This document shows, piece after piece, positions 1-64,000 of a stretch of DNA of 64,000 nt. Source of the DNA: Schleiferilactobacillus shenzhenensis LY-73 (lineage in GTDB: Bacteria > Bacillota > Bacilli > Lactobacillales > Lactobacillaceae); NCBI RefSeq assembly GCF_000469325.1, contig NZ_KI271589.1:1-64000 (forward strand), in the 5' to 3' direction. The notes below the pieces were generated by a model. It was given only the letters and a program-made list of their open reading frames with translations. It made no database searches and had not been told where the DNA came from. The position numbers and the translations under genes are program-made. The first letter of the stretch is position 1; every line of letters starts with the position of its first letter.

Positions 1-65
1 AAGCTGTGCCGGCCACGTTCCACGCCCAGCCAGCCGGAGGGCCCAAATCGCCGGGCCACGCGCAA
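1..65 (-). CDS. possible start of a further minus-strand gene (partial)
   Basis: A TTG codon read leftward from position 65 is preceded at good distance by AGGAAAG, inside the end of the 97-aa membrane protein gene. The frame stays open to the window edge and gives about 21 residues starting MRVARRFGPS. This would be the next gene of the same transcription unit. It is too short to assign a family and may be chance. Confidence 0.22.
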   Translation of the reverse strand, partial: MRVARRFGPSGWLGVERGRHS

Positions 66-70
66 ATTGG

Positions 71-364
71 CTACTTTCCTAACTGCCGGCTCAATATCCG
101 CACCCAACTGAACGTCGAGATTACCGTGGCGAGGGCTAGCCCGCTGACGGTGTAGATAGTGAGCTGGAGGGGATAGGCGAAGGGATGGAGCAGCGTTAAG
201 ACGATGACGACCACGGCGAAGACGAAGTAGGCGGTGCCGATGATGGTGATCAGCTGCTTGCGGCGCAATACCGGAATGGCGGAGATGAAGTAGAGAATCA
301 TTTGGCCGACTATCCAGATCATGGTGATGGCTATGAAGACCACCACGAGCGTTTCCACCTCCAT
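71..364 (-). CDS. small integral membrane protein, unknown function
   Basis: A 97-residue, very hydrophobic protein with three clear membrane spans (about residues 4-30, 37-62 and 67-89) joined by short polar loops (RRKQ and HPF) and a basic C-terminus (SRQLGK). The start is supported by AAGAAAGGA a few bases before the ATG. It lies downstream of the TMEM175-like gene on the same strand with a 63-base gap that contains a strong hairpin, so it may be partly co-transcribed. I do not recognise the family. Topology suggests a small accessory membrane protein rather than a transporter by itself. Confidence 0.72.
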   Translation of the reverse strand: MEVETLVVVFIAITMIWIVGQMILYFISAIPVLRRKQLITIIGTAYFVFAVVVIVLTLLHPFAYPLQLTIYTVSGLALATVISTFSWVRILSRQLGK

Positions 365-387
365 TGGCTTTCGTTCCTTTCTTCTCA

Positions 388-420
388 GGCGCAGCGCATG
401 TGAAGTGCTGCGCCCTTTTT
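388..420 (+). terminator. GC-rich hairpin followed by T5
   Basis: GGCGCAGC (388-395) pairs perfectly with GCTGCGCC (407-414), and CTTTTT follows on the plus strand. No plus-strand gene precedes it in the window. On the minus strand it lies between the TMEM175-like gene and the 97-aa gene, without a following T run, so there it would at most attenuate. Confidence 0.4.
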
Positions 421-427
421 CATGCGG

Positions 428-1900
428 TTAGCTCTGCTTCCCACTATTGCTATCGTCAGATGAGGCATCCGCGGCCGCGGAATTCGGTGTCTGCTCTGCC
501 GCAGCTTGCTCAGCGGGTTGATCGGCAGCATTCTTATCCTGATTCTTGGCTGCCTTTTTCTCTGCCTTGGCTTGGTCGTGGGCAATGTGGGCAGCGGCTT
601 TGGCTTCGCGGCGCTGGCTCTTCAGGTCGATCTTGTGCTGCTTCGCCGCCAGCTTGGCGTCGGCCAGCTGGGCATCGCGTGCTTCCGCCCGGCGGTTGGC
701 TTCCGTCTCGGCCGCAGCAGCGCGGGCGTCTTCTTCGGCTTCCCGCTTCTGCTCGGCGGCCTTGGCTGCGGCTTTAGCCGCTGCCTTTTGCGCCGCTTCA
801 TCGTCTTGGCGCTTCTGCTCGGTGGCTTTGGCGGCGGCGCGCTGCTCGGCGGCTTCGGCATCCCGCCGCTGGGCGGCAATTTTGGCCGCATTATCAATGG
901 CGGCTTGCTGCAGCTTCAGTGCCCGTTCAGCGGCATCGGCATCTTGTTTCTGCGTATCCCGAGCGATGTGCCGCTGGTCGTGCTGGGTTTGGCGGGCAGT
1001 GTGCTGGGCACTGCGAATCGTCTTTTGCTGCTGCACGAATTGTTCCCACTGCTCCTGCCGTACTTGGCGGATTCGGTCAACGTCTGCCGTACCGGGCGCG
1101 CCGGCTTCGGACCGGGCGCCAATCCGAGAATCCAGCCAGTGACTCAGGACGCCTGTCCAGTCCGTGGCGGCCGGTTTGGTCGCGGCTGTTTGGCCATTCG
1201 CCGCCGCGGTGGCCGCGGCAGCATTTTGTTCATCCACCATCTTGCGGTAGGCCTTCATCTGCTCCCGGGGCAGCTGCAAGTACTCTTTCCGCTGGGCCGG
1301 GGTCAGTTGGGCGACATCATACATCTGCTGACGGTCCCGGCTGCTCAGCAGCAGGTTGGTCACCGGATAAGCCAGGTAGAACCAGACCACGACGGTGGGG
1401 AAGAAATACGCCAGCACCAGCAAGCCGATATTGAGAAAGGCATAGAACTGGTTGTGCTCCCCGTATATCTTGCCGTAAACCTGGCGCATTTCTGACTTAT
1501 CGGTGTACTGGAAGTGCAGCACTGCACGCGCTAACAAGCGGAAAGTGAAGGAGACCACCGCGCTGAGCACGCCATAAGCGATGACCGTGATACGGGTGGT
1601 GTTGCCCGCCATCATATTGGTCGCCAGCGGGGTCAGGGAGAGCACCGCCAAGTAGAGAAAATCGTAGAGCATGATCCGGTAGCTCATGTCGTCGATTTCG
1701 TTGAACGTGGTGGCGTGCTGGTACCACATGTTGGCCACCAGGGCGAAACTGATGAAATACACGCCGATTTCCTTGGCCAGCATCAAATAGTTCGTCCAGT
1801 TGTCCTTCATCACCGGCGTCAGATCCAAGACCATGATGGTCAGGATGATGGCAATGACGGCGTCGCTGAACGCGTCAAGCCGTAACTTGAGTTTCTTCAA
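428..1900 (-). CDS. TMEM175-family (DUF1211) potassium-channel-like membrane protein with long Ala/Lys/Gln tail
   Basis: The N-terminal ~200 residues carry the TMEM175 signature RLDAFSDAVIAI and about six membrane spans, as in bacterial TMEM175 potassium channels. The rest, about 270 residues, is an extremely Ala/Glu/Lys/Arg/Gln-rich stretch that should form a long charged coiled coil, then an acidic Ser/Asp-rich end. Typical bacterial members are about 200 residues, so the tail more than doubles the length. I prefer the TTG at 1900 (after GGGGGGCGAGG). The frame continues upstream to an ATG at 1960, but that extension contains a TATAAT-like sequence and would add residues before the conserved first helix. 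Channel activity is inferred from family; the tail's role is unknown. Confidence 0.8.
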   Translation of the reverse strand: MKKLKLRLDAFSDAVIAIILTIMVLDLTPVMKDNWTNYLMLAKEIGVYFISFALVANMWYQHATTFNEIDDMSYRIMLYDFLYLAVLSLTPLATNMMAGNTTRITVIAYGVLSAVVSFTFRLLARAVLHFQYTDKSEMRQVYGKIYGEHNQFYAFLNIGLLVLAYFFPTVVVWFYLAYPVTNLLLSSRDRQQMYDVAQLTPAQRKEYLQLPREQMKAYRKMVDEQNAAAATAAANGQTAATKPAATDWTGVLSHWLDSRIGARSEAGAPGTADVDRIRQVRQEQWEQFVQQQKTIRSAQHTARQTQHDQRHIARDTQKQDADAAERALKLQQAAIDNAAKIAAQRRDAEAAEQRAAAKATEQKRQDDEAAQKAAAKAAAKAAEQKREAEEDARAAAAETEANRRAEARDAQLADAKLAAKQHKIDLKSQRREAKAAAHIAHDQAKAEKKAAKNQDKNAADQPAEQAAAEQTPNSAAADASSDDSNSGKQS

Positions 1901-1978
1901 ATTCCTCGCCCCCCAATTTCTCTCCTGAATTATACCCCGTCTGGAGACGATACTTGACATGAAAAGCCTTGGCTAGTG

Positions 1979-2007
1979 CAAAAAATCCTCATTGATATGA
2001 GGATTTC
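1979..2007 (-). terminator. Rho-independent terminator of the MFS gene
   Basis: AAATCCTCAT (1983-1992) pairs with ATGAGGATTT (1997-2006) around a TGAT loop. On the minus strand six T residues follow (A run at 1980-1985). It separates the MFS gene from the TMEM175-like gene. Confidence 0.8.
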
Positions 2008-2020
2008 TCTGCGCTGCCTT

Positions 2021-2036
2021 TGTTTCACGTGGAACA
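2021..2036 (-). other. parS: parS-like centromere site (ParB/Spo0J binding)
   Basis: Read on the minus strand the 16 bases are TGTTCCACGTGAAACA, which fits the Firmicute parS consensus TGTTNCACGTGAAACA exactly. It sits between the MFS stop codon and that gene's terminator, outside coding sequence. In related bacteria parS sites cluster around oriC and are bound by ParB (Spo0J) for chromosome segregation. No parA/parB is in the window. A near-exact 16-base match is unlikely by chance, but ParB binding is inferred. Confidence 0.75.
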
Positions 2037-2040
2037 CACT

Positions 2041-3330
2041 TCATTTAACCGGCTCCGGGACGGTTGCCGCCAAGCGCTTCAAGTAAGCTGCGATGTAGAG
2101 ACCGAACCCGGATACCGCCAGTGCCGCCCCCGCGAAGAGCTGCCACGCTAAGACGGGTGAGCCGGCGTTGGCAATCGTGAGAAACACGGCCTGACCCACC
2201 GGCATACCAATCAAGCTGAGGGTCGAAATGACACTCATGGTGGCGGCGATACGGTCGCCGTCGCTTTCGCCAATCACCAGCGCGCTGATCTTGGGATTGA
2301 CCTTGCCCACCAGATAAGCCGCTGCGGCCAGGGTACCGACCATCACATAGGGATTCTGGATTGTCACCATGTTCAGGCCGAAGAGCACGCTGATGGCCGT
2401 CGCGCCGGTGATCAAGGTGGCCAAACTCAGCCGCTGTAAGCCGTCGCGGGTGAACAGTGCCCCGGCAGTCATGGCAATCGCTGAACTCATGCCAATGATC
2501 GCCACGGTGTTACCAAAGTTGCCGAACCACAAGGCTTTCTGGCTGGTCAGGGTCACGTTGACCAGTCCATCCAAGGCCGTGAACAGCATGTTCACCAGCA
2601 GCGTCAGCATCACCAGAGCGAAGAGCGGCTTATTTTGGTAGACCGTCCGCAGGGAGTGGCCGATGCTGGCGAAGAAGCCCTCCTTATCAGCCGCTTCTGG
2701 AACGGCCGCGACCGTCACGGGACTGTCTTTCTCATCGGCCTGCAGAAAGGCCCGGCGCTGAGCCCACAGAACCAGGCCAGCGACTAGAAAGCTGACGGCA
2801 TTGATGATGCCGAACAGCGCGAAGTTGTGGTGCAGCGCGACGATCAGCGCCGCCCCGACGCCCTGGAACACGATCTTGATGATGCCGCCCACCCCTTGTT
2901 CAAAACCGGTGGCGTCCCCCAGCTGGTCCTTGGCGATAAAGTGCTTGTAGTATGGCAGAACTAAGCTGCTGGTGTAATCCGCGATGGTGTCCGAGGCAAT
3001 GTTGATCACCAGCAGCACTACAAAGGCCCAGAAGGCTTGGCTGGACTGGATGATCACCGCTAACAGCAGATACAGGGCAAACTGAACGAACTTGAGGACC
3101 GTCATCATGCCGAACCGCCGGCGGGTGTGATCCGCCAGGTAGCCGTTGGGTATCTGGAAGAAGCTGGGCACCAGGTTGGCCACTGCCACCAGGGACACGG
3201 CCAGCGCCTTGTATGGCAGCGCGCCGGCATAAATGATGAACACGATGTTGAACAGGACGGAGCCGATCATGCTGAGAAAACTGGACACCGTCAGGACACG
3301 GTAGGGTTTGTTATGCAGAAAAACGTTCAT
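2041..3330 (-). CDS. MFS transporter, drug/metabolite exporter type
   Basis: A 429-residue protein with about twelve hydrophobic spans in two halves and the MFS loop signature between helices 2 and 3 (NGYLADHTRRRFG). Length and layout fit a proton-driven major facilitator exporter in the cytoplasmic membrane. The substrate cannot be read from sequence. The ATG at 3330 follows a strong GAGGAGG. The gene is divergent from the Rgg-family regulator that starts about 120 bases away, the usual layout for a regulator controlling its neighbour. Its own terminator lies at 1979-2007. Confidence 0.85.
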   Translation of the reverse strand: MNVFLHNKPYRVLTVSSFLSMIGSVLFNIVFIIYAGALPYKALAVSLVAVANLVPSFFQIPNGYLADHTRRRFGMMTVLKFVQFALYLLLAVIIQSSQAFWAFVVLLVINIASDTIADYTSSLVLPYYKHFIAKDQLGDATGFEQGVGGIIKIVFQGVGAALIVALHHNFALFGIINAVSFLVAGLVLWAQRRAFLQADEKDSPVTVAAVPEAADKEGFFASIGHSLRTVYQNKPLFALVMLTLLVNMLFTALDGLVNVTLTSQKALWFGNFGNTVAIIGMSSAIAMTAGALFTRDGLQRLSLATLITGATAISVLFGLNMVTIQNPYVMVGTLAAAAYLVGKVNPKISALVIGESDGDRIAATMSVISTLSLIGMPVGQAVFLTIANAGSPVLAWQLFAGAALAVSGFGLYIAAYLKRLAATVPEPVK

Positions 3331-3383
3331 AATGAATTCCTCCTCGGATAATGGTGAATCGACCGCTCTGGCTTAAGCACACC

Positions 3384-3412
3384 TTGACTATACGAGGACA
3401 GACCCCTATGCT
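3384..3412 (+). promoter_or_regulatory. sigma-A promoter of the Rgg-type regulator
   Basis: TTGACT (3384-3389) and TATGCT (3407-3412) are separated by 17 bases. Transcription would start near 3419, which favours translation from the ATG at 3452 over the one at 3431. Confidence 0.6.
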
Positions 3413-3451
3413 GAGAGAAATTCGTTATATATGCAGAAAGAAGTGGCCGTC

Positions 3452-4432
3452 ATGATCGACACTCTGTACGGAACGGTGTTTCACCGTTTGCGAACGAACA
3501 AAAACATCACTTTGCAAACCATCGAGAACGCCACGGGCATCTCCAATTCCTTCGTGTCCCGGTTTGAACGGGGCAGAAGCGATATCACCCTGACCAAGCT
3601 GATGCCCTTGCTCAAAGCGATCCACGTCCCCTACCCGGAATTTTTCTTCGAATACACTTACGGCCGGCTGGCGGATCCCGCCGATTCGCCGGCCGCCATC
3701 CGGGCAAAACTCGCTGCCTTTCTCACCCCCCTGGACGACAACTTGACCACCGGCTTCACCTTGCGGTCTGAACATTACGAAGAAGCCATCGCACTGGCGG
3801 CCAAACAAAAAGCCCGGTTCCAGGCAGAACCGAGCCAAACGAATCTCTTGATGCTGGCCTTCTTCCGGGGGTTAGCCCACTACTTGCAAACCGAATACAC
3901 GACGGCCCACCCAGCAGCGGCGGGAGCTATTCCGCCGGACACGGGGACACCGATCCTGCGCCATTACCTGTTGACGGTGGACGACTGGGGCAGCTATGAA
4001 ATCACGCTGTTCGTTATGGCCGCCGTGCTCTTTACACCGGCAGAAAATCTTCAGCTGCTCCGCCAGGGCTACCGTAAGAGTCAACGGTTAGGCATCAGCC
4101 GCACCTTCACGACCCTGCAATTCCAGCTCCTCTTCAGCGACTTCACCGTGCTGCTGGCCCGCCGTGCCTGGCCGGAAGCGCAAGCGGTTCTGACAATGAT
4201 GACGGAACGCCCCAGCGACGACTTAACGGAACGTAATCTGACGCTTTTTGCCCGGGGCTGGCTGCAGATTCGCCAGGGTCAGCGGACGGCTGGGGAAAAG
4301 ACATGCCGCCAAGCGTTAGCCATTTTCCGCATCTTAGGCGCTGACGAGTCCGCTGCCCTCTGGGAAACATACCTCACCGGTATTCTGGCAGAACCGCCGT
4401 CGCAATTCATTCTGCTGAATCTGGACTTTTAA
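3452..4432 (+). CDS. Rgg/GadR/MutR-family transcriptional regulator
   Basis: A 326-residue protein with an N-terminal XRE-type helix-turn-helix (about residues 5-65, including FHRLRTNKNITL and SRFERGRSDITLTKL) and a long helical C-terminal domain of the Rgg type, predicted to bind a regulatory peptide or partner. I chose ATG 3452 because Rgg proteins start close to the HTH and the mapped -10 leaves almost no leader for ATG 3431. It is divergent from the MFS exporter, the likely target. Its stop overlaps that of the convergent GH29 gene by a few bases. No small peptide gene was found next to it, unlike the second Rgg gene at 39-40 kb. Confidence 0.82.
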   Translation: MIDTLYGTVFHRLRTNKNITLQTIENATGISNSFVSRFERGRSDITLTKLMPLLKAIHVPYPEFFFEYTYGRLADPADSPAAIRAKLAAFLTPLDDNLTTGFTLRSEHYEEAIALAAKQKARFQAEPSQTNLLMLAFFRGLAHYLQTEYTTAHPAAAGAIPPDTGTPILRHYLLTVDDWGSYEITLFVMAAVLFTPAENLQLLRQGYRKSQRLGISRTFTTLQFQLLFSDFTVLLARRAWPEAQAVLTMMTERPSDDLTERNLTLFARGWLQIRQGQRTAGEKTCRQALAIFRILGADESAALWETYLTGILAEPPSQFILLNLDF

Positions 4433-5865
4433 TCCTGCTGGCACAAGTCGGTGGCGCCCAGATAGGACACCAGCGGCAGCGCCCGGAACTGTTTGAACCG
4501 CACTTGGACCGCCGTGATGGCTTGTTGCGGGACGCACACGATGCGCTGGTACCCCACCGACCCGACTTGGGCCACGGTGTACCAGCGGTCATCGTCCGGC
4601 AATTGGACCGCAATTTCGGTGTCTTCGATGCGCTGGCCGGCAGTGAATTGCTCCCGCAGGACGAACGCGTTGACAGGCGTCGGGACTGGTAATTGCACCG
4701 TAATGGCAGGGGCGGGATCGTCAGCACTGGGCGTCCAGACCTGCTCCAAGTCTTTGGTGAAAAGAGCGGTGCCAGAGACCGGCGTCGGGTTGGAAGAATA
4801 CGTGACCCGGCTGTCCGCCAGCAGGTTTTCGGCTTGCAGCAGCCGCACCCGTCTTCCTAAGCCTTGCAACGCTCGGCGGTCCGGGGCCGCAATCTGGCCG
4901 CTGGGATCCGGGGGCACGTTCAGCAGGAAGGTGCCGTTGCCGCCCACCGCGGCTTGGTACAGCTTAAACAGCGCGGCCGCCGACTTCACCTGGTCGTCTT
5001 CCACTGGATGGTAGAACCAGCCCGGGCGGATCGAGGTATTCACCTCGGCCGGATACCAGACCAGCGGCCCCTCGTATTGGGCTAACGCCGTCCGACTGCC
5101 CAGGTCGTCGTCCGTGGCCGAGAAAACCCGGGCAAAGTCTTCGTCGTCTTCCTGCTGGGACTTGGCGGCGATGGCGTCCTGATCGCGTAAGCTGGCCGGC
5201 ACGACGCTCCACTCGTTGGGCCGCACATGGCCGGCTTCGTTGCCGACCCACCGCACGTCCGGACCGCTTACAGCGATGCAGGCATCCGGCTGCAGCCGGC
5301 GGACCGTTGCGTAGATCCGCTCCCACTCATAGTGCTGTTTCTTCCCATTGGGGCCTTCGCCGTTGGCACCGTCGAGCCACACTTCAAAGATCGGCCCATA
5401 CTGGGTGAGCAGCTCGGTGAGCTGATTGATATAGAAGTCGTTATACGCCTTACCCTGGCCATAAGTTTCCTCGGTCCGGTCCCAGGGAGAAAGGTAAATA
5501 CCAAACTTCAGCCCGTACTGGGCACAAGCCCGGGCCACCTCGGCCACCACATCGCCGTGGCCGTTGCGCCACGGCGAACGGGCGACGGTGTGCTCAGAGA
5601 ACCGGCTGGGCCATAAACAAAAGCCGTCGTGGTGCTTACACGTCAAGATCAACCCGCGCATCCCTGCTTCGTTGGCCACCCGTGCCCATTGGCGGGCATC
5701 GAAGGCCGTAGGGTTGAACAGCTCCTCCGGCTCGTGACCGGTACCCCACTCCCGGTTGGTAAAGGTGTTCATGCCAAAATGGATGAAGCCGTAGAACTCA
5801 GTCTCTTGCCAAGCAATCTGCCGCGGCGCCGGCCGCACGGCCACCGCGTCTGCAATTGTGCTCAT
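4429..5865 (-). CDS. alpha-L-fucosidase, GH29, with C-terminal beta-sandwich
   Basis: A 478-residue glycoside hydrolase family 29 protein. The N-terminal TIM barrel shows the family's early motifs (FIHFGMNTFT; CKHHDGFCLWPSR; the YLSPWDR strand) and the nucleophile Asp165 in FEVWLDGANGEG. The last ~130 residues resemble a discoidin/CBM32-like beta-sandwich. Family members release terminal alpha-L-fucose. The short form without a distinct second catalytic region resembles GH29 subfamily B (alpha-1,3/1,4-linked substrates), which is inference. No signal peptide is present, so it would act on imported oligosaccharides. The start is supported by AGGGAGTG before the ATG. It stands alone, convergent with the Rgg gene. 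Confidence 0.88.
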   Translation of the reverse strand: MSTIADAVAVRPAPRQIAWQETEFYGFIHFGMNTFTNREWGTGHEPEELFNPTAFDARQWARVANEAGMRGLILTCKHHDGFCLWPSRFSEHTVARSPWRNGHGDVVAEVARACAQYGLKFGIYLSPWDRTEETYGQGKAYNDFYINQLTELLTQYGPIFEVWLDGANGEGPNGKKQHYEWERIYATVRRLQPDACIAVSGPDVRWVGNEAGHVRPNEWSVVPASLRDQDAIAAKSQQEDDEDFARVFSATDDDLGSRTALAQYEGPLVWYPAEVNTSIRPGWFYHPVEDDQVKSAAALFKLYQAAVGGNGTFLLNVPPDPSGQIAAPDRRALQGLGRRVRLLQAENLLADSRVTYSSNPTPVSGTALFTKDLEQVWTPSADDPAPAITVQLPVPTPVNAFVLREQFTAGQRIEDTEIAVQLPDDDRWYTVAQVGSVGYQRIVCVPQQAITAVQVRFKQFRALPLVSYLGATDLCQQD

Positions 5866-5933
5866 TTCTTCACTCCCTCGCTAAGCTATCTTCAGTTTAG
5901 CAATAAAGTAACCGCTGTCAATAATAGGCTACG

Positions 5934-5976
5934 AAAGAGGTGATTCGCCGGCAAATCACCAGCCAACCACCTCTTT
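5934..5976 (-). terminator. hairpin region downstream of the surface-protein gene
   Basis: Two alternative stems share one arm: AAAGAGGTG (934-942) with CACCTCTTT (968-976), and GGTGATT (939-945) with AATCACC (954-960). It lies about 80 bases past the stop codon of the 905-aa surface protein. The T run after the stem is short, so termination is plausible but not strong. Confidence 0.4.
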
Positions 5977-6057
5977 AACCGCTCCAGCTATTTCTGTCCT
6001 ATTGTGTTACAAATAGTGTCGCTGTCTTGCACGCATTAATAATTATTCATCACATCA

Positions 6058-8775
6058 TCATTGAGTAATCCAGACCCCGTAGTCAGTCGGGACGTACTGA
6101 TTACCGCCAAGATGATAATAAACACGTCCATCTTTCAATGTGCGCAGTCCAAATGTCTTCCAACGGGAACCGGCTGGAATCAATTTAACAACCTGTAAGT
6201 CCTTGGTCCAAACGGCAATGGACCAGTGCGGTGAGGGTGCGTAATGAACTGTAAAAACACCATGAACTGAGTTGTCGACGATAATCACGTCTGCCGCTCG
6301 AACGAATTGGTCACCGCCAAGATGGTAAGCGACAATTTGTCCTTTTGAATTCACAACTTCGTTGAAATACTGCCAACTCGTTTCGAATGGCAAAACCCGG
6401 TGAGTAGGTTCTCGAGTTTCCTTATCACGATAAAGAACTGCTCCACTCTCCGAATGAACCGATACGGCCCCACGAGCTGGCCGCAATGTGAACAAATCTA
6501 GAATCGGCGGTGTAATCACTGGCGGTTTTGGTGGTTTTGGCCGTTCTGGTACTTCCGGCGGGCCCACAGGTGGTTCTGGCTTTTCTGGCACCTCCGGTGG
6601 ATCCACAGGTGGTTTTGGCTTTTCTGGCACCTCCGGTGGATCCACGGGCGGTTCTGGCTTTTCTGGTACTTCCGGCGGATCCACTGGCGGTTCTGGCTTT
6701 TCTGGTACTTCCGGCGGTTCTGGCTTTTCTGGTACTTCCGGCGGTTCCGGCTTTTCTGGTACTTCCGGCGGGTCCACTGGCGGTTCTGGCTTTTCCGGCA
6801 CTTCCGGCGGGTCAGGTTTCTCTGGAGCGGTTGGCGCTACTAACGTGACGAATGCTGGGGCCTCACTATCCAGAACTATAGTGTCAGGATTCGCGATATG
6901 ATCAGCATATTTTTCTGGTAAGGGTGTTGTAACCTCTTCTCCCCGCTGACCTGTAACGTTGCCCGTAGCCACTTGTTTTCCGTCAAGTAAATATGACAAT
7001 GAGCGTGTCACTTTAGTTGATAAAAGTGTGAGTACCAGCGAAAGTGGATTTGCACCCATTAGTGAATGGAACTGATTGTTATCATGAATCGTCGCATTCT
7101 TCATAAACAAGCCGCCAAACGCATTACGATCAAAGTTTCCAAACTCTGAAGAAGGAATTGCTGCCACGCGGCTACGCACAGAAGCCCATAACTGGGCACC
7201 AGTATATCCAAAGGCACCATCACGGAATTCTGGCGTGATTGAGATTGGCTCCTTTATGCTGAACGTGATGGGCTGCCCATCTGTCGTTTGATATGCTAAC
7301 GGCATGTTGGTCTCGCGCGGTTGCACATTGATGTCGATTCCCTCAGTAATCGTTTCTTCGGTAATGGGATAATGATTATATTCCATTGTTTCCCACACCT
7401 CATCGGTTTTGACAAAACTGCCTGAATCGTAAATCTTGCCAACTTCCACAACAATCTGTCGCACATCAACGACTGCCCCTTGATATTGTAAGCGTATCTC
7501 CACAGTTTTCATCACTCGGGGGACAACCATTAATTGATAATGCTCGACCTTGTCCATGACTATGTCAACCCAAATCGCCTGCCCATCCGGAAAACGATAT
7601 CCAGTGGGCAACTTGACCTGCTGCGTATTGACTTGCTGAGTTGTACCATAACGCCCAGTAATCGTAGTTTCTCCTACCACCCTATTGTTCTCAGCCGGCG
7701 ATACGAATTGTATTTTTCGGTCCATCCAGATTGGGGCAGTTTTTACATCTACAGTTAGATTCTGGGGATCTCTCGTTGCGGGCTTAAAATACAGTTTGTT
7801 GTTGCTCGTTGAAAACTGTGCCGGCAAGTGATCGTCCAGTATCTGCTCATTCTCTGCGCCGACATAACTGTCGTCTAGAAGGACCGATCTGTTGGGGATA
7901 AGATCATAGAACTGTTTGGCAACTTTACGTGACTGCCCGGTCAACACGTTACGGTATGAGACATTGATCGTCGTTCCTTGCTTCTTCTCCAGCAACAGCG
8001 TGTATGGTTTCGAGTCGTCTAGTGGAATCAGGTTGACAGTCGGCTGAAAACCAATGGGTATTTTGCTCATACTGTACGTTACACTGCTACCATAACTGCC
8101 GGTTACGGTAAAGAAACCCCGATTTTTCCCCCCTGGATCTACCATTTGCACTTCTCGTGAAACACTCGCCGGTAAATAATCGACAGAAACTGTGCAACCA
8201 TTGTACCAATCGGCATGACGGTAAAAGCCAACATCAACCCATGGCGATTTTTTCACGACGTACGGATTGTTCGACGACACACTTTTTATATTATACTTAT
8301 TCAGGAATGAGGAACGGAATGTGCTTGCAAACAGTTGATTAGGAATCACTTCTGACTGCTCAGTTTCTTTGCCATCCCAAGTGCTGCGCAGTTTCCATTT
8401 AACCTGTACATTTCGGGTGGTGTTCTCTGCGCGCTCCAAAAGAACATCCTCGACGGAATGCCCCTTTATTGTAATTTTGAGATCCGTCGCCAACACGTAC
8501 CCTTTGGGAACTTGGCTTGTTGGTAGCGATACCCGACTACCCAGCCGGCCACGAATCGAGCCTTCACCGACGACGATTATTCCGTACGGATTCGGGCTCT
8601 TAAAGATAAGCCGATAGTTCTGTTCCACTTCATTGGCAACAGTAGTAACTTGGGATGCAGCATCGCTTGTCCCTAACACAATCGGCACAGTTATAGTGCT
8701 AAATTGTGCCGCGACTAGCCCTGTGGCAACACCCACTTGGGCTGCTTTCCTCCATTTCGCTATTTTCCTAGTCAT
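6058..8775 (-). CDS. large cell-surface protein: signal peptide, repeated beta domains, Pro-rich stalk, two SLAP domains
   Basis: A 905-residue exported protein. Residues 1-40 form a basic then hydrophobic signal sequence. The next ~560 residues hold repeated MucBP-like beta domains with a recurring theme (REVQMVDPGG, RKIQFVSPAE). A roughly 100-residue proline-rich stalk follows, built of PEVPEKPEPP units. The last ~140 residues contain two SLAP-type repeats (paired motifs YHLGGDQFV and YHLGGNQYV), which attach non-covalently to the wall; no LPXTG motif is present. I chose the ATG at 8775, preceded by GGAGGAG, rather than the in-frame ATG at 8835. Base composition is more AT-rich than most neighbours, suggesting transfer. 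Role is probably adhesion or wall interaction; the ligand is unknown. Confidence 0.82.
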   Translation of the reverse strand: MTRKIAKWRKAAQVGVATGLVAAQFSTITVPIVLGTSDAASQVTTVANEVEQNYRLIFKSPNPYGIIVVGEGSIRGRLGSRVSLPTSQVPKGYVLATDLKITIKGHSVEDVLLERAENTTRNVQVKWKLRSTWDGKETEQSEVIPNQLFASTFRSSFLNKYNIKSVSSNNPYVVKKSPWVDVGFYRHADWYNGCTVSVDYLPASVSREVQMVDPGGKNRGFFTVTGSYGSSVTYSMSKIPIGFQPTVNLIPLDDSKPYTLLLEKKQGTTINVSYRNVLTGQSRKVAKQFYDLIPNRSVLLDDSYVGAENEQILDDHLPAQFSTSNNKLYFKPATRDPQNLTVDVKTAPIWMDRKIQFVSPAENNRVVGETTITGRYGTTQQVNTQQVKLPTGYRFPDGQAIWVDIVMDKVEHYQLMVVPRVMKTVEIRLQYQGAVVDVRQIVVEVGKIYDSGSFVKTDEVWETMEYNHYPITEETITEGIDINVQPRETNMPLAYQTTDGQPITFSIKEPISITPEFRDGAFGYTGAQLWASVRSRVAAIPSSEFGNFDRNAFGGLFMKNATIHDNNQFHSLMGANPLSLVLTLLSTKVTRSLSYLLDGKQVATGNVTGQRGEEVTTPLPEKYADHIANPDTIVLDSEAPAFVTLVAPTAPEKPDPPEVPEKPEPPVDPPEVPEKPEPPEVPEKPEPPEVPEKPEPPVDPPEVPEKPEPPVDPPEVPEKPKPPVDPPEVPEKPEPPVGPPEVPERPKPPKPPVITPPILDLFTLRPARGAVSVHSESGAVLYRDKETREPTHRVLPFETSWQYFNEVVNSKGQIVAYHLGGDQFVRAADVIIVDNSVHGVFTVHYAPSPHWSIAVWTKDLQVVKLIPAGSRWKTFGLRTLKDGRVYYHLGGNQYVPTDYGVWITQ
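6528..6831 (-). repeat. tandem repeats encoding the Pro-Glu-Lys stalk
   Basis: Imperfect tandem units, in codons of the minus strand, encode PPEVPEKPEPPV and shorter PPEVPEKPE variants, around nine copies. Copies differ mainly at silent positions and in presence of the VDP spacer. Such arrays change copy number by slippage or recombination and so vary stalk length. Confidence 0.8.
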
Positions 8776-9014
8776 GGTCATCTCCTCCATCTTATTGTCA
8801 CCGCTTACTAGATAAGTGTAGCAAACATCACCCACCCCGCACGAGTCTCCGGCGCTATATTTCTGTTTCTTTTTTCACACCAAGATGAACAGAAATCTGA
8901 TAATACTCTGCCAGCGGCCACACGGGTGTGCCCCCTCAATTTCTGAAAACGAGCAATGCCTCCTTGACGTAACTTACTCCTAAACGTCAATACCGCACTA
9001 AGAATGCAGAATCA

Positions 9015-9042
9015 TTGACATGTGGGAAATACAGCTTATACT
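9015..9042 (+). promoter_or_regulatory. sigma-A promoter of the GT8 gene
   Basis: TTGACA (9015-9020), 16-base spacer, TATACT (9037-9042). It lies about 70 bases before the preferred GT8 start. Confidence 0.7.
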
Positions 9043-9111
9043 TCTCTTTGAGTGAGCACTCAATTTATTTCAGAAAATTGCTTGCCTAATAAACGAAAAG
9101 GTTGTGATCCA

Positions 9112-10077
9112 ATGGCCCAAACAAGCACGCGGATCCCATTATTCTTCTCCGTCGACGACCGGTATGTTCCCTTTCTCTCTGTGGCTTTGACCTCCATCGA
9201 AGCCCATGCCAACCCGGCCGACCAGTACGACGTCTACATTCTCCACGAAGGCATCGCGCAGACTTATCAAGAGCGGTTGCTCAAGCTGGCCACATCGCAG
9301 TTCAACATTCGCTTCATGAAGATGGACGACACCAGCCTCGGCAAAAAAATGGGTGGTGATCAAGCTAAACTGCGGGGCGATTATGTCACGCTGACCATTT
9401 ACTTCCGGCTGTTCATCGCGGACATGTTCCCCCAATACGATAAGGCACTGTATTTGGACGCCGACATCACCGTTCTGCACGACATCGGTGACCTGTACCG
9501 CACGGATCTCGGTGATAAGCTGATTGCAGCGACGGAAGATACCTTCCTTTCTCACGATGAACGCGGTACTCGCTACGTGCTGGAAGCCTTGGGCATGCCC
9601 ACCAACGAGTACGTGAATTCCGGCGTCATGGTCATGAACTTGAAGGCACTGCGGGAAACACGTTTCAGCGATGTTTTTCTGCAAATGATGAATCAGTACC
9701 ACTTCCACACCATTGCCCCCGACCAGGATTACTTAAACGTCATCACCAACGGCCACATCAAGTATTTGGACCCGAGCTGGAACGATCTGTCCCGGACCCC
9801 GCCAGAATTGGTGCCGAATCCCAAGCTGGTACACTACAACCTCTTCCGCAAGCCCTGGCACTTCGATAACGTCAAGGACGGCCAGTACTTCTGGGAATAC
9901 GCGAAGGACTCGGACTTCTATCCAGACATCCTGAAGATCAAGGCGGACTTCACCCCGGATCAGCAAGCGGCAGAAGCTAAGAAGCTGGACGAGATGCTGG
10001 ATTATGCCATTCAGATCACCCAGGACAAGGTTAATTTTCGGACCGCCGGTGTGAAGAACGCCATCCCGATGGCCTGA
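9112..10077 (+). CDS. glycosyltransferase family 8
   Basis: A 321-residue GT8 protein. It opens with the nucleotide-sugar fold (PLFFSVDDRYVPFLSVAL) and carries the metal-binding DxD motif at Asp116-Asp118 in ALYLDADITVL, followed by the family's NSGVMVMNL and a late HYN region. GT8 enzymes transfer glucose or galactose from UDP-sugar with retention, in lactobacilli often onto wall glycans, lipopolysaccharide-like acceptors or surface proteins. The acceptor here is unknown, but the divergent neighbour is a large surface protein, a possible target. I used ATG 9112 because it directly precedes the fold; ATG 9052 would add 20 unconserved residues. Confidence 0.85.
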   Translation: MAQTSTRIPLFFSVDDRYVPFLSVALTSIEAHANPADQYDVYILHEGIAQTYQERLLKLATSQFNIRFMKMDDTSLGKKMGGDQAKLRGDYVTLTIYFRLFIADMFPQYDKALYLDADITVLHDIGDLYRTDLGDKLIAATEDTFLSHDERGTRYVLEALGMPTNEYVNSGVMVMNLKALRETRFSDVFLQMMNQYHFHTIAPDQDYLNVITNGHIKYLDPSWNDLSRTPPELVPNPKLVHYNLFRKPWHFDNVKDGQYFWEYAKDSDFYPDILKIKADFTPDQQAAEAKKLDEMLDYAIQITQDKVNFRTAGVKNAIPMA

Positions 10078-10122
10078 CATTATCTTTTTTAATTCAGAAG
10101 GGACTGGGACAAAATTCTCCCT

Positions 10123-10910
10123 CGACGCCGTGCCAAAGCTGTCTTCTTAGAAACGCCGGCCAACCCCACGCTGCGCGTCTACGACATCCCCAAACTGGCC
10201 GACCTCGCCCACCGGCACGGGGCCTTGCTTATCGTGGACAATACGTTCATGACCGGTTACCTGCAAAAGCCGCTCACCCTGGGCGCCGACGCGACCGTGT
10301 ATTCCGCCACCAAGTTCTACGGCGGCCACGCCGACTTGAACGCTGGCTCCATCACCTTGAACGATACCGATCTTTACAACGAGTTTTTCTTCTATCAAAA
10401 TACGCTGGGCGCGACCCTCAGTCCCTTCGACAGCTACACCTTGCTGCGGGGCATTCGCACCTTAGCCATCCGGCTCGATCGCCAGCAAGAAAACGTGGCT
10501 GCCGTCATTGCCGCCCTCAAGCGGCATCCGGCGATCGACCAGGTCCTCTATCCGGGCTGGTACTCCCCTGCCGAAGCGGCCATTCAGAAGAAGCAGGCGC
10601 GGGGGTTCGGCGCGGTGATTTCTTTCTCCGTCAAGCCTAGCGTTGACCTGGGCGTCTTCTTCGAGAAGCTCCAGCTCATCGACTTGGCCGTCAGTCTGGG
10701 CGGGGTGGAATCCCTCGTCTGTCGGCCGACCACCATGACCCACGCCCCTACCCCAAGGACAAGCTGCAGAAGATCGGCGTCCGTGACAACCTGGTTCGCT
10801 TCGCGGTCGGGATCGAGAACAAGGACGACATCATCTATGATCTTTCTCAGGCCTTGACCATTGCCCAGGCGAGTGGTCAGGTATTGGATAGAAAGGCGGA
10901 CTTGCAGTAG
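10123..10910 (+). pseudogene. remnant of a cystathionine gamma-synthase/lyase-type PLP enzyme
   Basis: The reading frame shows the middle and end of a Cys/Met-metabolism PLP enzyme: FLETPANPTLRVYDI, then IVDNTFMTGYLQKP, and the lysine motif SATKFYGGHADL that binds PLP. Roughly the first 130-150 residues expected in this family are absent, with no start codon or ribosome site; the homology begins abruptly near 10137. Near 10743-10748 one base is missing: the frame then breaks, while the +1 frame continues the family C-terminus (YPKDKLQKIGVRDNLVRFAV) to the TAG at 10908. Two independent lesions mark it as dead. The left end probably reflects a deletion joining it to the region after the GT8 gene. 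Confidence 0.85.
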
Positions 10911-11130
10911 TGGTCCAGATTGTTTTCAAATCTCCCTTTTCGGCGAAGACACTTCCGCTAAAAAAAACGCGTGTTCCGCACGCCGCGCCTCATCGTGAAA
11001 TAATTAGTTCCTGCGAGATGTGGTCCAGGCAAATTTCTGGTATCCTTAACGGTGTAAATATTCGTAAAACAACGAGTGGCCCACTCGACGCCCGCCGAAC
11101 ACCGCTCCATGATATGAGGAGGAATTCCAC

Positions 11131-12090
11131 TTGCATCATTCGCATAGAATCGTCCAAAAGCTGGGGATCGCTCTGCTGCTTGGTCTGGGTGTCGGGGTCG
11201 CTGTGACGACACCGGCCGCTGAAGCTGCTGCCTTCGCCCAATTCGCCGATGTCGCCAGTTACCAACCGGACGATGTCGTCTTCTTTAAGTCCTTGGCTAC
11301 CAACGAGGTCGCCGGGGTCGTTGTGAAACTAACGGAGGGTAGTGCCGACGGGGATGCTTACGTGAATCCAAAGGCTGGTGCCCAAATCAAAGCCGCCCAG
11401 GCATCTGGATTGAAAGTCAGCCTGTATCACTATGCCCGTTACAATAGCGCGGATGAAGCCCGTGATGAAGCCGACTTTTTTGCTGATACAGCGGATCAAT
11501 TCGGACTCGGAAAAAACACGGTCGTTGTGGATGACGTTGAGGATTCATCTTTGGCGGACCCTTACAATGATACAGTGGCTTTTCAATCCGAGCTGGCCGC
11601 CCGCGGTTTCAACAACCAGGTCACCTACTCGATGGCTTCCTGGTTCTGGAATAATAAGGTGCCGCGTAATTATCCTATTTGGGTGGCCAATTATGGCGTT
11701 GACTCACCGCAAGTGGATAATGCCGCCGCCTGGCAGTACACTAATAACTACCAAGGCAAAAATGTCGATATGAGTTATGATTTTACCGGCATCTTTACCA
11801 ATAGCACCAACAACAGTTCAGGGTCATCAACCAATAATAATCAGCCGACGCCGACCGTCACCAAAAACGCGGTCGCGCAAATCAAATACGTCCCTGGATA
11901 CAGTGTTGCCCTATGGAATGGCTACGGTGCGGCCCGTACTTTCTCCGGACGCAAATTACCGCATAATTCCCGGTGGAAGGTTGTCAAACAAATCCAAGTC
12001 AATGGTCACTATTGGTACAATGTGGGTACCAATCAGTGGATTGACGCGCAATATACCGACCATCCTAATGGCTTCAGCAACCTTTCGTAG
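11131..12090 (+). CDS. exported GH25 lysozyme (N-acetylmuramidase) with C-terminal SLAP domain
   Basis: A 319-residue secreted protein. Residues 1-34 are a signal peptide ending near AEA. The GH25 domain follows, with the family's DVASYQ (Asp40), the barrel strand VVVKLTEG and the catalytic pair in VVVDDVEDSS (Asp135 and Glu137). A Ser/Asn/Pro linker leads to a SLAP-like domain (about 245-305) related to those on the 905-aa surface protein. It would cleave the beta-1,4 bond after N-acetylmuramic acid while tethered to the wall. The start is TTG at 11131, fixed by AGGAGG eight bases upstream; no ATG start keeps the signal peptide intact. Confidence 0.88.
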   Translation: MHHSHRIVQKLGIALLLGLGVGVAVTTPAAEAAAFAQFADVASYQPDDVVFFKSLATNEVAGVVVKLTEGSADGDAYVNPKAGAQIKAAQASGLKVSLYHYARYNSADEARDEADFFADTADQFGLGKNTVVVDDVEDSSLADPYNDTVAFQSELAARGFNNQVTYSMASWFWNNKVPRNYPIWVANYGVDSPQVDNAAAWQYTNNYQGKNVDMSYDFTGIFTNSTNNSSGSSTNNNQPTPTVTKNAVAQIKYVPGYSVALWNGYGAARTFSGRKLPHNSRWKVVKQIQVNGHYWYNVGTNQWIDAQYTDHPNGFSNLS

Positions 12091-12118
12091 TACAATAGTT
12101 TTTTGAGGAGGTTACACC

Positions 12119-12586
12119 ATGCATAAGAAGATCGCATTACCGTTACTCGGCTTGGCCCTGCTGCTCACCCTTGGCGCCTGCAGCTCGGGCAACAAATCCA
12201 CTGCTGCATCAAGCAGCAAAGCGAAGACAGAGACGGTCGCTAAGTCGAGCAGCACGGACAGCAGCAGCACCACGTCCAGCAGCTCGTCCAGCGAGAGCAG
12301 CAGTACCAGTTCCAGCAGCGCCTCTGGTCAGAGTTCGAGTTCATCATCCAGTTCCAGTGCCACCCAGATTACCAGCTCCGACGCCGCCATCAATGCGTTG
12401 AAGCCCACTGCCGCAGCTAAGTTTGCCAATGACGCACCGCTGGTTTACGCGTTCGACAAACAAGTTACCGTAAACGGCAAATCTGCTTACCAAATCGAAG
12501 TCGGTAAAAACAATGGTCGCAGTACGATTGCTCTGTACAATGTCTTCCCCGACGGTACCATTCAACTGGTTAAAACATACAAATAG
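12119..12586 (+). CDS. Ser-rich lipoprotein
   Basis: A 155-residue lipoprotein: basic start (MHKK), hydrophobic segment and lipobox LGAC with the lipidated Cys at about residue 21. Residues 22-90 are nearly all Ser with some Thr and Ala, a flexible and possibly glycosylated spacer through the wall. The C-terminal ~65 residues form a small globular domain (VYAFDKQVTVNGKSAYQIEV; YNVFPDGTIQLVKTYK) that I do not recognise beyond a general resemblance to small lactobacillar lipoprotein domains. It starts 28 bases after the lysozyme gene with its own GAGGAGG, and both share the terminator at 12611. Confidence 0.82.
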   Translation: MHKKIALPLLGLALLLTLGACSSGNKSTAASSSKAKTETVAKSSSTDSSSTTSSSSSSESSSTSSSSASGQSSSSSSSSSATQITSSDAAINALKPTAAAKFANDAPLVYAFDKQVTVNGKSAYQIEVGKNNGRSTIALYNVFPDGTIQLVKTYK

Positions 12587-12610
12587 TCAGTACAATTTCA
12601 CGATGTGCCA

Positions 12611-12638
12611 GCGGTCCTCTGCAGAGGGCCGCTTTTTT
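12611..12638 (+). terminator. terminator of the lysozyme-lipoprotein unit
   Basis: GCGGTCCTCT pairs with AGAGGGCCGC (one mismatch) and is followed by six T residues. Confidence 0.85.
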
Positions 12639-12823
12639 GTATCGGGCGGCGCTGAGCAGCTTGGCCGCCCAAGCTCAGTGGCACTTGGATTTGGGCTTTG
12701 CGTCTGTAGCTGCGCCGTCCTGCTCGGCAGCATCCGCTTTGTCGTTCGATGAACACAGTGCGGTCAGCAGCAAGCCCAATGTCGAATTTTGCTTCCCGTT
12801 AATCATATTATCTGAATCTCAAA

Positions 12824-12854
12824 AGTCTTGATAAACAAAGGGTTTATCAAGACT
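12824..12854. repeat. 13-base perfect inverted repeat upstream of the sucrose operon
   Basis: AGTCTTGATAAAC (12824-12836) faces GTTTATCAAGACT (12842-12854) around AAAGG. There is no T run, so it reads better as a regulator-binding site or mRNA structure than as a terminator. It lies about 35 bases upstream of the sucrose operator. The 12640-12820 stretch before it shows no convincing gene. Confidence 0.6.
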
Positions 12855-12887
12855 CGATCGTGGTTTCCTCAGCCCTCAACAAATAAA

Positions 12888-12929
12888 AATTGTCAAGCGC
12901 TTGACAATTCATCTGGCACCGGTTACAGT
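12888..12929 (+). promoter_or_regulatory. sucrose operon promoter with overlapping LacI-type operator
   Basis: A 22-base perfect palindrome (12888-12909), TTGTCAAGCGCTTGACAA with AA and TT flanks, overlaps the -35 hexamer TTGACA (12901-12906). A TACAGT -10 lies 17 bases on (12924-12929). The AAGCGCTT core is typical of LacI-family operators and also of CcpA cre sites. The product of the LacI gene at the operon's end is the natural ligand; CcpA could also bind. Confidence 0.8.
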
Positions 12930-12987
12930 ATAACCGTAGAAATGAAAAGGCTTTTAGGGATGCACCACCATCAAGGAGGATTTCACC

Positions 12988-14943
12988 ATGAAACATGCAG
13001 AAGTGGCCAAACGCGTGCTGGCCGACATCGGCTCGGACAACATTCAAGCCGCCGCCCATTGTGCCACCCGGTTACGGCTGGTCTTGAAGGACGACAAGAA
13101 AATTGATCAAAAGGCGCTGGATAACGATCCGGACGTGAAAGGCACGTTCGAAACCAACGGCCAGTACCAGATCATCATCGGACCCGGGGACGTGGATAAG
13201 GTCTACGACAACCTGATCAAGCTCACCGGGCTGAAAGAAGCCACGACGGATGACTTGAAGAAAGTAGCGGCGACCAACGCCAAAACCAACCCGATCCTGG
13301 ACTTATTCAAACTGCTTTCTGATATCTTTATCCCCATCATCCCGGCCCTGGTCGCCGGCGGGCTGCTCATGGCCCTGAACAACGTCTTGACCGCCCAGAA
13401 CCTCTTCGGTGCCCAGTCGGTCGTGCAGATGGTGCCTGGCATCAAGGGCTTCGCTGACATGGTGAACGCCATGGCCTCTGCCCCGTTTGCTTTCTTGCCG
13501 ATCCTCATCGGCTACTCGGCCACCAAACGCTTCGGCGGTAATCCTTACTTAGGCGCGACCATGGGCATGATCATGGTCTTGCCCTCCCTGGTCAACGGCT
13601 ATAACGTGGCGGCGGTCACGGCGGCCGGCAAGATGACCTACTGGAACGTCTTCGGGCTGCACATTGCCCAAGCCGGCTATCAGGGTCAAGTCCTGCCGAT
13701 CCTCGGCGTGGCCTTCATCCTGGCCACGCTGGAGAAGTTCTTCCACAAGCACCTCAAAGGCGCTGTGGACTTCACCTTCACCCCGATGCTGGCCATTGTC
13801 ATTACCGGCTTTCTCACTTTCACCATCGTGGGGCCGGTCCTGCGTACCGTCTCGGACGGCTTGACCACCAGCCTGGTATGGCTGTACAACACCACCGGCT
13901 GGGTCAGCATGGGGATCTTCGGTCTGTTCTACTCGGCCATCGTCATTACCGGCTTGCACCAGACCTTCCCGGCGATTGAGACGCAGCTGCTCGCGCAGAA
14001 AGCCACCACCGGCGGTTCATTCATCTTCCCGGTGGCTTCCATGGCGAACATCGCCCAAGGCGGTGCCGCTGCGGCCATCTTCTTCGCCACGAAGGACAGT
14101 AAGCAGAAGGCGTTGGCCTCTGCTTCCAGTGTTTCGGCCATGCTCGGCATTACTGAACCGGCCATCTTCGGGGTCAACTTGAAGCTGAAGTTCCCCTTCA
14201 TCTGCGCGGCCATTTCTTCTGGGATCGCCAGCGCCCTGCTCGGTCTGTTCCACGTACTGTCCGTTTCCATGGGACCGGCCGGCTTGATCGGCTTCGTCTC
14301 CATCGCACCGCAATCGATTCTCTGGTTCATGCTCTGCGCCATCGTTTCCCTCGTCATTTCCTTCAGCACCACCTTCGTCTACGCGAAGCGGGTCCTGAAG
14401 GCACCAGTGGCCGAAGAAGCTGCTGACGACACGACCGTTTCTGAACCGGCTGTCAGCGACGAAGTCATCATGGCCCCCGTTACCGGCCAAGTCGAAGACA
14501 TCAGCAAGGTCAATGACCAGGTCTTCGCCACCGGCATCATGGGCCAAGGCATCGCCATTATCCCAGAGTCCGACCAAGTTGTGGCCCCGGCCGCTGGGAC
14601 GGTCACTGTCAGCTACCCCACGAAGCACGCGTACGGCATCAAGTCCGACTTGGGCGCCGAGATCCTCATTCACTTGGGCATCGATACGGTCAACCTCAAG
14701 GGCGAGCACTTCACCAGTAATGTCCAGCAGGGGGACCGGGTCAATGCCGGCGACCTCCTTGGTACCTTCGACCGGGCCGCGTTGAAGCAGGCCGGTTACG
14801 ACGACACCGTGATGGTGGTCATCACCAACACCGCCGCCTACGCCGATGTCCAGCCCATTTCTCAAGACGCCGTCACGGCCGACAAGCAATTGATTGCCCT
14901 GACCGCTCAGAGTGCCAACGCGCCTGTTGCCGCCAACATCTAA
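12988..14943 (+). CDS. scrA: sucrose-type PTS permease, EIIBCA
   Basis: A 651-residue fused PTS permease. EIIB (1-90) has the phosphocysteine Cys25 in [15 protein letters not shown] (about 105-460) has ten or so membrane spans and the family motif [16 protein letters not shown] (about 490-640) has the phospho-His562 in [11 protein letters not shown]. It would import sucrose and phosphorylate it to sucrose-6-phosphate using HPr and its own EIIA. The assignment to sucrose over other glucosides rests on the next gene, a GH32 fructosidase, and the LacI regulator after it. Strong AGGAGG precedes the ATG. Confidence 0.9.
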
Positions 14944-14964
14944 TCAGGAAGAAAGGGACTGCCC

Positions 14965-16440
14965 ATGATCGCAGAATGGAATCGCGACTTACGTTACCGC
15001 CCGTATAATGAATGGCCCGCCAGTCAGGTTGCCGGGCTGCGCCGCCAAGTCCAGGCTTCGCCCTGGCGGCTGCATTACCACATCCAGCCCACCACGGGCC
15101 TGCTCAACGACCCCAACGGTTTCAGTTTCTTCAACGGCCGCTGGCAGTTATTCTATCAGGCCTTTCCCTTCGGCCCGGTGCACGGGCTGAAGTCCTGGGT
15201 GCGGATGAGCAGCACAGACCTGATCCACTGGGAGAACGACGGTGAAGCCGTCATTCCGGACACCCCGTATGACGCCCAAGGGGCCTACTCGGGTTCTGCG
15301 CTGCCCCTGGCCGACCAGCTTTTCTTAATGTATACCGGCAACGTGCGCAATGGCAGCTGGCAGCGCCATGCGTACCAGGTAGGTGCGTGGATGGACCAGA
15401 CGGGGCGGGTAGAAAAGCTCGCCAAGCCGCTGATTCAAGCGCCGCCTGCGGGCTTCACGGATGAATTCCGCGATCCCCAGCTGACCTTGGCCGACGATGG
15501 TCGTTTCCGGGTCCTCTTGGGCGGTCAAACTCGGGCCAAGCAAGGGATGCCGCTGATCTATGAGGGGGAGACCCTGTCTGACCTGCACTTCCGGGGCACC
15601 CTGCGCACCGGCATCGAGGGGCGCAGCGGGTATATGATCGAATGCCCCAATCTGGTCACGGTGGACGGTCACCCAACGTTCATCTTCTGTCCCCAGGGCA
15701 TGGCGCAGAGCGTCGCGGCCTATGATAATATCTTCCCGAATATGGTGATCACCGCCGCAGGGGTAGACTGGGAGACCTTGACATTACAGGCGCCCAGGAC
15801 CCCCGCCAATCTGGACGAAGGCTTCGACGTGTATGCTTCCCAAGCCTTCACGGCACCAGACGGCCGCACCCTGCTGAGCAGCTGGATCGGTCTGCCCGAT
15901 GTCACCGCCCCGGATAGCCGGGACGGCTGGGCCAATTGCCTGAGCCTGGTCAAAGAGCTGCATTACCGGGATGGGCAGCTGTACCAGTACCCCGTGGCCG
16001 AGACTAAACGGCTGCGCGGGGAAGCGCGGCCGCTGCATATTGCCAGCGGCACCGACAGCTTTATCGGCACGGGCGACCACTATGAATTGGCGCTGCACGC
16101 CGACGCAGACACGCCGCTGACCTTGACGATTGCCGGCGTGCGCGTCACATTGGACACAACGACTGGGCAGGTCCTGGTCGACCGCAGCCGCGCTGGCGTC
16201 CCCTTCGCCACCGACTGGGGCACCACTCGGCGTTTCACCCTGCCGGCTCACCAGCCGGTCACCCTCAACGCGTTCGTCGATACCTCGGTGATGGAGTTAT
16301 ACTTTAATAATGGGCAGAAAGTCTGCACGGTGCGTTTCTTCCCCCAGACTCCGACCGATACGCTGCAGCTGAATACGGCAGCACCCGAGGCCGTCCACGC
16401 CACGCTGTACCCGCTGACGGCACTCGACATTAATAACTAG
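14965..16440 (+). CDS. scrB: sucrose-6-phosphate hydrolase, GH32
   Basis: A 491-residue GH32 enzyme. The five-bladed propeller carries LLNDPNG (nucleophile Asp49), the FRDP motif (EFRDPQL) that stabilises the transition state, and the acid/base Glu in MIECPNL. A C-terminal beta-sandwich follows. It hydrolyses sucrose-6-phosphate to glucose-6-phosphate and fructose in the cytoplasm; there is no signal peptide. It starts 21 bases after the PTS gene with GAAGAAAGG before the ATG, so the two are co-transcribed. Confidence 0.93.
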   Translation: MIAEWNRDLRYRPYNEWPASQVAGLRRQVQASPWRLHYHIQPTTGLLNDPNGFSFFNGRWQLFYQAFPFGPVHGLKSWVRMSSTDLIHWENDGEAVIPDTPYDAQGAYSGSALPLADQLFLMYTGNVRNGSWQRHAYQVGAWMDQTGRVEKLAKPLIQAPPAGFTDEFRDPQLTLADDGRFRVLLGGQTRAKQGMPLIYEGETLSDLHFRGTLRTGIEGRSGYMIECPNLVTVDGHPTFIFCPQGMAQSVAAYDNIFPNMVITAAGVDWETLTLQAPRTPANLDEGFDVYASQAFTAPDGRTLLSSWIGLPDVTAPDSRDGWANCLSLVKELHYRDGQLYQYPVAETKRLRGEARPLHIASGTDSFIGTGDHYELALHADADTPLTLTIAGVRVTLDTTTGQVLVDRSRAGVPFATDWGTTRRFTLPAHQPVTLNAFVDTSVMELYFNNGQKVCTVRFFPQTPTDTLQLNTAAPEAVHATLYPLTALDINN

Positions 16441-16448
16441 GAGAATGC

Positions 16449-17441
16449 ATGATGGCGACATTGAACGACGTCGCGGCGGTAGCCGGGGTCTCCCCCACCA
16501 CCGTGTCCCGCGTGATCAACAATTACGGATCATTGAGTGAAAAAACCAAGACTAAGGTCTTCGCCGCCATGCGGGAGTTGAATTACGCGCCCAATAACTT
16601 GGCCCGCTCATTATCCGGGAAGAAGACCCAGCTCGTCGGCTTGATCTTTCCCTCCGTCAGCAACCCCTTCTTCGGGGAGCTGGTGGCCACGCTGGAGAAC
16701 ACGCTGTTCGCTGCCGGGTACAAGACGATCCTCTGCAACTCCGCCAACAACGCCGACAAGGAACGGGCCTACCTGCGCATGCTGGCGGCCAACCAAGTCG
16801 ACGGCATCATCACCAGTACGCATAATCTTGGGATCACGGAGTATCAGAAAATCGCGCTGCCCATCGTGGCCTTCGACCGCAACTTGGCGCCGACGATCCC
16901 CATCGTCAGCAGCGACAACTACCAGGGCGGGCGCATTGCCGCTGAAGCCCTGGTCAGCCAAGGCTGCCGGCATATCGTCATGCTGGTCAGTTCCGCAGAG
17001 ACGCCGGAACCGACCAACGACCGTCAGCGGGCCTACGCGGATGTCTTGCAGCAGCACCACCTGACGCCGCAGGTCACTCCCCTGGGTTTCACCACGGATG
17101 TTAGTGTGAAGCGATTGACCATCCGTACCTTGCTCCAAGACGATCCGACCATTGACGGGGTGTTTTGCAGTGACGATCTCACCGCGCTGCTGGTTTTGGA
17201 AGAAGCGGAGCAGCTGGGCAGAAAGGTGCCCGCTGACCTGAAGATCATCGGCTACGACGGCACGCCGTTCATGCAGGCGTATCATCCAGAGCTGGCCACC
17301 ATCCAGCAGCCGTTCAATGCCTTGGGCCAGCTGCTGATTGCCACATTGACCGCGTGCATTGACGGACGGCCGCCGAAAGTATTGGCGCCGCTGCCGGTGC
17401 AGCTGCGGCCGGGACGCACGCTGACGCTGGACTGGGCATAA
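16449..17441 (+). CDS. scrR: LacI-family repressor of the sucrose operon
   Basis: A 330-residue LacI/GalR regulator. Residues 1-25 form the helix-turn-helix (TLNDVAAVAGVSPTTVSRVI) with the hinge helix RSLSGKK near residue 55. The rest is the periplasmic-binding-protein-like effector domain. It begins eight bases after scrB, preceded by AGGAG, and closes the operon. It most likely binds the AAGCGCTT palindrome at 12888 and so represses its own operon until sugar or sugar phosphate binds. Confidence 0.9.
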   Translation: MMATLNDVAAVAGVSPTTVSRVINNYGSLSEKTKTKVFAAMRELNYAPNNLARSLSGKKTQLVGLIFPSVSNPFFGELVATLENTLFAAGYKTILCNSANNADKERAYLRMLAANQVDGIITSTHNLGITEYQKIALPIVAFDRNLAPTIPIVSSDNYQGGRIAAEALVSQGCRHIVMLVSSAETPEPTNDRQRAYADVLQQHHLTPQVTPLGFTTDVSVKRLTIRTLLQDDPTIDGVFCSDDLTALLVLEEAEQLGRKVPADLKIIGYDGTPFMQAYHPELATIQQPFNALGQLLIATLTACIDGRPPKVLAPLPVQLRPGRTLTLDWA

Positions 17442-17485
17442 GAAAAGAGACAGATTCGCACTTTGAATCTGTCTCTTTTCTTATG
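17437..17485. terminator. bidirectional terminator closing the sucrose operon
   Basis: Twenty-one-base perfect arms at 17437-17457 and 17465-17485 around GCACTTT. The left arm includes the scrR stop codon, and the stem core is AAAAGAGACAGATTC. T-rich on both strands. Confidence 0.9.
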
Positions 17486-17531
17486 CCCGGGTATGTAAGC
17501 ACCCGCCTGTGACGTCTGCCAATTTCTGTTC

Positions 17532-17537
17532 TATAAT
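17532..17537 (+). promoter_or_regulatory. -10 element of the LacD-type aldolase gene
   Basis: A perfect TATAAT about 50 bases before the start codon, with a weaker TGACG-like -35 about 16-18 bases upstream. The strong -10 and the aldolase's codon use fit a highly expressed gene. Confidence 0.6.
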
Positions 17538-17587
17538 AGAGGCGGTTTGAAAAATCAAACGAAACACAATAGGAGGCTATTTTATTC

Positions 17588-18604
17588 ATGAGTGTCAAAT
17601 TGAATGCGTCACAGTTGGAACACTTGAAGAAATTGTCAAACGACAGTAATGTCATTTCTGCCTTAGCCATTGACCAGCGCGGTTCGATCAAGCGGATGAT
17701 CGCCGAAGCAGGCAACAAGCCGGCTAACGAAACAGAAATCGTGGACTTCAAGAAGGCCGTTTCTTCTGAATTGACCAAGTATGCCAGTGCCATTCTGCTG
17801 GACCCTGAATACGGCCTGCCCGCGACCAAGGTTCGCGACCCGAAGTCTGGTCTGCTGCTGTCCTACGAGAAGACCGGCTACGATGCCACTGAACCTGGCC
17901 GCTTCCCAGATCTGATCGACAACCAGTCTGCTCTGCGGATCAAGAACGAGGGCGGCGACGCTGTTAAGTTCCTGCTCTATTATGATCCCGACGAACCCGA
18001 CAGCATCAACGACCGCAAGTATGCCTTCGTTGAGCGGGTCGGTGCCGAAGCCAAGGAGAACGGTCTGCCGCTGTTCTTGGAGCTGGTCACTTACGATGGC
18101 AAGAACGACAAGGGTTCTGCTGAAGAATTCGCCAAGGTTAAGCCCCACAAGGTCATTGCCGCGACGAAGGAATTCAGCAAGCCGCAATACAACGTTTCTG
18201 TCCTTAAGTTGGAAGTACCCGTCAACCAGAAGTTCGTTGAGGGCTACACCGACGAAGGCGTCAAGCCTGTCTATACCAAGGCGGAAGCTGCCGGCTACTA
18301 CAAGGAGCAATCCGAAGCCACTGACCTGCCCTTCATCTTCCTGTCCGCTGGTGTATCCAACGAACTGTTCTTGAAGGAACTGCAATTCGCCAAGGATGCC
18401 GGCTCCACGTTCAACGGTGTCCTTTGCGGCCGTGCAACTTGGAAGCCCGGCATCAAGCCGTTCGCTGTTGACGGCGAAGCTGCTGGCCGTAAGTGGTTGG
18501 AGACCGAGGGCCGTGCAAACATCGAGCGGTTGAACAAGGTCTTGGCTGACACGGCTACTCCTTGGACTGACAAGGTCGAAGAAGAGAATACCGTTAACGC
18601 CTAA
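17588..18604 (+). CDS. lacD: tagatose-1,6-bisphosphate aldolase (class I, LacD family)
   Basis: A 338-residue LacD-family aldolase. It starts with the conserved ALAIDQRGSIKRM and contains YGLPA, LLLSYEKTGYD and the VLKLEVPVN strand that holds the Schiff-base lysine. Class I enzymes of this family split tagatose-1,6-bisphosphate into dihydroxyacetone phosphate and glyceraldehyde-3-phosphate, and several also accept fructose-1,6-bisphosphate. No lacA, lacB or lacC is nearby, and the gene has its own strong promoter and terminator. It may therefore serve fructose or general glycolytic flux next to the sucrose operon, which is inference. Confidence 0.9.
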   Translation: MSVKLNASQLEHLKKLSNDSNVISALAIDQRGSIKRMIAEAGNKPANETEIVDFKKAVSSELTKYASAILLDPEYGLPATKVRDPKSGLLLSYEKTGYDATEPGRFPDLIDNQSALRIKNEGGDAVKFLLYYDPDEPDSINDRKYAFVERVGAEAKENGLPLFLELVTYDGKNDKGSAEEFAKVKPHKVIAATKEFSKPQYNVSVLKLEVPVNQKFVEGYTDEGVKPVYTKAEAAGYYKEQSEATDLPFIFLSAGVSNELFLKELQFAKDAGSTFNGVLCGRATWKPGIKPFAVDGEAAGRKWLETEGRANIERLNKVLADTATPWTDKVEEENTVNA

Positions 18605-18635
18605 GCACATTAATAATCTCCTTAACGACAAGAAG

Positions 18636-18670
18636 AAAGGAAGCTGCGAAAACCGCAGCTTCCTTTTTTG
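18636..18670 (+). terminator. terminator of the aldolase gene
   Basis: AGGAAGCTGCG pairs with CGCAGCTTCCT, followed by TTTTTT. Confidence 0.9.
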
Positions 18671-18817
18671 ATGCCTTGAGCACCTTTTCCTCTCTATCGT
18701 GCGCGACGAGACACAGATGACCGCGACGCTTCAAACCTATCGGATGCGCTGAGCTGCTCGGAAACCAAGTGACGGACACCATTAACCGACGCTACTGGCG
18801 TAAATTTTTTCTGCCAA

Positions 18818-19627
18818 TTATAGATAAAAGTACTTCTTCAAGAAATTGGCGACACCGTTCTCTTCGTTGGTATCGGTCACCCGGTCGGCGATGGCCTTGA
18901 TACTGGGGATGGCATTGCCCACGGCGACGCTGAGGCCGGCGAAGAGCATCATCTCCCGGTCGTTCTCTTCGTCGCCGAAGACCATCAGGTTCTCGGTGCC
19001 GTAGCCGAGATGCTTGAGCAGCCGCTCCAAGCCGACGCGCTTGTTAATGCCGGCGGGCATCAGCTCCAGCAATTGGCGACGGGAGCGGGTAATGTCGACA
19101 CCCTCAATATTCAAATTGCTTTGGAGCTGGTCGACCAGCGTCGGTTTCACGGCGATGGCGCCTTTGTAGATAGCCTCCGTCTTGGCGTCGCGATACTCGT
19201 CTGCCCGGTAGAATAAGAAAGGCATACCGTGGGGCGCCACCAGCGGATACTGGGATTCGCCGTGATCTAGCAGGGCGTATACCGCATTGGCGGCAACGAG
19301 ATTGACTGGCACCTTGTACTGCCGGCCAACATCCACGACGCCGGCCACGGCCTGTTCCGGCATAGTCTGGCTGAAGATGACGGTACCCTTGTTGTTCTCC
19401 CGCACCAGCCCGCCATTGAAGTAGATGGAGAAATCGCCTGGACGGGTCAGCCCCAGCTGCTGGTTCAGCTTAGTCAGACCCGGCACCGGGCGGCCGGAGC
19501 AGAGCACGATCTTCATCCCGGCGTCATGGAGATGGGTCAGGACAGTAATCGTCTCCGGGGCGAGGGTACCGTCTTCTTTGAGCAGTGTATGGTCTAGATC
19601 GAATGCCAGCAGCTTGAATTGTTGCAT
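18818..19627 (-). CDS. Cof-type HAD-IIB phosphatase
   Basis: A 269-residue HAD hydrolase of the Cof subfamily. Motif I is LAFDLDHTLL (nucleophile Asp10), motif II LCSGRP, and the C-terminal motif IV VFGDEENDREM. A type IIB cap lies between. Members dephosphorylate sugar phosphates or flavin and cofactor intermediates; the substrate cannot be told from sequence. I chose ATG 19627, preceded by GGAAGGAG, rather than the in-frame start at 19654. It is a single-gene unit. Confidence 0.87.
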   Translation of the reverse strand: MQQFKLLAFDLDHTLLKEDGTLAPETITVLTHLHDAGMKIVLCSGRPVPGLTKLNQQLGLTRPGDFSIYFNGGLVRENNKGTVIFSQTMPEQAVAGVVDVGRQYKVPVNLVAANAVYALLDHGESQYPLVAPHGMPFLFYRADEYRDAKTEAIYKGAIAVKPTLVDQLQSNLNIEGVDITRSRRQLLELMPAGINKRVGLERLLKHLGYGTENLMVFGDEENDREMMLFAGLSVAVGNAIPSIKAIADRVTDTNEENGVANFLKKYFYL

Positions 19628-19701
19628 GGTGATGCTCCTTCCGTGGTGAGTCAATAAATCTATTATACGCCACGACGGACAGTATCACCGGCCAATTCTG
19701 G

Positions 19702-20559
19702 CTAGGCAAACGTCAGGACCCACTGGGGATGCCGGCGGCGAATCACCAAATAGACTACCATATAAACCAGTGCAATGACGACGCCCAGCAGCATGAATTC
19801 GCCGGCGGCAGTCAACTGGGCCCAACTGAAGGGGTGGTCCTCGAGGTTATACATGCCGCCGGGAAACGCAAACTGCCGCGTCACGGGGTAAAGATCAGTT
19901 AAGAAGTGCACGATCATGCCCGGCCAGAGGGAACGGGTCAGCAGCATCACCATCGTCACCGCCAATGCCCAGCCGAAGACGGTCAGCATGTTGTAGATGG
20001 TGGGAAACAAGAAATTCGGTGCCCCAGCCGCATTATTCAGGTGCATCAGAGCAAAAAGCAGGCTGGTCAGAACGACCGTGCTAAAAACAGGCCAGCGCGT
20101 TCCCTGTAAGACATGCCGCAAAAGCTGAAAGACGACGCCGCGGAAAAGAACTTCTTCGGCCACGGCAATCAAAACAACTTGGAGGATACTCCAGGGAATG
20201 AGGGCGTGAAAGTCTTCTAAGCGCCACATGGTTTGAACTTCCGGCCAAATGTCCGGCAGTGACTGGCCGATGTTGAGCCATATGATTGGGGCACTCAACA
20301 AAAGGCCCCATAACAAGGTCCGTCCAGCGAAAGGAACATGAATGTGCAACCAGTGTTCAGCAGCCCATAACAGGGCTAAATTCACGCCGGTTTCTAAGAG
20401 GATCAGCTCGACGTGGTAGCCGCCGCTGGTGATCAATAACGGCCACCAGCCGGCGATCATCAGAACAATTTGCTCAATGATCAAGACGACTGCCACAGCT
20501 AACCAGTAATATTTGCGGGTAATAGAACGCCCTGTATGTCTTTCTTCCATGGCTCTCAT
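19702..20559 (-). CDS. CPBP-family intramembrane metalloprotease
   Basis: A 285-residue protein with about eight membrane spans and the CPBP (Abi/CAAX protease) motifs: EEVLFRGVVFQLLRH with the paired glutamates, then an Asn/His motif in ALMHLNN. Lactobacilli carry many of these, often near bacteriocin or surface-protein genes, where they act in immunity or processing; the substrate here is unknown. GAGGGGCG lies close to the first ATG, so a start three codons later is possible. No partner gene is adjacent. Confidence 0.85.
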   Translation of the reverse strand: MRAMEERHTGRSITRKYYWLAVAVVLIIEQIVLMIAGWWPLLITSGGYHVELILLETGVNLALLWAAEHWLHIHVPFAGRTLLWGLLLSAPIIWLNIGQSLPDIWPEVQTMWRLEDFHALIPWSILQVVLIAVAEEVLFRGVVFQLLRHVLQGTRWPVFSTVVLTSLLFALMHLNNAAGAPNFLFPTIYNMLTVFGWALAVTMVMLLTRSLWPGMIVHFLTDLYPVTRQFAFPGGMYNLEDHPFSWAQLTAAGEFMLLGVVIALVYMVVYLVIRRRHPQWVLTFA

Positions 20560-20750
20560 CGCCCCTCTTTTACAGATTGCAGTTGATGTGAATTAACAGC
20601 CAATACATCATACACAATTGCTTGTAGGTAAGACGCTCACGGATTGCACTAATCATGAGATTTTCTTCACTGTCAAGCCATTAATTGAAGAAATTATACT
20701 TTTTTGCCAAAAAGGGTCAAACAGATCAGCCCTCTTTTTTCTGCGCAAAT

Positions 20751-20800
20751 AAAAAGCAAGGTCAGGAGCCGCGTGGCTGACGCTTCCTAACCTTGCAAAA
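20751..20800 (-). terminator. terminator of the esterase-PTS operon
   Basis: On the minus strand GCAAGGTTAGGA pairs imperfectly with TCCTGACCTTGC, followed by TTTTTATTT. The rest of 20580-20815 shows no gene. Confidence 0.75.
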
Positions 20801-20820
20801 ACGGGTATTACATCGTGGCA

Positions 20821-22287
20821 CTACTGCTCCGGATAGATCTCATCAATCCGTCCTTCATCCACCCCAAAGAACCAGGTGACAACGAACCCGCCCAAATACG
20901 CGACGGCCATCGCCAGCAGATAGCTCAGCTGCTGCCCTGGCTGCATGATCAGCAGGCCGAACAAACCAGAGACACCCTGGGAGACAGCGCCCAGATGGAA
21001 CAGTGAAGCAACCACCCCGCCGAACCCAGCGCCGATGCACGCCGTCAAAAACGACCGGCCCAGCGGTAAGGTCACCGCGTACATCAGCGGTTCGCCGATC
21101 CCCAGAATGGCCACGGGAATCGAGCTCATCACCATCTTTCTGAACCGGGCATTCTTGCTCTTGAAGTATAGAGCAAAGCCGGCGCCGACTTGCCCGCCGC
21201 CAGCCATCATCAGGATGGGCAAGAGGTAGTTGATGCCGTGGGTCGGGCCGGTGGGGTCATTGAGCAGCACGTGGATCGGCGTCAACGCCTGGTGCAGGCC
21301 GACGGAGACAAGGCCGAGGAACGTGGAGGACAGGATGAAGCCGCCGAATACGCTGAGCTTGCCGTAGACGAAGTCCATGACCAAGTAAATCGCGTTGGTC
21401 AGCCAACTGCCCACCGGCTGCAGGAAAACCACCGCCACCAGGGCGCCGATGATCACGGTCAGCAGCGGTGTGAAGAACGTGTCCAGCACCGTCGGCATCC
21501 ACCGCCGAATCTGCTTCTCCAGCCAGGCGAAGAAGATGCCCATGAACAGGGCCGTCAACAGCCCGCCGACACCGACCACGTAAGGCGTGTTGGTCAACGG
21601 CATCGTGATGGCTTGCGACCCCAGCGGGAAGCCGGGCACCACGACACCGAGGCACAAGGTCCCGCCTAAACCGCCAAGAATCGCGCTCCCGTGGAATTCC
21701 CGGGCCGCGTTCATACCGACGAAGATGGGCAGAAAGGTGAACAGACCCCAGCCCAGCGTCTTGATCGTCATGTACCACCAGTCGTTCACGAACGCGGAAC
21801 CAGTCTGGTAGTCGATGACATTAGTCAGCCCGTTGATCAGGCCAGCAGCAATGATCCCCGGCAATAACGGGATGAACACGTTGGCAATATGCTGCAGACC
21901 GCGCTGGAGCGGCTTATCGTGTCTGGCCTTGTTCTCGGCTTTGTTTTCCTTGGCAATGTCCCGCACGTCACCGCCCGCGCGCTCGCTATCCTGGGCCACC
22001 GTGGCCTCATCCTCATCGTCGGCACCCAGCGGTACCTGGGTCAGCGAAGCAAACGGCTGGGCCACTTGGTTGACCTTGCCCGGTCCCAGGACGACTTGCA
22101 AGCTATCCGCATCGACCACGGCCAGGACACCGTCGATTTTCTTCAATGCATCCACATTGACCTGGCCCTTATCCTTGACGCCCAGGCGCAGGCGAGTCAT
22201 ACAAGCCACGTTCGACTGGATATTGTCCTTGCCGCCAACATCGGCCAGGATTTTCTTGGCCATTTCTTCATAACTCTCATTCTTCAT
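20821..22287 (-). CDS. PTS permease EIIBC, N-acetylmuramate/sucrose (MurP-like) type
   Basis: A 488-residue PTS permease of the glucose-glucoside superfamily. EIIB (1-85) has phosphocysteine Cys29 in SNVACMTRLRLGV; an acidic, charged linker (about 90-130) joins EIIC (about 135-475), with about ten spans and the GLHQALTPI motif. The EIIB opening and the linker resemble MurP, but MurQ and MupG are absent, so N-acetylmuramate is only one possible substrate. There is no EIIA, so it must borrow one, for example that of ScrA or a general glucose-type EIIA. It starts 18 bases after the lipoprotein esterase gene in one operon. Confidence 0.85.
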   Translation of the reverse strand: MKNESYEEMAKKILADVGGKDNIQSNVACMTRLRLGVKDKGQVNVDALKKIDGVLAVVDADSLQVVLGPGKVNQVAQPFASLTQVPLGADDEDEATVAQDSERAGGDVRDIAKENKAENKARHDKPLQRGLQHIANVFIPLLPGIIAAGLINGLTNVIDYQTGSAFVNDWWYMTIKTLGWGLFTFLPIFVGMNAAREFHGSAILGGLGGTLCLGVVVPGFPLGSQAITMPLTNTPYVVGVGGLLTALFMGIFFAWLEKQIRRWMPTVLDTFFTPLLTVIIGALVAVVFLQPVGSWLTNAIYLVMDFVYGKLSVFGGFILSSTFLGLVSVGLHQALTPIHVLLNDPTGPTHGINYLLPILMMAGGGQVGAGFALYFKSKNARFRKMVMSSIPVAILGIGEPLMYAVTLPLGRSFLTACIGAGFGGVVASLFHLGAVSQGVSGLFGLLIMQPGQQLSYLLAMAVAYLGGFVVTWFFGVDEGRIDEIYPEQ

Positions 22288-22305
22288 GATGGTCTCCCCG
22301 CCTTT

Positions 22306-23211
22306 CTACTTGCCGACCTTGAACTGGTCGATGACCCATTGGTACCCCTTGGGCATGGCCTTGGTCCAATAGGTCCAGTTGTGATTGTCACCGCTGTCCT
22401 TGACGAACTTGACGCTGTTGCCGTTGGCCTTGACCGCCTTAACGAAGCGGGTCACGTCCTTGATGGGCACGGTGGTATCCGAGCTGGTCGATTCCACGTA
22501 GAACTGAACATTCTTGGACTCGGCGCTCAGATAATGGGTCGGGAAGACGCTGTTATAGACCTTGTCCGACCAATTCGTGTGGCCGTCAGTGAAGGCATGG
22601 AGCGACTTGCGGAAGATGTTATCGGCCGGCAAGTCATACCAGACCGCCGGGGAGACGAGGACCGCTTTAGAAAAGTAGTCCGGGTACTTCAGCGCCAAGC
22701 GAGCCGCCCCGTAACCGCCCATGGAAATGCCGCCGAGGGCGTGGTCCTGGCGGGCGGTGCTCACCTTGTAAGTCTTGTTGATGGTGGGAATTAGGTCCTT
22801 CATGATTGCGGTCTCCATCTGCATGCCGCCCTTGGCGTTGATGTAGAACGAGTTGAAGCCGTCGATGAAGACCACGATGGCCCTTTGGTTGGCCCGGTGA
22901 ATAATACCGTCCAGCATCTGCTGGGAATTGAACCGCTCCAGCAGGTTACGGTGATTGCCGTACAGCCCGTGCATCATGTAGACCACCGGGTAACGCTTGC
23001 TGGCCGTCGGGTTATATCCCGCCGGCAGGTAGACGTCATAATTCCAGTCGATCCCCAGGGCCTTGGAATAGACCGTCGTCGTCACCACTTTACTGGTGGG
23101 AGAAACGGTGCTGGCCGCCTTGGGTTTGCTGTTGCCACACCCGCTGACCGCAATCAGCAGCAGGGCTAAGCCGGCCGCGAGAGCCAGCCAGCCGTGCGTG
23201 TGTTTTCTCAT
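22306..23211 (-). CDS. surface lipoprotein esterase of the alpha/beta-hydrolase family
   Basis: A 301-residue lipoprotein. The signal ends in lipobox VSGC (Cys25). The mature part is an esterase-D-like alpha/beta hydrolase: oxyanion strand VVYMMHGLYGNH, nucleophile Ser163 in GGISMGGYG, and a C-terminal His in SGDNHNWTYW. It resembles tributyrin, acetyl-xylan and feruloyl-type esterases. ATG 23211 follows GGAGGCGG. Its place directly upstream of a PTS permease suggests it strips acyl groups from a sugar outside the membrane before uptake; that link is inference. The 120 bases upstream hold the promoter region, with no other gene. Confidence 0.86.
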   Translation of the reverse strand: MRKHTHGWLALAAGLALLLIAVSGCGNSKPKAASTVSPTSKVVTTTVYSKALGIDWNYDVYLPAGYNPTASKRYPVVYMMHGLYGNHRNLLERFNSQQMLDGIIHRANQRAIVVFIDGFNSFYINAKGGMQMETAIMKDLIPTINKTYKVSTARQDHALGGISMGGYGAARLALKYPDYFSKAVLVSPAVWYDLPADNIFRKSLHAFTDGHTNWSDKVYNSVFPTHYLSAESKNVQFYVESTSSDTTVPIKDVTRFVKAVKANGNSVKFVKDSGDNHNWTYWTKAMPKGYQWVIDQFKVGK

Positions 23212-23338
23212 GTTTTCCGCCTCCAAAATAAGCTGAATAAGTGCACCTTGAAACCGATTTAATCGTAGCACGTGGGAAATCCCGTTTCAAAATATATCGC
23301 TAGATAATTTTGCGTCCAAAACGATGTTTCACAAGCAA

Positions 23339-23371
23339 ACAAAAAGAGAGGCCGGCGTGCCGGTCCCTCTG
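23339..23371 (-). terminator. terminator of the sugar-acid operon
   Basis: On the minus strand AGAGGGACCGGC pairs with GCCGGCCTCTC, then TTTTTG. It follows the KDPG aldolase stop by about 20 bases. Confidence 0.85.
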
Positions 23372-23392
23372 TATAGTTCTTACTGAAAACAG

Positions 23393-24037
23393 TTAGCCGC
23401 GAATCTCCGCCAACTTAGCCTGGTACTTCTTGGCTTGGGCAGTCACCGCCGCGTAATCGCCAGTCTTGGCCCCTGCCGTCAGATTACTGCCGGCACCGAC
23501 CAGGGCCACACCCGCGGCGAACCATTCCGCCATATTGTCGACGTTGACACCGCCGGTGGGCATGATGCTCAGGTACGGGAACGGCGCCAGGACAGCCTTG
23601 ACCATGGCCGGCTTCATCACCGCACCCGGGAACAGCTTGACCAGATCAACGCCAGACTCCAGCGCCTGCTGCATCTCCGTGGGGCTCATGCAGCCGGGGG
23701 TGTACGGTGTCGCGTACAGGTTGCACATCTTAGCGGTCTCCGGGTTGAAGCTGGGGCTCACCACAAACTCTGCCCCAGCAATCATTGCGACCCGGGCGGT
23801 GGCCGGATCTAAGACGGTACCAGCCCCGATAACGACGCTCTTGTCATCGGCGTACTTCTTCGTCAGGTTGGCGATCACTTGGTCCGCATGGGGCACCGTG
23901 AAGGTCAACTCAATAGCGGTGACCCCGCCGGCAATAACGGCATCGGCGGTCTTCTCGGCCACCTCCGGACTATCCCCGCGGACAACGGCAACGACACCGG
24001 CCTTTTGCAGGCGCATCAGACGATCAACTTTTTGCAT
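23393..24037 (-). CDS. eda: 2-keto-3-deoxy-6-phosphogluconate aldolase
   Basis: A 214-residue KDPG/KHG aldolase. It shows the catalytic Glu43 in AIELTF, GAGTVLDP, PGCMSPTE, and the Schiff-base Lys134 in DLVKLFPGAV, then MPTGGVN. It splits KDPG (or the galacto epimer) into pyruvate and glyceraldehyde-3-phosphate in the cytoplasm. It is the last gene of a seven-gene operon whose KDG kinase makes its substrate. The pair would also finish breakdown of uronides processed by KduI and KduD, encoded near 43 kb. Confidence 0.93.
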   Translation of the reverse strand: MQKVDRLMRLQKAGVVAVVRGDSPEVAEKTADAVIAGGVTAIELTFTVPHADQVIANLTKKYADDKSVVIGAGTVLDPATARVAMIAGAEFVVSPSFNPETAKMCNLYATPYTPGCMSPTEMQQALESGVDLVKLFPGAVMKPAMVKAVLAPFPYLSIMPTGGVNVDNMAEWFAAGVALVGAGSNLTAGAKTGDYAAVTAQAKKYQAKLAEIRG

Positions 24038-24092
24038 GGAAGAAAAGCTCCTTTTCTTTTGTGGACTGATATATTACTTGGTCAACACCATT

Positions 24093-24638
24093 CTACTCTA
24101 CATTGACGTGGGCGTGAAGCGCTGCCGCGTTACTCGTATCATCCCGTTTAGCCAGCTTCAGGCAGAGGGCATCCAGGGTGATATGCACCGTCTGATCGAA
24201 GAGCGTCGACAAGAGCTGGATGGACTCGACGCCCGCCCCGGTCTTAGTCGCCCCGGGAACGACCACGACGGCATCGGCCAGTTTGGCCAGCGGTGATTCC
24301 GGGTCACTGGTGAACGCCACCACGTTCAGCCCCAGTTTTTTGGCCGCTTCCGTATCCGCCACAATGGTCTTGGTCGTGCCAGAACCGGACACCGCCACCC
24401 ACGTGTCGCCCTTTTGAATCGACGGGGTAATGGTCTCGCCCATGACGTAATCGGTGTAACCGATGTGCATCAAGCGCATGGCGAAGCCTTTCGCCTGGAA
24501 GCCAGAACGACCGGCGCCGATGACGAAGATCCGTTTGTCTTTGGTGAGAAAGGGCATCGCCTGGTCCAGCTGTTTTTCGTCCACCAGGGCCATCACCGTG
24601 TTGATCTCGTGCATAATATCGGGTAAAACTGTTGTCAT
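24093..24638 (-). CDS. hxlB: 6-phospho-3-hexuloisomerase (SIS domain)
   Basis: A 181-residue SIS-domain protein matching phosphohexuloisomerase: FVIGAGRSGFQAKGFAMRLMHIG, then WVAVSGSGTTKTIV, the usual length. The enzyme interconverts D-arabino-3-hexulose-6-phosphate and fructose-6-phosphate. Its start overlaps the stop of the hexulose-phosphate synthase gene in ATGA, so the two are translationally coupled, as in ribulose monophosphate pathway operons. GGAGGT precedes the ATG. In this sugar-acid operon the pair's true substrate is uncertain. Confidence 0.88.
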   Translation of the reverse strand: MTTVLPDIMHEINTVMALVDEKQLDQAMPFLTKDKRIFVIGAGRSGFQAKGFAMRLMHIGYTDYVMGETITPSIQKGDTWVAVSGSGTTKTIVADTEAAKKLGLNVVAFTSDPESPLAKLADAVVVVPGATKTGAGVESIQLLSTLFDQTVHITLDALCLKLAKRDDTSNAAALHAHVNVE

Positions 24639-25261
24639 TTGTGAACTACCTCCATTAAATCGTGTGCTGCAGCCGCCGGATCGTTGGCTTTGGTAATCGC
24701 GGAACCGACGATCACGATGTCCGTCAGGCCCTGGGTTGCCAACGCGGCCGCCCCAGCCTGGTCGACGCCGCCAGCAATCGCCAAGTGCTTCAAGCTGGGG
24801 AATTGCTGGTGGAACGCTGCCACCGTGGCCGTCGGCGCCATCTTGTCCTGCCGGTCGGTACTGTGGTGCAGACAATAGATGGCCTCCGGGAAATCACTGA
24901 TGGCTGCTTGCTTGTCCGCGGTCGTCTCCATCAGGTCGATCATCATGGTCCGCTGAGCGGCTTGGGTGACTGCCGCCACAGCGGCAATCGTCGCGTGGGA
25001 ACTGGCGCCCATGACGGTCAAAATATCAGCACCGGCCTGGAATCCTTGGGTAAACTCATAGGCCCCTTCATCGATAGTCTTCAGGTCGACCAGCAGCCGA
25101 CTGCGCTGCACGGCCGCCCGCATCGTGATCATTCCGTGGTACCCGTAATCCTTGACCAGCGAGGTGCCCATCTCAACGATGTCCACGACCCCGTCCAGTT
25201 GCTTGGCCAACGCCGCCGCATCATCCAGCGACAACCGATCAATGGCTGCTTGGAGTTGCAT
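24635..25261 (-). CDS. hxlA: 3-hexulose-6-phosphate synthase-like (OMP decarboxylase superfamily)
   Basis: A 208-residue protein of the KGPDC/HPS group. It has the metal and catalytic motif LLVDLKTIDEGAYE, the MIDLME strand and a GGVDQAG phosphate site. HPS condenses ribulose-5-phosphate and formaldehyde to arabino-3-hexulose-6-phosphate or runs backwards; its close relative decarboxylates 3-keto-L-gulonate-6-phosphate. Pairing with a phosphohexuloisomerase argues for HPS. The start follows AAAGGGG. Neighbours (KDG kinase and KDPG aldolase) point to sugar acids, so a decarboxylase or a new aldol reaction is a fair alternative. Confidence 0.85.
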   Translation of the reverse strand: MQLQAAIDRLSLDDAAALAKQLDGVVDIVEMGTSLVKDYGYHGMITMRAAVQRSRLLVDLKTIDEGAYEFTQGFQAGADILTVMGASSHATIAAVAAVTQAAQRTMMIDLMETTADKQAAISDFPEAIYCLHHSTDRQDKMAPTATVAAFHQQFPSLKHLAIAGGVDQAGAAALATQGLTDIVIVGSAITKANDPAAAAHDLMEVVHK

Positions 25262-25337
25262 AACTGTCCCCTTTCTCGTCTTCATCAACGCAAAATACGT
25301 GCCAGCAGAATCATAGCACGTATTGGCGAATTGTCGT

Positions 25338-26294
25338 TTATCGCGGATTGGCGGCCAGGAATGCGGCCAGCTTCTCCGGTGTCGGGTAGCCGTCGTTGTC
25401 GCCCGGTGCTTGCACGGCGAAGGCCCCGACCGCATTGGCCCGGATGACTGCGTCCCGTAAGGACTGGCCTTCCATTAACGCGGTGACCAGCCCTAGGGCG
25501 AAGCCATCGCCCGCACCAACCGTATCGACCACCTGGTCGACCTTGAAGCCCGGCACCGTGTAACTATCGCCGGCCTTCGTCTGGACGTATGCGCCCTTCG
25601 CCCCCGTCTTCACGACCACCGTTTGCGTGCGGTCGCTCTGACCCAGGTAGAAGTCAGCAATCGCCTTAGGGTCGTCGCTGCCCACCAGGATCTTCCCCTC
25701 GTTGTCCCCAGGCAGAATGATCTCGGCTTCCTTGGCCAGTTCGTTCAGCGTACCGGCCATCTTCTCCTGACTGGACCATAGCTGCGGCCGCAGGTTAGGG
25801 TCGAAGGTGGTGCGGATGTTGTGTTCATGCAGCAGTTGAATCAAGTACTTGAAGGCGTCCAAGGCTTGGTCAGAAATCGCCGGAAAGATGCCGGACAAGT
25901 GGGCAAACTTGACGCCGGAGAAATCGATCTTGTCCAGCATGCGCTTTTCAAAGTGGGCCGCCGCCGAGTTGCGCCGGAAGTAGAAGATGCTGGGGTCGCC
26001 ATGGGAGACCCGGTCCTTCAATTGGAAGGCCGTCCAGTAGTCCGGGGTGGAAGAAATGTAATCCGTCCCAATCTGGTTTTCAGCCAACTGATCCTTAATG
26101 AAGTCGCCGAAAGGATCTTCCCCTAAACGGGTGATGTACTGGGCGGAGTGGCCCAGGCGGGAAACCCCCACCGCCACGTTCACTTCGGCACCGGCCAAGA
26201 ACTTGTGGAAATGGACGGCGTCTTTCAGCGACTTGTCCATATCTTCTGAAGCAAAGAGGGCGATGGGTTCGCCGATGGTTAAGAATTCTGACAT
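25338..26294 (-). CDS. kdgK: 2-keto-3-deoxygluconate kinase (PfkB family)
   Basis: A 318-residue PfkB sugar kinase with both signatures: an N-terminal substrate-site region (KFLAGAEVNVAVGVSRLG) and DTVGAGDGFALG near the C-terminus containing the catalytic Asp. FDPNLRPQLW is typical of KDG and fructose kinases. It would phosphorylate 2-keto-3-deoxygluconate to KDPG with ATP, matching the aldolase three genes downstream. The family also includes 5-dehydro-2-deoxygluconokinase, less likely here. Confidence 0.9.
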   Translation of the reverse strand: MSEFLTIGEPIALFASEDMDKSLKDAVHFHKFLAGAEVNVAVGVSRLGHSAQYITRLGEDPFGDFIKDQLAENQIGTDYISSTPDYWTAFQLKDRVSHGDPSIFYFRRNSAAAHFEKRMLDKIDFSGVKFAHLSGIFPAISDQALDAFKYLIQLLHEHNIRTTFDPNLRPQLWSSQEKMAGTLNELAKEAEIILPGDNEGKILVGSDDPKAIADFYLGQSDRTQTVVVKTGAKGAYVQTKAGDSYTVPGFKVDQVVDTVGAGDGFALGLVTALMEGQSLRDAVIRANAVGAFAVQAPGDNDGYPTPEKLAAFLAANPR

Positions 26295-26336
26295 GGTGAT
26301 AACCTGCTTTCTAAAATAATCTTCTTATGGAAGAGT

Positions 26337-27614
26337 TTACATTAATACGTAAGCGACAACCAGGTTGAATGCCGTCGCGATCCAAGCCCAGGGCAAACCC
26401 GTGAGCAGGAACGTCTTCGTGTCGAGCCCGGCATACTCCACTGACCACAGGTTCCAAGACTGGGTGATGTCGGCAGAAACAGCCATCATCGTTGGCACCA
26501 CCAGCAGGCCATATAAGAAATACGGCGGGAACATCCCCGTGGCAGTGAAAATCGCCGCGGTGGCGGCACCCGCACCATAAAGCATGAGTGGGCCACGGAA
26601 GTAAGATAACGGGGCAATGACCATCATGATGATGACCAGCAAGAACCGGTTATTCGGGATAATGCTCTTGAACAGGCTGGTGAACTGGCCCATCGTGTGC
26701 ACGGCGGCACTCTGGAACATGGTCAGCACTAACAGCATGATGAGCAACCCGGCGATGTCGCCAATGGCCGTCTTGGCCGTATCGTTCATCATCGTCACGA
26801 ACCCTTTGTAAGTCTTCATGTTGCCGGTCATCGCAAAGGCTAGCAAGGTCGCCAGCAGCAAGGCCGGAATAGCATCCCACTTGAAGAAAATGCTCATTGC
26901 GACCGGGACCACGGGCAAGATATAGGTGATCCAGTGCACTTCTTGGACTTCCCCTTCTTCTTCAGCAATCATTTCAGGCTGGCCATGACGGATTTTCCGG
27001 GCGTAGAACAGAATCATCGCCATCACGATGATCATCTGAATTGCCGCAGCCACGAAGCCGAAGCGGAGGTAGTGATCATTCCACTTGACGCCTTTGAAGA
27101 ATACCGTGAACTGATTGAACAGGACGGGGTTAATATACATCGCCGCCCCAATCGAGAGGGTGAAAACTGAAACGGCCACCCGCCGCGGGACGCCCATCGA
27201 AAACATGATGGGGAAGAGAATCACGCCGACTGCGATGGCGGAACCAACACCGTAGGCACTGGAGAAAATCAACGCGGTAATCCAGGCAATCAGGATCGTG
27301 GCGAAGACGGGCGCATTCTTCCCGATTTTCTGCGTCCGCCGACTAATACTGCCGGCAATCCCCGTATCCACCAGCACCCGGCCAAACCAGGAACCGAGGA
27401 TGATATAAAGGGCCGTCTTCCCGTACCCGAGTACGGGGTCGGTGAAAATTTCTTTAACGGCCACATTCAGCGGCACCAATCCAATGATTGTCCAGGCCAC
27501 GGCCATCACCAGGAAGCCGACGGTCAGATTGCCGCCCTTCATGGCGTAAACGACGAAGCCGATGAAGGTGGCGATGAGCAAGATGCCGGTTATTGCTGTT
27601 CCCATAAATGTCAC
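26337..27614 (-). CDS. sugar-acid permease, GntP/CitMHS-like
   Basis: A 425-residue membrane protein with about twelve spans in two similar halves and helix-breaking re-entrant motifs (FSSAYGVGSAIAVG; PLSYFRGPLMLYGAG). It looks like an ion-driven organic anion or gluconate permease. Its position upstream of KDG kinase and KDPG aldolase suggests uptake of an aldonate, uronate or keto-deoxy acid. GAGGAGG precedes the ATG. Only 9 bases separate it from the 83-aa gene. Confidence 0.82.
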   Translation of the reverse strand: MTFMGTAITGILLIATFIGFVVYAMKGGNLTVGFLVMAVAWTIIGLVPLNVAVKEIFTDPVLGYGKTALYIILGSWFGRVLVDTGIAGSISRRTQKIGKNAPVFATILIAWITALIFSSAYGVGSAIAVGVILFPIMFSMGVPRRVAVSVFTLSIGAAMYINPVLFNQFTVFFKGVKWNDHYLRFGFVAAAIQMIIVMAMILFYARKIRHGQPEMIAEEEGEVQEVHWITYILPVVPVAMSIFFKWDAIPALLLATLLAFAMTGNMKTYKGFVTMMNDTAKTAIGDIAGLLIMLLVLTMFQSAAVHTMGQFTSLFKSIIPNNRFLLVIIMMVIAPLSYFRGPLMLYGAGAATAAIFTATGMFPPYFLYGLLVVPTMMAVSADITQSWNLWSVEYAGLDTKTFLLTGLPWAWIATAFNLVVAYVLM

Positions 27615-27623
27615 CCTCCTCGC

Positions 27624-27875
27624 TTAATAGTCGTTCAGTTCGCTCAAAATCCGCTGGTAGCTGGACTTGATGCCTTGGTTGCCTTTGTCCACGAAGAAAG
27701 TATTCTCCGTTGAATTGAACCGCTCCGCCAGGAAGTAGGCCGACAGATATGCAGCCAGGGCCTGCTTGGCGGCACTTTCTAAATCCTGGTCACGGGGTTG
27801 GACATCAATGTTCAGTGTGCTCAAGAATTGCTCGGCAAACTGCTGCGGATCGATCTGTACGCGTTCTTGTGGCAT
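27624..27875 (-). CDS. 83-aa protein of unknown function next to the permease
   Basis: A small, soluble, mostly helical protein (pI near neutral) with no signal or membrane segment: a helix with FAEQFLSTLNIDVQPRD, a central Ala-rich helix (AAKQALAAYLSAYFLAERF) and a C-terminal QRILSELNDY. It lies 25 bases after the isomerase gene and 9 before the permease gene, with GGAGTGATCC upstream of the ATG. I do not recognise the family. Its tight coupling suggests a cofactor of transport or of the pathway. Confidence 0.7.
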   Translation of the reverse strand: MPQERVQIDPQQFAEQFLSTLNIDVQPRDQDLESAAKQALAAYLSAYFLAERFNSTENTFFVDKGNQGIKSSYQRILSELNDY

Positions 27876-27900
27876 GGTGGATCACTCCTTGATTGTGGGT

Positions 27901-28653
27901 TTACTTCGCTGCGTAATACTGGGCAAGCTTCTTCTGCCCAATCGTGATGACGTCGTGTGCCCCGGTCGGGTATTCCAACGCTACCGGCACATCCTGGGGC
28001 AGGATGTCCAGGATGTCGCGCCACGGCAGGTCGCCCTCATCCAAGGGGACAGTCACCGGATGGGTGCCCGTGGTCACGTCGTCCTTCACGTGGATGTACC
28101 GCACGAACGGTGCTAGCGATTGCGCTGCAGCGACCGGGTCGGCACCGACGAAGGGCCAGTTGCCTAAGTCGTAGACATACCCTAAGTCCACATGGGCGGC
28201 TTTGATAGCAGTGAGAAAAGCGGTAATGGGCGCCAACGTCCCGCTGGTCTGGGTTTGGTCGTTTTCAATATTGATTTCGATGCCTTGGTCAATCAGCGGA
28301 GTCAAGACGGCAGCCAAATCGCCGGTGAAATGGGCGAAGTCGCCGGTATTCCACTTGATCTTCTTGATCCCTAACTGCTTGCCCTCGTCCAGGTAACCCT
28401 GCAGCTTCGGGTTCACGGCGCCGTCGACGAATACTTCGTCGGGGACGCTGTAGTACAAGGTCACGCCGTGGGCGCGGGCCAGTTGGGCCACGGCTGGAAT
28501 TTCTTCCGTCATATTGCGGAAGTACTCGCGGCGAATCTCAATCGTGTCAAAACCCAGGTCGATCAACTCGGGCATCAGTTCTGCTTGGGACCGGCCGGCT
28601 TGCCATTCGTCGGCCAAGAGCAAAAAGTTAGCGGCAATCATTGGTGTGGTCAT
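27901..28653 (-). CDS. sugar (phosphate) isomerase/epimerase, AP endonuclease 2 fold
   Basis: A 250-residue TIM-barrel protein of the xylose-isomerase-like superfamily. Metal ligands appear as Glu in INIENDQ, Asp in YVYDLGNW, His in RYIHVKDD and Glu in VALEYPTG. Relatives include hydroxypyruvate isomerase, IolE and keto-hexose epimerases. I chose ATG 28653, fixed by AAGGAGGATG. It is the first gene of the operon, directly behind the LacI-type operators, and would convert the imported substrate before phosphorylation; the reaction is not known. Confidence 0.85.
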   Translation of the reverse strand: MTTPMIAANFLLLADEWQAGRSQAELMPELIDLGFDTIEIRREYFRNMTEEIPAVAQLARAHGVTLYYSVPDEVFVDGAVNPKLQGYLDEGKQLGIKKIKWNTGDFAHFTGDLAAVLTPLIDQGIEINIENDQTQTSGTLAPITAFLTAIKAAHVDLGYVYDLGNWPFVGADPVAAAQSLAPFVRYIHVKDDVTTGTHPVTVPLDEGDLPWRDILDILPQDVPVALEYPTGAHDVITIGQKKLAQYYAAK

Positions 28654-28700
28654 GGGACATCCTCCTTCGGATAGGGACCTGCGGGGCTGAGTAAAAAGTG

Positions 28701-28761
28701 GGAAACCGATTTCCCAATCTCTATGGTCAATATAGTAAACCGGTTTCCCTAATCCGTCAAG
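28701..28761 (-). promoter_or_regulatory. operon promoter with two LacI-type operators and an AAGCGCTT core
   Basis: Minus-strand -35 TTGACG (28761-28756) and -10 TACTAT (28738-28733) with a 17-base spacer. Operator 1, GGGAAACCGATTTCCC, at 28701-28716 lies downstream of the start; operator 2, GTAAACCGGTTTCCCT, at 28736-28751 fills the spacer. Both are variants of GGGAAACCGGTTTCCC, and the adjacent LacI protein is the likely ligand. TCAAGCGCTTCC over the -35 resembles a cre site. Confidence 0.82.
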
Positions 28762-28790
28762 CGCTTCCAGAAACTTTTTTGAAGACAACA

Positions 28791-28830
28791 AAAAAAAACG
28801 CCAGCGGACGCTGGGTAACGTCCGTTGGCG
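28791..28830 (-). terminator. terminator of the LacI regulator gene
   Basis: CGCCAACGGACG pairs with CGTCCGCTGGCG on the minus strand (one mismatch), followed by eight T residues. Confidence 0.9.
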
Positions 28831-28844
28831 CAATAATGAATGGC

Positions 28845-29843
28845 TTAAAGTGAGTGGCGCAAATCGAGGGTCGCCGGAATTTCGATGCGCGTCGCCGGGG
28901 CCGGGGTGCCGTTCACGGCCTGGTACAAAAACTCAGCGGCCTTCTGGCCAATCTGCTGGGGATGCTGATTAACGCTGGTGATCCCCGGCCCGGCTAACCG
29001 CGCCCAGTCCCAATCATCGTAGCCGCAGATGCCCAGGTCCCGCGGCGTCTGCAAGCCCTGATCCTGCATCCAGAACAAGGCGGCCATCAGCAGCCGGCCA
29101 TTGGTGGTGAAGACGGCCGGCCGGTGTCCCGGATGGGCCGTCAGCCAGGCGCCGATCATACTGACATCGGCCTCGGCGGCACTATCGCCGTGGGTCTCCA
29201 GCAGTGTCACGGGAATATGGTGGTCTTGGCCCACGTCCGCAAAGCCGCGGTAGCGCAGCATCCGGGACGACACCAATTGCACCGGATTGGCGAAAACGAT
29301 GATGTCCTTGTACCCGGCCCGAATCACCGTTTCCGCTAAGGTCCGGCTGGCGCTGTAATCACTGGAGGCCACGGTGACATGGCGCCGAGGCAGACTGTCC
29401 CGGTCCACGATCACCATGGGGATACCGGCGAGACGGACAAAGTCGTACTGGTGAGAATCCTGACTCATCGGCTGCAGGATGATGCCGTCGACGCCTTGGC
29501 CAATGAGCAGGTGGAGCACCCGTTTCTCCTCCGCCAGATCATTCCCGGCCCCCGCCACCAAAATCTGGTCCCCTGCCTCCTTGGTCACGTCATTGATCCC
29601 CGTGATCAGCAGGGTGGAATAAATATTAGCCAGGTCGGCCACCACCACGCCGATCAGGTGGGTCCGCCGGGACTTCAAGGCACTGGCCTGGCGGTTGGGC
29701 ACGAAACCCAGCTGGGCCACCACCGCCGCGATGCGGTCCCGCGTGGCGGCTGACATGCGTTCAAAGTGCCCGTTTAAGTAACGTGATACCGTGGCCTTAG
29801 AGACATTTGCCGTCTTGGCCACGTCGTCGATCGTGGGTCGCAC
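28845..29843 (-). CDS. LacI-family regulator of the sugar-acid operon
   Basis: A 332-residue LacI/GalR protein: HTH TIDDVAKTANVSKATVSRYL, hinge region SALKSRR, and a sugar-binding domain ending RIEIPATLDLR. It lies immediately upstream of the seven-gene operon on the same strand, with its own terminator, and the operators between them (GGGAAACC half-sites) are the likely targets. By position it resembles KdgR/RegR-type regulators of ketodeoxygluconate genes in Gram-positives. The inducer is unknown. Confidence 0.9.
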   Translation of the reverse strand: MRPTIDDVAKTANVSKATVSRYLNGHFERMSAATRDRIAAVVAQLGFVPNRQASALKSRRTHLIGVVVADLANIYSTLLITGINDVTKEAGDQILVAGAGNDLAEEKRVLHLLIGQGVDGIILQPMSQDSHQYDFVRLAGIPMVIVDRDSLPRRHVTVASSDYSASRTLAETVIRAGYKDIIVFANPVQLVSSRMLRYRGFADVGQDHHIPVTLLETHGDSAAEADVSMIGAWLTAHPGHRPAVFTTNGRLLMAALFWMQDQGLQTPRDLGICGYDDWDWARLAGPGITSVNQHPQQIGQKAAEFLYQAVNGTPAPATRIEIPATLDLRHSL

Positions 29844-29885
29844 TTTTCTCCCCTGCTTTCTCGTATGATGATTCCTACGATACCA

Positions 29886-31865
29886 TTAATAGGCAATCAT
29901 CGGCAGCTCCGTGACTAGCGGCGCAGTGGGCTGGGCCTCACCGGCGTTGATGGCGTCGATGTGCTGGGCCGTGGCGCGCACCGCCGCGCCCAGTGCCTCG
30001 TAGGGCTGACTGCAGATATCGAACAGACCAATGTTGTAATTCTCCCCATCGAAGCGGCCCAGGGCGAACTGGTCATAGGCCTGGAAGTAGTGGCAGCCGA
30101 CGCCGTTGGGCGTGGCGGCCACCGCTTCGCAGTAATGGCGGAAGGCGGTGCCCCGGTCGGCCTGGCTGCTGACGGCTTCCAGGCCCGTGGCGGTTGGTCC
30201 AGCGTCCAGCGCGCCGAAGTGAAATTCGCCGATCATCACCGGTCGATCCACCCCCAGCGCCCGAATCTGGTCCAGTTCCTTGGTGGGATCCATGGCGTAA
30301 CAGTTGATCGAAAAGACATCGTAGTCTTCCCACCCAGCGATCAAGTCCGGATCAGAGACCCAGGCCCAGCGCATGCCCAGAATCAGGTGGTTCGGATCCA
30401 CCGCCCGGCAAGCGGCCGCCGGCACACTGACGTACTGCTTGACCATCTGGCGAGAAAAGGCCCGCAGGTCTTGGTCCGCCGCGGCCGGTACCGCGGCCGT
30501 CGTGTAGAGCTGGTCGAAACTGGTGAAGTCCGTGTGCCAAGCAGCGTTCAGGTCCACAATCTTCCCGTGGTATTGGGCTGTCAGTACCGCCACCAGTTTT
30601 TCCTTGGTGGCCGTCCGGGCCGGGTTGGCCAATACTTCGGCGCCCAGGTTCAAGTGGTCAACGAACGCCCAGCTGGGTTCATTTCTCAAGAAATACCCGA
30701 TCATCCAGGGGTCATCCTTCTTGGCCGCTAAGGCCGCGGCGCTCTTCTGCGCCTCGGCGGTGTACTCCGGGGCGAAAACGTCCGGAAAGTCGCGGAAGAT
30801 GTGGACGGCCGTATCCGGGAACTGCGGCAGCATCGTCACGTAAGGTAGCGCCTGCCGGCGGAGCAATGCCCGGTCGCTCCAGTTGCCAATGGTGTTGATG
30901 CCCAATCCGCGCAGCTGGTGCAGCATCATCTCCTGCCAGCGCTCGTACCAGTGACTGCCAAACGCCCGCTGGAGGTTGGCCTGGGTGAAGGCGAAGCTCT
31001 CCACCGGCTTGCCCGCTGGCGTGTGCCCAGTGGCGAAGAAATGGGTGTACTCCGGGTCGCTGTGTTCCGGCAGCCACTCTAAGTAATTATGGATGCCCTC
31101 AATGCGGCAGTCGTTAGCCGCACCGACGCAATCCACACCCAGGCTGAAGAAGGCATTGCCGGCAGGGTCGGTCAGATACCAGCGGTCGGCCGCCTTCTTG
31201 GTGGCGAAGAACCCTGTCCCGGGGGTCAGCGGCTGGGTCAAGCTGCCGCCGTACTTATCCCAGCTGCTGACCGGCAGCGCCGGCTCCTCGTCAGCAGCCT
31301 TGGTCAGCCGCTGCTGCAGCTCGGTCTCCGAATGGATCTTCTCGGGCCAGTCCTTGTTCGCGTTCTGGCCGAACTGATCCACCAGCACCTTCTGGTCCAA
31401 ACCGATGCGCGGATAGTCATTCGTGTACCGCAAGTTGGTGACGTGCAGCGTGGTCACTGCCGCGGTGGGCAGCGGGGCCAGTTCCATCCGCGTAATATCC
31501 GCCAGAGCCACCGCGTGGCCATGGCAGACGACCTTCAGACCGCCGACCGGCGCATCGGGGAAGAGCACGTCGCCGCGGAACCAGGCTTTGTCGATTACTA
31601 TCGTGCTGCGCACCTCAGGCAGGATACCGAAGCGGATCGTCATCGCCGGGTCTTTCTCCCCCGTCGTGTAGATCAGCAGGTTCAAGGCCATGCTGTTCGC
31701 AGAAGCCGGCCGCAGCACTGCTGTGAGGTAACGTTCTGCGGCAGAGGCGAAGCCGGTCACGTCAATGCCCCCGCCCAGCCGGCCAGTCAGGCTGAAGCCG
31801 CCTGTCTCCGCGGTGAACTGAGTTTGGCCGACGACGTCTGCCGCCGTCATTTGAATATGGGTCAT
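29886..31865 (-). CDS. cytoplasmic GH50/agarase-like glycoside hydrolase
   Basis: A 659-residue protein with an N-terminal beta-sandwich (~1-160) and a TIM barrel. Motifs recall GH50 beta-agarases: VDQFGQNANKDWPEKI, KAADRWYLTDPAGNAFFSLG, the acid/base Glu in IGYFLRNEPSW and the nucleophile Glu in VMIGEFHFGALD. No signal peptide is present, so substrates must be imported oligosaccharides. Identification as GH50-like is by motif recollection; a related clan GH-A beta-galactosidase is possible. It precedes the LacI gene by 43 bases, linking it to the sugar-acid locus. AAAGGA lies 13 bases before the ATG, a long spacing. Confidence 0.72.
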   Translation of the reverse strand: MTHIQMTAADVVGQTQFTAETGGFSLTGRLGGGIDVTGFASAAERYLTAVLRPASANSMALNLLIYTTGEKDPAMTIRFGILPEVRSTIVIDKAWFRGDVLFPDAPVGGLKVVCHGHAVALADITRMELAPLPTAAVTTLHVTNLRYTNDYPRIGLDQKVLVDQFGQNANKDWPEKIHSETELQQRLTKAADEEPALPVSSWDKYGGSLTQPLTPGTGFFATKKAADRWYLTDPAGNAFFSLGVDCVGAANDCRIEGIHNYLEWLPEHSDPEYTHFFATGHTPAGKPVESFAFTQANLQRAFGSHWYERWQEMMLHQLRGLGINTIGNWSDRALLRRQALPYVTMLPQFPDTAVHIFRDFPDVFAPEYTAEAQKSAAALAAKKDDPWMIGYFLRNEPSWAFVDHLNLGAEVLANPARTATKEKLVAVLTAQYHGKIVDLNAAWHTDFTSFDQLYTTAAVPAAADQDLRAFSRQMVKQYVSVPAAACRAVDPNHLILGMRWAWVSDPDLIAGWEDYDVFSINCYAMDPTKELDQIRALGVDRPVMIGEFHFGALDAGPTATGLEAVSSQADRGTAFRHYCEAVAATPNGVGCHYFQAYDQFALGRFDGENYNIGLFDICSQPYEALGAAVRATAQHIDAINAGEAQPTAPLVTELPMIAY

Positions 31866-31897
31866 GGATTCAATGCATTCCTTTCTTCAGTAAGAAA

Positions 31898-31911
31898 TGA
31901 AGCGCTTAACA
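31898..31911. promoter_or_regulatory. LacI/CcpA-type operator before the GH50-like gene
   Basis: TGAAGCGCTTAACA contains the same AAGCGCTT core seen at the sucrose promoter and over the -35 of the sugar-acid operon. It lies 33 bases before the start codon. Confidence 0.5.
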
Positions 31912-31959
31912 GTCTTATCTTACCATGCAAACGGCGGGGATTCGCGCGGCTTTTCCCAT

Positions 31960-31988
31960 TTGCGAACCAGAAATGTACTTGTTATAAT
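31960..31988 (+). promoter_or_regulatory. promoter of the antisense RNA
   Basis: TTGCGA (31960-31965), 17-base spacer, TATAAT (31983-31988). No open reading frame with a ribosome site follows, which indicates an RNA gene. Confidence 0.72.
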
Positions 31989-31994
31989 GTAGAT

Positions 31995-32115
31995 ACAAAA
32001 GAGGCCGGTGTGCGTGAGAACACCGACCAGTGCAAACCGCTTTAAGAGCGGCGACCAAGTTTCAGACGGTAAAGCCTGCCTTCAACCTGCTCAAGTTAAG
32101 GGACAGGCTTTTTTG
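31995..32115 (+). ncRNA. antisense RNA of a type I toxin-antitoxin locus
   Basis: About 120 nt from a strong promoter to a terminator in which AGCCTG (32073-32078) pairs with CAGGCT (32104-32109), with further pairing inside, then T6. Other hairpins occur at 32006-32027 (CGGTGT/ACACCG) and 32038-32053 (CCGCTTTAAGAGCGG). It converges on the toxin gene and stops at its stop codon, so it is complementary to the 3' untranslated part of the toxin mRNA. This is the TxpA/RatA and Fst/RNAII arrangement. Boundaries are predicted. Confidence 0.68.
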
Positions 32116-32202
32116 TTATTTTTCGTTGTGCTTGTCGCTCATAATGGTTGCGATGAGCATGCCAAACGCAATCATGAGCGACAAGACCTGATACAGATCC
32201 AC
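32116..32202 (-). CDS. small hydrophobic type I toxin, holin-like toxin family
   Basis: A 28-residue peptide with GTG start: one membrane helix (about 3-21, VLSLMIAFGMLIATIM) and a charged tail SDKHNEK. The LMIAFGM core is typical of the putative holin-like toxins of Gram-positives. GAAAGG lies 11 bases before the GTG. A minus-strand promoter (TTGTTG at 32335-32330, 18 bases, TATGAT at 32311-32306) gives a leader of about 95 nt. A longer in-frame reading back to 32364 exists but crosses this promoter. Expression is expected to depolarise the membrane unless the convergent antisense RNA blocks it. Confidence 0.7.
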   Translation of the reverse strand: MDLYQVLSLMIAFGMLIATIMSDKHNEK

Positions 32203-32338
32203 GCTGTGGAAAACCTTTCTTTGGATTGGTTCCAATCCCCATGGCGTCACTTCCTCCAGGGCTAACCCACAGCCGCCGTCCATAAAACTTCTGCTTAGAT
32301 GGTATATCATAGTCCATTTTTTACATCGACAACAAAAT

Positions 32339-32380
32339 AGCCGGCCAAAAAGTGGGAATCCCACTGATTGGCCGGCTTTT
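32339..32380. terminator. hairpin downstream of the malate permease gene
   Basis: AGCCGGCCAA (32339-32348) pairs with TTGGCCGGCT (32368-32377), with T-rich flanks both ways. It ends the malolactic operon on the minus strand and insulates it from the toxin locus. Confidence 0.8.
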
Positions 32381-32400
32381 CTTAACCCTTCATCAAATCT

Positions 32401-33384
32401 CTAAATGTTCTGTACCAATACCATCACGATTGGTACCACAATGGCGAAGAGTACGGTCGACGTGGTGACCACATTGGTCGCATACTTCACATCACCATGA
32501 CCGTTATCCGCCAAAATCGGTAGAACCGCGAGCCCGGGGGCTGACGCTTGCACGATCAGCGTCTGGGCCTCCAAACTCGGTACGTGGAAACCCAGCTGCA
32601 TGCCGCCGAGGATCAGCAGCGTGATGAACGCCGGCGCCGCCACGAAGCGGCCCAGCAACGCCACCACCGTATCCCGGTCGAAGCGGATGGACGTCAGCCC
32701 AGCATCGGCCAGGATGATCCCGATATAGACCAAGGACAACGGGGTCACCAGACTGCCAACGTAATCCAGCGCGTTGATCAGGAAACTGAGCCAGCTGACC
32801 TGCATCACGTCGAAGGGCAGAAACATGAAGACAAGTGCCACTAAGAACCCCAACAGGGGCGGCGGCAGCAGTTTCTTCCAGTTGAACGCCGCCTTGGTGC
32901 CGCTGCCGGCCACCTTGGTCGGGTCGTCCCAGGACATCAGAAACGCACCCAGGGTCCAGGTGGAAACGGTGTTGACGACGTAGTACATCAAGAAGTACGC
33001 CGTCGCCTTGTCGCCAAACAAGGCAATGTTCAGCGGCAGACCGATGAATATCGTGTTGGCGTTGACGAACATGTTGATGAACGTCCCCCGCCGGCCCGGC
33101 CGCACCTTGAGCAGCTTGACCAGGGCGAAGGCCAGCAGGTAGCCCAAGGCGACGCCGCCGAAGCCGTACACCAGGCCCGAGGAAAGACTGATTAGTTTAC
33201 TAGCGGTCAGCCGCTTCAAGACGCTGGTGAAGATCGACGCCGGCAGGGCGATCTGCATTAAGAGTTTAGAAATCGTCCCGGCGAAGTTGTCGTCGAACCA
33301 TTTCTTCTCCCGCAGAATATATCCCAGCGCAATGATCAGGACGATGGTGAGAATGCTTTGAACGGAAGTGAATAGTGCCGTCAT
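32401..33384 (-). CDS. mleP: malate permease, auxin efflux carrier (AEC) family
   Basis: A 327-residue membrane protein with about ten spans in two five-helix halves, starting VQSILTIVLIIALGYILREKKWF as in AEC carriers; the mid-helix proline in IALPASIF is characteristic. MleP of malolactic lactic acid bacteria belongs to this family and moves malate in and lactate out. It begins 6 bases after the malolactic enzyme gene, so the two are one operon. Specificity is inferred from this context. Confidence 0.9.
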   Translation of the reverse strand: MTALFTSVQSILTIVLIIALGYILREKKWFDDNFAGTISKLLMQIALPASIFTSVLKRLTASKLISLSSGLVYGFGGVALGYLLAFALVKLLKVRPGRRGTFINMFVNANTIFIGLPLNIALFGDKATAYFLMYYVVNTVSTWTLGAFLMSWDDPTKVAGSGTKAAFNWKKLLPPPLLGFLVALVFMFLPFDVMQVSWLSFLINALDYVGSLVTPLSLVYIGIILADAGLTSIRFDRDTVVALLGRFVAAPAFITLLILGGMQLGFHVPSLEAQTLIVQASAPGLAVLPILADNGHGDVKYATNVVTTSTVLFAIVVPIVMVLVQNI

Positions 33385-33390
33385 AGGGCT

Positions 33391-35040
33391 TTACTCACCC
33401 GCCTTAATTGGTGCGTACGCTGGAACCCAGGTGCTGTTGCGCACCGCTTGAGCCACGTCGGGGATGGCTTCCTGGTTCAGCTTCTCCGCCACCGCTTCTT
33501 TGGCCGTGGCCACCGCCACGGTCTGGCTGAAGGCCGCCAGCTGGGAAACCGGCGGCAATACCGCGGCCCCCGGCTGACTGGCATCCACGATCCCGCCCAG
33601 GCTGTGGGCCGCCGCGGAGATCATGCCGTCGGTCAAGAGCTTGGCCGTCGACGCGATGGTGCCCAAGCCCAGGCCGGGGTAAACCAGGGCATTGTTGGCC
33701 TGGCCGATGGCATACGTCACCCCGTTGTATTCTACCGGTGCCGCCGGAATGCCTGTGGCGACTAGGGCTTGGCCGTTGCTCCAGCGAATCAGGTCGGCCG
33801 CCTTGGCCTCGGCCAGTTTGGTCGGGTTGGACAGCGGAAAGATGATCGGCCGCGGCGTGTGAGCGGCCATTTCTTTCACGATGTCTTCCGTGAACGTGCC
33901 TGGAACGGTGGAGGTGCCGACCAGGATGGTCGGATGCACCGCCCTGACCGCCGCCGCCAGATTCGTCAGTTCAGCGGCGTTGGCGAACTCGCTGCGGGAA
34001 CGGGCGAAGGGCTTCTGCTCCGGCGTCAAGTCGGTCATATCATCGAACAGCAGACCCTGCTTATCCACCAGGTAGAAATGCTTCCGGGCTTCCGCCGGGG
34101 CCATCCCTTGCTGGATGAATTCTTCGTAGATCCGTTGGGTGATCCCGGCGCCGGCGGTCCCGGCCCCGAAGCTCATGTAGACTTGGTCGGTCATCTTTTC
34201 GCCAGAAATGTTCAGTGCCCCAAGGATCCCGGCCAGAGTGATAATACCGGTCCCTTGAATATCGTCGTTAAACACGGTGATTTTGTCCTTGTACTGGTTC
34301 AAAATATCAGCGGCGTTGCTGCGGCCGAAGTCTTCGAAGTGCAGGTATAACTTGGGGAAGAGTTTCTCGGCAGTCGTGACGAACTGGTCAACGAAGGCGT
34401 GGTACGGCTTACCGTAGACGCGTTTCTTTCTTAACCCCAGGTACAAGTCGTCATTGAGCAGGGCCTCATTGTTCGTGCCCGCATCGAGGACGACGGGGAG
34501 CACCTGGCTAGGGTCGATGCCGGCCGCGGCGGTGTAAACCATCAGCTTGCCGACGGCGATATCGACACCCTGAGTGCCCCAATCGCCGATGCCGAGGATG
34601 CCCTCACCGTCCGTGACGACGATCAGGCGAATGTCCCGCCCGGCCGCGCTGTTCGTCAGCGCCGCTTCGATGTTCTCGGGATGATCGATGTCCAAGTATG
34701 TGGCATTCTGCGGTTCCACGAACAGCGCACTGTAATTCTCAATCGTGTCCGCAATCGTCGGATCATAGACGATGGGCATGAACTCGTTAACGTGTTCGCT
34801 GAACAGCTTGAAGAACAGCACGTGGTTGGTGTTGAAGATAGTCATCAGGAAGATGCGCTTCTCCAAGTCGGTCTGCTTATGCTGGTACTGGGCATAGACC
34901 TGCTTCAGTTGCTGGGCCAGCGTCTGCACCGCTGGCGGTAACAGGCCGTTCAAGCCTAACGCCGTGCGTTCCTCCGAAGTGAAGGCGGTGCCTTTGTTCA
35001 GAAAAGGGGTGTGCAGTAATTGTTCCGGTGTGTATGTCAT
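33391..35040 (-). CDS. mleS: malolactic enzyme
   Basis: A 549-residue malic/malolactic enzyme. It closely matches lactic acid bacterial MleS through [11 protein letters not shown]-like opening ([16 protein letters not shown]), [55 protein letters not shown] and the NAD site GAGTAGAGI. It decarboxylates L-malate to L-lactate with NAD and Mn2+, raising pH and generating proton motive force with the permease. I chose ATG 35040, placed after GGGAGG, rather than the in-frame start at 35058. A LysR regulator is divergent. Confidence 0.95.
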
Positions 35041-35114
35041 AGTGAATAAACCTCCCAATTTGTCTGTCTCTTGATCACACCGATGACTCTACACCCCGGA
35101 ATTTCTTATTGTCA

Positions 35115-35129
35115 CACGGCCTGGCCGTG
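35115..35129. promoter_or_regulatory. palindrome between mleS and its LysR regulator
   Basis: CACGGCCTGGCCGTG is a perfect palindrome around one base, flanked by TTATTGT and ATAAGA that extend the symmetry. It sits in the 123-base divergent region just upstream of a TATAAG -10 for the regulator gene and is the probable LysR-type binding site. Confidence 0.6.
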
Positions 35130-35163
35130 ATAAGATACCCTTATAAGAGGGGAGCCGCTGACC

Positions 35164-36039
35164 ATGAACACGCGTGACTTAGCATATTTTGTTCAACTCG
35201 TCGACCTGGGGAACTTCACCCAGGCCGCCCACCATTTTGGGGTCACCCAGCCGACCATCACCCAGGCGGTGAAGCGGCTGGAGGATGAATTCGGGACCAC
35301 GCTGATCCACCGGGATCAGAGCCACGCCGCCCTCACAGTCACGCCGGCGGGCCGCCAGTTGTACCGCCACGCCCAGACCATCGGCCGGGAACTGACCCTC
35401 GCCCAGACCGAGATCGATCATTTGCAGGAAGAAAAGATTCGGTTCGGTCTGCCGCCCATCATCGGGACCTATTACTTCCCTAAAATCGCCGGCCGGCTGG
35501 TCGCTGCGGGCTTGACGGAACACCTCGTGACCCAAAGCGGCGGCTCAGACACGCTGCTGGCGATGCTCAAAAACGGCAGCATCGACATCGCCTTGCTGGG
35601 CAGCAGCGGGCCGCTCACGGTCCCGGGACTGACGGTCACACCGTTGGCTAGCGCGCCTTTCACGATCATTGTCCCGGTGGGTCATCCCCTCGCACAGCAA
35701 TCTGCGCTTAGTTTAGCGGAACTGGCCGACCAGCCTTTCGTTGTCTTGGCCGAGGGCTTCGTCCACGACCAGGCGTTGCGTTGGTTCACCGCCGCGGACA
35801 GCATCCGGCCCAATATTGTCTACCGCAGTGGGGACGTCGGCACCGTCAAGCAGATGATTGCCCAGGGGGTGGGCATCGGTTTTCTCACCGCCATGGCGGT
35901 CGCACCCGCGGACGGACTGGTGACGATCCCCATCCGCCAGCCGGACCAGCCCCGGTTCACGATCTCCGCCGTGCGCCGCACGGACTTGGTGCTGTCGCCG
36001 ACACTGCGGGCCTTCCAAGACGAATTGACCCGGGACTAG
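35164..36039 (+). CDS. mleR: LysR-family regulator of the malolactic operon
   Basis: A 291-residue LysR protein: winged HTH in residues 1-60 (FVQLVDLGNFTQAAHHFGVTQPTITQAVKRLEDEFG), linker helix, then a two-lobe effector domain from about 90. Divergent placement beside mleS and mleP matches MleR of Lactococcus and other malolactic bacteria, where it activates the operon with malate. GAGGGGAGCC precedes the ATG. Confidence 0.92.
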   Translation: MNTRDLAYFVQLVDLGNFTQAAHHFGVTQPTITQAVKRLEDEFGTTLIHRDQSHAALTVTPAGRQLYRHAQTIGRELTLAQTEIDHLQEEKIRFGLPPIIGTYYFPKIAGRLVAAGLTEHLVTQSGGSDTLLAMLKNGSIDIALLGSSGPLTVPGLTVTPLASAPFTIIVPVGHPLAQQSALSLAELADQPFVVLAEGFVHDQALRWFTAADSIRPNIVYRSGDVGTVKQMIAQGVGIGFLTAMAVAPADGLVTIPIRQPDQPRFTISAVRRTDLVLSPTLRAFQDELTRD

Positions 36040-36097
36040 GCAGAATGAGCCTAGCACTGATCATAGAATGCTGAATATAATGGGGAGGGAATAGCTG

Positions 36098-37109
36098 ATG
36101 GGCAGCCAAGAACGGTTGATGACCATCATGTGGCGGCTCTTGGCCGGTCAGACGCTGACCAAACGGGACCTGATGGCGGAATTTGGCAAAGACGAGTCGA
36201 TCATCCGGCGGGATATTGCCGTGATCAAGCATAGTTGGCAGGCCGCCCAACCGGCGGACGGCGCTGGGGAAGGCACGCTCATCGTCAGTCCGGCCCCCGG
36301 CCAATACCGAATGCAGCAGCAGCTGGCCGGCACCAACGTCCACTTCGACGACAGCGAACTGCTGGCCATGCTCTTGATTCTGACCAACAGCCGGGCGTTG
36401 AATAATAGCGAGATGTCGCCGTTATTGGCTAAATTAGTGGCCTCTGGCCAGGACCACACCTTGCTGGACTGGGTGACGAAGAACGACCGGGTCTTTTACC
36501 GCGGGGTGCCGGCGCGTCCGCTGCTGGATCGTCTGCTGACCCTCGGCCAGACCATCCGCCGCCACGAGACCATCACGTTCACCTACACGTATGAGGGCCA
36601 GGCCCAGCATTTCTCGGCCCTCACGCCCACCGGCTTGTATTTCGGCGACCTGTTTTTCTACCTGGTCACCGGCAGCGACCACCAGCCTGATGATCCCGAT
36701 CGGGGGACGTTCACCCGCTTCAGGATCAGCCGCATCAGTCACTTAATGGTTACCCCCCCCCAGAAATCGGTCTACCTCATACACTGAGCGGTTCGAAGCC
36801 AGCCGATTACGGGCCCAGACCGGCCGTTATCCTTATTTAGGCGAACCAATCATTTTAGAAATCGAATACCACCACGACCCGCAATACGTCATCGACCGCT
36901 TCCCCGACGCCGTGGTGGAAGCCGCCCTGCCCCAGCCAGACGAACAGGGCCGGCCAGTCCACCGTATCCGCATTCCCGCTAACGACGGGTACGGTCTGCG
37001 CATGTGGCTGCTCGGTCAAGCCGGCTTGGTCCGGGTCCTGAGTCCCCGTAACATTCGGGACTACGTGGTGGCCTGCTTGCAGGAAGCATTGGGGCGGTAT
37101 GACGGGTAA
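36098..37109 (+). pseudogene. WYL-domain transcriptional regulator, frameshifted at a poly-C tract
   Basis: The first frame (to 36787) encodes a DeoR-like HTH (residues 1-50) and most of a WYL domain. At 36753-36761 lie nine C residues; reading stops soon after at TGA 36785. Removing one C keeps the frame open to TAA 37107 and restores the WYL C-terminus: ERFEASRLRAQTGRYPYLGEP, then the WCX-like ending LVRVLSPRNIRDYVV. Total would be about 336 residues, normal for the family. It may be a phase-variable gene (8 C on, 9 C off), a true pseudogene or a sequencing slip. GGGAGGG precedes the ATG. Confidence 0.8.
36753..36761 (+). repeat. homopolymeric tract of nine C residues
   Basis: The longest single-base run noticed in coding sequence of the window, at the exact point where the WYL regulator loses frame. 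Confidence 0.9.
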
Positions 37110-37260
37110 GGGGAACCTTTCTTCAATTCGTGGATGTAGGCAGATCATACCTACTCCGCGTGCCATCCTTGTTAATGCCAGTGGGCCGCACCATGAACGC
37201 GGTTCATTGCGTGATGCATCACCGGCCTCTGATCAAGGCGTCATCCGAATAGAAACCAGG

Positions 37261-37299
37261 AAACGGCTGCCCGCCAATGCGCGCAGCCGTCTTTCTTTG
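37261..37299 (+). terminator. terminator upstream of the HAD gene
   Basis: ACGGCTGC (37263-37270) pairs with GCAGCCGT (37283-37290), then CTTTCTTTG. It would end transcription of the WYL regulator; the rest of 37110-37350 shows no gene. Confidence 0.65.
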
Positions 37300-37351
37300 C
37301 CTGTATGCGGTACCATCGAAGCAGGTCCAATTCTGACAGGAGGTTTTACCC

Positions 37352-37987
37352 ATGTTTAATACCGTCATCTTCGACGTCGATGGCACCCTGATCGACACGG
37401 AATACGTCTATGTCCACTCCTTGCAGCAGACCCTGCGGGAAGAAATGAACATGACAGTGGCCGAACAGGACTTGCTGTTTATCCTGAGCATCCCGGGCAT
37501 GGCCGCGCTTACCCGTTTCACCGCCGATCCAGCCCGGCAGCAGCACATGTACAACGTCTGGCTGCGGCACGCGGCCGCCCTGCTGGATCGGGCAACCGTT
37601 TATCCCGGCATCATGGCGCTGCTGCACGCACTGCACGCGCGCGGCGTCAAGGTGGCCGTTGCGACGTCGAAAAACCAAGCCGAGATGGACGACGTCATCA
37701 CCCGGTTCAGCTTCCAAGGTCTCTTCGATGTCGTCATTACAGCAGACTCAACGGCCCAGCACAAACCTGACCCCGAACCATTGCTGACTGTCCTCAAGCA
37801 GCTGCCGGCAGGGGCCAACGCGATTTACATCGGCGATGGCACGCCTGACTTGGAAGCCGCCCACGCAGCGAAGATGCCCTTTGCGCTGGCAGGATGGGGC
37901 GCCCACGACGATGGTCAGTTTGGTGCAGCAGACTATCGGTTGGCTGTGCCGGATGATTTGCTGGCTTTGGTGACTGTTGCTGATTAG
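37352..37987 (+). CDS. HAD-superfamily phosphatase, phosphoglycolate/beta-phosphoglucomutase type
   Basis: A 211-residue HAD hydrolase with motif I VIFDVDGTLIDTE, a helical cap (about 15-80), motif II AVATSKNQ, motif III Lys in TAQHKPDPEPL and motif IV IGDGTPDLEAA. It dephosphorylates a small phosphoester or isomerises a sugar phosphate. The substrate is not predictable. CAGGAGG precedes the ATG. It has its own unit between two noncoding stretches. Confidence 0.87.
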   Translation: MFNTVIFDVDGTLIDTEYVYVHSLQQTLREEMNMTVAEQDLLFILSIPGMAALTRFTADPARQQHMYNVWLRHAAALLDRATVYPGIMALLHALHARGVKVAVATSKNQAEMDDVITRFSFQGLFDVVITADSTAQHKPDPEPLLTVLKQLPAGANAIYIGDGTPDLEAAHAAKMPFALAGWGAHDDGQFGAADYRLAVPDDLLALVTVAD

Positions 37988-38429
37988 ACGGGAACTGCGC
38001 GTTACTGCCTTGGACGTTGGCAGAAATCATCGCGGCACTCCGCACCATTACCCAGTCTGTCTAGTGTATTTATTCCAGGCAGGCTTATTTTATTTGGCCA
38101 CAATCTTATTCAGCACAATTGAATCCAGCTGTTTCCGTTATGCAACGGCAAGACATTGTTGCGTCTAGGAAACACGTTAAATTTCACAAGACACCTGTTT
38201 TCCTTCACTCCACTCACGAATCTTACTTGATTGGCCTTTTGTCCCCGTTAATATTAGGAAACATGTCGCCAAGTGTATCGATAATCTGATATTCTAGCTT
38301 TCATAGGCCACTGAAGAGAGGAGGATCTAGCAGTGAGCTCGCCGCGACGCCATAATCGATGGTGTGCCCAAAAGAAAAAAATAGGCCTCCCATTGTCGTC
38401 AGCAAATAATCGAAATGGAGGACGATCAC

Positions 38430-38531
38430 ATGAACCGCATGACTTTCTTCAAGAAACTTACAGGGAAGACAGCAAGGGACCTCGTTCTGGAATTGGCTGA
38501 GATCACGAGCGTGAAGACTGCATGCTTTTAA
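38430..38531 (+). CDS. 33-aa basic peptide, unknown
   Basis: ATG preceded by AATGGAGGACGATCAC, a strong ribosome site. The peptide is amphipathic and basic at its start (MNRMTFFKKLTGKTARD) and ends in Cys-Phe. Its last ten bases overlap the start of the 80-aa gene, suggesting coupled translation. It has no recognisable family and could be a leader peptide or a small bacteriocin-like product. The 37990-38400 stretch before it is AT-rich and holds a possible promoter (TTGATT, 16 bases, TAATAT) near 38235. Confidence 0.4.
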   Translation: MNRMTFFKKLTGKTARDLVLELAEITSVKTACF

Positions 38532-38764
38532 CGATATGCGTCGCAGTACTCGCTCTCATCAACTTGGCTGTATACTCGATTAATGAGCGCCGCCAACATA
38601 AGAAGCTCCAACAGTTGCTGCAGTCCAAGGACGTAGAGAATCAATTATGCCAGATGACAAAACAGGTGTCCGATGTTTCTACCCAAATTCGCATTGTCCG
38701 CGAAAAGTACCATGTGGGGACTGCGGCAGCCATCGAATTGATAACCAGAATACAGTCGCGTTGA
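38522..38764 (+). CDS. 80-aa membrane-anchored coiled-coil protein, unknown
   Basis: One N-terminal membrane span (about 2-18, LLTICVAVLALINLAVY), then a charged helical region (ERRQHKKLQQLLQ; TKQVSDVSTQIRIVREKY) with heptad spacing. It has no separate ribosome site; its start overlaps the 33-aa peptide gene by ten bases. The function is unknown. Such single-span coiled-coil proteins occur as immunity or phage-like accessory proteins, which is speculation here. Confidence 0.45.
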   Translation: MLLTICVAVLALINLAVYSINERRQHKKLQQLLQSKDVENQLCQMTKQVSDVSTQIRIVREKYHVGTAAAIELITRIQSR

Positions 38765-38996
38765 CGCGTTCTTCAATTATACGAATGGGACACCTCTATT
38801 GATTGCCGGAATGTGTTTTCAACCAAATAAAAAACAAGCTTCGACATTTTCAATTCTTACATTGGCAGCAAGACGGATATGATTGTGCAGCTTCACTGGT
38901 AAAAATGATCGTATGTCAGGTGCTGCTCCAGTACCCATCCTCAAAGGCGTCAACAGCAAGCACCTAGGCAAGCTTAAAGAAATGGGGGTAAAGGTC

Positions 38997-39191
38997 ATGT
39001 CGAGAAATATCGTACACTTTGCTTACAATGTTCTGTGGGTGATTCCAATCCTCATCTTGGATCGCTATGTATGGCCAGTGGTGATACATTCGCGCGTGCT
39101 TTCACTCCTACTCACCTGTGCCCTCGTCGCCACCGTTGCCGTTTTCCTAGCTGATCCCCTATGGAATCAAATACACAAGAACAGCAAGTAA
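38997..39191 (+). CDS. 64-aa two-span membrane protein, unknown
   Basis: ATG 38997 follows GGGGGTAAAGG. Two membrane helices (about 7-24 and 31-51) are separated by a short loop (DRYVWPVVIHSRV), with a basic C-terminus (IHKNSK). An in-frame ATG lies five codons upstream. It may form a unit with the small genes before it and lies convergent with the Rgg regulator. Size and topology would fit an immunity protein, but no family is recognised. Confidence 0.45.
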   Translation: MSRNIVHFAYNVLWVIPILILDRYVWPVVIHSRVLSLLLTCALVATVAVFLADPLWNQIHKNSK

Positions 39192-39228
39192 TGCATCCTT
39201 TGCGGTCCCGTTAGCTAGTTTTGAAGCC

Positions 39229-40107
39229 CTAATCACCATAAAGGGCTTGCCTAGTCAAGTCTTCCCATTGATCATTCAGCTGCCCGATTTCCCAGTCGAT
39301 ACCAAGCCAACTGGCAGTTTCAACAACGCGGCGGCACTCAGCCAAGCCTTTCTCTCTTTCGCCCGACAAGTACTGCAGCACTGCCTCGAGTTCCTTCAAG
39401 TTGAGGGAGCTGCCTAAAGAAAGAGACAATGCAGTATTCGGTTCGATCATCCCCAGGGCACTTTTGGCATCGGCCAGGCAGCCGTTGTCAAGCATCGTGG
39501 CGAGTATGCTTAAGTATGTCTCCGCGCCAAAATCCGCGTTCCCACCCAGAGAGAGAAACTCGCGACCGCTTCTGAGCATTGTTTTCGTCAACAAAAGAAG
39601 CCGATCCGGAGGGTAAAAAGGGATGACGTAACGAAGAAAGCTGAGTTCGTACTGCATCCAGTTGTCTTGATCGAAAAGATAGTCAATGACAAACTGGATA
39701 TCGGTACCGGCGACCTCAGTCTTCTTCAACAGCGCCAGCACACATTTCGCTGTAATGGCGTTGATCTGGTGAAAACGGAGGTCAGACTCGCCTTCCGCTG
39801 CCGCCGTTTCCTGACGAATCATTTTCATCACTGTGACTTGGTTTTTGTTCAAATACGCATTGGTCAAGTCTCGGAAGAACGCACCATTGGCATTCCATGC
39901 GTAATCGTTGGCGGCATGCAGGAACTCAGAAAATGTGATATGCAAACGGTTTAACAGCGGCAGCAGGTTTTCAAATAGAATCGTGCTGTGACCGTTTTCA
40001 AACTTAGATAAGGCCGACTTCGTCATGATGCCTTGACAGGCTTCACTTAGACTAAGATGGCGGCCTTGTCTCAATGTGCGAAAGGTAGTTCCAAATTTTG
40101 AGGACAT
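39229..40107 (-). CDS. Rgg-family regulator paired with a divergent small-peptide gene
   Basis: A 292-residue Rgg/GadR/MutR protein: XRE-type HTH at residues 1-65 (FRTLRQGRHLSLSEACQG; SALSKFENGHSTI) and an all-helical, TPR-like C-terminal domain that in this family binds a re-imported peptide pheromone. I chose ATG 40107, preceded by AAAGGAACTTG, over an in-frame start at 40152. Its start is only 35 bases from the divergent 45-aa peptide gene, so the promoter of each lies in the coding region of the other. It shares the family but little sequence with the Rgg gene at 3.4 kb. Confidence 0.85.
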   Translation of the reverse strand: MSSKFGTTFRTLRQGRHLSLSEACQGIMTKSALSKFENGHSTILFENLLPLLNRLHITFSEFLHAANDYAWNANGAFFRDLTNAYLNKNQVTVMKMIRQETAAAEGESDLRFHQINAITAKCVLALLKKTEVAGTDIQFVIDYLFDQDNWMQYELSFLRYVIPFYPPDRLLLLTKTMLRSGREFLSLGGNADFGAETYLSILATMLDNGCLADAKSALGMIEPNTALSLSLGSSLNLKELEAVLQYLSGEREKGLAECRRVVETASWLGIDWEIGQLNDQWEDLTRQALYGD

Positions 40108-40142
40108 CTGACAAGTTCCTTTCTTTATGGAGGTGAAAGTTA

Positions 40143-40280
40143 TTGAAACCACTAAGGAACGTATTGATTGGCGCCGTGGTTCTTATCACTCTCGCTGCAC
40201 ACAGTGGCCCAATTGTACATCCTTCCGACGATAACCGAACACATTCGATCGAACAGCCAGTTGAACAGCAGCTCAAATAA
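40143..40280 (+). CDS. 45-aa exported peptide, candidate pheromone precursor for the Rgg regulator
   Basis: TTG start eight bases after GGAGGT. The peptide begins with a basic end (MKPLRN), a hydrophobic secretion segment (residues 7-19, VLIGAVVLITLAA) and a polar 26-residue tail ending EQPVEQQLK. This is the layout of PapR and Phr precursors, in which a C-terminal fragment is cut out after export and re-imported. It is divergent from the Rgg gene and closed 50 bases later by a strong terminator, so it is an independent unit. A TTGACA at 40033 may be its -35, though the nearest -10 (TAAGAT) is only 14 bases on. Mature peptide and function are inferred. Confidence 0.62.
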   Translation: MKPLRNVLIGAVVLITLAAHSGPIVHPSDDNRTHSIEQPVEQQLK

Positions 40281-40326
40281 CTCAATGACCAACCAGTCTT
40301 GGTGTGCCAACGACATACCAATCATC

Positions 40327-40368
40327 AACAGCGGCATTTCTAACTTCTGGAATGCCGCTGTTTTTGTT
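40327..40368 (+). terminator. terminator of the peptide gene
   Basis: CAGCGGCATT (40329-40338) pairs perfectly with AATGCCGCTG (40351-40360), extended by AA/TT, then TTTTTGTT. It separates the peptide gene from the NUDIX gene. Confidence 0.9.
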
Positions 40369-40422
40369 CCAATAACGCGTATGATGGACGTAGAAACCAC
40401 TTACAGAAAGCAGTTGATACTT

Positions 40423-41064
40423 ATGGTAACACAACGGCCTGCTGAAAATCTCGCAGAAATCGTCGCCAAGCTTCAAGCCATTGCCCAGTCTGGCAGGTTC
40501 TACGCCCATGACGTGTATGACCAGGAACGTTACACCCAACTCAGCGAATTGACCGGTGACCTTATCCGCCTAACCAGCGATGCCTCGCCCGATCAGCTCC
40601 GCCTCTTCCTCGACAGTGACACCGGCTATGTCACCCCGAAGGTCGACGTACGCGCAGCAACTTTTATTAATGACAAACTGCTGCTCGTCCAGGAGAAAAG
40701 CAGCGGCCAGTGGTCGATTCCCGGGGGCTGGGCCGATCTGGGCTATTCTGCCGGGCAAATTGCAACCAAGGAAACCCATGAAGAGGCGGGTATCACCGTC
40801 CGCCCCATCCGTTTGGCGGCAGTCTGGGCAATGCGGCAACACAGTTATGCCAAACAAAGATTGAACGATATCTACAAGATGTTCTTCGTATGCACCGCTG
40901 AGACGACGGATTTGCATCCCGGTGTAGAAACAGCGGCGGCCCAGCTCTTCACCCAGAGTGAGGCTTTAGCAACCGATCTGTCCTTACAACGGAACCTGCC
41001 TGCCGATATCCAAATGCTGTTTGAATGTCACGCGGCCGCACAGTGGGAAACACGATTCGATTGA
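40423..41064 (+). CDS. NUDIX hydrolase with helical N-terminal domain
   Basis: A 213-residue protein. Residues 1-65 are the helical N-terminal domain found before many bacterial NUDIX domains (LQAIAQSGRFYAHDVYDQERY). The NUDIX fold follows, with the box GGWADLGYSAGQIATKETHEEAGI. The second half (EEAG) is intact, but the first Glu of GX5E is Tyr and the usual RE is KE, so catalysis may be altered. Members hydrolyse nucleoside diphosphate derivatives such as ADP-ribose. The start must lie after the terminator at 40327-40368; ATG 40423 is the best in-frame choice though its ribosome site is weak. Confidence 0.82.
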   Translation: MVTQRPAENLAEIVAKLQAIAQSGRFYAHDVYDQERYTQLSELTGDLIRLTSDASPDQLRLFLDSDTGYVTPKVDVRAATFINDKLLLVQEKSSGQWSIPGGWADLGYSAGQIATKETHEEAGITVRPIRLAAVWAMRQHSYAKQRLNDIYKMFFVCTAETTDLHPGVETAAAQLFTQSEALATDLSLQRNLPADIQMLFECHAAAQWETRFD

Positions 41065-41226
41065 TGACAATATTGGATGGCTAGTAGAACTTCGGCAAGC
41101 AGCACGAGTCCCTCGCAAAAATCCGCCCCCAGCCCCTCGACGGAACCTAGTCTTGTCGACTAGAATAGAAGGTGTTCAGTTCCATATTCTCGGCTTCGCA
41201 TATATTGTCCGAAAGAAGGATTTTTG

Positions 41227-42057
41227 ATGATTCATATTGTCACCGATTCCACGGCGCAACTGACGCCGGAAGAAATCAAGGAGAACAGCATTACGGTGGT
41301 TCCCCTGCAAGTCACCCTGGATGGGAAAACCTACCGGGACAACATCGACATCACCCGCCAGCAGTTTTCTGACCACCTGGCCCAAGATGACGAGTTCCCG
41401 AAGACCAGCCAGCCTTCCGTGGGCACGTTCGTCGAGGCCTATGAAAAGCTGGCCAAACCCGGTGACAGCATCGTGTCGATCCACATCGGCTCCGTTCTCA
41501 GCGGCACGCCCCAAGCGGCCCAGATGGCGGCCGACCAAGTGGACGTCCCCGTGGAGGTCCTGGACAGCGGCCTGACCGACCGAGGCCTCGCCTTCGTCGT
41601 CCTGCAAGCGGCCAAGCTGGCCCGCACGGTGAATGACGCCAAGGCCATCGTCGGCCAACTGACCGAGTACATGAAGAAGATTACCCTCACTTGCTTCGTC
41701 AACAGTCTAGATTACTTCGCTAAGGGCGGCCGCGCCCGCCGCGCCATCGGCTTCGTCAGTTCCATCATCAAGCTCAAGCTGGAACTGACCATGCCCAACG
41801 GCAAGCTGGACGTGGCTCACAAGGCCCGGGGTGAGAAAGGTATGCAGAAGATGATCAAGGGCGTGGTGGACGACATCATCGCCGACCACAACGTCACCCA
41901 AGTCGGCCTCTCCTATGTGGACAGCCACGAAGACACTGACGCCATCGCCCAGACCCTGAAGGAACAGCGGCCCGACCTGCACATCCTCAACCGCCTGACC
42001 AGCCCGGTGATCATGACCCACGTTGGCCCGCGGGGGTTTGCCATTATCTACGTGTGA
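41227..42057 (+). CDS. DegV family fatty-acid-binding protein
   Basis: A 276-residue DegV protein: IHIVTDSTAQLTPEEIKEN at the start, PKTSQPSVGTFVEAYEKL, SIHIGSVLSGT, and the late RLTSPVIMTHVGPRGFAIIYV. Bacterial members bind a fatty acid and, as FakB, present it to the kinase FakA for phosphorylation and entry into phospholipid synthesis. AAGGA lies six bases before ATG 41227; the preceding TTG is also possible. No fakA is adjacent. Confidence 0.92.
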   Translation: MIHIVTDSTAQLTPEEIKENSITVVPLQVTLDGKTYRDNIDITRQQFSDHLAQDDEFPKTSQPSVGTFVEAYEKLAKPGDSIVSIHIGSVLSGTPQAAQMAADQVDVPVEVLDSGLTDRGLAFVVLQAAKLARTVNDAKAIVGQLTEYMKKITLTCFVNSLDYFAKGGRARRAIGFVSSIIKLKLELTMPNGKLDVAHKARGEKGMQKMIKGVVDDIIADHNVTQVGLSYVDSHEDTDAIAQTLKEQRPDLHILNRLTSPVIMTHVGPRGFAIIYV

Positions 42058-42127
42058 TTACCACTTACCTTTTGTAAGCAATCGTGCTATGATGATGGCA
42101 CCACTTTCAGAAAGCAGGTGATCTCCC

Positions 42128-42274
42128 ATGGCAGAAAAGATGGATCTCGCCAGTGCCCGCCGGCAGCTGCACAGTCCCAACAAGAAGACCGCAGCCCGGG
42201 CATTGAAGACGATCAAGGCCGAGAAACGGCTCCAGCAGCACGCCCGGTATACGGCCCAGAGTGAAGATAAGTAA
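42128..42274 (+). CDS. 48-aa basic protein, unknown
   Basis: A small, soluble, Lys/Arg/Ala-rich protein (MAEKMDLASARRQLH; KKTAARALKTIKAEKR) likely to be one long helix. GCAGGTGATC precedes the ATG and a terminator follows at once, so it is a genuine single unit. It resembles small conserved lactobacillar proteins of unknown role; nucleic-acid binding is possible from charge alone. Confidence 0.6.
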   Translation: MAEKMDLASARRQLHSPNKKTAARALKTIKAEKRLQQHARYTAQSEDK

Positions 42275-42283
42275 TCCACTGCG

Positions 42284-42308
42284 ACCCGGATATTTCCGGG
42301 CCTTTTTA
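42284..42308 (+). terminator. terminator of the 48-aa gene
   Basis: CCCGG (42285-42289) pairs with CCGGG (42296-42300) around ATATTT, then CCTTTTTATT. Confidence 0.75.
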
Positions 42309-42435
42309 TTATCCAATGGGTTCATTTGGCCCGTAATTTGCGTAAAGAATAGTGGAAAACAGGCGAACCCCCTTGCCTTTTTCCAGCCCTGCATCATTAC
42401 CGCCGCATTCCGGAAAAACGGCGGCTCCTCTCTTG

Positions 42436-42479
42436 GCCCTCAGACCACATCCCTCCTCGAATGTGGTCTGAGGGCTTTT
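42436..42479 (+). terminator. strong hairpin with T run, no gene directly upstream
   Basis: GCCCTCAGACCACAT (42436-42450) pairs perfectly with ATGTGGTCTGAGGGC (42461-42475), then TTTT. The preceding 42310-42435 has no ORF with a ribosome site, only a small CCGCCG/CGGCGG hairpin, so this could end a small RNA or be a second terminator. Confidence 0.6.
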
Positions 42480-42544
42480 GGCATCCTTTTTGCTTTTAGA
42501 TAATTGAACTGGTCACCGGTTAAACGCAATGAACAATAAGGGCG

Positions 42545-42573
42545 TTGAACACTCACCGGCCAGTGTTTAAGAA
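42545..42573 (+). promoter_or_regulatory. promoter of kduI with overlapping inverted repeat
   Basis: TTGAAC (42545-42550), 17-base spacer, TAAGAA (42568-42573). The half-sites TTGAACACT (42545-42553) and AGTGTTTAA (42562-42570) form an inverted repeat across the promoter, a likely repressor operator. Confidence 0.6.
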
Positions 42574-42596
42574 ATCAAAGAAGGAGCTCGACAGCA

Positions 42597-43442
42597 ATGA
42601 CATTTTCGATGGTCACTCGGTACGCGCATAGTCCCGAGGATATTCAGCACGATGATACAGAGCAGTTACGGACACAGTTTTTGATGCCCAAGATTTTTGA
42701 CCCCGGTAATATTTTGCTCACGTATACCTACAACGACCGCATGATCTTTGGCGGTGTGACGCCGACGGGAGAACCGCTGGAGATCAAGCTGGACAAGGGC
42801 CTGGGCGTGGACTTCTTCCTGCAGCGGCGGGAACTGGGCGTCATCAACATCGGCGGGGCCGGGACCATCACCATCGACGGCCAGACCGAGGAGATGGTCA
42901 AGCAGGACGGCTACTACATCGGCATGGGCACGAAGCACGTCGTCTTTGCGTCCAAGGACGCGGCGACGCCGGCGAAGTTCTATGTTGTTTCGACACCGGC
43001 GCACAAGACCTACCCAAACAAGAAGCTGCCGTTTGCCAATGCCCTTTCTAAACCCATGGGCGACCAGGCGCACATGAATAAACGCACGATCTACAAATAT
43101 ATTGACGCAAGCCAAATGGATACGTGCCAGCTCCAGATGGGGTATACTGTCCTTGAAAGCGGTTCCGGATGGAACACCATGCCTGCCCACACCCATGCGC
43201 GGCGGATGGAAACGTATATGTACTTCGACTTCAGCGACCCTGATGCCCGCGTTTTCCATATTCTGGGCACGCCGACGGAGACCAAGCACATCGTTCTCTC
43301 CCCCGAGCAGGCGGTCGTCAACCCCAGCTGGTCCATTCACTGCGGTATCGGCACCAGCAGCTATTCGTTCATTTGGGCGATGTGCGGCGAGAACCAGACT
43401 TACGACGATATGGACATGATTCCCATGGCGGAACTGAAGTAA
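42597..43442 (+). CDS. kduI: 5-dehydro-4-deoxy-D-glucuronate isomerase
   Basis: A 281-residue KduI. It shows the conserved zinc site (MPAHTHARRMETYMYFDF, with His, His and Glu ligands, and a later His in WSIHCGIGT) and the family opening TRYAHSPEDIQHDDTEQLRTQFL. It isomerises 4-deoxy-L-threo-5-hexosulose uronate, released from unsaturated uronides, to 3-deoxy-D-glycero-2,5-hexodiulosonate. GAAGGAG precedes the ATG. kduD follows 31 bases on. Substrate would come from the GH88 enzyme at 55.9 kb. Confidence 0.94.
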   Translation: MTFSMVTRYAHSPEDIQHDDTEQLRTQFLMPKIFDPGNILLTYTYNDRMIFGGVTPTGEPLEIKLDKGLGVDFFLQRRELGVINIGGAGTITIDGQTEEMVKQDGYYIGMGTKHVVFASKDAATPAKFYVVSTPAHKTYPNKKLPFANALSKPMGDQAHMNKRTIYKYIDASQMDTCQLQMGYTVLESGSGWNTMPAHTHARRMETYMYFDFSDPDARVFHILGTPTETKHIVLSPEQAVVNPSWSIHCGIGTSSYSFIWAMCGENQTYDDMDMIPMAELK

Positions 43443-43473
43443 TTTTCTCATTTCAGAAAGGAAGTTTTTACAC

Positions 43474-44295
43474 ATGGCACTTGATCAATCACCAGAAGAA
43501 ATCGCAGCCCATGAAAAGGAACTCGACCAATTTAAGATGAGCCAGTACAGCCTGGCGGGCAAGGTCGCCGTCATCACCGGCGGCAACACCGGCTTGGGCC
43601 AAGGCTATGCCGTCGCCATGGCGGAAGCCGGCGCGGACATCTTCATTCCCACGTTCGGCAAGGACGAATGGGATAACACCCGCCGCCTGATTGAGAAGCG
43701 CGGGCGCAAGGTGGAATTCATGGACGTCAACTTGACCGAACCCGGCATCACCGACAAGGTCGTGGCTGAAGCCGTCGAGAAGATGGGCCATATCGATATT
43801 CTGGTCAACAACGCCGGCATGATTCGGCGCAACCCGTTGCTGGAGTCCAAAGACAAGGATTGGGACCAGGTCATCGCTATCAACCTGACGGCCGTCTACC
43901 ACATGTCCCTGTCCGCTGCGAAGGTCTTTGCCAAGCAGAAGCACGGCAAAATTATCAATATTGGTTCCATGCTGTCCTTCCAAGGCGGCAAGTTCATCCC
44001 CTCTTACACCGCCAGCAAGCACGGTGTCGCTGGTCTGACCAAGGCCTTCGCCAGCGAAATGGGCGCCTACAATGTGCAAGTCAACGCCATTGCCCCCGGC
44101 TACATCAAGACCGCTAACACGGCGCCGATCCGCCGTGACCCAGCGCGCAACAAAGAAATTCTCGACCGGATTCCCGCCGGCCACTGGGCTGACCCGTCCG
44201 AGCTGATGGGCGTCGCGGTCTTCCTGGCCAGTGATGCTGCTAGCTACATTAACGGGGCGATTATTCCGGTTGACGGCGGCTACCTGGTCCGTTAA
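43474..44295 (+). CDS. kduD: 2-dehydro-3-deoxy-D-gluconate 5-dehydrogenase (SDR)
   Basis: A 273-residue short-chain dehydrogenase. Nucleotide motif ITGGNTGLGQGYA, the NNAG motif, catalytic Ser in IGSMLSF and YTASK (Tyr and Lys), ending IIPVDGGYLVR. KduD reduces 3-deoxy-D-glycero-2,5-hexodiulosonate to 2-keto-3-deoxygluconate with NAD(P)H. Its location directly after kduI settles the assignment within a broad family. GAAAGGAAG precedes the ATG and a terminator follows. Confidence 0.92.
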   Translation: MALDQSPEEIAAHEKELDQFKMSQYSLAGKVAVITGGNTGLGQGYAVAMAEAGADIFIPTFGKDEWDNTRRLIEKRGRKVEFMDVNLTEPGITDKVVAEAVEKMGHIDILVNNAGMIRRNPLLESKDKDWDQVIAINLTAVYHMSLSAAKVFAKQKHGKIINIGSMLSFQGGKFIPSYTASKHGVAGLTKAFASEMGAYNVQVNAIAPGYIKTANTAPIRRDPARNKEILDRIPAGHWADPSELMGVAVFLASDAASYINGAIIPVDGGYLVR

Positions 44296-44343
44296 TTTCC
44301 AGCGCTTCATTCCAATGTGATATTCATGCGTGTATACCTTTAT

Positions 44344-44379
44344 TAGCCATACATTTTTGCCGATGTATGGCTATTTTTG
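44344..44379 (+). terminator. terminator between kduD and the DUF2264 gene
   Basis: TAGCCATACAT (44344-44354) pairs perfectly with ATGTATGGCTA (44363-44373), then TTTTTG. Expression of the next gene therefore needs read-through or its own promoter. Confidence 0.85.
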
Positions 44380-44402
44380 TCAATCCAGAAAGGAATCTTG
44401 CC

Positions 44403-46202
44403 ATGCTTTCCCGTGACGATTTAACCGCTTGGCTTACCCGTTTAACTCCGCCCGACGACACCTACGTGGCCAGTTTTGGTGCCGCCTACGATTCTGACAT
44501 TCGAGTCTTAGAAGCCGCGTTGCGCCCCTTGTGGGGGCATCTGCCTGCCGCCGCTGGCAGTGGCCGACCATTCAAGGAAGATCCCGTGATTCAGCACTTC
44601 TATGATATCGTGCAGCACCGGCAATTACCGCCAGTCGACCGCAGTCGCCGCCAAATTGTCGTGGAGACCGGTCCCATCAGTTACTTTCTTGGCTTCTGGG
44701 GCGACCAGCTGGCGGCGGACCTGGGCCCGGCGAATATGGCCTATTTGGTCCAGTGGCTGACTACGATGACCGCCATTCCCCTGCCGCCCGGCAACTGGTA
44801 CTTCTTCATCGTTCTGCTGAATGCAGCGTTGCGTAAACAAGGCTATCCCTATGACCAGCATGTCCTGGCTAACGCCCTCGCGCAATTGGACACGTTCTAC
44901 CTCGGGGACGGCGTGTACAGCGACGGCCCCACGCAGCAGATGGACTACTACCTAGCATTTGCGTTCCACTTCTACGGTCTGCTGTATGCGCAATTAACGG
45001 ATGACGACCACGCCCAGGTGTTCAGACAGCGCGCCCAGGATTTTGCGGACCGCTTTATCTATTGGTTTGACGAATCTGGCCGGAGTATTCCCTTCGGCCG
45101 TTCCCTGACCTATCGTTTTGCGCCGATTGGTTTTTGGTGCCAGTTCTATCTCAGCGGTGCGTACCGAGGGACAGCGTTCACGCCGGCCCTAGTCAAGGGC
45201 CTGATCGACCGAGCGGCACACTATTGGCAGCAGCAGCCCATCACCAGTCTCACCGGTCAAGGACCGTTGACGGTGGGCTACGGATACAATAACTACCTGC
45301 TTTCTGAAGACTATAATGCGCCCGGTTCACCCATGTGGGCGTTCAAGCTGTTCGGCATTCTGCAGCTGCCAGCAACCGATCCGTATTGGCAGCTGCCGGC
45401 GGCCCCTTACCCCGACGATTTGCCTGGGCTTTCTCACCAGCCGGCAAGCGGCATGCTCTTCCGTATTACGCCTGGGGCGGGTCACCACGTCTTCCTGTCC
45501 AGCAAGCAGATGGCTGCCCACGCGGCGCTCTACCACGGGCAAGAGAAATACGGCAAGTTCGCCTACTCCTCCCACTTCGGCTTCAACCTCTCCCGGGATC
45601 TGACCGGCATTGAGACATTCGCCATCGACAACACCCTGGCCTTCAGTATCCCGGATCAAGACCAATACGCTGGCAGAAAAGTCATCACGGCCAGTCACAT
45701 GGCCGCCGATTATGCCGTCAGTGCCTGGCACACTGGCACCGCACGGGTCATCAGCTACCTGATCCCGTTGACTGCCAACTTGCACGTGCGGATCCACGAG
45801 GTGACCACCAAGCAGCCGCTGATCAGCTATGAAGGCGGGTTCCCGCTGGCCCCCTGGAATCCCAAACATCAGAAACCCGTGATAGTAGGTGCCGCCACCA
45901 TTGCTACCAACGGGAATGGCGAAAGCGCCATCATCGACTTGCTGAATAACCGGCAAGCCGCTGCAGTGAACCAGGGACCGAATACAAATCTGCTGTCACC
46001 TGAGAAGAATGTCGTCCCCGTTCTCACGACATCACTCTCCCCTGGTACCACTGTTCTGGCGTGTGCGGTCGTGGGTGACCCGCAAGGTTGCACGCGGGTG
46101 GACGGACTGGTGCAGTTTCTAACGACAGCAACCGGATACGCCATCGTCACCCAGAAGCAGACAATTGATGTGCCCCGCTGGTCTCCCACAGTGAAAGATT
46201 AA
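44403..46202 (+). CDS. DUF2264 family protein
   Basis: A 599-residue protein of the DUF2264 family. Residues ~1-370 are helical, likely an (alpha/alpha) barrel (motifs GPISYFLGFWGDQ, YSDGPTQQMDYYLAFAFHFYGLLYA, GFWCQFYLSGAYRG). The remainder is beta-rich (KYGKFAYSSHFGFNLSRDL; ISYEGGFPLAPWN). The fold recalls polysaccharide lyases and GH88/GH105 hydrolases, and members occur in pectin and glycosaminoglycan loci, but no activity can be asserted. There is no signal peptide. AAAGGAATC precedes ATG 44403. It follows kduI-kduD across a terminator. Confidence 0.85.
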   Translation: MLSRDDLTAWLTRLTPPDDTYVASFGAAYDSDIRVLEAALRPLWGHLPAAAGSGRPFKEDPVIQHFYDIVQHRQLPPVDRSRRQIVVETGPISYFLGFWGDQLAADLGPANMAYLVQWLTTMTAIPLPPGNWYFFIVLLNAALRKQGYPYDQHVLANALAQLDTFYLGDGVYSDGPTQQMDYYLAFAFHFYGLLYAQLTDDDHAQVFRQRAQDFADRFIYWFDESGRSIPFGRSLTYRFAPIGFWCQFYLSGAYRGTAFTPALVKGLIDRAAHYWQQQPITSLTGQGPLTVGYGYNNYLLSEDYNAPGSPMWAFKLFGILQLPATDPYWQLPAAPYPDDLPGLSHQPASGMLFRITPGAGHHVFLSSKQMAAHAALYHGQEKYGKFAYSSHFGFNLSRDLTGIETFAIDNTLAFSIPDQDQYAGRKVITASHMAADYAVSAWHTGTARVISYLIPLTANLHVRIHEVTTKQPLISYEGGFPLAPWNPKHQKPVIVGAATIATNGNGESAIIDLLNNRQAAAVNQGPNTNLLSPEKNVVPVLTTSLSPGTTVLACAVVGDPQGCTRVDGLVQFLTTATGYAIVTQKQTIDVPRWSPTVKD

Positions 46203-46210
46203 GGCGTATC

Positions 46211-46244
46211 GAAAAAGGCGGTCTCTGCGGAGACCGCCTTTCTT
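46211..46244. terminator. bidirectional terminator between the DUF2264 and GH36 genes
   Basis: AAAGGCGGTCTC (46214-46225) pairs with GAGACCGCCTTT (46230-46241) around TGCG, with A and T runs on either side. Confidence 0.88.
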
Positions 46245-46252
46245 ACCGCCGA

Positions 46253-48442
46253 CTAGCGTTGAAACGCCACCGCTCGGGCCACAAAGCGGCCGGCGGGGAT
46301 GGTGACTTGTCCCGGCGCCAGTGTGATGTCGGGGCTGCCCACTGTGCCGCTTTGATGCCACGCTGGCGGCACATTCATGGCCACCGTCTGCGCCTCGGGC
46401 AGATTGAACCCGAAGAACAGGTACAGGACCTCGTCGGGTAAACGGAACCCGGAGACTTGGTAGCCCACTGGGTCGTGGTAACTGAGAATATCCGGCCCTG
46501 AGCGGAACGGTCGGCCCTGCGCAATCAGGTCGCTATGCGCCCGATAGAAGGTCAGGCATTCATCGATGATTTGCCATTGCGGCGCACTCAACTGACGGAT
46601 GTCGCCGGAGAGACATACCCGGCCTAAGAATGTCGCGATCAGATGATAGTAGAGCGCATCAGCACCATCGTCCGGGTGGACGACGCACCAAATCAGGTTC
46701 TTCGCAGCCGGCACAACGTTTAGTTCGTTGGCGGCAATGATTGGGATACTGGTCGTTTCGTGGGCGTCGGAGAAAGAGGACAGGTCGGTGGCGTTGATCC
46801 AAGCCGGCGTCAGGCGGTGGCCACCGGAGGCGCAGTTCTCAATCTTAATGTTGGGAATCTGCTTACGTACCTCCTTGAGGATGGTCATGGTAGCCGCCGT
46901 CAGCCGCTGCAGGCTCTCGGCCGGGGACGCGGCCCCGGCCACGTCCTGCACATCCAGGCCCAGGCTGTCGTTATAGTCCACTTTCAAGTAATCGAAACCC
47001 GCAGTTTTCAGCAAATCGATCATCCGGATCTGTAAGTACCGCCGCACGATTGGTTGGGTCAAGTCCAAGAAGCGGCGTTTGACCGTGCTCACCGGCCGGT
47101 GCACGCCGTCACGGTCATGTTCCCGCAGCAGCATGGTCTTTTCTGCTTTTTCTTTCTCCCACTCAGCCTCAGCGTGCGGTGCAGAAAATCCGGCCATTGG
47201 AAACAAATAAAGGCGCTTGGGCGGTTCCGCGTCATGATCGTTACCTAGTAAACTATGGCGGCCGGCCGTCTCGAACTCGAACCACAGACCCGCCTTCATA
47301 TTATGCTGATGGATGTCCTGGACGACAGGGGCGAGTCCTTCAGGGAAACGTTTGGGGTCCACCACCCAGTCGCCGTGACCGCCGTCCCATTGGTTCAGGG
47401 CGCTCTGGTACCAGCCCGCGTCAATGACGTAGGTGCCGATCGCATGCTGCTGCAGCAGGGTCAACGACTCATGGATCAGGGTAGCACTGGGATTGCCCCA
47501 GGTCGTGCCCCACTCGTTGTAAATAATCGGCAGGTCCGTGTTGTGCACCGCTGGCTGCAAACGGTGACTGACCCGGGCCAAGTCTCCGTGGGCGACCGTG
47601 AGATAGGCGACGGGCGTCTGGTATTTTTCATTCCGTTCCAAGTCCACGTACCATTGACCGTTATCTGCATCGGGCAAGCCGCCGAAGATCATCAGCCGAT
47701 CGTCCAAGCGACCGACGTTCAGCTGCCAGGAGGCCCGGACAGCCAATTCTGCCAACCAGGTCACATCGCGGTGCTTGTCCCGTAAACCGACCCAAGGGAA
47801 GAACCGGCGCACCGGCATGGTGCCGTTCTGGCCGAACTGTTCCAGGGCCAGACCGGAGGGCTTCCAACTGGACTCTAAATCATAGTCTTCGACCGGCCTT
47901 TCTTCCAACCGGCCCTCCATGGCCCACTTCGAGCGGAGCCGCAGCAGGTCCAGGGTGCCGGCCGGGATGGCGTCGCTGTAAAACGGACTGATGCCGCTGA
48001 GGCAAAAGGACGCCAGCCAAAGGAAGCGCTGGCCTTGGTCATGGTTGCACTGCACGGTGGTCCAAGTGTGCAACCGCTGCTCCCCCGGCCGCCACAAGAG
48101 GTGGTGGGCGTAAAGGTTGCCGTGACCGTCCCGCATAGACGTGCGGATAATGACCGCATCGTCATCTTCCCGCACCCGCTTGGTGTGACGGATAAGTTTC
48201 AGGGACTGCACCGTGGCGTTGTTGTACATCGTCAAGCCATTCGTGAAGTTCTTGTCCGCGGCAGTCCCCGCCACTCGGGCTTGAATCAGCGAACAGACAG
48301 TCTTTTGGTGGCGGGGAACAGACACCAGCGGGGCATCTTCAACGGGATAGATCATCAGCTCCACATGGTGGTCCTCATCGACCAGGTAGTGGGCCACCAT
48401 GTCCCCCAGCTGGTAACGGGCCAAATCAGTAAAGTGCAGCAT
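46253..48442 (-). CDS. GH36 alpha-galactosidase-like glycoside hydrolase
   Basis: A 729-residue GH36-type protein: N-terminal beta-supersandwich (~1-300), TIM barrel (~310-630) and a C-terminal beta domain. Clan D motifs are visible: YNEWGTTWGNPS, GTYVIDAGWYQ, the nucleophile Asp in YLKVDYNDS, ENCASGGHRL and the acid/base Asp in SSFSDAHETTS. Some positions differ from classical alpha-galactosidases (FEFETAG where FEPE is usual), so a related substrate such as alpha-GalNAc or a decorated galactoside is possible. It acts in the cytoplasm. AAAGGACC precedes the ATG. It is the last gene of the EIIA-rpoN-GH43-GH36 unit. Confidence 0.87.
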   Translation of the reverse strand: MLHFTDLARYQLGDMVAHYLVDEDHHVELMIYPVEDAPLVSVPRHQKTVCSLIQARVAGTAADKNFTNGLTMYNNATVQSLKLIRHTKRVREDDDAVIIRTSMRDGHGNLYAHHLLWRPGEQRLHTWTTVQCNHDQGQRFLWLASFCLSGISPFYSDAIPAGTLDLLRLRSKWAMEGRLEERPVEDYDLESSWKPSGLALEQFGQNGTMPVRRFFPWVGLRDKHRDVTWLAELAVRASWQLNVGRLDDRLMIFGGLPDADNGQWYVDLERNEKYQTPVAYLTVAHGDLARVSHRLQPAVHNTDLPIIYNEWGTTWGNPSATLIHESLTLLQQHAIGTYVIDAGWYQSALNQWDGGHGDWVVDPKRFPEGLAPVVQDIHQHNMKAGLWFEFETAGRHSLLGNDHDAEPPKRLYLFPMAGFSAPHAEAEWEKEKAEKTMLLREHDRDGVHRPVSTVKRRFLDLTQPIVRRYLQIRMIDLLKTAGFDYLKVDYNDSLGLDVQDVAGAASPAESLQRLTAATMTILKEVRKQIPNIKIENCASGGHRLTPAWINATDLSSFSDAHETTSIPIIAANELNVVPAAKNLIWCVVHPDDGADALYYHLIATFLGRVCLSGDIRQLSAPQWQIIDECLTFYRAHSDLIAQGRPFRSGPDILSYHDPVGYQVSGFRLPDEVLYLFFGFNLPEAQTVAMNVPPAWHQSGTVGSPDITLAPGQVTIPAGRFVARAVAFQR

Positions 48443-48460
48443 CAGTTTGCGGTCCTTTCT

Positions 48461-50059
48461 TCACTCCGGGTCATGGACTTCGTCATAATTGAAGTACCGG
48501 AAGTCGGCGAACGAGCGGTGGGCGTCCATGTCCTGGGCACACAGCCCCACCATCGCCCCAGTGAAGCCCAGATGGCCATGGTCCTTCACGTAGTCATCGC
48601 TGAGCCGATCCGCCGCGTACGTCTCCCCTAGTATACCGTGGTTGGTCCCTTGGGTATAAGAAAAGAGACCAATATTCCGGTCGACTTCGACCTGAAGTTG
48701 AACCGGTTGCTGGGGATCAATCGGTACTGGGTCAGAAAGGTAGCGGTAATGATCCATGTCTGCGGTCTCCACCCGCAGGAACGTCTGCTGGCGGTGCTCG
48801 TCGTAAGAGACGTACAGATACGCCCAGTTCGCCGTATCGTAGAATGGGACCAGCCCGGCCGTCTGCTGGAAGTTCGTGGGCGCAAAAGTCATCTCGGTGC
48901 TGGCGGTGAAATGGAATGCTTGCCAGCGCCGGGCGAGCAGGGTCTGATTGAACAGACTGGACAGACTCTCCCGACCGTGGAGCCGGAGGTAACCGGGGCG
49001 TTCGGTGAGCGACGCCGTAGCCCCCAGAGGTCCGCGCAGTGTCTTCAGTTCCGGCGGCAGCTGTTTCAGCTCACTGAAATCGAGGTCTTGGGAGTAATCA
49101 TCGCGCTGCGGAGCGGTCGCCAATGAGGGCGCGGTAATTGTTAAGTCCGGTACCGTCGTGTGGTTCGTCAATCGCGGCCAGCCGTCCTTTGCCCATTCGA
49201 TGGGCGCCAGCCCCGTCTCCCGGCCCAGCGGGGTATTGGCCCGGCCCGTCGGCAGTAATGGCCGGGCGCATAAGAAGACGATATACCACTCAGTGGGACT
49301 TACTTCAACAAAACACGCATGGCCGCATTTCTTTAATGGCGCATACGGGGTGTAACGCGTCGAAATCAACGGATTAATTGGTGAGTTCTCATACGGTCCC
49401 CAAATATTGCGGCTACGGGCGACCGTCGCAGCATGGGAAAAACCGGTACCGCCGGCCGCGCACAGTAGATAGTACCAGCCGTCTTTCTTAATGATCTGGG
49501 GGCCTTCGCAGGTGCCCCAATCCGTGCCGGTATAGACTTTCTTTCTCTCCCCAATGACCTTCATCGTCAAGGGATCAAACTCTTGTAAAGCAATCCCGCT
49601 GAAACCGGGCTGATCTAACCGGTGGTCGTAGAGCATGTTCAAAATGTAGTGACGCCCATCGGTATCGTGAAACAGGGACGGGTCAAAACCACTGGCCGTG
49701 ATGAAAGTGGGTTCCGACCATGGACCCGCCGGATCTGGACTAGTCATCACAAAATTCAGAGTGTCCTTAAAAGCCGTCGCTGACCGGACAATCGTCGAGA
49801 CCAGCCAGTATTGGCCGTCCGCGTAACTCAAGTGCGGCGCCCAAATACCACCGGAATTGTAGACGCCGCGCAGAGGAATCGCTGCCTCGTCGTTGAGCGG
49901 TTCGCATAACAGGTCCCAATGGACAAGATCCTGTGAATGATAAATCTCGATTCCTGGCCACCATTCAAAGGTGGACGTCGCCAAATAATAATCGGCACCG
50001 ACGTGCAGCAAACTCGGGTCGGGGTTAAATCCGCGCAATATGGGGTTCTGTATCTTCAT
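48461..50059 (-). CDS. GH43 beta-xylosidase/alpha-L-arabinofuranosidase
   Basis: A 532-residue GH43 enzyme of the XynB type, with a five-bladed propeller (~1-310) and a C-terminal beta-sandwich (~330-525). Catalytic residues fit the family: Asp14 in GFNPDPS, Asp126 in SGFDPSLF, Glu185 in GTCEGPQ. It would remove xylose or arabinose from the ends of imported oligosaccharides. Its ribosome site AAAGGATAATG overlaps the rpoN stop codon, so it is coupled to the preceding gene. 18 bases separate it from GH36. Confidence 0.9.
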   Translation of the reverse strand: MKIQNPILRGFNPDPSLLHVGADYYLATSTFEWWPGIEIYHSQDLVHWDLLCEPLNDEAAIPLRGVYNSGGIWAPHLSYADGQYWLVSTIVRSATAFKDTLNFVMTSPDPAGPWSEPTFITASGFDPSLFHDTDGRHYILNMLYDHRLDQPGFSGIALQEFDPLTMKVIGERKKVYTGTDWGTCEGPQIIKKDGWYYLLCAAGGTGFSHAATVARSRNIWGPYENSPINPLISTRYTPYAPLKKCGHACFVEVSPTEWYIVFLCARPLLPTGRANTPLGRETGLAPIEWAKDGWPRLTNHTTVPDLTITAPSLATAPQRDDYSQDLDFSELKQLPPELKTLRGPLGATASLTERPGYLRLHGRESLSSLFNQTLLARRWQAFHFTASTEMTFAPTNFQQTAGLVPFYDTANWAYLYVSYDEHRQQTFLRVETADMDHYRYLSDPVPIDPQQPVQLQVEVDRNIGLFSYTQGTNHGILGETYAADRLSDDYVKDHGHLGFTGAMVGLCAQDMDAHRSFADFRYFNYDEVHDPE

Positions 50060-50068
50060 CGTGGCTCA

Positions 50069-51380
50069 TTATCCTTTCAATTTTGCGTTCCGCCGCCGTT
50101 GGGCAGAAGAGGGAAGATGATTCTCTTGGCGGTACTTGGCGACCGTCCGGCGGGCGACTTGGTAACCGCGGGCCGTCAGGGCCTGGGCAATCTGTTCGTC
50201 GCTCAGCGGCTGTCCGGGCGTTTCGCCGGCCACGATGGCTTTGAGCGCGGCCACCATCTGGTCGACCGACTGGTCCGTCGATTCGTCACCGCCGCTGTAC
50301 CGCGAGAAGAAGTCCTTCAACGGGAAGACGCCCTGGTCGGTCTCGATATATTTATCATTGATCGCCCGGCTGACCGTCGATTCGCTGATCTGCAATTTCT
50401 GCGCAATATCCCGCAGCAGAAGCGGGGCAATCGTTTGGCGCTGTCCTGTGAAAAAGGCATATTGGGCGCGCCCGATTTGCCGACCGACCATCATCAAGGT
50501 ATCCGTCCGCCGCTGAATGTTATACATCACGGACTGGTACTGGCTGTATCGGTCGGTGATGTACTCCTGGACCTCAGCATCGGTGGATTGCTTCAGCTGG
50601 ATCGTACGTCTCCTGGGCGAATACCACCTGGGGCTGGTTATGCCGAATCAGTGTGAGCGACAGCTTGCCGTCTTGGCTCGTTACCCGCAGCTCCGGAATC
50701 ACGTAACTGGTCTGGGTGTGGTTATACGGCAAGCCCGGATTGGCAGAAAGGGAGCGAATATACGTCATCGCCCCGCCAAACTCCGTATCATTGAGCCCCA
50801 GCTTCTTTTGAATGGCCGTCCACCGGTGGTCTTTCAACGCTTGAAAATGGTCCCGGAGAATGGAGGCTGCTGCCGGCACAGCGTCCGGGTCGTTTTCTGT
50901 CTGCAACAGTAAACACTCTTGCAGATCATGGGCGCCGACGCCGGGCGGGTCCAATTGCTGCAGCAAGGTCTTGGCGTCCATCAGCATCACCGGTGAAACG
51001 GCGACTTGCTGTAGAATCTGGTCATCCGTCAAGGGCAAGTAGCCGCTGGGCTCCAGCTGGTTGATCAAATAGACGACCAGCGCACGCAGCGGCGTCTTAC
51101 GCATCGTCAGGTGTACTTGATCCAACAAATAGGCAAAAAGCGAGCCATGGGTGTCCCTGATTTGATAACTCTCACCGGTTCCCGTCGGCCGACTCGCCAC
51201 CGGCTGCATCAATGGCATCTTGATGTTCATCAGGGGGTTCTCCATGCTGATGTTCTCGAGATAATCCTGCAGATCCAGCGCATCCAGCCGCAGCATGGCA
51301 ATCGCCTGGCGCATCCCTTGCGTCAGCGCTAGTCTTTGGGTTTGCGTTTGGTTTAGAGAAAAGCCTTGATTCATCGTCAT
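50069..51380 (-). pseudogene. rpoN: RNA polymerase sigma-54 factor, frameshifted
   Basis: Two adjoining frames together encode a complete sigma-54 of about 435 residues. The first (51380 to about 50600) has region I, the activator contact (LNQTQTQRLALTQGMRQAIAML), and the core-binding domain. The second (to 50069) has the HTH (QISESTVSRAINDKYIET) and the RpoN box ARRTVAKYR that reads the -24 element. Near 50597-50604 one extra base shifts the frame (after AQETYDPA), ending at TGA about 50573. Nothing else is decayed. It may be a recent mutation, a sequencing error or recoding. It is the second gene of a unit that starts at a -24/-12 promoter. Confidence 0.85.
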
Positions 51381-51419
51381 CGTGCGTCCCCTCCCCGGGC
51401 TGGCAACGGCGGGTGGGCG

Positions 51420-51827
51420 TCAGAAAAACGCCTCGCCGTCATTATTAACGACTTTCTTCAGTACCACGTGCTGAACGTTGGCTTGGGCCTGAGCAATCAT
51501 CGTGGCGATGTCCTCATCATTCTTAGGCGGCGTCAACACGGTCTGCAGCGCCATGGCTAGGTTCATCCCGCCAATCAGCGTCACGTTGGGCAGGTTGAGC
51601 AGGGCCATCGCGGCGTTACACATACTGCCGCCCACCAGGTCAGCCAGAATGATCACATCCTGATCCGGGGTAATCGTTTTGCGCAGCGCGTTAATGATTT
51701 CGTCCGGCTTGTGCCCCGGCATCAGCCCATGGGCTTCCAAGTTGGTTTGCGGTCCAGCAATCATCTCGACGGCAGCCTTCATGCCGGCCGCCAGTTGGTT
51801 ATGTGATAGAAAAATAATCCGAGTCAT
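51420..51827 (-). CDS. mannose-family PTS EIIA component
   Basis: A 135-residue single-domain EIIA of the mannose family. His9 in IIFLSHNQLAAGM is the phosphorylation site; the LADLVGGSMCNAA stretch is also typical. It accepts phosphate from HPr and passes it to an EIIB. It is the first gene after the -24/-12 promoter at 51869-51884. The EIIB, EIIC and EIID partners lie in separate units at 53.7-55.8 and 61.6-63.8 kb, and this is the only free EIIA-Man in the window, so it may serve both. Confidence 0.9.
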   Translation of the reverse strand: MTRIIFLSHNQLAAGMKAAVEMIAGPQTNLEAHGLMPGHKPDEIINALRKTITPDQDVIILADLVGGSMCNAAMALLNLPNVTLIGGMNLAMALQTVLTPPKNDEDIATMIAQAQANVQHVVLKKVVNNDGEAFF

Positions 51828-51868
51828 ATTTCCGTCTCCTTGCAGTTTTGGGTTTTCGCCTTAGCTTA

Positions 51869-51884
51869 CGCAATTGCCGTGCCA
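51869..51884 (-). promoter_or_regulatory. sigma-54 (-24/-12) promoter of the EIIA-rpoN-GH43-GH36 unit
   Basis: Minus strand TGGCAC, five bases GGCAA, TTGCG, preceded by T, fits the sigma-54 consensus. It lies about 40 bases before the EIIA start. Confidence 0.88.
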
Positions 51885-51904
51885 AACCCATGTCATCGCT
51901 ATCA

Positions 51905-51920
51905 TGGCACATTATTTGCT
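51905..51920 (+). promoter_or_regulatory. sigma-54 (-24/-12) promoter of the 262-aa gene
   Basis: TGGCAC, five bases ATTAT, TTGCT. It is divergent from the EIIA promoter; only 20 bases separate the two -24 elements. Confidence 0.88.
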
Positions 51921-51961
51921 TGCAGAACAGGGAAAACGATTGAACACAAGGAGTCGATCAT

Positions 51962-52750
51962 ATGTCCCTCACGATCTGTTTAATGCATGGTCCGCAAGTG
52001 TTACAAGAAAGTAAGCCAGGTACTGAGGCTTATCTCAGTTACCCCCACCAATACGCCGCCGGTGACCAGCTCGTCGTTACCGTCAGCAAAGCCCCCGCCT
52101 ATGTCTGGGTGCAAATGGATGCCGCCCTCAAACCGGCCCTGCTGTACCTCGCAGCCAAGCAATGGGCCTTCACCATCCCCTTCAACACCGAGCGGGAGTG
52201 GCCCTATCCTGACGGCGCCTTTCTCGGCCGCAATCACTATGCCTGGGCCCGTTTGGCCACCGCCGCCGAAATCAGCAGCGAGCGCAACTGGGCGGAAAAC
52301 AGCCACGACCAGCATGCCGCCAGCGGTGCTTTCCCTCATGTCACTGCCAATGCCGAGACCCGGAACGAGCCGGCTTTCTACGCTCGCAATGCCATTGACG
52401 GGATGGTCGCCAACGAGAAGCACGGTAATTATCCATTCCAATCTTGGGGCATCGATAATCGGGACGACGCCGAGCTGGCCCTGGACTTCGGCCGGTCGGT
52501 AACGGTCGATCACCTTGCGCTAGTCTTGCGGGCAGACTATCCCCACGATAGTTATTGGACACAAGTCACTGCGGCCTTCTCTGACGGCAGCCAAGAAACG
52601 CTGTCCCTAGAGAAAACAGCTGCGCCCCAAGCCTTCCCCATAACACCCCGGACCGTCACCGGATTACGGCTGATTCATCTGATCAAGGATCAGGACTCGT
52701 CCACCTTCCCTGCCCTCACCGAACTGGCAGTTTGGGGCCATAACGCCTAA
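51962..52750 (+). CDS. 262-aa protein with C-terminal discoidin-like domain
   Basis: A cytoplasmic protein without signal or membrane segment. Residues 1-105 form a beta-rich domain with a Trp/Tyr-rich middle (YVWVQMDAAL; YPDGAFLGRNHYAWARL). Residues ~115-260 resemble a discoidin/CBM32 galactose-binding domain (YARNAIDGMVANEKHGNYPFQSWGIDNRDDAELALDFG, then VDHLALVLR). It may bind imported saccharide or act as an accessory glycosidase-like protein; no catalytic residue can be assigned. AAGGAG precedes the ATG. It is the only plus-strand gene with a -24/-12 promoter. Confidence 0.78.
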   Translation: MSLTICLMHGPQVLQESKPGTEAYLSYPHQYAAGDQLVVTVSKAPAYVWVQMDAALKPALLYLAAKQWAFTIPFNTEREWPYPDGAFLGRNHYAWARLATAAEISSERNWAENSHDQHAASGAFPHVTANAETRNEPAFYARNAIDGMVANEKHGNYPFQSWGIDNRDDAELALDFGRSVTVDHLALVLRADYPHDSYWTQVTAAFSDGSQETLSLEKTAAPQAFPITPRTVTGLRLIHLIKDQDSSTFPALTELAVWGHNA

Positions 52751-52761
52751 TCCACCAGTTC

Positions 52762-52812
52762 AAAAAGGAGCGGTTACCGCTGGTCTCCCCCAGCAGCAGC
52801 CGCTCCTTTTGA
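52762..52812. terminator. bidirectional terminator
   Basis: AAAAGGAGCGG (52763-52773) pairs with CCGCTCCTTTT (52800-52810), with an inner CGCTGG/CCAGC stem. It ends the 262-aa gene and the convergent PTS operon. Confidence 0.88.
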
Positions 52813-53577
52813 TTAGTTCTTTGTATCCAGCAAATCATTGACGATGTGACTGATCGGTGCATCCGTATTGGCCACGGTCAAGCGGTCCGCCACCGCCTTT
52901 AACCGAGCAGTCGCGTTGGCCACGGCATAGCCGATACCCACCTGCTTGATCATCTCTTCGTCGTTGCCGTAATCGCCCACTGCCGCGACTTGGGCGAGTG
53001 GACAAGCAGCACCCAGCGCCACCGTCAAGCCGCTGGCTTTGGTGACGCCCGGCCCAGTCACTTCCAGATAATCCGTGTCGGAATGGGTGGTCGTCACCGG
53101 CAGCTGATGCAGCGCTAACATAAGCTTTGCCCGGGTCTGGGGATCTTTAATGATTGCCGACAGCTTATCGATGCCCCGGCCGTCACCGGGCAAAGCCGCC
53201 GGATCAATGCCGGCGAAGCGGCCACTGTGCATGTCTAAGGGATGAGAAAGGCCCTGGAACGTCACGACGATCTCCTGCACGTTCGCCTGCATCATCACCG
53301 TAATCACCCGCGCAGCGGCAGCAGCGCTGAGCGGCCGTCGTTTTCGCTGCCTGTCAGCTTTAATGACCAGTGCCCCGTTTAAACAGACCACAAAATCCGG
53401 TCTGACCAATGTCCGCAGCGCCCGGGCCTCGCCCGTTTCCTGCCGCCCGGAGGTGATGCCAAACAATCGTCCCGTTGCCTGCCACCGTGAGATCGCTGCG
53501 ACATCCGCCGGCGCAATTTCTTTCTGATTATTCAGCAGCGTCCCGTCCAAATCCGTACATAATACCTGTATCGCCAT
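52813..53577 (-). CDS. Cof-type HAD phosphatase, last gene of PTS operon 1
   Basis: A 254-residue HAD-IIB hydrolase: VLCTDLDGTLLNN (nucleophile Asp), GITSGRQ, and the C-terminal AVGDYGNDEEMI. It starts 79 bases after the EIID gene; GAGAGGC precedes ATG 53577. In a PTS operon it probably dephosphorylates a sugar phosphate, for overflow or to free product, but the substrate is not predictable. Confidence 0.87.
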   Translation of the reverse strand: MAIQVLCTDLDGTLLNNQKEIAPADVAAISRWQATGRLFGITSGRQETGEARALRTLVRPDFVVCLNGALVIKADRQRKRRPLSAAAAARVITVMMQANVQEIVVTFQGLSHPLDMHSGRFAGIDPAALPGDGRGIDKLSAIIKDPQTRAKLMLALHQLPVTTTHSDTDYLEVTGPGVTKASGLTVALGAACPLAQVAAVGDYGNDEEMIKQVGIGYAVANATARLKAVADRLTVANTDAPISHIVNDLLDTKN

Positions 53578-53656
53578 AACAGCCTCTCTTTCAGTGATAA
53601 GAAAACGCGGCAGACCGCCTTGTCCGGCTGTCCGTCGCGTATCGTTCAAAAACGTG

Positions 53657-54517
53657 CTAAGCGGTCTTGCCGCCAGTGATGCCCAGGAAGGTCAGGACCA
53701 GGGCCAACACCAGGATCGCGACCAGTACCCGGACCGGCCGGTTCTTCTTCCGCAGATAGGCGAAGCAGGCAAGAACCAGCACTAGCGGCAGCAAGCCAGG
53801 CAGGATCTGGTCCAGTACCCCTTGTAACTTAAAGGTCTGCCCGGCCATCTTGGCTTGGTAGGTGGTGGTGAAGGACACGTACTGTGCTGTCATCGCCCCA
53901 ATCATCATCAGACCCAGGACAGACACGGCCTTGGTAATGATCTTGAAAATCCCGTTAGCCATAGTCTTGGCCACAAAGTCTTGGCCAACTGAGTACCCTA
54001 ACTTGGCGCCATACCAGCGAATCAGCATGTTAGGGATGTTGTAGATCAAGAGGAACAACAGCGGTCCCAGCCACATCCCTTTCTGGCAGAACCCGATCGC
54101 GATCCCCGTGGCGATGATCCGTAACGCCCCCTGTTGCACCGAGTCACCTAACCCGGCAAAGGGACCCATCAAAGCCGCTTTGATAGCAGCGATGGAGGAT
54201 ACGTCGAAGCTGCCGCCCTTGTCATGATTCTCTCGCTCCATGGAGGTATTCAAGCCCATGATGAACGGCGCCATCATCGGGGTGGTATTGAAGAAGTCCT
54301 GATGCCGCAGCATGGCGTCGTAAAAGCCGTCGCTATCAGCACCGTAGATTTTCTTCAAGAACGGTTCTAGAACCCACGAATACGTGACCGCTTGCTGCTT
54401 TGTATAGGACGTACAGAACATCAGCCAGTTTTGGCGCCAGAACAATTTGCGGTAGAACCATTTCTCATCCGCCTTGTTCGTTAAGAAGCTGTCGGTCTTT
54501 TGTACTTGTTCAGTCAT
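53657..54517 (-). CDS. mannose-family PTS EIID component 1
   Basis: A 286-residue EIID: the cytoplasmic start with WFYRKLFWRQNWLMFCTSYTKQQA, the conserved NTTPMMAPFIMGLNTSMERE and GPFAGLGDSVQQG, and C-terminal membrane segments. With EIIC it forms the translocation unit in the membrane. Its start overlaps the EIIC stop by eight bases. Together with the GH88 gene nearby this permease most resembles those for unsaturated glycosaminoglycan-type or pectic disaccharides. Confidence 0.93.
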   Translation of the reverse strand: MTEQVQKTDSFLTNKADEKWFYRKLFWRQNWLMFCTSYTKQQAVTYSWVLEPFLKKIYGADSDGFYDAMLRHQDFFNTTPMMAPFIMGLNTSMERENHDKGGSFDVSSIAAIKAALMGPFAGLGDSVQQGALRIIATGIAIGFCQKGMWLGPLLFLLIYNIPNMLIRWYGAKLGYSVGQDFVAKTMANGIFKIITKAVSVLGLMMIGAMTAQYVSFTTTYQAKMAGQTFKLQGVLDQILPGLLPLVLVLACFAYLRKKNRPVRVLVAILVLALVLTFLGITGGKTA

Positions 54518-55325
54518 TTAAGAAATCCTCCTCCACACTCTCGTCCGACGCTGCTGCATTGATGGGTTGCTGGGGATGGCCATTGTTGCCGCTGTTGTGC
54601 CGGTTGGCCAGATCACCCACGGCCACCAGCACCGCGATACAAATACCGATGAAGGCCACTTCGATCATGGTTCCTTTGAAGAAGGCTACTAACCCAAAGC
54701 CCAGAAAGAACCACGGCGCTAATTTCTTATTCCACAACGTAATCATTAATAACGCAATCCCGACAGCCGGCAACATGCCCGCCGCCACTGTCAGACCATT
54801 CATAATCGGCTGGGGAATAGCGTTGACCAGCGCTTTGATGGCGTTGGTTCCGGCCATGATCCCAACGAACCCGAGGAGGAACCACATCGTTAAGTACACT
54901 GCCCGCTGAATTTGCCATAAACGGTTGAATGCCTTGATATTATGCTCTTTCAAATGGGCTTCAAAGCGCGGCACCAGTGCGGTCGCCCAAATCTTAAAGA
55001 GTTGATACAGCAGCGTGCCCAGCATGCTGATGGGCAGAGACAAAGCAATGGCTACAGAAGTCTTAGATGATAGCAGGATACCGAATGCAGTGCCGAAAAC
55101 CGACCCCATGCCAAAGTCTTGGGGCATTACCCCGCCTAGGGAGATACTCCCTAAGTAAACCAGTTCCAGGGCCGCCCCAATCATGATCCCCTGGGTGGGA
55201 TGGCCGAGCAGCAAACCCACGATCGTCCCGGCTACCATGGGCCGGTTGAACCCCAGACTGCCGTACCAGTCACCCCATTTTTGAATGGTGAGGGCGGTGC
55301 CCACCATCAATGCATTGACAAACAT
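54510..55325 (-). CDS. mannose-family PTS EIIC component 1
   Basis: A 271-residue EIIC with about seven membrane spans, including NRPMVAGTIVGLLLGHPTQGIMIGAALELVYLG, a family hallmark, and MPQDFGMGSVFG. An acidic C-terminus (ESVEEDF) is cytoplasmic. It is two bases from the EIIB stop and overlaps EIID. It carries the sugar through the membrane. Confidence 0.93.
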   Translation of the reverse strand: MFVNALMVGTALTIQKWGDWYGSLGFNRPMVAGTIVGLLLGHPTQGIMIGAALELVYLGSISLGGVMPQDFGMGSVFGTAFGILLSSKTSVAIALSLPISMLGTLLYQLFKIWATALVPRFEAHLKEHNIKAFNRLWQIQRAVYLTMWFLLGFVGIMAGTNAIKALVNAIPQPIMNGLTVAAGMLPAVGIALLMITLWNKKLAPWFFLGFGLVAFFKGTMIEVAFIGICIAVLVAVGDLANRHNSGNNGHPQQPINAAASDESVEEDFLND

Positions 55326-55327
55326 CG

Positions 55328-55822
55328 TTATGCCTCCTTCAGTAAGTTCATGAACGGAATCGCACTATCACCTGGCAGCGGCTGGTACACATAATTATCA
55401 CTGTAGGCACCAATCTCCTTGGCCCGAGCAATCTCATCGGCGGTCAAATACACGGTATCCGTGATCTTCTTCTTGTTGTCCAAGTCGCCGCTTATCCGAC
55501 CGACGTTAGCAATGTCCACTTTAGTGCCCGTCGTCGGTACCTCTTTGACGATCCGCAGCAGATCCGGGACGTTGTTGACGATTAGCAAAATCTTGAGCTT
55601 CGCCGCCCGGGGGTTGTTCAGCAAGCCAATGGCCTTGGCCACCGGCAGAATCGCCGCTTTGACACTATCTGGTGCCGCCATCAGCAGCGCACTCTTTTGA
55701 ATCTCGTTCTTGGCGATTTGGTCATTAGGCACCCAGATGCGATCTACCTGCAAGTTCTTGGTCCACATGACCGCGACCTGACCATGGATCAGCCGGTCGT
55801 CGACACGCATCATTGCAATCAT
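55328..55822 (-). CDS. mannose-family PTS EIIB component 1
   Basis: A 164-residue EIIB: MRVDDRLIHGQVAVMW with the phospho-His13, WVPNDQIAKNEIQ, and VDIANVGRISGD. It receives phosphate from EIIA and phosphorylates the incoming sugar. Two adjacent ATG codons are possible (55825 or 55822); the second matches the paralogue at 63.3 kb and sits seven bases after GGAGG. It is the first gene of PTS operon 1, behind a -24/-12 element. Confidence 0.92.
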   Translation of the reverse strand: MIAMMRVDDRLIHGQVAVMWTKNLQVDRIWVPNDQIAKNEIQKSALLMAAPDSVKAAILPVAKAIGLLNNPRAAKLKILLIVNNVPDLLRIVKEVPTTGTKVDIANVGRISGDLDNKKKITDTVYLTADEIARAKEIGAYSDNYVYQPLPGDSAIPFMNLLKEA

Positions 55823-55866
55823 CATGCCACCTCCATTGTGTTTAGAAACGCTTCCATATTCATATA

Positions 55867-55882
55867 AGCAAACGGCATGCCA
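55867..55882 (-). promoter_or_regulatory. sigma-54 (-24/-12) promoter of PTS operon 1
   Basis: Minus strand TGGCAT, five bases GCCGT, TTGCT. It lies in the 75-base gap between the GH88 stop and the EIIB start, about 45 bases before EIIB. Confidence 0.85.
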
Positions 55883-55897
55883 AATTAGCTTATTAGC

Positions 55898-57016
55898 TTA
55901 CCAAATCAAAAAATCCTTGCCCAGTAATTTCACCAACGCTTCGACCAAGAAGAAATCAGAATAGATCATCCGGACTTCGTGTTGGGGATCATGATACGCC
56001 GGCGTCCCACCGGTAACGATGCCGTCCGTGGCCGGATCTAAGTCCAAGTAATCATCCGCTACCGCTTTAACAATTTTCACAGCAGCGTCGTAGTACAGAG
56101 ATTGTTCTAGTGCAGGAACCTGGCGACTGAGGGTGATCAATCCGGCCGCAGCACACAATCCCGCAGAAGTATCCACAATTTTTGGTTCCGCCGGTGCCCG
56201 GAAGTCCACCAAGGGAACGTCCCCCGTATCGGCGATGTTGGCAAGAAAATAGTTGGCGACCCGCTTGGCAGTGTCTAAGTAGTCTTCTTTTTGGGTATGT
56301 GCATAGCTCAGCGCAAAGCCGTACAGGGCCCATGCTTGCCCCCGGGACCAGGATGACCCTTCACCATAGCCTTGACCGCCGTCAGTCTTCAACAGTTCTC
56401 CAGTGGTCGGATCAAAAATACCAATGTGGGCGACTGAGCCATCCGGCCGGACAATGTTGTTCATCACTGTATCCGCGTGGTCCTCGGCCATGTACCCATA
56501 GCGGGGATCGTTTTGTTCATCCCGCGCCCAGTACAACAGGTTAATATTCATCATGCTATCGATGATCACCCAACCCGGCCGATCCCGGTTCCAAGACCGC
56601 AGGTACTTGCCCCGAGGATTATAACGACCAGCCAGGAGCGTCGCTGCGTGCAAACCGCGCGCCCAGGCGCGATTGTTCTTGGTCAGCCGATAATCAGCCA
56701 CAGCCGACAGATCCCACATGAACCCAACATCGTGGTGCAGCCCGATGAACTGGTCGAACGCTCCGTCAAGGACCGCTTCATTGGCCTCTGCCGTCGTTCT
56801 GAATTGGTCATCTCCCGTGGCATGATACAGGAGCCACAGTGTGCCGGCCCAGAAGCCGTTCGTCCACCAAATCACGTCTTTCTTGCCCATATCGATGTAG
56901 TGACCATCTTCTCCGGGAATGTAGGGAATGGCGCTGCCCAACCGTTCCGCTTCAGCCTTGGCTTTTGCGCTCACTTGGTCAAATAAGGGCTGTACCCATG
57001 CAGGGGTCTTCGTCAT
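55898..57016 (-). CDS. ugl: unsaturated glucuronyl hydrolase, GH88
   Basis: A 372-residue GH88 enzyme with an (alpha/alpha)6 barrel. The catalytic Asp positions appear as Asp96 in HHDVGFMWDLS and Asp153 in WVIIDSMMN; other family motifs are WWTNGFWAGTLWLLY, GEGSSWSRGQAWALYGFA and RMIYSDFFLVEAL. It hydrates and releases the 4,5-unsaturated uronic acid left by polysaccharide lyases, forming the keto acid used by KduI. ATG 57016 follows AAAGAGG and lies downstream of a -24/-12 element, which excludes the longer in-frame start at 57106. It is cytoplasmic, so disaccharides arrive through the PTS. Confidence 0.93.
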   Translation of the reverse strand: MTKTPAWVQPLFDQVSAKAKAEAERLGSAIPYIPGEDGHYIDMGKKDVIWWTNGFWAGTLWLLYHATGDDQFRTTAEANEAVLDGAFDQFIGLHHDVGFMWDLSAVADYRLTKNNRAWARGLHAATLLAGRYNPRGKYLRSWNRDRPGWVIIDSMMNINLLYWARDEQNDPRYGYMAEDHADTVMNNIVRPDGSVAHIGIFDPTTGELLKTDGGQGYGEGSSWSRGQAWALYGFALSYAHTQKEDYLDTAKRVANYFLANIADTGDVPLVDFRAPAEPKIVDTSAGLCAAAGLITLSRQVPALEQSLYYDAAVKIVKAVADDYLDLDPATDGIVTGGTPAYHDPQHEVRMIYSDFFLVEALVKLLGKDFLIW

Positions 57017-57063
57017 ATTTTCTACCTCTTTCTTTTTCTGCTTCGTGTCTTCACCATGCAGGA

Positions 57064-57079
57064 CGCAAAAAGCGTGCCA
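57064..57079 (-). promoter_or_regulatory. sigma-54 (-24/-12) promoter of the GH88 gene
   Basis: Minus strand TGGCAC, five bases GCTTT, TTGCG. It lies between the activator gene's stop codon and the GH88 start, about 48 bases before the latter. Confidence 0.87.
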
Positions 57080-57115
57080 GAAATTGGCACGCTTACTGAT
57101 AGGCATATTTCTTTC

Positions 57116-59737
57116 TTAAGCTGTTGGCGTATTCTGATCGTCGATAATCGCCTGGAACAGCTGGTACAGGAGCGATAGCTCATAGCCGTTAATATCGATG
57201 TGGTACTTGAGCTCCAGGGGCTTGCAGATACCCTTGGCCACGTCGAAGAACTCCTGCTCTTCCTTGCTCTCCGGAGCCAAATCATTGGCCCGGTCGGCCC
57301 CAGCGCCAGTCATCAGGCGCTCCACCATCAGAGAAATATGCATGTACAGGTTCAGCTTGATCTTGCCGTCGAGCTTAATGTGGTAATAATGCTCGAACTT
57401 GTAGATGACCGTCTCCACCTCTTGGATAATCACCGTCGGATTGAGGAAGGACAGCCGCTCGGTGACCCCTTCGATGGAGAGAAAGCGGACAATGCGATTG
57501 TACAGGTCATCGAAGGTGCGCTGGTCAATGTACTTCCTCAGGATATTATGCAGGAAAGTCTGCCCCCGCGGCGCCAGTAAATCATAAATATTAATATTGG
57601 GAATGGCGAATGACTCTGGCAAGTTGGTGGTGGTGATGACCAGTAAAGTGGATTCGAACTCGCTCCGGTCATTGGCCCGCACACTTTGCGATAAGTGGCT
57701 GAAGTCCATCGTCAACAAGCTGATCTGGCTGCCCAGCACCTCGTGAAAGATGTCCCGTAACTTCTCGGAGATCCCCAGCCCGGACATACAGGAGATGACG
57801 ATGTTCTGGTCCTTGGCGAAGCCCTCGAAGTATTGGGCAGAAATGCTGTAATCCGTCCGAGCATGTTCGGCGATTTGTTCAAACGGCAGCCGGCTCTGAA
57901 TCTTTAGCGCGACATCCAGCGCGGTGGCGGTCGTCAGATTGTTGATGACCAGCACGTCACCGCTGAGGGCGTTCTTAATCTTGCGGTACAACTGGCTGAG
58001 TGAGCCCATATCCACCAGCAGGATAAAGCCATTGGAGGTATCAAAGGAGTCAACGATGCGCTTGGCTTCCCCAATAATTTGGTCAATCGTCGTGTCAATA
58101 GGCATGTCGATGGCATCCACCAGATAACTGCCGCAAAGCTGGTTGACCACCGATTGGATACTGGTCGCCGTATGGCTGCCATGGGCGACCATCAAGCAGC
58201 GTAGCGGAATTTTTTCGTCGATGAGCTCACTGATACAGCATGCGAGCAGCGCGGTCAGTAATTCTTGGCTCGCTTTATCCAGCACCGGCAGTGCCGCATA
58301 GAATTGGCTGGCCACATGGAGTGACCGGGGAAAATTATTGGCCACTTCCTGCTGCACGCGTTTGAGCTGAGCAGACGGCACCGTTACTCGTTCCGCATAG
58401 AGACGGAAGAAAATCGGCTCATACTCCGTTGTGCTCTTCAAGCCAAAACGATGACGAACAATCTGTTTGAAGACCAGCCGGTGGACTGTGTGGAGAATCG
58501 TTTGGTGAATGCTGTCGTGTGCATGCTGGGCTTCGAGGTTCTGGATCATCAGACGGCTGGCCGCTGCTGTTGGGTGCGGATTTTCCTGAAAAAATTGACG
58601 AATAACCGCCGCATCACCGACATTACTGATGTGATCAGCCAGTACGGCTTCGGTCGGTGCAACAACCATCGGAGTGGTCACCGGTGCCTGGTCCGCCCGT
58701 ACGGTCAGTCCCTCCCCTTCAAAATCAGCCAGGGTGATCGTCATCTTCTCGCTATGGGTTGCTTGCCGGGTATACGCGCGCGCACATGCCACTTTGATCA
58801 GGTTCTTCAGACGGCCGACATTCCCCACTGGCTTGAGCTGCGTCAACATTTCGACCACTTCAGGGGCAATCGTGAGGGATTTATCGAACCGTGTAGCCTC
58901 CCCGTGGAACAGCGCCTGGATGAAGTCCAGCCGCTCGTCCAGCGGCCGGTCGGCATAGGCGGTGATATGGATACTCACCGGCACCCGCCGGCGGAAGGTG
59001 TCCAACAACACTGCCTTAGGATCCTCCGTCGTGGCCAAGATGATGCGGACATGGGCAACATGATCCTTGCGGTTCTCGCCGATGGGACGGTAATGCCCGG
59101 TGTCCATGAAAGTAAACAGCTTCTCCTGATTCTCCCCGGACAACCGGTGGATCTCGTCCAGCAGCAAATAGCCCCCGTCCGCCGCCTGGATCAGCCCTTC
59201 TTTATTAACATTGGCACCGGTAAAGGCCCCTTTGACATAGCCGAAGAGCACGGACGAAAGCAGCTCCGGATTGTTGGCATAATCGGCACAATTCAGTACC
59301 TTGAACGGTGCCTGCGGGGCAATCACGCCAGCGTCACGGGCATAGTCATAGATGGTTTGAGCAAGAAAAGTCTTACCCACACCACTCTTACCAGTGAGCA
59401 GCATATTGAGCCCGCCGTCCGGATATTTGACAGCCGCGATGCACTTACGGATATTATCGGCCTGGCTGCCCTCTGCCCCAATGATGTTAGCAAAAGCGTG
59501 CAAAGGCATTGGCGCTGGGGTGACCGCAACGATGGCAGCAGCCACTGCTGGCTGCCAGCGTACAGGCCGACCGCTCAGTTTCTTGACCTTCTTGTCTGTC
59601 AACAATTGCGACAAATAATGGCTCGTCACTGACCGGCTCAATCCTAAGTCATCGGCAATGGCCATTGTTTCCACCGCCTCGGTCCCCCGGCTCAACTTGA
59701 CCAAAGACCCGAGGACCCGTTCTTGTGCTGATGCCAT
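57116..59737 (-). CDS. LevR-type sigma-54-dependent activator with PTS regulation domains
   Basis: An 873-residue activator. In order: HTH (1-60, TMAIADDLGLSRSVTSHYLSQL), AAA+ domain with Walker A GKSGVGKT (116-123), the sigma-54 contact loop GAFTGA (170-175) and Walker B LLLDEIH (191-197), a first PRD (~430-520), an EIIA-Man-like domain (~530-650, CLMVAHGSHTATS with a possible phospho-His), an EIIB-Gat-like domain (~665-760, ISCMSGLGI with Cys) and a second PRD (~770-873, LNLYMHISLMVERLM). It would open sigma-54 promoters when its PRDs are set by HPr and the PTS EIIs. It is the only such activator here and lies next to GH88. Confidence 0.93.
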   Translation of the reverse strand: MASAQERVLGSLVKLSRGTEAVETMAIADDLGLSRSVTSHYLSQLLTDKKVKKLSGRPVRWQPAVAAAIVAVTPAPMPLHAFANIIGAEGSQADNIRKCIAAVKYPDGGLNMLLTGKSGVGKTFLAQTIYDYARDAGVIAPQAPFKVLNCADYANNPELLSSVLFGYVKGAFTGANVNKEGLIQAADGGYLLLDEIHRLSGENQEKLFTFMDTGHYRPIGENRKDHVAHVRIILATTEDPKAVLLDTFRRRVPVSIHITAYADRPLDERLDFIQALFHGEATRFDKSLTIAPEVVEMLTQLKPVGNVGRLKNLIKVACARAYTRQATHSEKMTITLADFEGEGLTVRADQAPVTTPMVVAPTEAVLADHISNVGDAAVIRQFFQENPHPTAAASRLMIQNLEAQHAHDSIHQTILHTVHRLVFKQIVRHRFGLKSTTEYEPIFFRLYAERVTVPSAQLKRVQQEVANNFPRSLHVASQFYAALPVLDKASQELLTALLACCISELIDEKIPLRCLMVAHGSHTATSIQSVVNQLCGSYLVDAIDMPIDTTIDQIIGEAKRIVDSFDTSNGFILLVDMGSLSQLYRKIKNALSGDVLVINNLTTATALDVALKIQSRLPFEQIAEHARTDYSISAQYFEGFAKDQNIVISCMSGLGISEKLRDIFHEVLGSQISLLTMDFSHLSQSVRANDRSEFESTLLVITTTNLPESFAIPNINIYDLLAPRGQTFLHNILRKYIDQRTFDDLYNRIVRFLSIEGVTERLSFLNPTVIIQEVETVIYKFEHYYHIKLDGKIKLNLYMHISLMVERLMTGAGADRANDLAPESKEEQEFFDVAKGICKPLELKYHIDINGYELSLLYQLFQAIIDDQNTPTA

Positions 59738-59786
59738 TTTTCACTTCTCCTATCATTCACGTCTTTGTTGACTAACTGGACCTGAG

Positions 59787-60284
59787 TCACCGTGCCATGT
59801 ATGCTCGATAGACAGAAAATGCGGTGTTCTCGGGTCTGTCCGGAAATAGTAAATCTGGTACATCGGTGGCAGCGACCCATTGCGCCGATGCTAACTCCTT
59901 GGAAGGGACCAGCTCATGGTCAGCAGTCAACCCAATGAATCCGTGCATCAAGGTGTCAGTCTTACCAAACCAGTACGTTCCCGTAAAGCGCAGACTGGTT
60001 AAGGTCAGTCCTAATTCTTCCTCAACTTCTCGCCGTGCCGTCGTCTCCGCAGTTTCTCCGGGCTTCATATAGCCGGATACAAAGCCGGCATAGCGCGTTG
60101 ATAAGTAAGGCATCTTAACCAATGCAATCTCGTTTGCCTCGTTAGCCACCAAAACGATCACGCAATCAGAAAAAGAAGGGAACCAGAACTGCTGGCAATG
60201 CTGGCAATAGGGCGTGGGGCCGTCATCACCGGCAGTTCGATCAATTAACGCTGCGCCGCAGTTTGGACAATAATGGAACTTCAT
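59787..60284 (-). CDS. NUDIX hydrolase with N-terminal zinc ribbon
   Basis: A 165-residue protein. Residues 1-35 form a four-cysteine zinc ribbon (YCPNCGAAL; YCQHCQQFW), followed by a NUDIX domain with an intact box (GYMKPGETAETTARREVEEELGL). The layout recalls NudC-type NADH pyrophosphatases, but it is shorter and lacks their full N-terminal domain, so another nucleotide substrate is possible. GCGGAGG precedes the ATG. It lies 49 bases upstream of the activator gene on the same strand. Confidence 0.87.
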   Translation of the reverse strand: MKFHYCPNCGAALIDRTAGDDGPTPYCQHCQQFWFPSFSDCVIVLVANEANEIALVKMPYLSTRYAGFVSGYMKPGETAETTARREVEEELGLTLTSLRFTGTYWFGKTDTLMHGFIGLTADHELVPSKELASAQWVAATDVPDLLFPDRPENTAFSVYRAYMAR

Positions 60285-60372
60285 TTGCTGGCCTCCGCAC
60301 CTAATGAAAACATTTTCTTAAGTTCAATGTAGCATGGATTGTTTAAGGATACAAGACAGTGTTTAGCCAAAA

Positions 60373-60406
60373 ATAGTGTTTAATCTTCGCTAGGATTAAA
60401 CACTAT
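60373..60406 (-). terminator. perfect 13-base hairpin downstream of PTS operon 2
   Basis: ATAGTGTTTAATC (60373-60385) faces GATTAAACACTAT (60394-60406). On the minus strand TTTTT follows, so it can end the PTS2-GH43 operon. The AT-rich stem could also be an operator. The rest of 60285-60617 has no gene; a GGTAACGGTAACC motif occurs near 60523. Confidence 0.6.
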
Positions 60407-60617
60407 ATTGAACAGTCGCTCTAACGCGTTGTTGTCACCGCCTATCGCGCACAAAGGTATAAACCTCACCGTAATCGATTAGCAGGGTCTGTCGGCCGGT
60501 CCGGAATATCGACTTGTATTTTCAGGTAACGGTAACCTGGTTCCTGTCAGGAGTAACCGTCAATACAACACACCAACCAGCTATGAATGGCTCGTTTTCT
60601 TCGTTAGATTTCTCTCC

Positions 60618-61538
60618 TTAATCCAGTTGCCCGCCAAACGGCGTCTCCGTCCACGGAATCACCAAGTCCCGCCCGTGAATCTCAATCGGCAGGATACTGT
60701 AACCGGAATGCTTCAAGTCGAACCGCTGCCAGTGGTCCAGCATCAGATAATACTGCCCAGCAATCGGCAGCACATAGGTGGGCTGACCATCGTAGGTCGT
60801 CCGCGCCCGGGGACCAATACAGGGATTATCGATGAGCTTCTGGTTGGAGAAAAGAAAATGGGAGCGAGAGAAAAGCGCCGGATTCGGCCGCCAGCCCGTG
60901 CATCCTGACGTAACCGTGTAGTACCAGTCGCCGGCGTGGAACACGGTGGGGGCTTCCCGCTCCTGATCGACGAAGGCTTTGGCCGTAAAACCGGTAAAGT
61001 CGAGATAATCATCCGTCATTTCGCTGAAGTACAACGTTTTGTTCATGTCGGAACTATGGATCAAGTACGTGCGGCCGCCGTCTTGATAGATGGTCATGTC
61101 CCGGCTCTCCCGCCGGTTGGGGCGCAAGACTTTTTGCACGACAAACGGGCCGGTGGGCTGGTCCGCGACCGCCACCAAATTACCGGCAAAGGTATAGTCT
61201 GGCGTATCGTAATGGCACCACATAACGAAACGGTCGCGCTGGTCATCGTATAGCACTTTGGGCCGCTCGCAGATACTCTCGCGACCTAGCGTATGGGTGG
61301 GATCCGTCGCTGTATTGAGGACGACGCCGGCATTATGCCACGTCACCAAATCCCGCGAGGTATAACAGGAGATACCCACAAACGGTACCATGTTCACGCC
61401 CGCCGCATTCCGGTAATTCTCTGCATCCTTATTTTCGCCGTACCAATAATACGTATCGCCGTGCTGTAGAATCATTCCGCCATGGGCTTGAATCAGCTCA
61501 CCAGCATCGTCTTGCCAGGGTTGGCCATTCTTATTCAT
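60618..61538 (-). CDS. GH43-like five-bladed propeller glycosidase
   Basis: A 306-residue single-domain GH43-like protein: an early strand with WQDDAGELIQAHGGMILQHGDTYYWYGENKD, SRDLVTWHNAGVVL, the Glu motif ERPKVLYDD and the RESRDMTIYQD region, typical of galactan- or arabinan-acting members. No signal peptide. It follows the EIID gene of PTS operon 2 by about 75 bases and is the last gene of that unit, so it probably trims the oligosaccharide imported there. The exact bond is unknown. Confidence 0.83.
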   Translation of the reverse strand: MNKNGQPWQDDAGELIQAHGGMILQHGDTYYWYGENKDAENYRNAAGVNMVPFVGISCYTSRDLVTWHNAGVVLNTATDPTHTLGRESICERPKVLYDDQRDRFVMWCHYDTPDYTFAGNLVAVADQPTGPFVVQKVLRPNRRESRDMTIYQDGGRTYLIHSSDMNKTLYFSEMTDDYLDFTGFTAKAFVDQEREAPTVFHAGDWYYTVTSGCTGWRPNPALFSRSHFLFSNQKLIDNPCIGPRARTTYDGQPTYVLPIAGQYYLMLDHWQRFDLKHSGYSILPIEIHGRDLVIPWTETPFGGQLD

Positions 61539-61614
61539 TATGTGATAACTTCCTTTCTTCCGCAAAAAACGCAACGCACTCAATGCGAATGCGCTGCGCC
61601 GTTATATCAATCGA

Positions 61615-62469
61615 TTACGCGCCGGTAATGCCGAGGAACGTCAAGATAAAGCCTAACGCTACGACACCCAGCAGGACCAGGACGGGGTTCTTGCCCTTCC
61701 GTAAGAGGACAAAGCAGCCTACGGAAAGGAGCAACGGCAAGATGCCCGGCATAATCTGGTCGAAGACCTTCTGCAGTACAAACTCGGTGCCGTTAATTTT
61801 GGTCTTGAAGACCAGCGGGAATTTGACGAGGCTGGCAATCATGCCGCCGACGACGGTAACCCCGACGATGGAGGTAGCCCGAGTGAACATCGTCATCAAA
61901 CCATCCTGGACGGCCTTCGAAATATACTTACTACCCAACTTGTAACTGTATTTCTGGCCGTACCAGCGAATCAAAATATTAGGCGGCAAGCCAACAAGTG
62001 ACAGCAACATCACTGCCAAATTGCCTGATTTGGCAAAGCCAATACCAATCCCGGTTAAGATTAGACTCCAGACACCGGCGAAGAACGTGTCACCAATGCC
62101 GGCCATCGGCCCCATCAGGCCGATCTTCATGCCGCTGATACCAGCTGTATCGAACGTATCTGCCGGTGCCTTGGCATTCTCCTGTTCCATGGACACCGCC
62201 AAGCCGGAGACGATGCCGTTCATATTGGGCGTGGTATTATAGAATTCCATGTTTCGTTTCATTGCTTCCCAGAACTTGTCTGGGTCATCCTTATAAATCT
62301 TTTTGTAGACTGGAGCATGAATCCAATCCCAAGCAACCCCTTGCTGGCGGGTATAACTCATGCAGTACCCGAGCCACATGTTGCGCCAGAAAAGCTTCTT
62401 GGTCATTTTCATTTCTTCGGATGATAGCTGCATCTTGTTGTCCTTAGTCGTCGTTGTCTTGTTATTCAT
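61615..62469 (-). CDS. mannose-family PTS EIID component 2
   Basis: A 284-residue EIID: KKLFWRNMWLGYCMSYTRQQG, NTTPNMNGIVSGLAVSMEQE, GPMAGIGDTFFAG, then C-terminal spans. ATG 62469, after AGGGGGATT, overlaps the EIIC stop by eight bases exactly as in operon 1; the longer in-frame start at 62547 would lie deep in EIIC. It is a clear paralogue of EIID 1. Confidence 0.92.
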   Translation of the reverse strand: MNNKTTTTKDNKMQLSSEEMKMTKKLFWRNMWLGYCMSYTRQQGVAWDWIHAPVYKKIYKDDPDKFWEAMKRNMEFYNTTPNMNGIVSGLAVSMEQENAKAPADTFDTAGISGMKIGLMGPMAGIGDTFFAGVWSLILTGIGIGFAKSGNLAVMLLSLVGLPPNILIRWYGQKYSYKLGSKYISKAVQDGLMTMFTRATSIVGVTVVGGMIASLVKFPLVFKTKINGTEFVLQKVFDQIMPGILPLLLSVGCFVLLRKGKNPVLVLLGVVALGFILTFLGITGA

Positions 62470-63277
62470 TGAAGAAATCCCCCTCATCATCATCGGTGCT
62501 TGGTCCCGCAGTGACGGCTTGGGCCTGGTTGCTCTTCTTGACATCATTGATATGCCGATCGATGAAAAACATAATCAGGCCGAAGACGACACCGAACAAA
62601 CTGATGGCCATAATCGGCAATTTGAGATAGGCGCCCAGTAGGAATCCGGCAATGAAGAAAGGCAGGAATTCGATGTTCCAAACATACTTCAGCAACATAC
62701 CCATGCCGACCGCCGGCAACATGCCCGCGGCAACGGTCAAACCACTCAAAAACGGTTTAGGAATGCTGGTCACGAATGCCTTGATGCCGTGAGTACCCAG
62801 TAATACGGCAAGAAAAGCCAATAAGAAGTATGTCAAAATATAGACCGCCATCTGAATCCACCATAATCGGTTAAACTTCTTCATGTTTCGCTCGTCAATG
62901 TACTTGTCGAAGACTTCCACGTTGGTGGTAAACCAAAATTTCAGTAAGTTCCACACTACAACGGCTAGCATTGAAATGGGCACAGCCAGTGCTACGGCGA
63001 TGGCGGGTTTTTGATTCAGAATGAGAGCAAAGCCCAAGCCCAACGTGCCTCCGAAGCCGGTGTCTTGCGGCATCACGGCCCCAATCTGCATGACCCCATA
63101 AAAAGCCAGTGCAATGGCAGCATCAATCATTAAGGCGTCAACAGGGCTCTTACCGAGTAAAATGGCAAGGACCGGGGTGAAGAAGAACGGCATCACTTGG
63201 CCAAATGAACCATAGATACCAAACCACTTTCCCCAAGCGGCATACAAGCCGATAATGAATGCTTGATACAGCAGCAT
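62462..63277 (-). CDS. mannose-family PTS EIIC component 2
   Basis: A 271-residue EIIC with about seven spans: FTPVLAILLGKSPVDALMIDAAIALAFYGVMQIGAVMPQDTGFGGTLG is the conserved central region. The acidic end (STDDDEGDFF) parallels EIIC 1. It lies two bases after EIIB 2. Differences in the substrate-binding spans from EIIC 1 suggest a distinct sugar. Confidence 0.92.
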   Translation of the reverse strand: MLLYQAFIIGLYAAWGKWFGIYGSFGQVMPFFFTPVLAILLGKSPVDALMIDAAIALAFYGVMQIGAVMPQDTGFGGTLGLGFALILNQKPAIAVALAVPISMLAVVVWNLLKFWFTTNVEVFDKYIDERNMKKFNRLWWIQMAVYILTYFLLAFLAVLLGTHGIKAFVTSIPKPFLSGLTVAAGMLPAVGMGMLLKYVWNIEFLPFFIAGFLLGAYLKLPIMAISLFGVVFGLIMFFIDRHINDVKKSNQAQAVTAGPSTDDDEGDFFNE

Positions 63278-63279
63278 AA

Positions 63280-63777
63280 TTAGTGAACTCCCTTCAACAA
63301 GCTCTCAAAGGGCTTGGGTTCATCTGTGGGCAGCGGTTGATAAACAAAGTTCTTAGCCAAGTCATTGATCTCGTTGGCCTTAGTCACCTCATCATCGCTT
63401 AAGTAGACCGTCTCAGTGAGCTTATGTTTGTTCTCAATATCACCGCTGACCCGGCCGACGTTGGCGATATCTACCTTCGTGCTACCCGGTTCAACCCCCT
63501 TGACGATCGTATATAAGTCGTCAACGTTGTTCACGAGCAGCAACATCTTAAAGTTCTTCCCCCGAGGGTCATTGGCCATCTTGATTGCCTTATCCACCTC
63601 AACGACAGCAACTTTAACTCCTGCCGGTGCTGCCAACAGTAATGCGTTCTTTTGAATCTCGCTCTTGGCCGCCTTGTCGTTGGCGACGATGATTCGGTTC
63701 AGGCCTAGTTGCTTCGTCCATAGAAGGGCGACTTGACCGTGGATCAAACGATCATCGACCCGCATCATTTCAATCAT
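63280..63777 (-). CDS. mannose-family PTS EIIB component 2
   Basis: A 165-residue EIIB with phospho-His13 in MRVDDRLIHGQVALLW, IVANDKAAKSEIQ and VDIANVGRVSGD. ATG 63777 follows GGAGGTG; the longer in-frame start at 63825 would place residues between the promoter and this site. It is the first gene of EIIB-EIIC-EIID-GH43. No EIIA lies in this operon within the window. Confidence 0.92.
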   Translation of the reverse strand: MIEMMRVDDRLIHGQVALLWTKQLGLNRIIVANDKAAKSEIQKNALLLAAPAGVKVAVVEVDKAIKMANDPRGKNFKMLLLVNNVDDLYTIVKGVEPGSTKVDIANVGRVSGDIENKHKLTETVYLSDDEVTKANEINDLAKNFVYQPLPTDEPKPFESLLKGVH

Positions 63778-63848
63778 GTTGAACACCTCCGCAATATTCC
63801 GCCGGTTGATACGCAGCTTACTCAACTGAACGGTTCATTATCATTCTA

Positions 63849-63864
63849 CGCAAGTGCTGTGCCA
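63849..63864 (-). promoter_or_regulatory. sigma-54 (-24/-12) promoter of PTS operon 2
   Basis: Minus strand TGGCAC, five bases AGCAC, TTGCG, preceded by TT. It lies about 72 bases before the EIIB 2 start. Confidence 0.88.
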
Positions 63865-63945
63865 AACCGTTGAGACAGCGTTTTCTTCTATTGTATGAGT
63901 AACTTCTACTTCATGGTTGGTCAGTATTGACTGTCTTGTGACCAG

Positions 63946-64000
63946 TTATACGCGTTCCAGCACCCAGCGCTGGGCAGCATAATCATGGTGCGGCTGCGCC
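63946..64000 (-). CDS. C-terminal end of a minus-strand gene (partial)
   Basis: An open minus-strand frame enters from the window edge and ends at TAA (63948-63946), giving 17 residues ending AAQRWVLERV. The ending looks coding, but it is too short to assign. The -24/-12 element follows 80 bases on. Confidence 0.4.
   Translation of the reverse strand, partial: AQPHHDYAAQRWVLERV

Follow-up and report, generated by a model that had tools for sequence, protein, structure and literature searches.

A probably self-contained sigma-54 unit for sugar-acid utilization in Schleiferilactobacillus shenzhenensis, with rpoN inside a target operon

Control of the LevR/ManR type, as in the lev operon of B. 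subtilis, the mannose PTS of L. plantarum and Listeria and the esu operon of L. casei (reportedly the subject of Yebra 2004), combines a LevR-type activator, −24/−12 promoters and a mannose-family PTS, all of which recur in the locus presented here. Sigma-54 control of mannose PTS genes is known, as a sequence-only reading of this DNA had noted for the levanase operon, Listeria and Lactobacillus mpt. L. plantarum is described as having one activator as well (PMC3162934). Two further systems resemble the locus on its sugar-acid side. The streptococcal GAG-PTS cluster shares a PTS, a GH88 unsaturated glucuronyl hydrolase and KduI/KduD-type enzymes (PMC6837340), and Bacteroides caccae PUL25 shares the pairing of a GH154-type dehydratase with GH88 (PMC12269599). 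BT_3677, treated in the latter source, has a second domain, as does the DUF2264 protein described below, with no identity of the two domains implied.

The window analysed is a 64,000-nucleotide stretch of S. shenzhenensis LY-73. Seven operons with promoter-placed −24/−12 elements, one LevR-type activator and rpoN are grouped in one locus, running from 42479 past the window end to contig position 66174 at a second GH36 gene. We consider it probable that this is a self-contained sigma-54 sugar-acid utilization unit, portable with its own sigma-54. The sequence-only reading had proposed a compact sigma-54 regulon for uronide oligosaccharides with two mannose-family PTS permeases; the elements, the activator and KduI/KduD support that core, but its extent was drawn too small, overlooking KduI–KduD–DUF2264 and the second GH36. 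It also did not recognize a described Lactobacillus locus, yet this one has counterparts: among 397 sampled Lactobacillaceae, at least 10 other genomes carry a related locus. Pfam supports the gene calls (EIIA-man, sigma-54 AID/CBD/DBD, two GH43, a GH36-type melibiase, two sets of EII-Sor/IIB/IID, and GH88).

The uronide enzymes include kduI (42597–43442, plus strand), for 5-dehydro-4-deoxy-D-glucuronate isomerase (Pfam KduI; NCBIfam NF002091, 402 bits against a cut-off of 250), and kduD (43474–44295, plus), for 2-dehydro-3-deoxy-D-gluconate 5-dehydrogenase (NF005390, 454 bits, cut-off 369). Because both belong to the same unit, the uronide part of the reading is firm. Next to them lies a DUF2264 protein (44367–46202, plus; Pfam DUF2264 and DUF2264_C), predicted to be a β-D-glucuronate dehydratase of the GH154 type, a family whose description includes the pairing with GH88 (PMC12269599). 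It resembles the solved dehydratases only weakly, over about 200 residues of one domain (PDB 9o4u, 50.7 bits; 9nwf, 47.8 bits), and the third match, 8oi4 (41.9 bits), is an entry named beta-galactosidase. Of the ten active-site positions at which BcGDH was mutated, the protein keeps seven (N177, W178, F181, Y229, R285, Y289 and Y354, equivalent to N143, W144, F147, Y195, R245, Y249 and Y316), all invariant in a three-row alignment; N176 is replaced by glycine, while E74 and R78 fall outside the alignment. The GH88 unsaturated glucuronyl hydrolase (55898–57016, minus) matches the solved enzyme 1vd5 over nearly the whole protein with 200 bits, against only 27.2 bits in Pfam, and keeps the Asp for which entry 2ahf has Asn. 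With a DUF2264 protein that resembles glucuronate dehydratases, the route may dispense with a lyase: the predicted dehydratase, GH88 and KduI/KduD could take off glucuronate by themselves.

The other glycosidases and the transporters lie on the minus strand. A distant GH36-type α-galactosidase (46253–48442; Pfam Melibiase 98 bits, PDB 3mi6 68 bits) and a β-xylosidase-type GH43 with a GH43_C2 domain (48461–50059; Pfam; PDB 2exh, 485 bits) share an operon with a mannose-family EIIA (51420–51827; Pfam EIIA-man). PTS 1 comprises IID (53657–54517; EIID-AGA), IIC (54510–55325; EII-Sor) and IIB (55328–55825; PTSIIB_sorb), next to a HAD-family hydrolase of uncertain start (52813–53649; Hydrolase_3). 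PTS 2 has the same Pfam families, with IID at 61615–62430 (start uncertain; the listed reading frame begins at 62547), IIC at 62462–63277 and IIB at 63280–63777 (ATG start; listed from a TTG at 63825). The second GH36 α-galactosidase enters the window with its 3′ end (63946–64000, continuing to contig position 66111) and has Pfam GH36 N, Melibiase and C domains. On the plus strand, a 262-residue protein (51962–52750), conserved in four other loci, had been called discoidin-like; its C-terminal half does give discoidin/CBM32 matches, although from a low-confidence model, and it has no Pfam match. A 321-residue GH43 (60618–61583, minus) resembles solved exo-β-1,3-galactanases (6eug 206 bits, 3vsf 162, 7bys 140, 5flw 129), the apparent similarity spanning the catalytic domain. 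Because of these matches, we would most readily take the acidic heteroglycan proposed earlier to be side chains of type II arabinogalactan, the target that the enzyme similarities suggest.

Five −24/−12 elements had been reported from the window and all lie where described, each before its unit (distances to the start codon are counted from the element's first base): TGGCACGGCAATTGCG (51869–51884, minus) before EIIA–rpoN–GH43–GH36, TGGCACATTATTTGCT (51905–51920, plus) before the 262-residue protein gene, TGGCATGCCGTTTGCT (55867–55882, minus) before PTS 1, TGGCACGCTTTTTGCG (57064–57079, minus) before GH88 and TGGCACAGCACTTGCG (63849–63864, minus) before PTS 2–GH43. A spacing of 40–75 bases had been given for them; the distance is 57 bases for EIIA, the 262-residue protein and IIB1, 63 for GH88 and, for IIB2, 87 to its likelier ATG (63777) or 39 to the upstream TTG (63825). 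A further element, TGGCATCCTTTTTGCT (42479–42494, plus), lies 118 bases upstream of the KduI ATG, and TGGCATGCCGTTTGCT recurs before the second GH36 (contig 66159–66174, minus), past the window end.

Such patterns also arise by chance. A loose scan of the window (up to two mismatches) gave 48 matches against a mean of 40 by shuffling, which alone is not significant, and the whole genome with up to one mismatch gave 132, against 109 for the backward pattern. Perfect elements number 11 in the genome, five of them within this 24-kb stretch and the remaining six inside reading frames; one of the five, overlapping the IIB1 start, is probably chance. A TTGCG ending, off the usual consensus, in three window elements is a point against the proposed unit. 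In a spacer control across ten loci including this one (355 kb), 39 elements were found at 5-bp spacing, compared with 0, 0, 1, 2, 2, 1 and 2 at 2, 3, 4, 6, 7, 8 and 9 bp, one for the backward pattern and a mean of 2 (maximum 6) in Markov simulation. Five promoters keep their element in S. perolens (kduI TGGCACGGTAGTTGCT, EIIA TGGCACGATAATTGCG, the 262-residue protein gene TGGCACTATTTTTGCT, IIB1 of PTS 1 TGGCACGGTAATTGCT and GH88 TGGCATGGTTTTTGCT), and the PTS 2 genes are preceded by elements in eight other genomes. Given their position, this conservation and the spacer control, the five-element set is, on sequence evidence, genuine.

The LevR-type activator (57116–59737, minus; Pfam Sigma54_activat, EIIA-man and PRD) is an AAA+ protein with the GAFTGA motif, an EIIA-man domain and a C-terminally placed PRD. 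Two PRDs had been claimed for it along with GAFTGA and EII-like domains; the second was not detected by Pfam at E ≤ 0.01. It is the only Sigma54_activat match in the genome other than Clp-type AAA+ proteins, to which the four weaker matches belong. In front of it on the same strand is a NUDIX hydrolase gene (59787–60284, minus; Pfam NUDIX), and upstream of the pair a candidate activator-binding palindrome, AGTGTTTAA-N12-TTAAACACT (60375–60404). The same palindrome, with 13–14-base spacing, precedes levR in S. perolens and two further genomes (G107 and G081); an exact palindrome with 12–14-base spacing precedes levR at four of ten loci, and G148 has an exact one with 5-base spacing. At the promoters the signal is weaker: half sites lie near 15 of the 39 elements (4.0 expected), some of them downstream of the element.

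Taken together, these parts suggest a pathway and its switch. The two PTS permeases would import glucuronate-capped (arabino)galactan oligosaccharides, which the GH43 and GH36 enzymes would trim inside the cell; the putative dehydratase would convert terminal glucuronate to its 4,5-unsaturated form, GH88 would free this and KduI and KduD would turn it into KDG. Substrate flow may alter phosphorylation of the activator's EII-like and PRD domains, whereupon it would bind the AGTGTTTAA palindromes and open the sigma-54 promoters. With rpoN standing second in EIIA–rpoN–GH43–GH36, itself a predicted sigma-54 target operon, activation would also raise sigma-54, a positive feedback. The principle is not new, since a 2025 survey (PMC12316311) already infers sigma-54 autoregulation in Bacilli.

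The cargo could instead serve glycosaminoglycans as in streptococci, where an extracellular lyase makes unsaturated hyaluronan or chondroitin disaccharides that a PTS imports and GH88, KduI/DhuI and KduD/DhuD degrade. AgaW is the nearest NCBIfam model to IIC1, though below cut-off (164 against 300 bits), and chondrosine, a chondroitin disaccharide, is a substrate of the solved dehydratase BcGDH, as reported for that enzyme. The galactanase- and β-xylosidase-type GH43 enzymes and two GH36 enzymes, however, have no evident glycosaminoglycan use, no extracellular lyase was found among the window proteins searched, and a genome search found no Alginate_lyase-family match (the control matched in 1 of 14 genomes); a Lyase_8 search gave no match, but neither did its control anywhere. 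We regard a glycosaminoglycan cluster as improbable.

The sigma factor raises two other alternatives. The rpoN gene (50069–51380, minus; Pfam sigma-54 AID/CBD/DBD) is broken into two reading frames, a break that the sequence-only reading overlooked, and it stands behind a sigma-54 element here as in many relatives; a genome search found no second sigma-54 gene beside this sole copy. A broken rpoN would leave this strain with a dead switch, unless the assembly is in error. A real frameshift, with promoters no longer transcribed, would fit with the IID gene on contig C6 being likewise in two frames; against it, both rpoN halves keep 73–74% identity to the intact protein of the S. perolens locus, the other listed genes of the unit are open and a draft of 61 contigs can contain such an error, so that we hold a dead relic to be rather unlikely. 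Much of the same enzyme set is found in loci of S. perolens, G107, G081, G324, G334, G178, G180, G157, G148 and G118 (in G324, G334 and G178 the DUF2264 search found nothing at E ≤ 1e-30). At 10 of 11 loci, the present one included, the cluster contains rpoN or has it close by, G148 having none of its own there. The gene might nevertheless be a mere neighbour, with sigma-54 made constitutively from another promoter without meaningful feedback: some sigma-54 is needed before the first round, rpoN in G107 and G081 follows a second LevR-type gene in a run whose head lacks an element, and among 134 copies surveyed in 131 Lactobacillaceae genomes, 69 occupy the cggR-gap site, 68 of them with no element in the run. 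Mannose-type PTS/LevR genes adjoin 36 of the 134, and an element lies upstream in the same gene run for 22 of those 36 against 1 of the other 98 (controls among the 134: none with 4- or 6-bp spacers, 2 with the backward pattern). At the loci themselves, the run into rpoN has an element in 8 of 10 cases, and in G180 one lies 49 bases upstream of rpoN itself. We therefore think a mere neighbour unlikely.

A supported set of 11 in the RpoN tree contains 8 of the 10 locus RpoNs. Genomes usually have one rpoN. The two of S. perolens share 36% identity, and each is accompanied in its stretch by a separate LevR-type gene and PTS; AGTGTTTAA palindromes occur at one of these sigma-54 units and AGTGCTTAA at the other. 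Tentatively, at somewhat less than even chances, we propose that some lactobacillar sigma-54s are not global but locus-bound switch parts, travelling together with a single LevR-type activator and a single carbohydrate locus and made from a self-read promoter as an all-or-none, self-amplifying switch; S. perolens would have two such units side by side, possibly mutually insulated. This suggests one mode of sigma-54 gain and loss in Lactobacillaceae, as carbohydrate-locus cargo. A small complete regulon of one sigma, one activator and one locus makes feedback through the sigma factor testable, and food lactobacilli may possess a lyase-free removal of glucuronate from plant glycans.

Compared with LevR/ManR-type systems, the locus has uronide-pathway cargo (GH88, dehydratase-type DUF2264, KduI/KduD, GH43/GH36) and seven operons, with rpoN inside a target operon. 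It differs from the streptococcal GAG-PTS cluster in having sigma-54 elements, a dehydratase-type gene and galactan/xylan-type enzymes and no lyase found in the locus, and from PUL25 and BT_3677 in being PTS-fed, from a lactic acid bacterium and equipped with sigma-54 elements. The rhizobial prxS–rpoN2 operon, on the M. loti symbiosis island, is described as containing a second rpoN behind a sigma-54 promoter and a NifA site (PMC3538637); that system serves nitrogen fixation in Alphaproteobacteria under NifA, whereas the activator here is LevR. Cereibacter sphaeroides has the paralogous RpoN1–4, of which those studied have one activator each according to PMC11999139, whereas genomes here usually have one rpoN and S. 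perolens two.

The −24/−12 (sigma-54 promoter) elements of the locus were sought in a 3.27-Mb draft genome of 61 contigs, from the same genus as Schleiferilactobacillus perolens DSM 12744, with the window on contig C8. The five that the sequence-only reading had proposed were all recovered, at 51869, 51905, 55867, 57064 and 63849. Two further promoter-placed elements lie at 42479, before kduI–kduD–DUF2264, and at contig position 66159, upstream of a second GH36 gene that has its 3′ end inside the window. Loose matches in the window number 48 (40 expected), and loose consensus scans were set aside as evidence for the set, not being significant on their own. Counting TGGCAY-N5-TTGCW in 355 kb from ten loci, the source locus included, gave 39 occurrences, against 0, 0, 1, 2, 2, 1 and 2 with spacers of 2, 3, 4, 6, 7, 8 and 9 bases; the backward pattern occurs once (simulation mean 2, maximum 6). 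Elements are kept at five of the promoters in S. perolens, and they precede the PTS 2 genes (the second mannose-family permease) in eight other genomes. As a sequence pattern the element set is thus not chance, by three tests: spacer length, conservation in S. perolens and recurrence before PTS 2.

Perfect sites number 11 in the source genome, five within C8:42–66 kb and six elsewhere, all of the latter within reading frames. One of the five overlaps the IIB1 start and is likely a chance match; the elements at 51869, 57064 and 63849 end in TTGCG and are absent from the 11. The congener G001, where no rpoN was found, nor any activator at E ≤ 1e-60, has 13 perfect sites, so site count alone shows nothing. 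Sigma-54 control of the source genome's other mannose-type PTS (contigs C5 and C6) was considered and rejected, the C6 element lying within a coding frame and the C5 matches all having two mismatches. Separately, TGGCACGTATTTTGCG stands at 25289–25304 (minus strand), directly before a hexulose-phosphate-synthase-like gene (start 25261); its footprint is retained in G001 as TGGCACGTATTTTGCT, and may be a relic or serve another function. G001 also carries two tandem −24/−12-like elements about 200 bases before an ORF (contig C4, near 87137; L246).

The whole source genome yields one Sigma54_DBD match and, for Sigma54_activat, a single strong one (133.7 bits), both in the locus. Four weaker Sigma54_activat matches (33.6–40.3 bits) were rejected as further activators, being Clp-type AAA+ proteins. 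In the LY-73 assembly rpoN is out of frame, which may reflect a real mutation or an assembly error; the gene is intact in S. perolens, to which both halves are 73–74% identical. Another mannose-type PTS likewise has its IID gene (contig C6, 94297–95182; L050) split over two frames.

Activator orthologues of at least 57% identity occur in nine other genomes among 397, and in eight of the nine rpoN shares the activator's contig, either within the cluster or up to about 30 kb from the activator. G148 has rpoN at the cggR-gap site. A related locus also occurs in G118, where the LevR-type gene is a different one. Of the 11 locus-bearing genomes 8 have DUF2264, versus 28 of 386 others. Apart from the query species itself, a scan of named genomes with S. 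perolens RpoN matched five Treponema, all distant; an order-level search at E ≤ 1e-220 returned nothing above 45% identity outside the family. Elsewhere in the Lactobacillaceae the order LevR–EIIA–IIB–IIC–IID–MgtC–RpoN recurs (L095, L098, L110, L111 and others), often with a −24/−12 element preceding EIIA.

The rpoN census covers 134 copies, from 131 of 137 genomes over the cut-off. Left out were G255 (frame failed the length filter), G256, G378, G394, G370 and G182 (whose matches are degenerate or partial) and the second Sigma54_DBD matches of G353 and G386, which are degenerate and contain stop codons, as would be expected of a second rpoN in decay. Genes were called by a simple ORF script, a run being same-strand genes with gaps of at most 250 bases, and an element was counted when it lay close to a gene start within the run, at or upstream of rpoN; 13 rows show less than 2 kb upstream. 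The copies divide into 69 at the whiA/cggR-gap site, 36 beside mannose-type PTS/LevR genes (a class assigned only when cggR-gap and his markers were absent), 3 near his genes and 26 elsewhere. Among the 36 PTS-linked copies, 20 have a perfect element ahead of some gene in the run leading to rpoN, versus 1 of 98 others; with TTGCN allowed the figures are 22 of 36 versus 1 of 98. In controls, 4- or 6-bp spacers gave 0/134, and the backward pattern 1/134 (perfect) and 2/134 (TTGCN). The Fisher value of 8.6e-15 overstates independence, because census rows are related by descent; the trait requires ten changes on the RpoN tree, a quick tree with a long-branch warning. Eight of the ten locus RpoNs on this tree fall within one set of 11 (support 99), the cggR-gap RpoNs in another (support 84; 75 rows) and another 17 PTS-linked RpoNs in a third (support 92). 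The two RpoNs of S. perolens, 36% identical, belong one to the locus set and one to the third.

KduI and KduD are both above NCBIfam cut-offs, GH88 scores 200 bits to unsaturated glucuronyl hydrolases and the DUF2264 protein matches β-D-glucuronate dehydratase entries 9o4u/9nwf. Ten residues of the solved dehydratase, BcGDH, abolished detectable activity when replaced; the DUF2264 protein keeps seven of them and lacks one, and the remaining two fall outside the alignment. A 2025 paper shows that BcGDH supplies GH88 by dehydrating terminal glucuronate, and proposes reclassifying family GH154 (PMC12269599). One GH43 matches exo-β-1,3-galactanases and the other β-xylosidases. Type II arabinogalactan side chains carry terminal glucuronate, and we infer that they are its likeliest source here. 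The locus stretch of S. perolens, G107 and G081 also has large proteins with an alginate-lyase domain, those of S. perolens with an S-layer domain; no match to this family was found in the source genome. Also in the window, at 23393–26294 (minus strand), PfkB kinase, HxlA-like, HxlB-like and KDPG aldolase genes stand in a row; the aldolase is above its cut-off and the kinase below KDG-kinase cut-offs, and together these two could supply the lower uronate pathway. The 262-aa discoidin-like protein gave no convincing sequence match; its model is weak (mean pLDDT 67, pTM 0.47), with discoidin/CBM32 matches covering part of the protein.

LevR senses PTS phosphorylation through its EII-like and PRD parts. 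The locus would probably work in this manner: the PTS would bring substrate in, the corresponding parts of the activator would sense PTS phosphorylation, and the activator would bind candidate AGTGTTTAA palindromes and fire the sigma-54 promoters, including the one producing more sigma-54, which would make a positive feedback. On visual inspection the promoter of NUDIX–levR resembles the sigma-70 type, which could allow the activator to be made first.

Within partial literature coverage, we found no published account of the locus, of rpoN inside a lactobacilli PTS operon, of this combination or of a census of rpoN in Lactobacillaceae PTS loci. LevR-type activators are known to control mannose PTS via sigma-54 (PMC3162934), a 2025 survey inferred that sigma-54 is autoregulated in Bacilli (PMC12316311) and rhizobia carry rpoN within its own sigma-54 operon (PMC3538637). 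The pairing of the dehydratase with GH88 is known from Bacteroides (PMC12269599); ulvan degradation uses a different dehydratase, paired with GH105 (PMC8511951). RpoN is described from two L. rhamnosus isolates and as absent from reference strain GG, which fits within-species gain and loss (PMC3954586).
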